IMG/VR virus record: IMGVR_UViG_3300025102_000008
Span: 1-32,825 of that record
DNA: 32,825 nucleotides
Source: a virus
Strand: one strand, 5' to 3'
The notes under the pieces were generated by a model. That model was not told the DNA's origin, searched no databases, and saw only the letters and a program-made list of their open reading frames with translations. The position numbers and the translations under genes were made by a program. This document shows positions 1-32,825 of the stretch, piece by piece (the stretch's first letter is position 1; every line of letters begins with the position of its first letter).

Positions 1-127
1 GCTCATTGGAGTTGGGGTGATATTGTAAGAGGTAATAATTCTAACTTATCAAGTAATGATGCTAATGCAGTAAGCACTTCAAATCAATGGAGAGTGAAAG
101 ATTGGAATGCAGGTGCAACAACTGTAA
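1..127. repeat. Terminal direct repeat, left copy (circular contig overlap)
   Basis: Bases 1-127 are identical to 32699-32825. The same reading frame passes through both copies. The odd length of 127 equals a common assembler k-mer size, so this is most simply the overlap of a circular or circularly permuted genome and not a biological terminal repeat. Confidence 0.95.
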
Positions 128-2499
128 CAATAGCACAACACGCTTCAACAAATACATCTAATATTTCTTATGCTTTTAAAGCTGATGATAACGAACCGAC
201 AATCTTTGGAGGTCCAGCAATAGCAGTATATAAATTTGAGGATAATGCGAATGATGTAACAGGTGATTATAATGGAACTGCTTCTAATGTATCGTATGTT
301 ACAGGTAAGTTTAATAAAGCAGCTGATTTTAATGGAAGTTCAAGTTTTATTGATGTAAGTGGTGTTACTTTAGGTGACAGGTCAATATCGTTGTGGGTTA
401 AATTTGATGATGTAACAGTTTCTTATCAAACGATTTATGATACTGACCAAAGGGCAAGTCCAGGACATAGCTTCGGGGATTGGACTTTAAATTATTATGG
501 TGTAAATGATGGTGCAAAATTAGTCCAAACTTGGGGAAAACACGATGGTAGTGATTATGAATACGGAACATTTGATTTTACAGCATCTAATGATACTTGG
601 TATCATATTGTTACAGTAGATGCACCAAATAATCACGCGTTGTATATTAATGGTGAAAAGAAAACTTATACAACTATAAGAGATGCAGGTGAAAATAGAG
701 CATTATCAAGTGCTGAATTAACATTTGGGCAAAAAGAAAATACAGGTGAAGCATTAAATGGACAACTTGACCAAATTAGAATTTATCGTGGTGCAATATC
801 TGATGTTGGTGTAGCTGAATTATATGCAGAGAGTACATCACAAAATAATGATTTAGAACTTGGTGGTCCACCTGAAATATTAGTTAGTGCAAATGCTAAT
901 GCAGGATTTAGTATTGTTAAATATGATGGATCAGGTGTTTCAGGAACTAAAATTCCACACGGATTATCAGCTGCACCAAATATGACAATTATTAAGTGTA
1001 CAAGTGATAGTTCTACTAACTGGATTGTGCATCATTCATCTTTAGGTAATAGTAAATATCTTACTTTAAATAGTGATGCAGTAGAAGATACATCTACTAA
1101 CTGGCTTGTACCATCTGCAACTACTTTTGCATTAAATCAAACATTTGGTAATGCAAATACAAGTGGTAGACAATATATTGCTTACTGTTTCCACGATATT
1201 GCAGGGTATCAAAAACTTGGAAGCTATACTGGAGCAACATCAGGAGTAACTGTAAATGTAGGTTTTAAACCTGATTTTATTATGATTAAATCATCAAGCA
1301 ATGTAGAAAATTGGGCAATACTTGATACAAGAAGGGGTAGCAAAAAAGTTATAAATCCAAATAGAAGTAATGTAGAAGGTGATAGTTCATTAAATACTTT
1401 TACGATATCTGATACAGGATTTTCATTCCCTGAACAAAGTATAGCTGATGCAATGTTAAATGAAAATGGATATGAATACATATACTGGGCAGTAGCTAAA
1501 AATGTACCAAGCAATACAACTCTTGAAAATAGCTTTAAAGCAGTAACATATACTGGGAATGGTGGTACACAATCAATAACAGGAGTTGGCTTTAAACCTG
1601 ATTTAGTTTGGATAAAAGGTAGAAATTTTGCTGACAATCATAATATTGCTGATACTGTAAGAGGTGCAACAAAATTTGTATTTCCTAATTTGACTTCACA
1701 AGAATTTACAAATAGTGGTTATTTAACTTCTTTTGATTCTGATGGATTTTCGTTAGGCAGTGATGGTTCAATTAATGGAAATTCTAATACATTTGTATCT
1801 TGGTCTTGGAAAGCGGGTAACAATTGGGAGTCTAATACTGATGGTTCAATAAACAGTTTAATTAATGCAAATACTGGTAATGGTTTTAGCATAGTAAAAT
1901 GGGAAGGAACGGGGGCTCAAGGAACAATTGGACATGGGTTAAATTCCGCTCCCGAAATGATAATTTCAAAAAGATTAGATTCTGCTAATAATTGGAGTGT
2001 GTATCATAAAGATTTAAGTTTAAGTCATTCTACATACCCTAATTGGTTGTATTTAAATTTAGGAAGTTCAGAACAAAATAGTGCATCAAGTGCAAATCAC
2101 CCTTATTATGCAAGACCATCAGCTACAGTAATATATCAAAACACAGGTACAAGCGAAAGTACAAATGTAAGTGGAGGTGATTATATATCTTATTGTTGGA
2201 CATCTAAATCATCATTTAGCAAGTTTGGAAGTTACTCTGGAAATGGAAGTACAGGACAAACTATAACAACAGGATTTCAACCTGACTTTGTAATGATAAA
2301 ATCTTCAAATAATGGTTCAGATTGGTATATGATAGATTCTGTAAGACCTAATAATAAGTTTTTAGTTGCAGATGGTAATGCTTCTGAATATACTGCAAGT
2401 GATACTCATACATTTGTATCAACAGGTTTTACATTATCAGGTGAATCATTTAATAATTCAGGTTATGATTGGATATATATAGCATTTAAAATGAATTAA
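1..2499 (+). CDS. Tail fibre / adhesin with LamG-like domain, 3' part
   Basis: This is the C-terminal 832 residues of a 1216-residue protein whose start lies at 31547 on the other side of the contig join; frame 1 is open from base 1. A LamG/concanavalin A-like lectin domain lies at about 216-834 (composite residues about 457-662), with the typical segments for ligand binding at a jelly-roll edge. On both sides are repeated modules with the signature GFKPDF(I/V)(M/W)IK and FVSWSWKAG/YIYWAV, a type common in marine phage fibres (DUF7483-like). The protein probably binds host surface glycans. A GTG start at 94 is possible only if the join is ignored and should not be used. The gene is followed one base later by the lysis cassette. 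Fibre role is inferred from composition, length and position. Confidence 0.85.
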   Translation, partial: AHWSWGDIVRGNNSNLSSNDANAVSTSNQWRVKDWNAGATTVTIAQHASTNTSNISYAFKADDNEPTIFGGPAIAVYKFEDNANDVTGDYNGTASNVSYVTGKFNKAADFNGSSSFIDVSGVTLGDRSISLWVKFDDVTVSYQTIYDTDQRASPGHSFGDWTLNYYGVNDGAKLVQTWGKHDGSDYEYGTFDFTASNDTWYHIVTVDAPNNHALYINGEKKTYTTIRDAGENRALSSAELTFGQKENTGEALNGQLDQIRIYRGAISDVGVAELYAESTSQNNDLELGGPPEILVSANANAGFSIVKYDGSGVSGTKIPHGLSAAPNMTIIKCTSDSSTNWIVHHSSLGNSKYLTLNSDAVEDTSTNWLVPSATTFALNQTFGNANTSGRQYIAYCFHDIAGYQKLGSYTGATSGVTVNVGFKPDFIMIKSSSNVENWAILDTRRGSKKVINPNRSNVEGDSSLNTFTISDTGFSFPEQSIADAMLNENGYEYIYWAVAKNVPSNTTLENSFKAVTYTGNGGTQSITGVGFKPDLVWIKGRNFADNHNIADTVRGATKFVFPNLTSQEFTNSGYLTSFDSDGFSLGSDGSINGNSNTFVSWSWKAGNNWESNTDGSINSLINANTGNGFSIVKWEGTGAQGTIGHGLNSAPEMIISKRLDSANNWSVYHKDLSLSHSTYPNWLYLNLGSSEQNSASSANHPYYARPSATVIYQNTGTSESTNVSGGDYISYCWTSKSSFSKFGSYSGNGSTGQTITTGFQPDFVMIKSSNNGSDWYMIDSVRPNNKFLVADGNASEYTASDTHTFVSTGFTLSGESFNNSGYDWIYIAFKMN

Positions 2500-2500
2500 G

Positions 2501-2656
2501 ATGGAAGGATTTAAACCAACAATAATAGGATTAGGAGTTTATATAGTAAGTATGACACAGATAAATGAAGCACTACAAGCACTCTTAATTATAGCAACGT
2601 TGGTTTATACAGTCATCAAGACAATACAACTTTTAGATGATTTTAACAAAAAATAA
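2501..2656 (+). CDS. Small membrane protein, possible holin/lysis accessory
   Basis: A 51-residue protein starting one base after the fibre stop. About residues 6-40 are hydrophobic (IIGLGVYIV, then ALLIIATLVYTVI), enough for one or two membrane passes, and the end is charged (DDFNKK). It lies directly upstream of a cationic peptide, an endolysin and a 3TM holin, so a role as a pinholin, antiholin or second holin is plausible. I do not recognise a named family. It is below the usual ORF length cut-off, but codon phase, spacing and context support it. Confidence 0.6.
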   Translation: MEGFKPTIIGLGVYIVSMTQINEALQALLIIATLVYTVIKTIQLLDDFNKK

Positions 2657-2659
2657 ATT

Positions 2660-2758
2660 ATGGTAAGAATATTAAGATACATAGCAAATAAGTTAGAGAA
2701 ATTTAATATTGCAGTTGCTAAAGGCTGGAACAAATGGCTTGGTAAATTAAAGATGTAA
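2660..2758 (+). CDS. 32-residue cationic amphipathic peptide in lysis cassette
   Basis: A tiny ORF with ATG at 2660, three bases after the previous stop, and TAA at 2756-2758. It encodes 32 residues with eight Lys/Arg and one Glu (net about +7), two Trp (GWNKWLGK) and regularly spaced Leu/Ile, the pattern of an amphipathic membrane-active helix. It sits between a membrane protein and the endolysin. Function is not known; a lysis effector or regulator is inferred. It could also be a fortuitous ORF, but it fills the gap exactly. Confidence 0.45.
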   Translation: MVRILRYIANKLEKFNIAVAKGWNKWLGKLKM

Positions 2759-2768
2759 TTAATGTATA

Positions 2769-3128
2769 ATGAAATCTTATTTTAAGTATAGTGAATTTGA
2801 CTCGCCTGACTTTCCTGATAGTGGTCATAATATGGATCCAACTTTTCTTCGCATGCTCAACCATGCACGTCAAATTGCAGGGATACCATTCAGGATTAAT
2901 TCAGGATTCAGAACTGAAGAACATAATGCAAAAGTGGGAGGAACAGAGAATTCATCACATCTACGAGGATTCGCTGCCGATATACATGCAACATCCAGTA
3001 CAGCAAGATACGAAATACTATCAGCACTTATCAAAGCTGGATTCTATAGGATAGGAATTGCAAATACATTTATACATGTAGATTCAGATCCTAGTAAAAC
3101 ACAAAAAGTAATTTGGACATATGCTTAA
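2769..3128 (+). CDS. Endolysin, peptidase M15 family
   Basis: A 119-residue zinc peptidase of the M15 (D-Ala-D-Ala carboxypeptidase/L-Ala-D-Glu endopeptidase) fold that cuts peptidoglycan stem peptides at lysis. The diagnostic pattern is present: SSHLRGFAADIH with His64 and Asp71, and FIHVD with His103, as the zinc ligands, plus SGFRTEEHN upstream. It has no signal peptide, so it needs a holin to reach the wall. It is single-domain and at the short end for the family. Its 3' end overlaps the holin gene by 8 bases, so the two are probably translated together. An ATG at 2764 is out of frame; the 2769 start gives the typical N-terminus. Confidence 0.9.
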   Translation: MKSYFKYSEFDSPDFPDSGHNMDPTFLRMLNHARQIAGIPFRINSGFRTEEHNAKVGGTENSSHLRGFAADIHATSSTARYEILSALIKAGFYRIGIANTFIHVDSDPSKTQKVIWTYA

Positions 3129-3495
3129 ACTATTAAAAAGATTATTAGGTTTTCAAGACAAAGCAGACATAGGTGGTCTGGGTATGGAAATAAGAGAACT
3201 TATTAAAGGAAAAGAGATAGATCCACAACAATTAATAGAACTACAATCAGAGATAAATAAAGTAGAAGCACAGCACAGAACAATTTTCGTAGCTGGATGG
3301 AGACCTTTCATTGGGTGGGTTTGTGGAGTGGCATTAGCATACAATTTTGTATTAAGAGATTTATTGATATGGTTTTTAGGACAAGAGCAAGTTCCACCAG
3401 CATTACAAATGGAACATTTAATGACAGTATTAATAGGAATGTTAGGACTTGGAGGAATGAGAACGTTTGAGAAACTAAACAACAAGTCTAACTAA
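3121..3495 (+). CDS. Holin, GTA-type 3TM family
   Basis: A 124-residue protein resembling the 'holin of 3TMs, for gene-transfer release' family (PF11351). It has a charged, helical N-terminal half (about residues 1-58), then RPFIGWVCGVALAYNF, RDLLIWFLG and LMTVLIGMLGLGGMRTFEK, the last being the family signature before a polar tail. It would form membrane lesions that release the M15 endolysin, whose gene it overlaps by 8 bases. Assignment rests on the motif pattern and lysis context. Confidence 0.85.
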   Translation: MLKLLKRLLGFQDKADIGGLGMEIRELIKGKEIDPQQLIELQSEINKVEAQHRTIFVAGWRPFIGWVCGVALAYNFVLRDLLIWFLGQEQVPPALQMEHLMTVLIGMLGLGGMRTFEKLNNKSN

Positions 3496-3496
3496 T

Positions 3497-3700
3497 ATGT
3501 CAATAAAATTAAAACCTTCTACAAAGGAATATAAAAGAGATGCAAGAAACAAGATAATTGGAAAACAATACACTTGGAAACATCATCCACCTTGTAGTTT
3601 TAAAACTAAAGAATTGATAACAATGTATAATAATTCTACTTATAGTAGAAAAAAACATTTAATTCTTAAAGAACTAAACAGAAGATCTGTAGAGGTGTAA
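3497..3700 (+). CDS. Small conserved phage protein, unknown function
   Basis: A 67-residue very basic protein starting one base after the holin stop. It contains a HHPPCSFKTKELITMYNN segment followed by a Lys/Arg-rich helix ending in LKELNRR. Similar short proteins occur in marine phages, but I know no function for them. The charge suggests nucleic-acid binding; that is inference only. It is the last gene before a 154-bp non-coding stretch, so it is probably the last gene of the fibre-lysis transcript. Confidence 0.65.
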   Translation: MSIKLKPSTKEYKRDARNKIIGKQYTWKHHPPCSFKTKELITMYNNSTYSRKKHLILKELNRRSVEV

Positions 3701-3854
3701 ATCCTATAAAGGACAAGACGAGAGAAGAGAGTATTAACATCTTCTGTTAAAAACAAAATTAACTCATCTATTTACTTTTAAAAAAAAAGTGAATAACTTT
3801 GGTGGGTTAGTGGGAATTAATGTATAACAATTTTTAATAAATTAATATTTAAAT
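3701..3854. other. Intergenic region between late (lysis) and early genes, with hairpins
   Basis: 154 bp with no ORF. Visible structure: a small palindrome TTAACA/TGTTAA with a 5-base loop near 3734-3750, and a longer hairpin (3770-3779 with 3785-3794, 10 bp with one G-T pair, A5 loop). A G-rich patch (GGTGGGTTAGTGGG, about 3801-3814) stands out in AT-rich DNA. It ends in an AT-rich leader to 3855 with AACAAT at 3826. Neither hairpin has a following T-run, so it is not a clear terminator. This is the best place for an early promoter or an origin, but no consensus is convincing. Confidence 0.4.
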
Positions 3855-4088
3855 ATGGATGATATAAGAAGATTAGCAGATAAAATAATAAGTGATTTTA
3901 ATTTAACTGTTAAAGATAGAACAGATGAACTGTTAAAATTGGATGCAATCCAATATACTAATCTTGGTTTAGATTCATCTAAAACAGAAAAGAATGAAGT
4001 AAAAGCTAATTCTAAATACATCTATAAACAAATAAAAGAAATAGATCCAGAGTCTGGTAAGATTCTAATAACAAGTATGGACAAATAA
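3855..4088 (+). CDS. Hypothetical protein upstream of NinG-like gene
   Basis: A 77-residue protein, mostly helical by composition and about a quarter Lys/Asp/Glu, with no Cys. It is the first gene after the 154-bp non-coding stretch and is followed two bases after its stop by the NinG-like HNH gene, so the two are probably co-transcribed up to the terminator at 4514. I do not recognise the family. Confidence 0.65.
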   Translation: MDDIRRLADKIISDFNLTVKDRTDELLKLDAIQYTNLGLDSSKTEKNEVKANSKYIYKQIKEIDPESGKILITSMDK

Positions 4089-4090
4089 AA

Positions 4091-4480
4091 ATGCCTAGAA
4101 AACCTAAACGAAAGAACTTAATAAAGAAACTAGATACTGTATTCTCTAAATACATTAGACAACGAGATGCAGATCCTGAAGGATATTGTAGATGTGCTAC
4201 ATGTGGAGAAGTCCATCATTGGACTAAAATACAAGCAGGTCATTTTATTTCAAGAAAACATTATGCTACAAGATGGGATGAACAAAATGTTTATGCACAA
4301 TGTGTAGCGTGCAATGTCTTTAGATATGGGGAACAATATAAGTTTAGTTTATACATTGGTGAAAACTTGTCAAAAGAACTTTACGAAAAAAGCAGAACAA
4401 TTACTAAATTTACAGACATAGAAATTATGGAAATGATTGATGATTATAATGATAGAATAAACCAATTTTCTTTTCATTAG
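4091..4480 (+). CDS. ninG: NinG/Rap-like recombination endonuclease (zinc HNH)
   Basis: A 129-residue protein matching the lambda NinG (Rap) type: a basic N-terminus (PRKPKRKN), LDTVFSKYIRQRDAD, a zinc knuckle CRCATCGE, then IQAGHFISRKHYATRWDEQNVYAQCVACN. The His-rich centre flanked by CxxC pairs is the zinc/HNH core. NinG cuts branched DNA in phage recombination. Here it would work with the PDDEXK nucleases further on in the early block. The neighbouring upstream gene is 2 bases away and a terminator follows within 35 bases. Confidence 0.85.
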   Translation: MPRKPKRKNLIKKLDTVFSKYIRQRDADPEGYCRCATCGEVHHWTKIQAGHFISRKHYATRWDEQNVYAQCVACNVFRYGEQYKFSLYIGENLSKELYEKSRTITKFTDIEIMEMIDDYNDRINQFSFH

Positions 4481-4513
4481 TGAAACTTTTCTAGTTTTTA
4501 TTGTTCTTTGTTT

Positions 4514-4544
4514 AAAGGAGGGATTAAGTTCCCTCTTTTTTTTT
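4514..4544 (+). terminator. Rho-independent terminator after NinG-like gene
   Basis: Perfect 6-bp stem GAGGGA (4518-4523) / TCCCTC (4530-4535), 6-base loop, extended by A-U pairs, followed by nine T. It ends the 3855-4480 transcript. Confidence 0.85.
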
Positions 4545-4602
4545 AAACATATTTTATTAACATTTTATTATAATATTTAATTATTTTGTTTAACTTTATA
4601 TT

Positions 4603-4761
4603 ATGATTGAATTACATTACATAGAACTACTTAAACAAAAGCAAGAAGAAATAGATAAATTAAGATCTGCTTTATTTGAAATACTACAAGCTGACTTTTT
4701 AAGTAAACAAGATAAACAACTAATAATAAATAATTTTTTTAAAGATGACAAAGACAACTAG
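4603..4761 (+). CDS. Small coiled-coil-like protein, unknown
   Basis: ATG at 4603 to TAG at 4759-4761, 52 residues. The centre (IELLKQKQEEIDKLRSALFEIL) has heptad-like Leu/Ile spacing. The 3' end overlaps the next gene by 17 bases, as is common in this block. It is the first gene after the terminator at 4514, so a promoter should lie in the AT-only stretch 4545-4602, but no clear boxes are visible. Function unknown. Confidence 0.55.
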   Translation: MIELHYIELLKQKQEEIDKLRSALFEILQADFLSKQDKQLIINNFFKDDKDN

Positions 4762-4975
4762 AATTACTCAAACACAAGATTCTATTAGTAAACAAGGAGC
4801 TGTAGATAGAGCTACCGAAATAGCACTTAATCCTGTATGGAGAAATGCTACCGATAAAGAGAAACAACAAATACTAGGAGACATAAGTCTAATAGGAAAG
4901 TATCTCTACTTCGAGAAGAATTTGTTGCCAACAACAGAGGACTATAAAATGTTATATAATATAAATAAAAAATAA
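4745..4975 (+). CDS. Hypothetical early protein
   Basis: A 76-residue protein starting inside the end of the previous gene. It is rich in Thr/Gln/Lys at the N-terminus, then a predicted helical region (NATDKEKQQILGDISLIGKYLYFEKN). The SSB-like gene starts two bases after its stop. No known family is recognised; placement suggests a replication accessory role, which is only inference. Confidence 0.6.
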   Translation: MTKTTRITQTQDSISKQGAVDRATEIALNPVWRNATDKEKQQILGDISLIGKYLYFEKNLLPTTEDYKMLYNINKK

Positions 4976-4977
4976 AT

Positions 4978-5289
4978 ATGGAATTAACAGGTACAATTAA
5001 ATCAATAGGAAGTTTAGAAACTATTAAGCAGTTAAAGAAAAAAACTGTATTAGTAGAGACTGCTGGAAAATATCCACAAACAATACCAGTAGAATTTTTA
5101 AATGATAAAATTGATTTAGTAAACAACTTACAAGTTGGGCAAACAATTAACGTAGGAGTTAATTTAAGATCTAACGAGTACAAAGGTAAATACTACATAA
5201 ACGTTACAGGATGGAAAATAGTTAATGCTGTTGCAGAAACAACATCAAACGCACAAATGCCAGACGTAAACGATAATCTTCCATTCTAA
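4978..5289 (+). CDS. DUF3127 single-strand DNA-binding-like protein
   Basis: A 103-residue protein of the Bacteroidota DUF3127 type: an OB-fold-like core (ELTGTIKSIG..., KTVLVETAGKYPQTIPVEF, LQVGQTINVGVNLRSNEYKGKYYINVTGWKI) and a flexible acidic C-terminus ending DVNDNLPF. That end resembles the DDIPF-type tip with which bacterial SSB recruits partner proteins, so it is likely the phage's own SSB. Its stop overlaps the start of the ATPase gene (TAATG), suggesting coupled production. The family name is from pattern recognition; ssDNA binding is inferred. Confidence 0.8.
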   Translation: MELTGTIKSIGSLETIKQLKKKTVLVETAGKYPQTIPVEFLNDKIDLVNNLQVGQTINVGVNLRSNEYKGKYYINVTGWKIVNAVAETTSNAQMPDVNDNLPF

Positions 5290-6194
5290 TGATAGTAAAC
5301 TCTTCTAAAATATTTGAAAAACTTTTAGATATTAAACACGGAAGAGTTAAGGAAGGTTTAAAAATAGGAGTTCCAGACATAGACGAATACTTACGATACA
5401 AACAAGGCAATTTTAATTTATTAATTGGTCATGCTAATGTTGGTAAAACAACTGTTATATTGTATTTGTTCGTCATATGGGCTCTTAAACACAAAAAGAG
5501 GTTTTTAATCTGGTCTTCAGAAAACACACCTCAATCAATTCAAAGAAAAATAGTAGAGTTTAAAATGCGTAAGCCTATTACAAAGGCAGATGACGCAGAG
5601 ATAAAAGACGCTTTAGAATGGTCAGATACTTATTTTAAGATCATTGATGTAGAAGAACTTTACACATATAAAGAATTACTTCAAGAAGCAAAAGACATTA
5701 AGGATGCTTGGGATTATGATGCTATACTAATAGATCCATACAACTCTTTAATAAAAGACAAACAACTATATAAAGAAGTAGGAGGTCATGAATATGACTA
5801 TCAAGTTAGTACAGAATTTAGATTGTTTGCTAAAAGAAACAACATAACATTATTCTTAAATGCTCATGGAGTAACTGAAGCATTAAGACGTATGCACCCT
5901 AAAGGACATGAGTATGAAGGATTGCCAATGCCTTTAAACATTGCTAGTGTTGAAGGAGGGGGGAAGTGGGGAAACCGCTGCGACGATCTGATCTGTATTC
6001 ATAGATACACATCTCATCCAACAGACTGGATATACTCAAACTTATTAGTTTTAAAAATAAAAGAAATGGAAACAGGAGGAAGATGCACACCGTTTGATGA
6101 ACCAATAAAATTAAAGATGGAAAAGAATAATATTGGTTTTACTTTTATGGATAAAGACTTATTAGATAAAAACAAAAAAGAATTATTATTTTGA
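5289..6194 (+). CDS. DnaB/RecA-superfamily ATPase, probable replicative helicase or loader
   Basis: A 301-residue P-loop ATPase. Walker A is GHANVGKT at residues 47-54, preceded by the DnaB/RepA-like VPDIDEYLRYKQGNFNLLIG. Walker B lies near 143-152 (DAILIDPYNSL). A later LFLNAHG segment resembles the sensor strand of RecA-fold proteins. There is no DnaB N-terminal domain and no primase fused. It follows the SSB-like gene in a one-base overlap and lies in the same block as a DnaA domain IV protein, so it probably acts in unwinding or helicase loading at the origin. A RepA- or RadA-like role is possible. Confidence 0.8.
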   Translation: MIVNSSKIFEKLLDIKHGRVKEGLKIGVPDIDEYLRYKQGNFNLLIGHANVGKTTVILYLFVIWALKHKKRFLIWSSENTPQSIQRKIVEFKMRKPITKADDAEIKDALEWSDTYFKIIDVEELYTYKELLQEAKDIKDAWDYDAILIDPYNSLIKDKQLYKEVGGHEYDYQVSTEFRLFAKRNNITLFLNAHGVTEALRRMHPKGHEYEGLPMPLNIASVEGGGKWGNRCDDLICIHRYTSHPTDWIYSNLLVLKIKEMETGGRCTPFDEPIKLKMEKNNIGFTFMDKDLLDKNKKELLF

Positions 6195-6403
6195 TACTTA
6201 TATCTCTATTAATATTAACAACAATATTTGTAATGATTGGTCAATACAAACATGCAGATATTTATATTGCATTAATAAAAGGCTTCATGATAGGAGCATT
6301 ATTTCACAAAGAACAATATGATGATGGATATGATGAATACACTTTACAGTGTGTCATAGGATTTATAAATGTTACAGTGAAATGGGAAGAGCAGACTGGT
6401 TAG
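6191..6403 (+). CDS. Small inner-membrane protein, unknown
   Basis: A 70-residue protein with a TTG start overlapping the previous stop (TTGA). Residues about 1-17 (ILISLLILTTIFVMIG) form a membrane segment, and ALIKGFMIGALF may be a second. An acidic loop (EQYDDGYDEYT) follows. Its 3' end overlaps the sigma-like gene. The function is unknown. The non-ATG start lowers certainty, though the tight overlaps on both sides support translation. Confidence 0.5.
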   Translation: MILISLLILTTIFVMIGQYKHADIYIALIKGFMIGALFHKEQYDDGYDEYTLQCVIGFINVTVKWEEQTG

Positions 6404-6921
6404 AGATAGTAGCAAGACAACATAAAGAATGGATCAGAATAGTTAATGGTTTTGGTGAATATGATTATGCAGAAGACATTGTACAAGAAAGTTATTTAAT
6501 ATTATATAAATATGCTAAACCAGAAAAGGTTATTGAAAATGGTATTATTCGTAGGGGTTATATGTATTTCACTTTACGAACTACTTACTACTTATACTAT
6601 AATAGTAAGCGAAAAGTTAGGAAAGTTTCTATTGATGATGGAGTACTTCAGTTAGAAGATCATTCGGATTTAAGAGAACAAGAAGCGTATAATTATATAT
6701 GTCAAAAAATAGATGAGGAAATAGAGGACTGGCATTGGTATGATAAAAAGCTTTTTGTTTTATATAGAGATACAAATATGAGTATAAGAAAGATTGCAGC
6801 AGAAACAAAAATAAGTTGGGTAAGTATATTTAATACTTTAAAGAATGCAAAAAACATATTAAAAGATAAATTAAAAGAAGATTACGAAGATTACAAAAAC
6901 GAAGATTATGAACGATTATAA
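6382..6921 (+). CDS. Sigma-70/ECF-like RNA polymerase sigma factor
   Basis: A 179-residue protein. I chose the ATG at 6382 over an upstream GTG at 6349 because the region-2 alignment begins just after it. Region 2 appears as YDYAEDIVQESYLILYKY (about residues 27-44), the usual D-A-E-D-(I/L)-(V/T)-Q-E(S/T) pattern. A basic linker follows, and region 4 at about 120-160 holds a helix-turn-helix (NMSIRKIAAETKISWVSIFNTLKNAK). It would redirect host RNA polymerase. No other transcription factor is visible, so it is the best candidate to recognise the repeated AACAAA-N14-ATTGTWATANT element before late genes. An acidic tail (about 165-179) is unusual. Confidence 0.75.
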   Translation: MGRADWLEIVARQHKEWIRIVNGFGEYDYAEDIVQESYLILYKYAKPEKVIENGIIRRGYMYFTLRTTYYLYYNSKRKVRKVSIDDGVLQLEDHSDLREQEAYNYICQKIDEEIEDWHWYDKKLFVLYRDTNMSIRKIAAETKISWVSIFNTLKNAKNILKDKLKEDYEDYKNEDYERL

Positions 6922-7312
6922 TAAATTTAAAGCCAATTTTGAATATCAACAAAAAGTAGCCGCTAAAGGATTTGGTGATACAGTTGAGAAAATAACTAAA
7001 GCAACAGGAATAAAAAAAGTTGTAGATACCGTAGCAGAAGCATTAGACGCAGACTGTGGATGTGATAAAAGAAAAAAGAAACTCAATGAATTGTTTCCTT
7101 ATAGGATGCCAGAGCTTTTTACAGAACAAGAATTTTTATATCTTCAAGATATATTTCAAGAAAAAAAGAACAATATAACAGAATACGCACCAAAAATGTT
7201 AGAGATATACAATAGAGTTTTTAAAGACAAAAAACAACTTACTAATTGTAGTCCTTGCTTTGTTGGACAAGTGTATAATAAACTAGAAGCAATTTACAAT
7301 GAATACAAATAA
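6908..7312 (+). CDS. Conserved Bacteroidota phage protein with DCGCDKRK motif, unknown
   Basis: A 134-residue protein overlapping the sigma-like gene by 14 bases. Its middle carries GDTVEKITKATGIKKVVDT, then ALDADCGCDKRKKKLNELFPY, a motif I have met in other Bacteroidota phage proteins with no known function. A second Cys pair (NCSPCFVGQVYNKLEAIYNEY) closes the protein. The four Cys in CxC and CxxC pairs could bind zinc. It sits directly after the sigma factor, so a role in transcription is possible but unsupported. Confidence 0.65.
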   Translation: MNDYNKFKANFEYQQKVAAKGFGDTVEKITKATGIKKVVDTVAEALDADCGCDKRKKKLNELFPYRMPELFTEQEFLYLQDIFQEKKNNITEYAPKMLEIYNRVFKDKKQLTNCSPCFVGQVYNKLEAIYNEYK

Positions 7313-7613
7313 AATGGAATTAATCAAAGAATTAGAATACGTTACAAACTACGAGACCCTCGGAAATAAATTAATTCAGTGGGGTAAAGAGTCAAACAAC
7401 GAAGACATAAAACTCTGTAAAGGATGTTTGGCAGAGATAGGAATATATGTTGCACATCTTGAATACGAGAGAAGAACATATGAAAAAACTATAGAGTCAT
7501 ATAGATCAGACAAGATAAGAGCTCTTAAAAGAGCAAGAAGAGTAGAGACAGAACTCAATGAAGCTAATAAGATTGTTATAAAATATAATAAGGCAAAAAA
7601 GCTAGGACTATGA
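7299..7613 (+). CDS. Coiled-coil hypothetical protein
   Basis: A 104-residue protein, largely helical and charged, with a likely coiled coil over about residues 50-98 (Glu/Arg/Lys-rich, regular Leu/Ile). A CKGC pair lies near residue 40. The ATG at 7299 overlaps the previous gene by 14 bases; an in-frame ATG at 7314, two bases after that stop, is an equally reasonable start. Function unknown. Confidence 0.6.
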   Translation: MNTNKMELIKELEYVTNYETLGNKLIQWGKESNNEDIKLCKGCLAEIGIYVAHLEYERRTYEKTIESYRSDKIRALKRARRVETELNEANKIVIKYNKAKKLGL

Positions 7614-7903
7614 GTAAGCATAAAGAAAGAAAAGAAATGCCAGTATTTACTGGAGTGTTGAAGTATTTTCCTAGAGCACTTAAATATGTATCAAAGATTA
7701 GTTACATAGGGAACCAGCAACATCATCCAGACAAACCTCTGCATTGGGATAAGAGTAAATCAACAGACCAACTAGATGCTTTAACTAGACACCTAATAGA
7801 CCACACTACAGAACCTATTGATGATGATGGAATGTTACATCTAGGCAAGGTAGCATGGAGAGCTCTTGCTGCATTAGAAGACCAATTAGAAAAAGGAGAA
7901 TGA
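7610..7903 (+). CDS. DUF5664 / dATP-dGTP diphosphohydrolase N-terminal-type protein
   Basis: A 97-residue protein with the DUF5664 (PF18909) pattern: YFPRALKYVSKISYIGNQQH, LHWDKSKSTDQLDALTRHLIDH, a D-D-D-G-MLHLGKVAWRALAALEDQ end. The conserved His, Asp and Glu positions resemble the metal-binding helices of all-alpha NTP pyrophosphohydrolases. The family includes MazZ-type proteins that act on dGTP/dATP in phages with altered adenine, but no PurZ or DatZ gene is seen here, so a general nucleotide-pool role is more likely. It overlaps the previous gene (ATGA) and is 1 base from the exonuclease gene. Confidence 0.7.
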   Translation: MSKHKERKEMPVFTGVLKYFPRALKYVSKISYIGNQQHHPDKPLHWDKSKSTDQLDALTRHLIDHTTEPIDDDGMLHLGKVAWRALAALEDQLEKGE

Positions 7904-7904
7904 T

Positions 7905-8696
7905 ATGAATAATACAATAACACTACTTAACGGAAAACAATATTCACCAGAAGATCTAATTCCTAAAATGGATGACGATAAGTTTTACTATGGAGAACTA
8001 GGTAGAACAGCATTGAGTTCATCATCAGCGAAATACTTACTAGATAGTCCTAAAGCTTACGCTAGAAGTTTAAATTTTAAATCAGACAACCCAGCTTTTA
8101 AAGCAGGAAGGCTTATACATTTAGCAGCATTAGAACCAGATAAGGTAGATAGTCTTGTGCACATAGTAGAAGTACAATCAGCAAGAACAAAAAAATACAC
8201 AGAGAAAGTAGCAGAGATAGGATCAGACGAATTTGTATATACAAGAAAAGACTATGACAAAGCAATGTATACAGTAGACGCTTTACTACAGAATGATCTG
8301 TGGCAAAGAATGACAAGAGGAGCAAAGTTTGAGATACCAGCTATTGGAATGTTACATGGTTATCCCTTCCGTGCTAAAGCGGATATATTAGGTGATGGAT
8401 TTATTGGTGATTTAAAAACAACATCAGATGTAAAAGCATTTCCATATTCAGCCAAGAAATACTCTTATGACATACAGCTTTATATTTATTGTGAATTATT
8501 TAATGTGAGTTATGATAAATTTTATTTCTTTGCAATAGATAAAGGCAAAGGAGATTTAGGTATGTGGGATGCAAGTGAGAGTTTTTATTTATCAGGGAAA
8601 GAAAAATTAGAGAGAGCAATTAAAACATTTGAAGAGTATTTTGTGAAGAAGGAATCAGAATTAAACGAATATGTCATACGAGGAACTCTTCAGTGA
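7905..8696 (+). CDS. RecE-like PDDEXK exonuclease (DUF3799)
   Basis: A 263-residue nuclease like the C-terminal part of exodeoxyribonuclease VIII. The N-terminal region has LSSSSAKYLLDSPKAYAR and the FKAGRLIHLAALEP helix typical of the group. The active site is F-E-I (about residue 145), Asp160, then Asp169-Leu-Lys171 (GDLKTTSD), with the following YDIQLYIYCELF helix holding the Gln and Tyr of the RecB/RecE motif. It probably degrades one strand of linear DNA to start recombination. No RecT-type annealing protein is recognised next to it; one of the small neighbours may do that job. Confidence 0.85.
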   Translation: MNNTITLLNGKQYSPEDLIPKMDDDKFYYGELGRTALSSSSAKYLLDSPKAYARSLNFKSDNPAFKAGRLIHLAALEPDKVDSLVHIVEVQSARTKKYTEKVAEIGSDEFVYTRKDYDKAMYTVDALLQNDLWQRMTRGAKFEIPAIGMLHGYPFRAKADILGDGFIGDLKTTSDVKAFPYSAKKYSYDIQLYIYCELFNVSYDKFYFFAIDKGKGDLGMWDASESFYLSGKEKLERAIKTFEEYFVKKESELNEYVIRGTLQ

Positions 8697-8892
8697 TGAA
8701 ATAGAAAAATATTATCTAATGGCACTGATGGATTTAGCAGCTGGAGCTTCAGAAGAAGAACTAGAAAATGCTATAAAGCTTTATGAAACTCTAGAGAATT
8801 ATGAAGCGTGTGCAGGAATTTTAAAAGCTATAAACGAAAACAAATATTATGATAACATCAGAATTAAAAAGAATAATAAGAAATCAGACTAA
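8671..8892 (+). CDS. Small acidic protein, unknown
   Basis: A 73-residue protein overlapping the exonuclease gene by 26 bases and the DnaA-like gene by 44. The body is strongly acidic and helical (EEELENAIKLYETLENYEAC), and the last ten residues are basic. The acidic surface could mimic DNA or bind a partner; this is inference. Long overlaps on both sides in different frames make it compact and probably translationally coupled. Confidence 0.6.
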   Translation: MSYEELFSDEIEKYYLMALMDLAAGASEEELENAIKLYETLENYEACAGILKAINENKYYDNIRIKKNNKKSD

Positions 8893-9262
8893 CATTGATC
8901 TAGAAAACGAACACACATTAATTTGTAGAGACAGAGATTTTGTTGAAGCAAGAGCAATGTATTATAAGCTTCTTCGTCAATACACCAACATGACTTATAC
9001 TAAAATAGGAAAGTCAGTTAATAAAAACCACGCATCTGTATTACATGCCTGTAAATATTTTGATTATTGGACAAAGCAAGATGAAGGATTACTAAACATC
9101 TACACTAAAATAAAAGAAGAGTTTAGAAAGTATCTAGGATATGAGAAAGCAGACAAGAAACTAGAATATAATCTAGAAATGTTACTAGATAATTATCTTA
9201 TACTTAAAAAGCAATACGAAGAACTTAAAAACAAATATCACAGCCTTGACTTGTTAGACTAA
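8849..9262 (+). CDS. DnaA domain IV DNA-binding protein with coiled-coil tail
   Basis: A 137-residue protein. Residues 27-75 match domain IV of the replication initiator DnaA: RDFVEARAMYYKLLRQYTNMTYTKIGKSVNKNHASVLHACKYF. The N-H-A-S-V-L-H-A part corresponds to the DnaA signature D-H-T-T-V-x-H-A that reads the DnaA box. The AAA+ domain is absent. The C-terminal 50 residues form a Leu/Lys/Glu coiled coil that could dimerise it. It probably marks the phage origin or competes for host DnaA boxes, together with the ATPase at 5289. Confidence 0.85.
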   Translation: MITSELKRIIRNQTNIDLENEHTLICRDRDFVEARAMYYKLLRQYTNMTYTKIGKSVNKNHASVLHACKYFDYWTKQDEGLLNIYTKIKEEFRKYLGYEKADKKLEYNLEMLLDNYLILKKQYEELKNKYHSLDLLD

Positions 9263-9762
9263 TGTTACAAATACCTCTGCACGAAGATATTATCACCTAC
9301 AGTAAAAAGCTGGTAGAGAGAACTAACTTTGGAATGAGAGGATTTGCAGACGGCAACAAGAGAAATCAATACATAGGAATAGTAGGAGAAAACACCATAA
9401 GAGACCATTTAGGAATAGACCTTATGGATGGACTAGGAGGATTTGATGGAGGGTATGATATTGAATGGAATGGTTACAAGGCAGATGTCAAATGTATGGA
9501 AAGAAAAGTAGATCCTAAAGATTACTATGTGAATAATGTTCTAGACACACAAATAGGATACATAGCTGATGCATTTATATTCGCATCTATAAATAGATTT
9601 ACTAAAGTTCTTACAGTGTGTGGATGGGTAACCAAAGAAGAATTTAAAGAAAAGGGTAACTATTACCCTAAAGGTACGATCAGAACAAGAAAGGATGGTA
9701 CTACCTTTGAACTCTATGCAGGCAACTGGGAAATAGAGAATAGATATTTAAATGAGTTTTAA
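9262..9762 (+). CDS. PDDEXK-fold nuclease, restriction-endonuclease-like
   Basis: A 166-residue protein with a visible PDDEXK arrangement: GIVGEN (Glu43), GGYDIEW (Asp66), then Asp75-Val-Lys77 (KADVKCMERK). After the core come YIADAFIFASINR and a basic loop (YYPKGTIRTRKDGT). Such phage proteins act as junction resolvases or site-specific nucleases. The methyltransferase gene starts three bases after its stop, so a compact nuclease/methylase pair is possible. It starts in a TAATG overlap with the DnaA-like gene. Confidence 0.75.
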   Translation: MLQIPLHEDIITYSKKLVERTNFGMRGFADGNKRNQYIGIVGENTIRDHLGIDLMDGLGGFDGGYDIEWNGYKADVKCMERKVDPKDYYVNNVLDTQIGYIADAFIFASINRFTKVLTVCGWVTKEEFKEKGNYYPKGTIRTRKDGTTFELYAGNWEIENRYLNEF

Positions 9763-9765
9763 CAA

Positions 9766-10404
9766 ATGAAAGTATTAGAATTATTTGCAGGAAGCTGCAC
9801 ATTCACAAGAGAAGCTAAAAATTTAGGTTATGAAACTTTCTCATCTGATTATAAAGAATTTCCTAATATTGATTACTCTGTTGATATACTAGAATTTGAT
9901 ATATCTAAAGTTCCATTTAAACCTGATTTAATATGGGCAAGTCCACCTTGTACTTATTTTAGTGTAGCATCTATTGGTAAACATTGGAACAAAGACCATA
10001 CACCAAAATCCAATAATGCTTTGATTGGTGTTAAGTATGTTCAAAAAACAATAGATATTATAAATCATTTAAAACCTAAATATTGGTATATAGAAAATCC
10101 AAGAGGTAAATTAAGAAAATTAGAAGTTGTAAAAGGTCTTGAAAAAGCAACTGTTTGGTATTGTCAATATGGTGATACAAGAGCAAAACCTACAGATATT
10201 TGGTCTAACAATATTAAATCAATTTATAATCCAAATGGTTGGCAGCCAAGAAAACAATGTTTTAATGGTAATAAAAATTGTCATCATCAACCTGCACCAA
10301 GAGGCAGCCAAACTGGCACACAAGGATTAAAGGGTAATTATGAAAGAAGTAAGTTGCCTATAGAATTATGTAAAGAAATATTAACACAAAGTAAAATAAT
10401 TTAA
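9766..10404 (+). CDS. DNA (cytosine-5) methyltransferase, short phage type
   Basis: A 212-residue C5-MTase. Motif I is LELFAGSCTF (residues 4-13, AdoMet binding), motif IV is SPPC with catalytic Cys62, motif VI is ENP near 111, and the C-terminal APRGSQTGTQGLKG...RSKLPIELCKEI resembles the motif IX-X end of phage enzymes. It is shorter than bacterial C5-MTases (over 300 residues), so the target-recognition domain is minimal. It may protect phage DNA from restriction or from the nuclease just upstream. Its glycine codons are mostly GGT while the upstream gene prefers GGA, a sign of separate acquisition. Confidence 0.85.
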   Translation: MKVLELFAGSCTFTREAKNLGYETFSSDYKEFPNIDYSVDILEFDISKVPFKPDLIWASPPCTYFSVASIGKHWNKDHTPKSNNALIGVKYVQKTIDIINHLKPKYWYIENPRGKLRKLEVVKGLEKATVWYCQYGDTRAKPTDIWSNNIKSIYNPNGWQPRKQCFNGNKNCHHQPAPRGSQTGTQGLKGNYERSKLPIELCKEILTQSKII

Positions 10405-10433
10405 CAAATGATAAGTTTTTTTATTGTATTATT
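10403..10433 (+). promoter_or_regulatory. Late promoter-like element upstream of TerS
   Basis: AACAAA (10403-10408), N14, ATTGTATTATT (10423-10433; one mismatch to ATTGTWATANT). It is the only copy not touching a start codon, lying 23 bases upstream of TerS. This favours a promoter over a translation signal. Confidence 0.6.
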
Positions 10434-10456
10434 GATTAATCAAGTTATTTCAAGTT

Positions 10457-10687
10457 ATGGCACACGGAGGAAAAAGACAAGGAGCAGGTAGAAAACCTAA
10501 AGCAGATGAGTTAAATCTAATAGAGAAACTAACTCCATTAGAAGATGCTGCATATCAAGCTCTAAAAGCTGGAGTAGAAAAAGGAGACTTCAAGTATGTT
10601 CAGCTGTTCTATAATTACTACGCAGGTAAACCAAGAGAAACAAAAGACATTACAATAAACGAAGACACTCCACTGTTTATTGATTAA
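10457..10687 (+). CDS. terS: Terminase small subunit-like protein
   Basis: A 76-residue protein directly upstream of TerL with a TAATG overlap. The N-terminus GGKRQGAGRKPK is the AT-hook-like opening seen in many phage TerS and packaging-associated proteins. The remainder is a short helical region (EKLTPLEDAAYQALKAGVEKGDFKYVQLFYNYYAGKPRE). It is short for a TerS (usually over 120 residues) and may be only the DNA-binding part. Call rests on position and the GAGRK motif. Confidence 0.7.
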   Translation: MAHGGKRQGAGRKPKADELNLIEKLTPLEDAAYQALKAGVEKGDFKYVQLFYNYYAGKPRETKDITINEDTPLFID

Positions 10688-11859
10688 TGAGAGTCAGAAA
10701 GACGATAGCGTTTGACAAACTTCTTGCACTAGACAAAAGAGTTAAGATTGTAAGAGGAGGAACTTCTGCTGGTAAAACTATTTGTATACTATCTATCTTA
10801 ATAGATCAGGCAATAAGAAATGCAGGCAGCGAGATAAGTGTAGTATCTGAATCAGTTCCACATTTAAGAAGAGGAGCATTAAAAGACTTTCTAAACATCC
10901 TAAAAGGATTAAACAGATATTACGAAGAGAAGTATAATAGAACAACATTAAAATACACATTCTCTAATGGAAGTTATATAGAGTTCTTTTCTACAGACCA
11001 ACCAGACAAATTAAGAGGTTCTAGAAGAACAGATCTATTTATTAATGAGTGTAATAATGTTAGCTTTGAAGCTTACCAGCAACTATCAATAAGAACCTCT
11101 GGAGATATTTGGCTTGATTACAACCCTACTAATTTATTCTGGGTAGATAAAGAATTAATCAATACAGAAGACACAAACTTCATTACATTAACTTACAAGG
11201 ACAATAATGAACTTCCTGATAGTATTATCAAAGAAATAGAGAAAGCTCGTCTAAAGGCATCTAAAAGCTCTTATTGGGCTAATTGGTGGAGAGTGTATGG
11301 ACTAGGTGAGATAGGAACACTTGAAGGAGCTTGTATTCCTGATTGGAAACAAATAAGTGTAATACCACCACATGCTAGGTTATTATGTCATGGATTAGAC
11401 TTTGGTTACTCTGTTGACGAAGCAGCATTAGTAGCATTATACAAACTAGATGATGCATATATATTTGATGAAGTACTCTATAGAAAAGGAATGTTAAACT
11501 CACACATAAGTCAATACCTAAAAAACAATCAGATACTAGGGAGCTTATGGGCAGATAGTGCAGAGCCTAAATCAATAGCAGAACTAAATACATATGGACA
11601 TCAAGTATTCCCAGTTACAAAAGGTAGAGATAGTATAGTGTATGGTATTAACCTTATAAACCAAAACAATGTATTTGTTACACAAAGATCAAAGAACTTA
11701 ATTAAAGAGCTTCAGGGTTATGTCTGGATGAAAGACAAACAAGGTAACACACTACAAAAGCCTAACCCTATGTCTGGAGACCATAGTATTGATGCAGCTA
11801 GATATGCATTAACCTCACAATTACAAGATCCTAATAAAGGAGAATATCACATTTGGTAA
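10687..11859 (+). CDS. terL: Terminase large subunit
   Basis: A 390-residue packaging motor. Walker A is GGTSAGKT (24-31), Walker B TDLFINE (about 114-120) with the catalytic Glu, and the RNase H-like nuclease has HGLDFGY (Asp about 238), WADSAEP (about 289) and DHSIDAARYAL (about 365) supplying the metal-binding acids. It is of the PBSX/phage_terminase_3 type. It fills the ATPase role that pushes DNA into the prohead and cuts concatemers. The portal that it docks on lies 16 kb downstream, which is unusual. Confidence 0.95.
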   Translation: MRVRKTIAFDKLLALDKRVKIVRGGTSAGKTICILSILIDQAIRNAGSEISVVSESVPHLRRGALKDFLNILKGLNRYYEEKYNRTTLKYTFSNGSYIEFFSTDQPDKLRGSRRTDLFINECNNVSFEAYQQLSIRTSGDIWLDYNPTNLFWVDKELINTEDTNFITLTYKDNNELPDSIIKEIEKARLKASKSSYWANWWRVYGLGEIGTLEGACIPDWKQISVIPPHARLLCHGLDFGYSVDEAALVALYKLDDAYIFDEVLYRKGMLNSHISQYLKNNQILGSLWADSAEPKSIAELNTYGHQVFPVTKGRDSIVYGINLINQNNVFVTQRSKNLIKELQGYVWMKDKQGNTLQKPNPMSGDHSIDAARYALTSQLQDPNKGEYHIW

Positions 11860-11876
11860 AAATAATTAACAATATA

Positions 11877-11906
11877 TTTGGATTGTTCAAAAAATGTTTA
11901 TATATT
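11877..11906 (+). promoter_or_regulatory. Possible host-type promoter for the small-gene cassette
   Basis: TTTG (11877-11880), 18-bp spacer, TATATATT (11899-11906), close to the Bacteroidota TTTG...TAnnTTTG pattern but imperfect at the second box. It lies in the 73-bp gap before 11933. It does not match the late element. Confidence 0.3.
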
Positions 11907-11932
11907 AGCTTCATAATTAAAATAAATAAACA

Positions 11933-12181
11933 ATGAAAACAAAAACACAAACTTCAGAAACGATGTTCAAATCTAAAGTAGATATCGATACATCAGACAT
12001 ATTCTTTAACTTTGGTGCTGTAACTTATAACGAAAAAGTTAGAGAGTCTAATAAAAAAGGATATTTCTTTGATGCTGATTATTATCTAAAACAAGATGCA
12101 GAGAATTTCTTAAACATTATACATAGACCTAATATAACTCCACAAGATTTAGTGGATGATTTTTTATATAGCAGACTATAA
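11933..12181 (+). CDS. Hypothetical protein, first of accessory cassette
   Basis: An 82-residue protein, rich in Asp, Phe and Asn, with no membrane segment and no Cys. It is the first of five small genes placed between TerL and the tail operon and bounded by a possible promoter and a terminator. Its ATG is preceded by an AT-only leader (AATAAATAAACA). No family recognised. Confidence 0.6.
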   Translation: MKTKTQTSETMFKSKVDIDTSDIFFNFGAVTYNEKVRESNKKGYFFDADYYLKQDAENFLNIIHRPNITPQDLVDDFLYSRL

Positions 12182-12191
12182 TTAAATACAG

Positions 12192-12410
12192 ATGCTGATA
12201 ACCCGTAGTAACATAAAAACACTAAAACCGATATCAACAATGGATTATGATCCTAGTGAGGAATTTAGTAAGTCTAGTGTGAATGGGCAGCATCTTTTTA
12301 GAAACAAAGAAATGAAAACAAAAGAAATGATTAAATGGGCTTTTATTACTTACACAGTAATATTTATTATATTAGGAATTATAGGAACACTAACTTATTA
12401 CCTACCATAA
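12192..12410 (+). CDS. Small single-pass membrane protein
   Basis: A 72-residue protein with a soluble N-terminal 45 residues and one C-terminal membrane helix (WAFITYTVIFIILGIIGTLTYYL). Its stop overlaps the next start (TAATG). A second membrane protein follows directly. Phage proteins like this often act in superinfection exclusion or host takeover; that is inference from topology and location. Confidence 0.6.
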   Translation: MLITRSNIKTLKPISTMDYDPSEEFSKSSVNGQHLFRNKEMKTKEMIKWAFITYTVIFIILGIIGTLTYYLP

Positions 12411-12571
12411 TGAAGACAGTATACAAAGCAACACAACAAGACATTAACATGCCTGTAGATAAAAACCTACAGAGAGACATAGTTAAATACCTATGCTGGG
12501 GATTACCTCAACTTACATTCTGGATGATAATGCTAACAAACTTTTTATTTTATGTCATTAGAGGAAGCTAG
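12410..12571 (+). CDS. Small membrane protein
   Basis: A 53-residue protein. The ATG at 12410 overlaps the previous stop; an upstream in-frame ATG at 12335 would bury the start deep in the previous gene and is less likely. The C-terminal half (LCWGLPQLTFWMIMLTNFLFYVIRG) is a membrane segment. It overlaps the next gene by 20 bases. Function unknown. Confidence 0.55.
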   Translation: MKTVYKATQQDINMPVDKNLQRDIVKYLCWGLPQLTFWMIMLTNFLFYVIRGS

Positions 12572-12752
12572 AAAGGGGCTATTAATAATCAACCGAGAAT
12601 TGTTTAATCATGGTGGCTTGTCACAAGGTTCATCAATAAGAATCAGTAAAAAACTTTTAAAAGTAATAGATGAAATCGAAAATGAAATCGATAGAGCTGA
12701 AAACCAGAGATCAGTACGAGAAGGAGATGAAGATCTTCAAATGGTGTATTGA
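12552..12752 (+). CDS. Small hypothetical protein
   Basis: A 66-residue soluble protein. The centre (SIRISKKLLKVIDEIENEIDRAENQR) is a likely amphipathic helix, and the end is acidic. It overlaps the next gene by 83 bases, the largest overlap in the window, so one of the two may start further in. No family recognised. Confidence 0.5.
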   Translation: MSLEEARKGLLIINRELFNHGGLSQGSSIRISKKLLKVIDEIENEIDRAENQRSVREGDEDLQMVY

Positions 12753-12975
12753 TAACGATATAAGAGTTTATCGAGAACCAACAAGACTAGGTAAGAAACC
12801 ACCAGTGATAATTGTATTAGATTATAAAGGACAAATTAAAAAAGGATCAGAAGTGTTTACGCAAGGAACAAAAGAGTTGGAACATAAGATAGCAGAAGTA
12901 TATGAATGGGCATATGATAGAGCTCATGATGCATTAGAGAGAGAGCAAAAGATAAAGAGAGACAATAGTACATAA
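12670..12975 (+). CDS. Hypothetical protein, last of accessory cassette
   Basis: A 101-residue protein with an alpha/beta look: KIFKWCIDNDIRVYREPTRLGKKPPVIIVLDYKG followed by a helical, charged C-terminus (ELEHKIAEVYEWAYDRAHDALEREQ). The segment around CIDNDIRVYREP resembles short proteins found in other Bacteroidota phages. A terminator follows 26 bases after its stop. Function unknown. A later start at Met5 is possible. Confidence 0.6.
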   Translation: MKSKMKSIELKTRDQYEKEMKIFKWCIDNDIRVYREPTRLGKKPPVIIVLDYKGQIKKGSEVFTQGTKELEHKIAEVYEWAYDRAHDALEREQKIKRDNST

Positions 12976-13001
12976 TTAAACTTTTCATGTTAGTTAGTTT
13001 T

Positions 13002-13029
13002 GGGGAATCAGAAATGGTTCCCTTTTTTT
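13002..13029 (+). terminator. Rho-independent terminator before the tail operon
   Basis: 7-bp stem GGGAATC/GGTTCCC (one T-G pair) with loop AGAAAT, followed by a run of seven T. It separates the small-gene cassette from the late element that starts two bases later. Confidence 0.8.
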
Positions 13030-13030
13030 A

Positions 13031-13061
13031 TACAAAAAACTGAATAAGTTATTGTTATAAT
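13031..13061 (+). promoter_or_regulatory. Late promoter-like element, tail operon
   Basis: TACAAA (13031-13036), N14, ATTGTTATAAT (13051-13061), ending directly at the ATG of the tail chaperone gene. Same spacing as five other copies. Confidence 0.6.
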
Positions 13062-13724
13062 ATGAAAGTTAAGATACAAGTGCCAGAATCTTTAAGAGAG
13101 ATTAGTTTAGAACAATACCAGAAGTATCATAAGATAAACACAGACGCTAATCAGAACTCTAATTTCTTGCTACATAAGACAGTAGAAATCTTCTGTAATC
13201 TTAATCTCCAGAATGTTATTAAAGTACAGTTTAATAGTGTGATGGAAGTTGTAAGAATTATTAATGACTTATTTAATAAAGACGCTAAACTTGTGCCTAC
13301 TTTTACAATGGATGGAATAGCTTATGGCTTTGTTCCAGATTTAGATAAAATAACTTTAGGAGAATATATAGACCTTGATACTACACTAGGAGACTGGAGC
13401 AACATGCATAAAGCTATGGCAGTATTATACAGACCAATAAAGGACACACTAAAAGACAAATACATCATAGAAGACTATAAAGGATCAGAAGATTCTGAAA
13501 AATATAAACAGATGCCACTTGATATAGTTATGGGTTCTATACTTTTTTTTTACAATTTAAAGAACGAATTACTGAAAACTATCCTGAAATCTTTGAATCA
13601 AGAGGCGATCAAGGGGATGACTATTCAGCAGAGGGAGGATTTGCTAGGAAGTGGGGATGGTATAACTCGCTATATAGATTGGCTGGAGGAGATGCAACCA
13701 AACTTGAATCTGTCAGTGAATTAA
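13062..13724 (+). CDS. Tail assembly chaperone, zero-frame product (G-like)
   Basis: A 220-residue soluble protein, first gene of the long tail transcript and directly downstream of a late element. The N-terminal two thirds is an alpha/beta region (IQVPESLREISLEQYQKYHKIN; YGFVPDLDKITLGEYIDLD). The last 57 residues, after the T-run, include TIQQREDLLGSGDGITRYIDWLEEM. By position, size and the frameshift arrangement I read it as the counterpart of lambda gpG. It would hold the tape measure during tail assembly. Its stop at 13722-13724 lies inside the alternative -1 frame extension. Confidence 0.75.
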   Translation: MKVKIQVPESLREISLEQYQKYHKINTDANQNSNFLLHKTVEIFCNLNLQNVIKVQFNSVMEVVRIINDLFNKDAKLVPTFTMDGIAYGFVPDLDKITLGEYIDLDTTLGDWSNMHKAMAVLYRPIKDTLKDKYIIEDYKGSEDSEKYKQMPLDIVMGSILFFYNLKNELLKTILKSLNQEAIKGMTIQQREDLLGSGDGITRYIDWLEEMQPNLNLSVN

Positions 13725-13810
13725 ATGTACATTCATCATTATACTATTTAGCATATGAGCAAGACAAATTACAGACAGAGAAAAATTTAATTAAACAGAA
13801 AACAAGATGA
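13062..13810 (+). CDS. Tail assembly chaperone, -1 frameshift fusion (GT-like)
   Basis: Predicted 249-residue product: 163 residues from the zero frame, then a -1 shift on T-TTT-TTT (13544-13550), then 86 residues ending at TGA 13808-13810. The -1 frame is open from 13523. The extension includes GGFARKWGWYNSLYRLAGGD and VSELNVHSSLYYLAYEQDK, a clear protein-like pattern also familiar from Bacteroidota phage tail genes. It fills the stretch after the zero-frame stop and its stop overlaps the next ATG (ATGA). The alternative is a homopolymer length error, but both frames look coding. Confidence 0.75.
13543..13551 (+). promoter_or_regulatory. Slippery T9 run, probable -1 frameshift site
   Basis: Zero frame reads CTT TTT TTT TAC. 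The heptamer T-TTT-TTT fits X-XXY-YYZ, so both Phe tRNAs re-pair perfectly after a -1 slip. No clear downstream pseudoknot was seen. Confidence 0.7.
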
Positions 13811-14262
13811 CAGGATTTTATAACATAACAAATAAGATAAAAGAAACACTAGAAGCAGAACCATTTGTAAACAATGTGTCATATGGGAGCTTTGACAATG
13901 TAGATCTTAACAAGCAAACTATATTTCCTTTATCACATGTAATGGTAAATCAATGTACTATAAATTCTAAAGTGCTAACGTTTAATATCTCTGTTATGTG
14001 TATGGATATAGTAGACGTAAGTAAAGAAGAAACAACAGATTTATTTTTAGGTAATGACAATGAGCAAGACGTGCTAAACACACAACTAGGGATATTAGAT
14101 AGACTAATGGCATTACTACAAAGAGGAGATTTATATTCAGACAAATATCAAGTGGACACAGATGTTACTTGTGAGCCTTTTGTAGATAGATTTGAAAACA
14201 AGTTAGCTGGATGGGTAGCAACATTTGATGTACAGATACAAAACGATATGACGATATGCTAA
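13807..14262 (+). CDS. Probable tail completion / minor tail structural protein
   Basis: A 151-residue protein whose ATG overlaps the stop of the frameshift product. It begins FYNITNKIKETLEAEPFVNNVSYG and ends with a beta pattern (KLAGWVATFDVQIQND), the layout of small tail-terminator or connector proteins. It overlaps the next gene by 7 bases. No exact family is recognised; the structural role comes from its shape and the surrounding genes. Confidence 0.6.
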   Translation: MTGFYNITNKIKETLEAEPFVNNVSYGSFDNVDLNKQTIFPLSHVMVNQCTINSKVLTFNISVMCMDIVDVSKEETTDLFLGNDNEQDVLNTQLGILDRLMALLQRGDLYSDKYQVDTDVTCEPFVDRFENKLAGWVATFDVQIQNDMTIC

Positions 14263-14786
14263 ACAAAGAGAACACAAGAAAAGCATTAGAAGCATTTAAA
14301 GATTATGTAATCCAACAGTCTAGAGCTAATCTAACTAAAAAGAATAAGAATGTATCTAAACAGCTTTACAACTCTCTAAAAGGTATAGTAGATGTTATGC
14401 CTAACTCGTTTAGATTAAAGTTTGAGATGGAAGATTATGGTAAGTTCCAAGATCAAGGGGTTAAAGGAGCAACAAGCACATACCCAGAAAGCACTAAAAG
14501 TCCATTTAAGTTCGGTACAGGCACAGGTAAGAAAGGTGGATTATCAGGAGGTATAAAGAAATGGGTAGAAGCAAGAAGATTTCAATTCAGAGACAAAAAA
14601 GGAAAGTTTACTAGTTATGAGTCTACAGCTTATGTTATTTCCAGATCAATATGGAATAAAGGAATAAAAGCAAGTTTGTTTTTTACTAAACCTTTTGAGA
14701 AAGGATTTAAAAGATTACCAGAAGAATTATTAGAAGCATACGGATTAGACGTAGAAGAATTTATAGATTACACAATAAAACAATAG
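14256..14786 (+). CDS. HK97 gp10-like tail/neck protein
   Basis: A 176-residue basic protein. It has an N-terminal helix (ENTRKALEAFKDYVIQQSRANL), a YNSLKG segment, EDYGKFQDQGVKG (typical of gp10-like proteins that contain an E-x-G-x-x-x-Q/P-x-G loop), and a C-terminal helix with KPFEKGFKRLPEELLEAYGLDVEEF. It is probably a head-tail or tail-completion protein. Neighbours on both sides are structural and tightly spaced. Confidence 0.6.
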   Translation: MLNKENTRKALEAFKDYVIQQSRANLTKKNKNVSKQLYNSLKGIVDVMPNSFRLKFEMEDYGKFQDQGVKGATSTYPESTKSPFKFGTGTGKKGGLSGGIKKWVEARRFQFRDKKGKFTSYESTAYVISRSIWNKGIKASLFFTKPFEKGFKRLPEELLEAYGLDVEEFIDYTIKQ

Positions 14787-14789
14787 AAC

Positions 14790-15725
14790 ATGGCAAACAT
14801 ATTATTAAGAAGTCCTTTTTATGTATATCAAACACAAAGTGGTGCACAATCAGCAAAATTAGAATTAGAGATTGATGGAACATTAAGATATACAATTATA
14901 AAAGACACACCTACAACATCAGTGACATTTGAAATAGCACAGCTAGCAAGAGATTATCTAGACATAACATATGGGGGAAGCTATCAAAATCAATCAGTAG
15001 ATATATCTGGAGAGATTACATGGTATCAATCAACTAATGCAACAGGAGGAACAACAGGAACACCAGTTACATTTACACATAAAGGCTTTGATGGTTATTG
15101 GGATTACTACAATACATCTTATACAAAAGAGTTTTGTTCTACTGGTTCTTGTTTAATGCAAGACAATACAACAATATATGTGCCTGAAGGAAAAGGAGGG
15201 TTTATACCAGTGTTATCGTCAGGATCTATAATATATAATTCATTTACTGGTTCAACAACAACATTATCTGTAGGATCACCACCTGTAACAATTACAATTA
15301 AAAGACAAGACTGCTCAAAGTACATGCCTATGCAAATAACATTTGTAAATAAGTATGGAGCACTACAAGATCTTTATTTTGATAAAAAGAGTACAGAGAC
15401 AATGGTAACAACGTCAGAAAAATATAACAACAGCAATATATCTTCTTCTGGGACTTATTCAGTAACATCACATCAGTATAGAACATTAAGTAAATCAGGA
15501 AGAGAAAAAATGACATTAAACACAGGGTTTATAGATGAGGGAATGAATGAGGTAATGAAACAATTAATGTTATCAGAGCAAGTTTGGATGCACATGGGAT
15601 CAGAGATACATCCTATTGATATAGCATCAAATTCATTGACATTTAAAACAAAAGTTAATGATAAATTAATTAACTACACAATAGAAGTAGAACACGCTCA
15701 TGAACACATTGATAGAGTTAGATAA
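14790..15725 (+). CDS. Tail structural protein, possible distal tail component
   Basis: A 311-residue beta-rich protein lying directly before the large hub protein (one-base TAATG overlap). It begins NILLRSPFYVYQTQSGAQSAKLELEIDG, has a Thr/Gly/Ser-rich centre with a few Cys (CSTGSCLMQD) and ends in DEGMNEVMKQLMLSEQVWMHMGSEIHPIDI...INYTIEVEHAHEHIDRVR. Similar proteins precede the tail hub in Bacteroidota phages; the function is not established. A distal tail (Dit-like) role is inferred from gene order. Confidence 0.6.
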   Translation: MANILLRSPFYVYQTQSGAQSAKLELEIDGTLRYTIIKDTPTTSVTFEIAQLARDYLDITYGGSYQNQSVDISGEITWYQSTNATGGTTGTPVTFTHKGFDGYWDYYNTSYTKEFCSTGSCLMQDNTTIYVPEGKGGFIPVLSSGSIIYNSFTGSTTTLSVGSPPVTITIKRQDCSKYMPMQITFVNKYGALQDLYFDKKSTETMVTTSEKYNNSNISSSGTYSVTSHQYRTLSKSGREKMTLNTGFIDEGMNEVMKQLMLSEQVWMHMGSEIHPIDIASNSLTFKTKVNDKLINYTIEVEHAHEHIDRVR

Positions 15726-18700
15726 TGAAAGCATATTTGCAGTTATATATAGAGGGTAATAGAGTAGATTTATTCAATGATGAGTCTGTAAGTATAGTCC
15801 AATCTATACAGAACGTTAAAGACATATCACAAATTTTTGTGGAGTTCACAAGAACATTTAACATTCCAGCATCAAAAAAAAATAACAAAATATTTGAGCA
15901 TTATTATAACTACTCTATTTCTGATGGGTTTGATGCAAGATTAAAGAAAAACTCTACAATAGAATTAAACTCTAGACCTTTTAAAACAGGAAAGATAAAG
16001 CTTGATGGAGTTGATTTGCAAGATGGACAACCAAACACATATAGAATAACTTTTTTTGGAAACACTATAGACCTTAATGATCTTTTAGGTGATGATAATT
16101 TAAGCTCTTTAGATCTCACAGCGTTTGATACAACTTATAATGCTTCGACAGTAGAAACAGCATTAAAAACAGGAATAACAAAAACATATTCACATCCTGA
16201 TAGAACAACAGACATAACCTATCCAAAAGGTATAATAGCACCATTAATATCACACACTACAAGACTATATTATCAATCTGCAGACACAACAGATTATCCA
16301 GATGCTAATGGAGGTAACTTGTTTCCATTTGGAACAGATGGTGTAGATGCTAGCCATCAAGGAGTTTATTGGGAAGAATTAAAGTATGCAATAAAGATAG
16401 ACGCTATTATTAGAGCTGTAGAAGATAAATATGGATTAACATTTAGTACAGACTTTTTTAATACCACAAACACATCTTATTATAATCTTTATATGTGGAT
16501 GCATAGAAAAAAGGGAAAAGTATTTGAAGATACAGCGGTAAGTAAGCAAGTAACAGGCTTTACGATAGATAGATTTCAAGAACTACCTGTAATAAGAAGT
16601 GAGTCAGACAGATTAATTGTACAAAATGCAACAGGATCAATACAATATTCATTAACTATAAATGCCACTACAAATATAACAGGAACAGTAAGAATATATA
16701 AAGATGGGATAGAAGATAATTCTAGATCTATAACAAACAATACTTCTGTAACTTTAACAGGCTATTTAGAAAATGCAACATATACTGTTTTTGTAGACTC
16801 ATCAGCTTCTAGTTTTGTTTTAGATACAGATACGCAATGGGATATTAATGTAATTTACTTACAAAACAGCACAGCAGAATACCCTTTGACAAGTAATTAT
16901 ACTTTTAATAACACAAGAGAGTTTATTATATCTCAACAAATACCAGAAATGAAAGTAATAGACTTTTTAACTGGTTTGTTTAGAATGTTTAATCTAACAG
17001 CTTATACTGATAATGGCACTATAATTATAAAAACGTTAGATGAATACTATAGTGATTCAGATACAGTTTGGGATATAACTAATTATGTAGATACAACAGA
17101 ATCAAGTGTAAACGTAGCTCTTCCATATAAAGAGATAGTTTTAGAGTATGAGGGACTTGGAACAAAATTAGTAAAACAACATGAACAATTAAGCAGTGTA
17201 AGCTGGGGAACAGAAGGCTATAGTGGTGATGATTACTATGATGCTAATCCAGAAACATATGAAGTGACTTTACCTTTTGAGCATATGAAGTTTGAAAAGC
17301 TAAATGGCACAGGTACAGATCCACAAATAGGATGGTTTGTAGATGATAATAATGATCCTTATTATGGAAGCCCATTACTTCTTTATGCACACAATCAAAC
17401 ATCAGCAACAGAGATAAGATTCTTAATTACAGAGAACGCAGCAAGTCCAGATGTAGAAGGAACAAATTATAATGATATAACAAGCTATTATATACCTTCA
17501 AATAGTCAGCAAATAGACTACACTATAAATGAAAGTAATATTCATTTTAGAAATGAGATAAACGAATACTCATTAACAAATCAATTTGAAGACACATTAT
17601 TTAAAGTATATTATGAAAATTATATTTCTCAAGTATTTCAGACAAATAAAAGACTTACAACTGTAAATGCTTATTTACCTATTAAAATGTTACAAGAATT
17701 TATTCTTGCAGACACAATAGCAATAAGCGACAGAAACTACACTATTAATCAAATAGAAACAGATTTTACTACAGGTAGATCTAAACTAGAATTAATTAAT
17801 GAAGTAACAGTATCAGTAGGAGGTTCAACTCCAATAACTACAACTACAACTTCGGATGAAGATGAATGTACTGAATGTACTGCTGATTCTACTTTCTGTA
17901 CTGTAGACGGAACAACACCTACTGCTGATAAAACATGTGATGTAGGTAGAAGTCTAGTTATAAGTGGATTAACAAGCCAACAACAAACAGAAGATATTAC
18001 ATTAACTGCAACAGCTAACAACTTCATAGGAACAGCTAGTTATTTATGGTCAGGAGGAAATGCAGCAGGATTAACAACATCTTCTATAACAATAACAAAT
18101 GCAACAACAGGAAACGTTACATATACTTGTATAGCTACAGATAGTGATGACAGTGAAGAATTTACAGATACACACACAGTACTTTGGACACCAAAAACGT
18201 ATGTAATTACATTAAATGTTATAGATAACATATCATCACCAACTGCAGCAGCATATAATATAACAGGAGATCAAACAGGTTCTACACAAACATTACAAGA
18301 AGGTCAAACGTATTCATTTAATAGTTATGTAAGTGCAAATAGTGGTTATCAATTTACATCTGGACCATCTATAGTTAACGCACAAGGAACAGTGGGAACA
18401 TCTAACCTAACAGTAAATACAACTTTAAGTGGTACAGTTCAAGCAACATCAGAATTCTTAACTATTAGTGGACCTACCGCTAAAACAGTAAACAATGATA
18501 TAACTTTATTTGCTACACCATCAGGATTTACGCCAACAAGTTATAGTTGGTCTGGTGGATCAGCTAGTGGCTCTACACAAAGTATAACTTTTACAGAAAC
18601 AAGTGCAGGCACATACACTTACACGTGTACAGCAACAGACGGAACAATCACTGCAACAGATACATATGAAGTTGTATGGACAACACAAACGCTAATTGAT

Positions 18701-20719
18701 ATAACACTGGCTATAGACACATCTAGTATAAGCGGTCCAACAAATGGTTATGAGGTTACAGGAGACCAAGCTGGTTTAATTAAATCACAAAATTCTGGAA
18801 CTGTATTTGTCTTTAGTTCAGATGTTGAGTTAAATAGTGGATATGAATGGGTAGGAACTAAACCAACAGTAAACAATGCTGGTGGAACATTTACAACAAG
18901 TCAAACAGTAACAACTGTATTTGGAACAGGAGAAGTTCAATTAATAGTTTACAATTATTACAAAGTTACAGGATGTCCAGAAACAACAGTAGTAGGAGAA
19001 ACAAAATACATTAGGTCAAGAGACACATTTACAGTAGGTAATATCACAACAGGTTCTTATATAGAAATAGATGGACAGTGTTATTATACATCAGCAACAG
19101 CATTTGAAACTGATTGGGCTACAAATAATGGTGTAACAGTAGGAGCTCCAGAGGGAGTAGGATGTGAAACTTGTACACAAACCGAACCATTAGTAGATAC
19201 TTGTTTAGAAACTAAAAGTGTAGCTTATTTAAGATATAGTTCTTCTAATGATGTTTGTGAAAATCACCAAAGTAAAAACTTCTACTATATAGATCCAGAA
19301 GGAAATGATCCAGTAACACAGTCTGTATTTTGTGCTGCAACACAATTATGGAATTATGTAGGACCTACAAACACAGGAACCTGTACGGTAACTCAAGCTG
19401 CTGCTGGTTATTATTCATTAGATTCAGATAACACAAAAAGAAGATATTGGAACGGAACAACCTTTAGTGTTTGTACAACATGTGTAGACGCAAATGTGTT
19501 ATTTTATTTAGGAGAAGGTTTTAATCCATTACAAAACTTCTGTGATGAAGGAGGAGTGCAAGGATTTTACTACTTTGATAACAATAAAACATTATTATCT
19601 GCAACATCAGCCGAGCATATGTATACTAGTGCAACTAATATTGGAACACCAAATAAGGCACCACAAGGATTCTATACAGATTTAAACATATATAGATATT
19701 ACGAACCAAGTAGTTTGCAAGTTTGGGAAAGTGTAAGTGGATGTCCAGTTAGACCTGAACCAGAATGTGTAGCACCAACTAAACCAACTTTAAATATATG
19801 GAGAAGATATGGGGATTGTGCAACAGGAGGATTAGATGCTCTTATTACATTTGGTAACAGTGTAGATAGTTTCCCAGACACAGTTGAATATAATGGTGAT
19901 TGTTATTCTAATCCAGTTGCAATAACTGGGAGCCAAAGTGATCCATGGATTGATGCACAAAGTTGTGATGCACAAGATAATTTAGTTAGAGACTACACTT
20001 GGTATGGAAGCTGTTTAGAATGTACTGGAACGTATTATTGGGAATTAACAAAGTGTGAAGAACCTAATATAAATAAAATATATAGGTCAGCACAAGATAC
20101 TGGAGCTTTAGGTGCTAATTTTGCTCCAAACGCTAGAGTTCAAGATTCTAGTTCAGCTCTTTATAGAGTAACAGGGCAAGTAGCGGATAATGTCCCAAGT
20201 GCTGGAACGGTTACAGATACAGGTGAAACAGGATGTCCGTCAGTAGTTCCAGATGATAACGTATTTGTTGTAGAAAGACAAAGCGACACACAAACAACTT
20301 ATGTACAATTAGACGCAGGATATCAGATAGGTAACACAAACATTACTATATCAACAGATGGAGCAAATTGTTATGATATAACAGGAACAGATTATGTAGC
20401 TAACCCTACTTCTTATGGTACTATTACTGGTTCTTGTACAACAACAACAACCACTACAACAACTACTACTTTAACTTGTGGAAGTCAATTATTATATAGA
20501 TCAATTACAGACGCAGAAAATGTTTGTTGTAACACAACTAGAACTGTGACAACCTACATGAATAGCAATGATATATCTACTGCAACCGCAATATATACTG
20601 ATGACACATGTAGTACTTTAAGAACAACACCTTCATGGTATACAGCAAGCTTTGGTGAATATTACTATTGGAGTGGAAGCTCATTAACAGGACCAACAAC
20701 TTGTCCATCATGTCCATAA
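15725..20719 (+). CDS. Very large tail hub / receptor-binding protein (Ig-like, Cys-rich)
   Basis: A 1664-residue protein, the largest here. Residues 1 to about 695 resemble the tail hub of Cellulophaga-type phages (IQNVKDISQIFVEFTRTFNIPASKKNN, GFDARLKKN, YRITFFGNTIDLNDLL). A Thr5 and acidic Cys-rich hinge follows (about 703-725). Two Ig/PKD-like domains come next (about 742-822 and 912-985, with YLWSGG/YSWSGG and TYTC-ATD). The last 590 residues are a Cys-rich modular region with many CxxC pairs (CETC, CTTC, CLEC, CPSC). An 11-Thr run at residues 1572-1582 (20438-20470) joins the last module. The tip would contact the host. A glycosyltransferase gene follows one base later. Confidence 0.8.
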   Translation: MKAYLQLYIEGNRVDLFNDESVSIVQSIQNVKDISQIFVEFTRTFNIPASKKNNKIFEHYYNYSISDGFDARLKKNSTIELNSRPFKTGKIKLDGVDLQDGQPNTYRITFFGNTIDLNDLLGDDNLSSLDLTAFDTTYNASTVETALKTGITKTYSHPDRTTDITYPKGIIAPLISHTTRLYYQSADTTDYPDANGGNLFPFGTDGVDASHQGVYWEELKYAIKIDAIIRAVEDKYGLTFSTDFFNTTNTSYYNLYMWMHRKKGKVFEDTAVSKQVTGFTIDRFQELPVIRSESDRLIVQNATGSIQYSLTINATTNITGTVRIYKDGIEDNSRSITNNTSVTLTGYLENATYTVFVDSSASSFVLDTDTQWDINVIYLQNSTAEYPLTSNYTFNNTREFIISQQIPEMKVIDFLTGLFRMFNLTAYTDNGTIIIKTLDEYYSDSDTVWDITNYVDTTESSVNVALPYKEIVLEYEGLGTKLVKQHEQLSSVSWGTEGYSGDDYYDANPETYEVTLPFEHMKFEKLNGTGTDPQIGWFVDDNNDPYYGSPLLLYAHNQTSATEIRFLITENAASPDVEGTNYNDITSYYIPSNSQQIDYTINESNIHFRNEINEYSLTNQFEDTLFKVYYENYISQVFQTNKRLTTVNAYLPIKMLQEFILADTIAISDRNYTINQIETDFTTGRSKLELINEVTVSVGGSTPITTTTTSDEDECTECTADSTFCTVDGTTPTADKTCDVGRSLVISGLTSQQQTEDITLTATANNFIGTASYLWSGGNAAGLTTSSITITNATTGNVTYTCIATDSDDSEEFTDTHTVLWTPKTYVITLNVIDNISSPTAAAYNITGDQTGSTQTLQEGQTYSFNSYVSANSGYQFTSGPSIVNAQGTVGTSNLTVNTTLSGTVQATSEFLTISGPTAKTVNNDITLFATPSGFTPTSYSWSGGSASGSTQSITFTETSAGTYTYTCTATDGTITATDTYEVVWTTQTLIDITLAIDTSSISGPTNGYEVTGDQAGLIKSQNSGTVFVFSSDVELNSGYEWVGTKPTVNNAGGTFTTSQTVTTVFGTGEVQLIVYNYYKVTGCPETTVVGETKYIRSRDTFTVGNITTGSYIEIDGQCYYTSATAFETDWATNNGVTVGAPEGVGCETCTQTEPLVDTCLETKSVAYLRYSSSNDVCENHQSKNFYYIDPEGNDPVTQSVFCAATQLWNYVGPTNTGTCTVTQAAAGYYSLDSDNTKRRYWNGTTFSVCTTCVDANVLFYLGEGFNPLQNFCDEGGVQGFYYFDNNKTLLSATSAEHMYTSATNIGTPNKAPQGFYTDLNIYRYYEPSSLQVWESVSGCPVRPEPECVAPTKPTLNIWRRYGDCATGGLDALITFGNSVDSFPDTVEYNGDCYSNPVAITGSQSDPWIDAQSCDAQDNLVRDYTWYGSCLECTGTYYWELTKCEEPNINKIYRSAQDTGALGANFAPNARVQDSSSALYRVTGQVADNVPSAGTVTDTGETGCPSVVPDDNVFVVERQSDTQTTYVQLDAGYQIGNTNITISTDGANCYDITGTDYVANPTSYGTITGSCTTTTTTTTTTTLTCGSQLLYRSITDAENVCCNTTRTVTTYMNSNDISTATAIYTDDTCSTLRTTPSWYTASFGEYYYWSGSSLTGPTTCPSCP

Positions 20720-20720
20720 T

Positions 20721-21605
20721 ATGAAATATATATCAGCACAACCAGAGATTAAATATTATGAGTGGCAAGTAGACACTATGATTAATTCATATTTAAAAAA
20801 CGGAGTTAGTCCATTTGATATTATAATTCTTTTAGGTGATACAGGTGAGTATAAGTTTAATAAATTAAGAACAAAGTATACTCATGTAAGCTTTATAAGT
20901 TACCCTTATAAGCAAGAAGTTTATGCACCAGCTATAAAACCCTACTTAATGAGTAAGTATTTTGAAAGTTGTGGGTGTACATCAGGACATCAGTATTATT
21001 ATGCAGATGCTGATACTGTACTTTTAAAGCCTTTAGGTGAATTTACAAAAGATAAAGTTTGGTTATCAGATACTAAAAGTTATATAGGTTATGATTACAT
21101 AGCATCTAAAGGAGAGGAGATTTTAGATATTATGTGTGAAGCAGGAAAAATAGATAAAAGAATAGTAGAAAATAAAAAAGAATCATCAGGAGGAGCACAA
21201 TATATTTTTACAGGAACAGACAGTAAATTCTGGAAAGACGTATACGTAAACTCTAACGCACTTTATAGAGCTATGAGGGAATACAATCAAACACACAAAG
21301 AAAAATACAAAGGAAGCTATCCTATACAGGCATGGACTGCTGAAATGTGGGCAACGTTGTGGATGTTCTGGAAAAAAGGAATGAAAACGGAAATATCAAA
21401 ACGTTTAGACTTTTCTTGGTCTACAGACAAAATAGAAACAATGGAAAATAAAAGAATTTTACATAACGCAGGAGTTTTAGATAAACATAATGGTTTTTTT
21501 AGAAAATCAGACTGGCAAAACGAGAGTCCTCCATCAGATCTCAATATAACAAAAACCCATTGTAATTATTATTATTATAAGCAAGTATTAGAAGCGACAT
21601 GTTAG
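20721..21605 (+). CDS. Glycosyltransferase-like protein within the tail operon
   Basis: A 294-residue protein with a GT-A look: a Rossmann-type start (KYISAQPEIKYYEWQVDTMINSYLKNGVSPFDIIILLGD), then YYYADADTVLLKPLG with a DxD motif near residues 95-97 for metal and nucleotide-sugar binding, SSGGAQYIFTGTDSKFW, WTAEMWATLWMFW, and a late ILHNAGV His. It resembles hydroxyproline/serine-type glycosyltransferases in arrangement. It is embedded between the Thr-rich hub protein and the tape measure, so it may glycosylate a virion protein. Family is inferred from motifs. Confidence 0.65.
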   Translation: MKYISAQPEIKYYEWQVDTMINSYLKNGVSPFDIIILLGDTGEYKFNKLRTKYTHVSFISYPYKQEVYAPAIKPYLMSKYFESCGCTSGHQYYYADADTVLLKPLGEFTKDKVWLSDTKSYIGYDYIASKGEEILDIMCEAGKIDKRIVENKKESSGGAQYIFTGTDSKFWKDVYVNSNALYRAMREYNQTHKEKYKGSYPIQAWTAEMWATLWMFWKKGMKTEISKRLDFSWSTDKIETMENKRILHNAGVLDKHNGFFRKSDWQNESPPSDLNITKTHCNYYYYKQVLEATC

Positions 21606-21739
21606 GAAACGTACTAGAATTATTAAGATTAGCAAAGCAAGAGAAAATATCTGGCAAGTATATAGATATAGCACTAGGTAAGAATAAAATGCCAGAAACA
21701 ATAAAAGAAGCATACGAACAATTTAAAAAGAACAAATAA
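21599..21739 (+). CDS. Small hypothetical protein before tape measure
   Basis: ATG 21599 to TAA 21737-21739, 46 residues. It overlaps the glycosyltransferase end by 7 bases and the tape-measure ATG by one. The sequence is helical and Lys/Glu-rich (NVLELLRLAKQEKISGKYIDIAL). It may be a small chaperone or regulator of the tape measure; function unknown. Tight coupling on both sides is the main support. Confidence 0.6.
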   Translation: MLGNVLELLRLAKQEKISGKYIDIALGKNKMPETIKEAYEQFKKNK

Positions 21740-23448
21740 TGGCAAAAGAAATAGATATTGATATTAATGTAAAAGCAAAAGATGCTGAAAAAAACTTACA
21801 AACAGTAGGTGTAGGGCTTAAAGGTATACAAGAAGGAGCTAAAGCTGCAGGTAAATCAGTGTTTACGTTAAACAGTATATTAAAAGCTAATGTTGCCATA
21901 AAAGCATTTACTGTTGTATTAGATGTTCTTAAAGAAACATTTATGTCTAACCAGAAAGTTGTAGATACATTTGCTACCGCAACTACAGCTTTAGAAATAG
22001 TTTTTAATGATTTATTTAAATTTATAGAATCAAATATAGGAACAGTAGTAGATTTCTTTAAAGGAATATTTGAAGATCCATTAGGAGCAATACAAGATTT
22101 TGGTAAAGCAGTTAAAGAAAACCTTATAGAAAGATTTAACAGTTATATAGAAACTTTAGGTCTATTAGGAAGTGCTGTGAAAAAAGTATTTAGTGGTGAT
22201 TTTGCAGGAGCATTTGAAGATGTAAAAAGTGCAGGAAAAGAATCTATTGATATATTAACAGGTGTAGATAATAGCGTTGAAAAAATCGCAGAAACAACCA
22301 GTAAAGTAGTAAAAGCCGCAACAGACTATACTAAAGCAACAATAGAACAAGCAAAAGAAACTACAAAATTAAATAAAATTGCAGAGTTAAGTGCTGCTCA
22401 AAATAGAATTATATTAGAACAAAAAGATAGAGAAGCAGAAAAATTACGTCAAGTTAGAGATGAAGAAAGAAATACTATTGATGAAAGAATAATAGCTAAC
22501 AACGAATTAAAAGAAGTACTTGAAGAGCAAGAGAGATTAATGCTTGCAAATGTAGATGCTCAAATAGCATCAGCACAAGCACAAGTAGATATAAACAACA
22601 ATCAAGAAAATCAGTTAATATTACTAGAAGCACAAGCAGAAAAAGTTGGTGTATTAGCACAAATAGAAGGATTTAGATCTGAACAAAAAGCAAATGATTT
22701 AGCTTTAGATAGAGAGAGGTTAGAACTACAACAAACAATAGCACAAGGAGAATTAGAAGTGCAAAACATATTAGCACAAGGTCAAGCAGAACTAATAGAC
22801 AATGAAGTGTTAAGATTAGAAAAACAAAAAGAGATAGCTTTACAAGAGCAGCTTCTAACAAGACAAGTATTAGAAGATAAAAAAGCAAGCTATAAAGAAG
22901 GAACACAAGCCTTTATTGATGCATCTAATGAATTAAATAGTTTTAATGCAGAAAGTGCGGTTACTCAACAAAAACTAGACAAAGAAATAGCAGATGCAAA
23001 AGTATCAGCAGTGACTGGAGCATTAGGTTCACTAGCTAGTTTAGTTGGAGAGAATAGTAAGTTTGGAAAAGCAATAGCTATAACACAAGCTATAATAGAT
23101 ACTTATGCAGGTGCAAACAAAGCTTTAGGTCAAGGAGGTATATTTGGATTTATTGGTGCAGCATCAGTTATTGCAGCAGGTTTTGCGAACATTAGAAATA
23201 TAACAGCAACTAAAGAGCCAGCACCACCAAGTTTTGCAAAAGGAGGAACAGGAGGATCAGTACCTACTCCAGCAATATCAACTCCACCTGCATTTAATGT
23301 AGTAGGTGCAACAGCAGAAAGCCAACTAGCACAAACAATAGCAGGAGCACAACAAAAACCAGTAAGAGCTTATGTGGTTAGTACAGATGTAAGTACACAA
23401 CAAGCGTTAGATAGAAAAACTGCAAATCAAGCAACACTAGGAAACTAA
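21739..23448 (+). CDS. Tape measure protein
   Basis: A 569-residue protein. It opens with EIDIDINVKAKDAEKNLQTVGVGLKGIQEG, the usual tape-measure start. Hydrophobic helices lie at about 45-65, a long Ala/Gln/Glu/Lys coiled-coil region covers about 180-420, and the C-terminal membrane-active stretch GIFGFIGAASVIAAGFANI is at about 470-490, followed by a Pro/Gly-rich tail. It sets tail length; at the customary 1.5 A per residue it predicts a tail of about 85 nm. No peptidase or transglycosylase motif was seen. It is the last gene before the second late element. Confidence 0.85.
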   Translation: MAKEIDIDINVKAKDAEKNLQTVGVGLKGIQEGAKAAGKSVFTLNSILKANVAIKAFTVVLDVLKETFMSNQKVVDTFATATTALEIVFNDLFKFIESNIGTVVDFFKGIFEDPLGAIQDFGKAVKENLIERFNSYIETLGLLGSAVKKVFSGDFAGAFEDVKSAGKESIDILTGVDNSVEKIAETTSKVVKAATDYTKATIEQAKETTKLNKIAELSAAQNRIILEQKDREAEKLRQVRDEERNTIDERIIANNELKEVLEEQERLMLANVDAQIASAQAQVDINNNQENQLILLEAQAEKVGVLAQIEGFRSEQKANDLALDRERLELQQTIAQGELEVQNILAQGQAELIDNEVLRLEKQKEIALQEQLLTRQVLEDKKASYKEGTQAFIDASNELNSFNAESAVTQQKLDKEIADAKVSAVTGALGSLASLVGENSKFGKAIAITQAIIDTYAGANKALGQGGIFGFIGAASVIAAGFANIRNITATKEPAPPSFAKGGTGGSVPTPAISTPPAFNVVGATAESQLAQTIAGAQQKPVRAYVVSTDVSTQQALDRKTANQATLGN

Positions 23449-23479
23449 AACAAAATAATAAAAACAATATTGTTATAAT
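23449..23479 (+). promoter_or_regulatory. Late promoter-like element, protease gene
   Basis: AACAAA (23449-23454), N14, ATTGTTATAAT (23469-23479), immediately before the ATG at 23480. This copy is identical to consensus. Confidence 0.6.
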
Positions 23480-24718
23480 ATGGACATCATAGAATTATTT
23501 ATAGACGAAGAGGATAACGTTTCAGGAATTGATGCAATAAGTATAGTAGAAAACCCCGCAATTCAAGAAGATTTTGTCTTTTTAAAGAATCAAGAATTTA
23601 AGTTAGCAGAACTAGATAAAGAGAAAAAGCTTTTACTAGGACCAGCATTAATTCCTAATAAACCAATTTACAGAAAAAGTGGTGACAAAGAGTATTATAT
23701 ATACTTTTCTAGAAACACTGTTAGACAAGCAAGTGAGCTGTTTTTAAAAAGAGCTAAACAACATAGATCTACATTAGAACACGAATCACCATTAAATGGA
23801 CTTACAGTAGTAGAGAGTTGGATAGTAGAAGGTGAGCAAGATAAGACAAGACTATATGATATGGATGTGCCTTTAGGTACTTGGATGGTTTCTATGAAAG
23901 TAGACAATGATGATGTTTGGGATAACTATATTAAAACAGGTAAAGTAAAAGGGTTTTCAATAGAAGGATATTTTGCTGATAAACTAGAAAGACCTAACGA
24001 GCCTAATAAACTTTCAGTATGTGATTGTGAAGATAAACTAGATAGTTGTATATGTAAAAACAAAGAGATACAAAAAATAGAAGAAGATGAAGCAAAAGAT
24101 TTATTAAGTGCTGTAAAATCTATTTTAAAACAAGATAAAGACACTTCTGGAGAAACTATAGAGCTAGAAACTTATAATGACTATCCAAACTCTGTTGCTA
24201 ACAATGCAAAAAGAGGTATAGATTTAAATAAAAAAGTAAATAACAAGTGTGCAACACAAGTAGGTAAAGTAAGGGCTCAACAACTAGCAAGAAAAGAAAA
24301 ACTAACAGTACAAACAATAAAAAGAATGTATAGCTACTTATCTAGAGCAGAAGAGTATTATAAAACAGGAGACACAGAAGCATGTGGATATATTTCTTAT
24401 TTATTATGGGGAGGTAAATCTGCAAAGTCTTGGGCAGAGAGTAAGCTTAAAAGTTTAGATCAACTAGACGACCAAAAATTAGCATCTATAGAGATAGACG
24501 GTAAAATAGCATATGACACAAAACAAGAAGCAATAATAAAAGCTGAAGAAATGGGATGTGAAGGTTACCACGAACATGAAGTAGAGGGTAAGACTTGGTT
24601 TATGCCTTGTGAGACGCATGAGCAAGAATTAAAAAAACCTTGTCAAGCAGGATATGAGATGATAGGTTTTAAAATGAAAAACGGAAGAAGAGTTCCTAAT
24701 TGTGTACCGATAAAGTAA
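23480..24718 (+). CDS. XkdF-like prohead protease with C-terminal extensions
   Basis: A 412-residue protein. Residues 1 to about 170 match phage head maturation proteases of the XkdF type: SGIDAISIVENPAI, HRSTLEHESPLNGLTVVESWIVEG (His and Ser candidates), PLGTWMVSMKVDNDDVWDNYIKTGKVKGFSIEGYF. A Cys cluster (CDC then CIC, about residues 181-192) follows. About 225-330 is a helical region (GKVRAQQLARKEKLTVQTIKRMYSYLSRAEEYY...GYISYLLWGGKSAKSWAESKL). The end is CQAGYEMIGFKMKNGRRVPNCVP. It should cleave scaffold and capsid during maturation. The extensions are of unknown role. Confidence 0.8.
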   Translation: MDIIELFIDEEDNVSGIDAISIVENPAIQEDFVFLKNQEFKLAELDKEKKLLLGPALIPNKPIYRKSGDKEYYIYFSRNTVRQASELFLKRAKQHRSTLEHESPLNGLTVVESWIVEGEQDKTRLYDMDVPLGTWMVSMKVDNDDVWDNYIKTGKVKGFSIEGYFADKLERPNEPNKLSVCDCEDKLDSCICKNKEIQKIEEDEAKDLLSAVKSILKQDKDTSGETIELETYNDYPNSVANNAKRGIDLNKKVNNKCATQVGKVRAQQLARKEKLTVQTIKRMYSYLSRAEEYYKTGDTEACGYISYLLWGGKSAKSWAESKLKSLDQLDDQKLASIEIDGKIAYDTKQEAIIKAEEMGCEGYHEHEVEGKTWFMPCETHEQELKKPCQAGYEMIGFKMKNGRRVPNCVPIK

Positions 24719-24918
24719 TGAGAAGAAGATATACAGTTCCATCATCAGGAAGAAGAGGGTGTTTATGTAGAGATAGAGATACATATTCAATAGAATGTTG
24801 TAATGACCAAGATTACATGGCACAAGGAATTGGTGATATAACAGGACCAATAGGACTTCTGTTGCAAGAGAATGGCGATTATATATTACAAGAAAATAAT
24901 AGTAAAATAGAATTATAA
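24718..24918 (+). CDS. Small Cys-rich hypothetical protein
   Basis: A 66-residue protein starting in a TAATG overlap with the protease gene; an upstream GTG at 24700 is less likely. The first half is basic with CLC and CC (RRGCLCRDRDTYSIECCNDQ). The second half contains MAQGIGDITG. Similar short proteins occur in Bacteroidota phage head blocks, with no known role. The Cys could bind metal. Confidence 0.6.
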   Translation: MRRRYTVPSSGRRGCLCRDRDTYSIECCNDQDYMAQGIGDITGPIGLLLQENGDYILQENNSKIEL

Positions 24919-24921
24919 AAA

Positions 24922-25380
24922 ATGGCAAATAAAAAAATATCAGCATTAAACGCTGCAACAGCATTGCAAGGAACAGAATTGATACCTGTAGTACAAAGCA
25001 GTGAAACAAAATACTCAACAGTAAAAGACATTGTAAACTATTTAGTTCCTACTACATTAACGGTTAGCGTAGCAGGTGGTACTGTAGATTTAGGAAGTTC
25101 AACTTATACAAATAGTGAGCTTATTGTTCTTACTTGGTCAGGATCAGCAGGAACTATAGAACTTACTTTGCCAGATGCTACAACCACAGCGAACACAAAC
25201 AGAGTAATCAGAATTATATCTGATACAACATTTTCAACCTCAACGCATGCAGATTTAACACCAGCTTCTGGTCAAACACTAGATGGTTCTTCTTCTGCAT
25301 ATAGAGTTAATAAGGAATATGAAGGTGTAACTGTTTGGAGCAACGGAACAGAGTGGTTTATAATACAAGCTAAAGCTTAA
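24922..25380 (+). CDS. Virion structural protein, probable head or fibre decoration
   Basis: A 152-residue protein that begins ANKKISALNAATALQGTELIPVVQSSETKYSTVKDIVNYL, a common N-terminal motif in phage structural proteins that attach to the virion. The body is beta-rich with Thr/Ser/Gly runs (GTIELTLPDATTTANTNRVIRIIS; NKEYEGVTVWSNGTEWFIIQAKA). It lies between protease and scaffold. A decoration or short fibre role is likely. Confidence 0.65.
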   Translation: MANKKISALNAATALQGTELIPVVQSSETKYSTVKDIVNYLVPTTLTVSVAGGTVDLGSSTYTNSELIVLTWSGSAGTIELTLPDATTTANTNRVIRIISDTTFSTSTHADLTPASGQTLDGSSSAYRVNKEYEGVTVWSNGTEWFIIQAKA

Positions 25381-25386
25381 AAATAT

Positions 25387-25417
25387 AACAAACAGAAATT
25401 AATTTAATTGTAATACT
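25387..25417 (+). promoter_or_regulatory. Late promoter-like element, scaffold/capsid operon
   Basis: AACAAA (25387-25392), N14, ATTGTAATACT (25407-25417), ending at the ATG at 25418. Confidence 0.6.
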
Positions 25418-26068
25418 ATGAAAGCGACAGAAATGTTAAAACAAGTAAAAGACCTACTAGGTATGAACGCTGCAGAAGTAGAAATAAATTTAGAGGAGCA
25501 AGATGTTAATCTTGAAGAGACTAAAGAAGAAACTACTGAATTAGCTACAGATCAAGTAGAAGAAACAAAAGTAGAGCTTGCAACTATGCAGCTTGAAAAT
25601 GGTACAACAGTAGAAGCAGAAGCTTTTGAAGCTGGTAATGAAATTTTTATCGTTACTGAAGATGAGAAAGTAGCTTTACCAGTTGGGGAATACACTCTTG
25701 AAGATGGTTTAAAATTAACCATAGAGCAAGAAGGTATAATTGCTTCTATGGGCGAAGCTGAAGTGGAAGAAGTTGAAGCTGCAGTAGATTACGCTACAAA
25801 AGAAGAGTTAGCGGAAGTAAGAAAAGCCGTTGAAGATATTGTAACTATGATTGAAGAATTAGGTTACGGTAAAAAAGACGAAGAAATGGCTTCTGAAGAT
25901 ATTAAAAAAGAATTATCTGAAGAACCAACAAAAGAAATCTTATCTGAAGTAGAAAAGGTAAAACACAATCCAGAAAGTGAAGAAAAAACACAATTAAACA
26001 TTCCTTCAAATTCTAGACCTATGAATACTTTAGACAGGGTAATGCAAACAATATCAAATTTTAATTAA
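25418..26068 (+). CDS. Probable scaffolding protein
   Basis: A 216-residue strongly acidic protein directly before the capsid gene. Long Glu/Val/Ala stretches (EEQDVNLEETKEETTELATDQVEETK) surround a small beta region (LENGTTVEAEAFEAGNEIFIVTEDEKVALPVGEYTLEDGLKL), and a helical segment (EELAEVRKAVEDIVTMIEEL) precedes a basic/polar tail ending LDRVMQTISNF. Length, charge and position fit a scaffold removed by the upstream protease. No sequence family is claimed. Confidence 0.7.
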   Translation: MKATEMLKQVKDLLGMNAAEVEINLEEQDVNLEETKEETTELATDQVEETKVELATMQLENGTTVEAEAFEAGNEIFIVTEDEKVALPVGEYTLEDGLKLTIEQEGIIASMGEAEVEEVEAAVDYATKEELAEVRKAVEDIVTMIEELGYGKKDEEMASEDIKKELSEEPTKEILSEVEKVKHNPESEEKTQLNIPSNSRPMNTLDRVMQTISNFN

Positions 26069-26079
26069 AATAAATAAAA

Positions 26080-27024
26080 ATGGCAAATAGCACAACATCA
26101 ATAACTACTACTTATGCAGGAGAATTTGCAGGCAAATATGTATCTGCAGCTCTTTTAAGTGGAAACACATTGGCTAACAATTTAATTACAGTTAAGCCAA
26201 ACGTGAAATACAAAGAAGTAATGAAAAAAGTTGCTTCTACAAGTATTGTTAAAAACGGAGCATGTGACTTTTCAGGTCAAGCAGACGTTTTAACTTTAAC
26301 AGAAAGAATATTACAACCAGAAGAATTCCAAGTGAATTTAGAGCTTTGTAAAAAAGACTACGTACAAGATTGGGAAGCTGTTCAAATGGGATATTCTACT
26401 ATAAACGAAACTTTACCTCCATCATTTTCTGATTTCTTAATCGGACATGTATCAGCTAAAGTTGCTCAAAAAATCGAAAACAATATCTGGACAGGAACAA
26501 ACGGAACAGATGGAGAGTTTGATGGATTTATAACTACATTAGGAGCTGATTCTGATGTAAATGACGTAACAGGTACAGCATCAACAGCAGCTAACATTAT
26601 TACAGAGCTTGGTAAAATTGCTGACGCAATTCCTTCTGCAGCATATGGTTCAGAAGATATGACTATCTACTTACCATCTAATATGTATAGAAACTACGTT
26701 AGAGCATTAGGCGGATTTGGAGCATCTGGTTTAGGAGCTGCAGGTACTGATAACAAAGGTACACAGTGGTACTCAAAAGGAGCAGGTCTTCAGTTTGATG
26801 GTATTCCAGTTGTATTAGCACAAGGTTTATCTAGCAATGACGCAGTTGCTGCAGAAAAATCAAACTTATTCTTCGGTACAGGTTTATTATCAGATCACAA
26901 CGAAGTAAAAGTATTAGACATGGCTGATCTTGATGGTTCTCAAAATGTAAGAATGGTAATGAGATTTACTGCTGGTATTCAGCACGCAATCGGATCTGAC
27001 ATTGTATTATACGCAACATCGTAA
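26080..27024 (+). CDS. Major capsid protein, HK97-like fold
   Basis: A 314-residue protein with features of HK97-type capsids in Bacteroidota phages: an N-terminal TTTYAGEFAGKYVSAALLSGNTLANNLITVKPN, a central KKVASTSIVKNGACDF, a P-domain-like segment (NMYRNYVRALGGFGASG), IPVVLAQGLSSN and a C-terminal FRFTAGIQHAIGSDIVLYA pattern (MRFTAGIQHAIGSDIVLY in this protein). It is followed by a strong terminator. Codons look more uniform than in neighbouring genes, as expected for high expression. There is no fused protease or scaffold. Confidence 0.85.
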   Translation: MANSTTSITTTYAGEFAGKYVSAALLSGNTLANNLITVKPNVKYKEVMKKVASTSIVKNGACDFSGQADVLTLTERILQPEEFQVNLELCKKDYVQDWEAVQMGYSTINETLPPSFSDFLIGHVSAKVAQKIENNIWTGTNGTDGEFDGFITTLGADSDVNDVTGTASTAANIITELGKIADAIPSAAYGSEDMTIYLPSNMYRNYVRALGGFGASGLGAAGTDNKGTQWYSKGAGLQFDGIPVVLAQGLSSNDAVAAEKSNLFFGTGLLSDHNEVKVLDMADLDGSQNVRMVMRFTAGIQHAIGSDIVLYATS

Positions 27025-27049
27025 TTAAAGATTGTATAACATAAGAAAG

Positions 27050-27081
27050 GGTAGGTAGCTAAACTGCCTACCTTTTTTTTT
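27050..27081 (+). terminator. Strong hairpin terminator between capsid and major tail genes
   Basis: 9-bp stem GGTAGGTAG/CTGCCTACC (one T-G pair), loop CTAAA, followed by nine T. Only 16 bases separate the T-run from the next ATG, so the next gene depends on read-through. Confidence 0.9.
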
Positions 27082-27097
27082 AAAAAATAAAAATAAT

Positions 27098-27646
27098 ATG
27101 GCTTGTGATTTAACTAAAGGAAGAAAAGAACCTTGTAAAGACGTAGTTGGAGGTATAAGAAAAGTATATTTTACTGATTTTGGTGATTTTGGAACTGTAA
27201 CAAGTGCAGACGAACAAATTACTGATATGAGTGGATCTTTTACTGCCTTTGAATATGACTTAAAAGGAAATTCATCTTTCGAAACAACAGTAAATAGCTC
27301 AAGAGAAAATGGAACAACGTTTTTCGAGCAAACATTAAACATAACATTAAAAAAATTATCTAAAGAAGATAATAAAGAATTAAAGCTGTTAGCATATGGG
27401 AGACCACATATAGCAGTAGAAGATTATAATGGTAATGTTATGGTAATGGGATTAGAAAATGGAGCAGACGTAAGTGGAGGAACAATAGTAACAGGAGCAG
27501 CAATGGGAGACCTTTCAGGTTATACATTAACGTTCACTGCACAGGAAACTTCACCAGCTAAATTTTTAGATAGTCCTACAGCAGCAGATCCATATGCAGG
27601 TATGGGTTCAGCTACAGTAACAGTAACTGAAGGAACTAACTCTTAA
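27098..27646 (+). CDS. Major tail (tube) protein
   Basis: A 182-residue beta-rich protein with the short-tube layout: ACDLTKGRKEPCKDVVGGIRKVYFTDFGD near the start, FEYDLKGNSSFETTVNSSRENGTTFFEQTLNITLKKLSKEDNKELKLLAYGRPHIAVED in the middle and a hydrophobic loop before the C-terminus (GYTLTFTAQETSPAKF). The pattern with two Cys and a KGIRK(V/A)Y-like strand is usual for Bacteroidota siphovirus tubes. Flanked by terminators on both sides. Expected to be abundant. Confidence 0.8.
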   Translation: MACDLTKGRKEPCKDVVGGIRKVYFTDFGDFGTVTSADEQITDMSGSFTAFEYDLKGNSSFETTVNSSRENGTTFFEQTLNITLKKLSKEDNKELKLLAYGRPHIAVEDYNGNVMVMGLENGADVSGGTIVTGAAMGDLSGYTLTFTAQETSPAKFLDSPTAADPYAGMGSATVTVTEGTNS

Positions 27647-27669
27647 TAATCCTTTAAATTAGATAAAGA

Positions 27670-27693
27670 AGGCACTAATTGGTGCCTTTTTTT
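27670..27693 (+). terminator. Terminator after the major tail gene
   Basis: 5-bp stem GGCAC/GTGCC (27671-27675, 27682-27686), 6-base loop TAATTG, extended by an A-U pair and followed by seven T. It is followed 13 bases later by a late element. Confidence 0.8.
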
Positions 27694-27706
27694 ATGCTTA
27701 ATAATT

Positions 27707-27737
27707 AACAAAATAACATTTATTTTATTGTTATAAT
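27707..27737 (+). promoter_or_regulatory. Late promoter-like element, portal operon
   Basis: AACAAA (27707-27712), N14, ATTGTTATAAT (27727-27737), ending at the ATG at 27738 and just downstream of a terminator. Confidence 0.65.
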
Positions 27738-28085
27738 ATGATAATATTACAGAACAGTTCTAGTTCTCAAACGATAAATTTTATTCCAAGAGAATACGTA
27801 GCATCTGATAGCAACATTTATAACATATCAATTATAAATGAAACGACAAACTCATCAGTATATGATGAAGATACAAATACATTTACCTTACTAGATTATT
27901 ACTATCAGTATTCAGATGTATTTACGTTAGTGGAAGATACGTTTTATACACTAACAATTAAAAAAAGTGGAAATGTTATTTATAAAGATAAAATATTTTG
28001 TACTAATCAAACTGTAACAAATTATTCAGTAAATAATAACGAGTATGAACCACAAGAAACAACAAACGATTTTATAGTACTATAA
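27738..28085 (+). CDS. Small structural protein upstream of portal
   Basis: A 115-residue beta-rich protein, first gene after the terminator and late element. It begins IILQNSSSSQTINFIPREYV and has many Tyr/Thr/Asn in alternating strands (YNISIINETTNSSVYDEDTN; FTLVEDTFYTLTIKK). Comparable proteins lie next to portal in related phages, but I do not know their role. The start is supported by the adjacent motif. Confidence 0.6.
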   Translation: MIILQNSSSSQTINFIPREYVASDSNIYNISIINETTNSSVYDEDTNTFTLLDYYYQYSDVFTLVEDTFYTLTIKKSGNVIYKDKIFCTNQTVTNYSVNNNEYEPQETTNDFIVL

Positions 28086-28086
28086 T

Positions 28087-29841
28087 ATGGAGAATCTACA
28101 CATAGTAAATTTATCAGAATATAATAAACCTAAAATATCAGAAGATAAACATAGGGATTGGGTTAATTACGGAGAAAACAATGATTACTATTCTTACTTA
28201 ATTAATTTATTTATTAATTCTGCAACAAACAATGCAATTATTCAAGGAATATCGCAATTAATATATGGCAAGGGATTAGATGCAACAGATAGTTCACAAA
28301 AGCCAGATGAGTATGCTGCAATGAGATCTATTTTTAAAAATGAAGATTTAAGAAATGTAATTCTAGATTTAAAACTATTAGGAGAAGGAAGTTTTCAGGT
28401 TTTATATCAAGATGGTAAAGTAGTAAAGTCAGAGCATTTTCCAAGACAAACATTAAGAGCTGAAAAATGTAATGATGATGGTGAAATTGAAGCTTACTAT
28501 TATTTCCATGACTGGAGCAAGATAAAAGCAAATAGTAAACCTAAAAGAATAGCAGCTTTTGGATTTGGTAATGGTAAAGAGCCAGAGATTAAAATTGTAA
28601 AAAGATATGTAAGTGGATATGATTATTATTGTCCAGTAGATTATCAAGGAGCATTAGCTTATGCTGAATTAGAGTCAGAAATATCAGACTATTTAATCAA
28701 TGATGTGCAAAATAATTTTTCAGGAACTAAAGTTGTTAATTTTAATAATGGCGTTCCAGATAGAGAAAAGCAAATGCAGGTTAAGTCAGATGTAATGAGT
28801 AAGCTTACAGGAGCAAGAGGAGAAAAAGTAATTATAGCCTTTAACAATAACGCAGAAAGCAAAACAACAATAGATGATGTACCTTTAAATGATGCACCAG
28901 CACATTATCAGTATTTATCTACAGAGTGTTCAAATAAACTAATTATAGGACACAGAGTAACATCACCATTGCTTTTAGGTATAAGAACAGAAAATAATGG
29001 ACTAGGATCAAACTCTGATGAAATTAAAACAGCTTCTTTGTTATTTGACAACGTTACAATAAAGCCTTATCAAGAGCTTTTAATTGGCTGTATAGACTCT
29101 ATACTTGCAGTAAACGAGATAAGCCTTAATTTGTACTTTAAAACGCTTCAGCCGCTTGCTTTCATAGAAACAGATAATGCTGTAACAGACGAATCAAGAG
29201 AAGAAGAGACAGGAGTTAAATTATCATCAGATATTGATGATGAAACATTAAACAATATAGCTGATAAATTAATTCAGACTGGTCAAGACGAACAGGATCT
29301 TTTAGATGATGGTTGGGAGCTTGTAGACGAGAGAGCTGTAGACCATGAGCAAGAAGAAGGATTAGATAAAATGATAGGACTAGCAAAAACAGGTACTGCA
29401 AGACCAAATGCTAAATCAGAACAAGATGGAGAAAACGAAGAGGGTTTAAGGTTTAGAGTAAGGTATCAATATGCACCTTTAAAAGTAAGCGATAATTCTA
29501 GAGATTTTTGTCAAAAAATGGTATCAGCAAAAAAGATTTATAGAAAAGAAGATATAGATAAAATGTCATCTGAAGAAGTAAATGCTGGTTTCGGACCTAA
29601 AGGTTCAGTTAAAACTTATGATATATGGTTATATAAAGGTGGTGCTAATTGTCATCACTTCTGGATGCGTAAAACATACATGAGTAAAAAAGAAGGTGTT
29701 AATCCAGATCCTAAAAATCCTAGATCTGAAGTTACAGTAAACAAAGCAAGAAAAGAAGGCTTTAAACCAGAAAAAAACAAGAAAGAAGTGGCAACTAGAC
29801 CAATAGATATGCCAAATAACGGATATAAAAACCCTAGATAA
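28087..29841 (+). CDS. Portal protein with C-terminal extension
   Basis: A 584-residue protein. Residues 1 to about 360 follow the Bacteroidota portal pattern: NAIIQGISQLIYGKGLDA, LDLKLLGEGSFQVLYQDGKV, HDWSKIKANSKPKRIAAFG, YDYYCPVDYQGALAYAELESEISDYLINDVQNN, GHRVTSPLLLGIRTENNGLGSNSDEIKTA. An acidic linker (about 365-450) leads to a domain at about 453-560 with FRVRYQYAPL, SRDFCQKMVSAKKIYRKEDIDKMS, YDIWLYKGGANCHHFWMRKTY. The latter recalls Mu gpF-like head-morphogenesis domains by its Cys and His positions. A basic, Pro-rich end follows. The fusion may bind DNA or capsid. The portal is the head vertex gate for DNA. Confidence 0.85.
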   Translation: MENLHIVNLSEYNKPKISEDKHRDWVNYGENNDYYSYLINLFINSATNNAIIQGISQLIYGKGLDATDSSQKPDEYAAMRSIFKNEDLRNVILDLKLLGEGSFQVLYQDGKVVKSEHFPRQTLRAEKCNDDGEIEAYYYFHDWSKIKANSKPKRIAAFGFGNGKEPEIKIVKRYVSGYDYYCPVDYQGALAYAELESEISDYLINDVQNNFSGTKVVNFNNGVPDREKQMQVKSDVMSKLTGARGEKVIIAFNNNAESKTTIDDVPLNDAPAHYQYLSTECSNKLIIGHRVTSPLLLGIRTENNGLGSNSDEIKTASLLFDNVTIKPYQELLIGCIDSILAVNEISLNLYFKTLQPLAFIETDNAVTDESREEETGVKLSSDIDDETLNNIADKLIQTGQDEQDLLDDGWELVDERAVDHEQEEGLDKMIGLAKTGTARPNAKSEQDGENEEGLRFRVRYQYAPLKVSDNSRDFCQKMVSAKKIYRKEDIDKMSSEEVNAGFGPKGSVKTYDIWLYKGGANCHHFWMRKTYMSKKEGVNPDPKNPRSEVTVNKARKEGFKPEKNKKEVATRPIDMPNNGYKNPR

Positions 29842-29843
29842 AA

Positions 29844-30344
29844 ATGGCACAAGCATTATTAATTAGCAGAAAAGATATAGTAAAGTTTACAGCAATGAAT
29901 GGTAATGTTGATACTGATAAGTTTATTCAGTTTATCAAGATAGCACAAGACATTCATATTCAAAACTATTTAGGTACAGATTTATTAAATAAGATAGAAG
30001 CTGACATAATAGCAAGTAGTTTAACTGGAAGTTATTTAAATCTAGTTACAGATTATGTAAAGCCAATGCTTATTCACTGGGCTATGGTAGAGTATTTGCC
30101 TTTTGCTGCATATACACTCGCTAATAAAGGAGTCTTTAAACACTCTAGCGAAAATGCAACAAACGTAGACAAAACGGAAATTGACTTTCTTATTGAAAAG
30201 GAAAGAAATTTAGCCCAGTACTATACGGACAGATTTATTAGCTACATGAGCTTTAATAATGACAGTTTTCCAGAATACAACAGTAACTCTAACGAGGATG
30301 TATATCCTGATAAAGATGCTAGTTTCGAGGGATGGGTATTATAA
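29844..30344 (+). CDS. Head-tail connector (gp6-like)
   Basis: A 166-residue helical protein directly after portal. Key parts are KFIKIAQDIHIQNYLGTDLLNKI and DYVKPMLIHWAMVEYLPFAAYTLANKGVFKHSSENA, the usual connector pattern of helices around a conserved YLG(T)DLL and an H-W/E-Y-L segment. The end is an acidic, disordered tail. It plugs the portal and joins the tail. Gene spacing of two bases after portal fits. Confidence 0.8.
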   Translation: MAQALLISRKDIVKFTAMNGNVDTDKFIQFIKIAQDIHIQNYLGTDLLNKIEADIIASSLTGSYLNLVTDYVKPMLIHWAMVEYLPFAAYTLANKGVFKHSSENATNVDKTEIDFLIEKERNLAQYYTDRFISYMSFNNDSFPEYNSNSNEDVYPDKDASFEGWVL

Positions 30345-30442
30345 AGAAAAAATACAAACCAAAAGCCTATAATGTGCAAAGATTAAAAAAATACATTATA
30401 GACTTGACAAAGAATAACAAAAAATTAAAAAACTTATTGTAA
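30332..30442 (+). CDS. Tiny basic protein
   Basis: A 36-residue ORF overlapping the connector by 13 bases. Over a third of the residues are Lys/Arg. Its 3' end overlaps the next late element, so the stop (30440-30442) lies within the promoter-like box. It fills an otherwise empty 100-base gap, but could be fortuitous. Function unknown. Confidence 0.4.
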   Translation: MGIIKKKYKPKAYNVQRLKKYIIDLTKNNKKLKNLL

Positions 30443-30446
30443 TAGT
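30416..30446 (+). promoter_or_regulatory. Late promoter-like element, fibre operon
   Basis: AACAAA (30416-30421), N14, ATTGTAATAGT (30436-30446), ending at the ATG at 30447. Confidence 0.6.
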
Positions 30447-30611
30447 ATGTTTGGAACAATATATGACGTATCGTGGTGGGGAAATGTAAATGAAGAAAAT
30501 GGATGGGGTATAATATACCCTTTTGACGCTGACGGTTCGTATTTTAGAGCAGACACAACGCTAGTATTAGCAGATAGTACATTATATACAGCAGATAAAA
30601 CATTATATTAA
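30447..30611 (+). CDS. Small structural protein, Trp-rich
   Basis: A 54-residue ORF (ATG 30447, TAA 30609-30611). It starts MFGTIYDVSWWGNVNEENGWGIIYPF and has an alternating strand end (TLVLADSTLYTADKTLY). Trp/Tyr/Gly richness suggests a small virion protein. It is directly preceded by a late element and followed by a fibre-like gene two bases on. No named family. Confidence 0.55.
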   Translation: MFGTIYDVSWWGNVNEENGWGIIYPFDADGSYFRADTTLVLADSTLYTADKTLY

Positions 30612-30613
30612 TT

Positions 30614-31060
30614 ATGGCAAAACAAACGATAAATATAGGAACAACAGCAAATGACGGAACAGGAGATCCAATAAGATCCGCATTTGATAAAACAAATGAT
30701 AACTTTACAGAGTTATATGACGGTGCTGGTGTAGCAGATGATTCAATAACATACTCTAAACTAGCAGATGAATTTACTACTATTGATTCTCTTACAGCGG
30801 CAGCAACAGTAGACATAGACTTTTCAGACGCACAAGTTTATACATTAACTATAACTGAAGCAACAACATTAACATTTAGTAATGTTTCTACAGGAATGGT
30901 TAAAGACATTATAGTAACAGGAAACTTTGCATTAACACTACCAACATCTTTAAAAGAGATAAGCGGTACATATGATGGAACAGTTTCAAATTTAATACAA
31001 GTAGTATCTACAAATGGAGCTACTGAACAATGGGGTTCAATTTCACAAGAAGCAGTATAA
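30614..31060 (+). CDS. Fibre-like structural protein with T4-type N-terminal motif
   Basis: A 148-residue protein. The N-terminus QTINIGTTANDGTGDPIRSAFDKTNDNFTELY is the repeat found in many phage fibre and collar proteins that mount on the virion. The rest is beta-rich (DIDFSDAQVYTLTITEATTLTFSNV) and ends in a Gln/Trp strand. It is probably a short fibre or attachment adaptor for the long fibre. The following gene starts one base after its stop. Confidence 0.7.
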   Translation: MAKQTINIGTTANDGTGDPIRSAFDKTNDNFTELYDGAGVADDSITYSKLADEFTTIDSLTAAATVDIDFSDAQVYTLTITEATTLTFSNVSTGMVKDIIVTGNFALTLPTSLKEISGTYDGTVSNLIQVVSTNGATEQWGSISQEAV

Positions 31061-31061
31061 T

Positions 31062-31544
31062 ATGAAAGCAGTAAACAACAACGGAATTATCACAACGTAC
31101 CCAGATGTACCAAAATCATTTAGATCTTCAACAGGTCATCATTTAAATGCGAGAGCTATGTCAGCTGATGCATTAAGAAATGCTGGATTATTTGATGTAA
31201 TCATAGATGAGAGTTATGACTCAAGAATACACACACTTGGTGAGATTTATTGGGATACACAAGCAACAGTATTTAAAAAAGATACTGAAGATATAACTTG
31301 GAGTGAAACATTAGCAGAATTAAAAGATCAAGCGATTACCAACTTTAAACATAGAATAGGAAGTAAACTTGCAAAAACTGACTGGTATATAATTAGAGAA
31401 GCAGATAATGGAGCAGATGTACCAGCAGATATTGTAGATGCAAGAGTAGCTTTAAGAGAATTATCAGAGACAGTTGAATCAGAAATCAATGCATTAACTA
31501 CTAAAAAGAAAGTTAAGACATACGATTTCCCTAATATAGATTAA
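31062..31544 (+). CDS. Possible tail-fibre assembly/chaperone protein
   Basis: A 160-residue protein. I chose ATG 31062 over an upstream ATG at 31014 because the latter lies inside the previous gene. The N-terminal part has YPDVPKSFRSSTGHHLNARAMSADALRNAGLFDVIIDESYDSRIH, then an ALRELSETVESEINALTTKK coiled end. The WYIIREADNG...VPADIVDARVALRELSE region resembles DUF4376-type fibre-assembly proteins. It lies just before the long fibre gene, where such chaperones are typical. Confidence 0.6.
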   Translation: MKAVNNNGIITTYPDVPKSFRSSTGHHLNARAMSADALRNAGLFDVIIDESYDSRIHTLGEIYWDTQATVFKKDTEDITWSETLAELKDQAITNFKHRIGSKLAKTDWYIIREADNGADVPADIVDARVALRELSETVESEINALTTKKKVKTYDFPNID

Positions 31545-31546
31545 AT

Positions 31547-32825
31547 ATGGCTGTAAATAAGAGATTATTACAGGGTGCTGCAGCAGCAGGAGGGTTAGTA
31601 CCAAGCGAGAACTTTAAGGTAGTTACATATACAGGTAATAGTGGAACCCAAGCTATTACAGGCGTCGGCTTTAAACCTGATTTTGTTTGGACAAAAGTTA
31701 GAGTTGGTTCTAATAGTTGGCATTTTTTAGCTGATTCGACAAGAGGAGGTACTAAAGTAATTTCTTCAAATAGCAGTAATGCAGAACAAACGAGGTCTAA
31801 TCATATACAATCTTTTGACAGTGATGGTTTTACATTAGGCGCTGATGGGACAAGTAATTATGCAGGTGAAACTTATGTGGCTTGGTGTTGGAAGGCAAAT
31901 GGAGGAACTACAAGCACAAATAATGATGGAAGTATTACAAGTACAGTACAAGCAAATACAGATGCAGGATTTTCAATAGCTACTTGGGACGGTAATGGCT
32001 CATCAGCAAGTATAGGTCACGGACTTGGAGTTGCACCTGATATGTTACTGGTAAAAAATTTAGATGGTACTAATTCTTGGATTGTAAGACACAAAGACTT
32101 TAATGGCTATTTATCTTTAGAACAATTTAATGCAGGAAGTTCATCTGATGTATTTGGAACTGCACCTGATGCTACAAAATATTATTTTAATACTGCAGCA
32201 GGTGGTAATGGTTATTTAAGTGGTAACACTTATGTTGGTTATTTTTTCGCAGGTATTGATGGCTTTTCAAAGTTTGGTTCGTATGAAGGTAATTCTTCTG
32301 ATGATGGACCAATTGTAGAAACAGGATTTGAACCTGCTTTTCTTATGATTAAAAACGCAGATGACGCAGGAAGTTGGTTTATGTATGATAATAAAAGAAA
32401 CACAAGTAATCCAAGAATAAATTATTTGTTAGCAAATGGAGCTAATCAAGAAGCATCAGATATGGGTGGTGTAGATTTTCTTTCTAATGGATTTCAAATT
32501 AAAGAGGACCACGATGACGTTAATGATACAGGTGATACATATATCTATATGGCATTTGCTGCAGATCCTGACACAGAGCAGCCTACACTTGCAAGTAGTT
32601 TTGATATAGAAACTTATAATATGACAGGTGGTTCAGATTATGATTTAAGTTTTCCATTTAAGCCACAATTTGTTGTAACAAAAACAAGAGATGAGGGTGC
32701 TCATTGGAGTTGGGGTGATATTGTAAGAGGTAATAATTCTAACTTATCAAGTAATGATGCTAATGCAGTAAGCACTTCAAATCAATGGAGAGTGAAAGAT
32801 TGGAATGCAGGTGCAACAACTGTAA
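31547..32825 (+). CDS. Tail fibre / adhesin with LamG-like domain, 5' part
   Basis: The ATG at 31547, two bases after the previous stop, opens a frame that runs to the contig end and continues at base 1 in the same frame, giving 1216 residues in total (384 here before the repeat copy). The visible part contains one full repeat module: FKVVTYTGNSGTQAITGVGFKPDFVWTKVR, FVAWCWKANG-like YVAWCWKANG, GFSIATWDGNGSSASIGHGLGVAPDMLLVKN, then a second partial module (ETGFEPAFLMIKN). The same order of blocks recurs in the 3' part. It is the probable host-range determinant. Confidence 0.85.
   Translation, partial: MAVNKRLLQGAAAAGGLVPSENFKVVTYTGNSGTQAITGVGFKPDFVWTKVRVGSNSWHFLADSTRGGTKVISSNSSNAEQTRSNHIQSFDSDGFTLGADGTSNYAGETYVAWCWKANGGTTSTNNDGSITSTVQANTDAGFSIATWDGNGSSASIGHGLGVAPDMLLVKNLDGTNSWIVRHKDFNGYLSLEQFNAGSSSDVFGTAPDATKYYFNTAAGGNGYLSGNTYVGYFFAGIDGFSKFGSYEGNSSDDGPIVETGFEPAFLMIKNADDAGSWFMYDNKRNTSNPRINYLLANGANQEASDMGGVDFLSNGFQIKEDHDDVNDTGDTYIYMAFAADPDTEQPTLASSFDIETYNMTGGSDYDLSFPFKPQFVVTKTRDEGAHWSWGDIVRGNNSNLSSNDANAVSTSNQWRVKDWNAGATTV
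32699..32825. repeat. Terminal direct repeat, right copy (circular contig overlap)
   Basis: Identical to bases 1-127. Offsets agree throughout (32698 + n), so the genome unit is 32,698 bp and the duplicate should be trimmed before any gene count. Confidence 0.95.

Follow-up and report, generated by a model that had tools for sequence, protein, structure and literature searches.

Probable ECF-type late promoters adjoining start codons, and a candidate phage sigma factor to read them, in a group of marine Bacteroidota phages

Introduction

Phage sigma factors that steer the host RNA polymerase to late genes are an already known kind of regulator. The closest precedent for the locus described here is Salmonella phage 7-11 which, according to PMC8948821, has the late sigma factor SaPh711_gp47 and late promoters of the form GTAAtg-(16)-aCTA. 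The same source places the 7-11 promoters at positions shared with phage phiEco32, with differing sequences, and gives the phiEco32 gp36 promoters as a single element, tAATGTAtA. In T4 (gp55) and SPO1 (gp28 and gp34), phage sigma factors redirect the host polymerase to middle or late genes, as cited in PMC9429907.

Little is known about the control of late transcription in phages of Bacteroidota. On the host side, Flavobacterium psychrophilum uses TAnnTTTG in its main promoters and a CGT box in an ECF class (PMC9723704). Translation in F. johnsoniae benefits from A at -3, -6, -12 and -13 (PMC6847099).

Here we analyzed 32,825 nt of viral DNA (IMG/VR record IMGVR_UViG_3300025102_000008; the whole stretch is referred to as the window). 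We propose that it carries ECF-type, phage-specific late promoters, which a phage sigma factor would use together with the host core RNA polymerase and which would start RNA at or near the AUG. We assign this reading as a whole a probability of about 0.8.

Results

Six copies of a bipartite element at the starts of late gene blocks

The window represents a circular genome of ~32.7 kb with an exact 127-bp terminal direct repeat (1-127 and 32699-32825), so the six sites described below should be the full set or close to it. A first-pass annotation, made from the sequence by eye, had reported six copies of the element AACAAA-N14-ATTGTWATANT with fixed internal spacing and little variation. We recovered all of them, uniformly spaced and on the + strand. 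Four of the six are exact; the copy at 13031 has T for the first A, and the copy at 10403, before TerS, departs from the right box at one base. In five of the six an ATG directly follows the right box, as had been claimed, and in the sixth it ends 23 bp from the TerS ATG (10457).

Gene assignments from PHROGs and Pfam placed each copy at the start of a late block. Copy 1 (10403-10433) precedes the TerS/TerL block (10457-11859), with a predicted RNA start at G10434. Copy 2 (13031-13061; left box TACAAA) adjoins the ATG at 13062 and heads the tail block. Copy 3 (23449-23479) occupies the entire 31-bp intergenic gap between a stop at 23448 and the ATG of the head protease gene at 23480. Copy 4 (25387-25417) adjoins the ATG at 25418, ahead of that gene and a capsid-type protein gene (26080, assigned from a weak virion-structural PHROG match only), and copy 5 (27707-27737) adjoins the ATG at 27738, ahead of that gene and the portal gene (28087). 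Copy 6 (30416-30446) adjoins the ATG at 30447 and heads the fibre block, which runs across the junction toward lysis genes; M15 peptidase and holin genes lie downstream of the fibre gene. The DUF7483 fibre gene itself extends from 31547 across the junction to 2499.

The block before TerS encodes NinG, SSB, helicase, exonuclease and methyltransferase, and tail and fibre genes lie elsewhere in the window. The earlier statement that copies stand only before late blocks (head packaging, tail, head and fibre) held, and we found none in the early block of the window. Two copies had been noted to follow terminators, and we found terminator-like structures before two of them: a hairpin with a T-run on the + strand (13002-13023, from the scan) lies just 5' of copy 2, and a palindromic hairpin followed by a T-run (about 27669-27688; + strand by eye, listed on the - strand by the scan) lies just 5' of copy 5.

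We assessed how often such matches arise by chance. With up to three mismatches to the element, the window contains 15 matches compared to 6.1 ± 2.4 in shuffled sequences. The exact pattern matched four times in forward orientation and not at all in reverse or with a reversed-pattern control. A position-weight matrix, proposed earlier as a check, was built solely from 36 sites of distant relatives, which avoids circularity, and was applied to both window strands, where the six copies took ranks 1 to 6 (21.4-28.4 bits). The best match elsewhere scored 11.0 bits; equally good matches in early or random coding sequence, which had been named in advance as evidence against a promoter, were not seen. 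In 40 simulated genomes, the best match per genome averaged 10.5 bits, and the single highest, in one genome, reached 22.9. One lower-scoring copy could therefore arise by chance; six at six block starts could not. An Rfam search of the window returned nothing.

The element is conserved before orthologous late genes

We gathered approximately 230 viral loci with TerL, capsid-block and sigma queries, and also examined sigma-centred loci and 35 whole records; these genomes are not independent of each other. AACAAA-N14-ATTGT was found at the same places in relatives, the boxes being conserved whereas the spacer sequence diverges. The distance between the boxes is exactly 14 bp in 90 of 109 forward matches. 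Out of 232 distinct sites over all loci, 184 precede homologues of late genes of the window, nearly always the same six genes, and homologues of early genes have no site before them. This count favours late sites, since both late-gene queries and the pattern itself served in part to pick the loci. By homologue, the sites fall before the genes at 27738 (57), 23480 (44), 25418 (32), 30447 (19) and 13062 (17), before TerS (14) and before the gene at 30614 (1). The element is present upstream of the relatives' orthologous late genes, where its absence had been put forward beforehand as an argument against the promoter reading. A stringent pattern followed by ATG was also searched over viral contigs; among the matches listed, proteins of this phage group are encoded at 109 of 112 loci. 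The element was not found at every orthologous late gene of the most divergent genomes, and a search of phage records at the DNA level, using the late block as query, gave no match.

Upstream of TerS orthologues, the element is kept at 17-23 bp. The TerS leaders of the window (10432-10456) and of relatives also hold a conserved 12-base palindrome, TTGATTAATCAA or, in some, TTGAATAATCAA. It is kept even where the -10 box differs and may act as an operator, in packaging or as an RNA element.

The phage encodes an ECF-like sigma factor

The sigma-like protein that the first-pass annotation had pointed out (6382-6921, + strand, 179 aa) is ECF-like, as judged by fold comparison and by relatives that score above the Pfam sigma cut-off. 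It is a small protein with only sigma2 (about residues 1-80) and sigma4 (about 101-169) domains, as is typical of ECF (group IV) factors. The window protein alone scores below the Pfam Sigma70_r2 and Sigma70_r4 cut-offs; the Sigma70_r2 cut-off is passed by a homologue in genome G032, 38% identical to the window protein, and by gp33 of the isolated phage P12024S. Searches of viral contigs yielded 252 confirmed stretches with relatives, of which the best 80 were retained, and the family shows invariant blocks typical of sigma2 and sigma4. Its profile aligns with P12024S gp33 over most of the length (E 1e-6).

The AF2 model of the window protein has a pLDDT of 81.8 and a pTM of 0.43, so the arrangement of the domains is unsure. 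Its top structural matches are ECF sigma factors (M. tuberculosis SigL and SigH, E. coli sigmaE, AlgU and SigW), and the Foldseek and VIA matches are ECF and other sigma factors. Residues 101-169 resemble E. coli sigmaE region 4 on -35 DNA (2h27; Z 8.5, rmsd 2.2 Å, 69 residues) and residues 1-74 resemble SigR (1h3l; Z 8.3, rmsd 2.8 Å); a Z near 8 by itself possibly reflects a common helical arrangement, and the stronger point is that nearly all rows listed are sigma factors. A profile search of PDB sequences returned only spurious antibody matches. For the sigma, tblastn over phage records gave no match and genome contigs yielded no confirmed relative, so this route did not point to a host. 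Two homologues, in G027 (14903-15193) and G014 (28896-29390), contain in-frame stops (three TAG and one TAA). The G027 region is partly masked, and artefact, decay or recoding are possible explanations.

The sigma gene lies in the early/middle block and itself lacks the element; the promoter stands only before late genes, as in systems of the 7-11 type. The early block also encodes a protein (8849-9262) that matches the DNA-binding C-terminal domain of DnaA in Pfam (E 2e-10) and is possibly a replication or regulatory protein.

The -10 box changes in concert and follows the sigma lineage

Per-genome k-mer enrichment recovered the CGTTA box of P12024S and was too weak in most divergent genomes, so we read the upstream regions of orthologous late genes instead. 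Across lineages, the -35 box AACAAA and its position are constant whereas the right (-10) box varies. It is ATTGT in most relatives, ATTAT in G024 and mixed in G025 and G033, CGTTAT in G014, G026 and G027, CGTTA in P12024S, and A/GGTTAT in G028, G029, G030 and G032. The ATTAT variants account for G024 and G033, where the sigma is present and the exact ATTGT pattern absent.

Boxes within a genome are more alike than expected. When genomes were permuted within each late gene, none of 5000 permutations reached the observed within-genome similarity (0.735 versus 0.569 permuted). Placed on the sigma tree, the -10 classes require four changes where the minimum is three, which none of 200 shuffles achieved. 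A close sigma went together with at least two ATTGT sites (15/20 with versus 1/15 without), the exception being a 22.9-kb record that is maybe a fragment. These permutation, tree and co-occurrence figures are indicative because the genomes are related. Separate sites changing together suggest a reader acting in trans, for which the phage sigma is the natural candidate, and we consider it very probable that the protein encoded at 6382-6921 reads the six promoters.

It is unlikely that a host ECF sigma factor reads these promoters and that the phage protein has another role. F. psychrophilum does have seven ECF sigma factors, and one of its promoter classes contains a CGT -10 box (PMC9723704), but host-driven promoters would leave the late-only use unexplained, and the -10 classes track the tree of the phage sigma and are found together with it.

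Promoter type and predicted RNA start

Reading by the phage sigma agrees with the geometry of the element. The first-pass annotation had likened the boxes to the Bacteroidota -33/-7 layout (TTG / TAnnTTTG), an assignment that we replace. The sigma-A -7 box TAnnTTTG occurs in none of the six copies, and the geometry is instead of ECF type, AAC-N17 followed by the -10 box (AAC-N17-ATTGT in the window, AAC-N17-CGTTA in P12024S). A generic sigma-70 scan of the window gave fewer matches than in shuffles. A scan for host promoters (TTG-N17-22-TAnnTTTG) came out hardly above its reversed control overall, and thus gives no firm map of early promoters. At about 3788-3815, a host-type -7 box in TAACTTTGGTGGG lies 5' of the early block and is a candidate early promoter, with a similar TAnnTTTGGTGGG in relatives G005, G010 and G024. 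Another host-type promoter-like site, TTG-N-TATATTTG, lies right after TerL (11853-11932) and is followed by small genes of unknown function.

Among the distinct sites, 144 adjoin an ATG and 34 others lie a few to ~30 bp upstream of one. The displaced sites keep the tail of the element, with -6 being A in 28 of them, -3 being A in 29 and -1 being T in 27; a purine follows the tail in 31 of the 34. Box, tail and purine are therefore part of the element and not start-codon context. Judging from this pattern, the purine is likely the first RNA base, which in the adjoining copies would coincide with the A of the ATG; its spacing from AAC fits ECF promoters. RNA would thus probably begin no more than about 3 nt from that A, and from the geometry and the displaced sites we predict leaderless or near-leaderless late mRNAs. 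Leaderless mRNAs make up 5.5% in F. psychrophilum (PMC9723704), which counts against this prediction.

RNA might alternatively start several bases inside the gene, with a later codon as the true start. The promoters of phages phiEco32 and 7-11 do start 6-9 bp from their last box, according to PMC8948821. We regard this as very unlikely here: at 144 sites, ahead of several different genes, the ATG stays immediately behind the box, and displaced sites have a purine rather than ATG at that position.

An operator of a dimeric late regulator would draw on the imperfect inverted repeat AACAA...TTGTT of some window copies, whose half-sites stand about two helical turns apart, and on weak reverse-strand matches on the same sites. 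That symmetry is gone with the CGTTA, GGTTAT and ATTAT boxes whereas the left box and geometry stay, and the conserved AT tail and purine fall outside such an operator, making this reading highly improbable.

Scarcely more credible is a Bacteroidota translation-initiation (Kozak-like) context in place of a promoter: positions -3 and -6 often carry the A that F. johnsoniae favours there (PMC6847099), but -12 and -13, for which the same rule gives A, are mostly T, neither the fixed left box at -31 nor the invariant G at -8 is explained, and the element is kept at the 34 sites further upstream of ATG, so we set this context aside, in line with the earlier view that a ribosome signal was unlikely.

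Discussion

The reading best supported by the comparative evidence is the one first suggested by eye, a phage-specific late promoter read through the phage's sigma-like protein. The elements are highly likely to be late promoters. Their proposed anatomy comprises a -35 box AACAAA, a 14-bp spacer, a -10 box ATTGT, an AT-only discriminator and an initiating purine. The small sigma factor (6382-6921) would be made from the early/middle block and would bind the host core RNA polymerase; sigma4 would read AACAAA and sigma2 the -10 box, so that the late transcription units would start, and would do so late in infection. Five units are predicted to start at the A of their ATG, which would leave the mRNA without a leader or with at most a few bases, and the TerS mRNA would have a leader of ~23 nt. 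The host is presumably a member of the marine Bacteroidota, as suggested by P12024S and related phages.

We think it reasonably likely that a widespread group of marine Bacteroidota phages places nearly its whole late regulon on ECF-type promoters in which the start codon is also the transcription start. This would be a leaderless class in a phylum without Shine-Dalgarno signals, accompanied by repeated co-evolution of sigma and -10 box. If true, a large group of uncultured marine phages would have a readable regulatory code, and natural matched pairs of sigma and -10 box would be available for studying how ECF specificity changes. Late messages apparently without leaders would also bear on how Bacteroidota ribosomes initiate without Shine-Dalgarno pairing. 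We found no report of this promoter family, and no description of the P12024S promoters, in the open-access literature. Because P12024S is an isolated phage, the promoter system is open to testing in culture.

Compared to known systems, T4 gp55 and SPO1 gp28/gp34 are alike in redirecting the host polymerase, with unrelated promoter sequences, and we know of no fused start codon in either. The Flavobacterium promoter class SM6 shares an ECF-type -10 box (CGT) and the likely host group, but serves host stress and secretion genes with host sigma factors (PMC9723704). Nonlabens (Persicivirga) phages P12024S/L share the late-gene layout and a sigma gene before TerL, with gp33 annotated as Sigma-70 region 2. 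In P12024S, AACAAA-N13/14-CGTTAATA runs into the ATG of late genes; unlike the window, its -10 box is CGTTA instead of ATTGT, and its sigma is far diverged. The phiEco32 system also uses a phage sigma, and its promoter element resembles the right-hand box TATTGTATA of the phage group studied here, a likeness that may be chance; according to PMC8948821, it lacks a -35 element, and gp36 has no homology to region 4.

Phage 7-11 is closest. It pairs a phage sigma with the host core polymerase, as we propose here, and has bipartite promoters at several late blocks (PMC8948821). Promoter activity was measured there, and no promoter adjoining the start codon is reported in the passages of that source consulted. 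The window phage differs from 7-11 in its boxes, in its host phylum and in having the promoter fused to the start codon over most of the late regulon.
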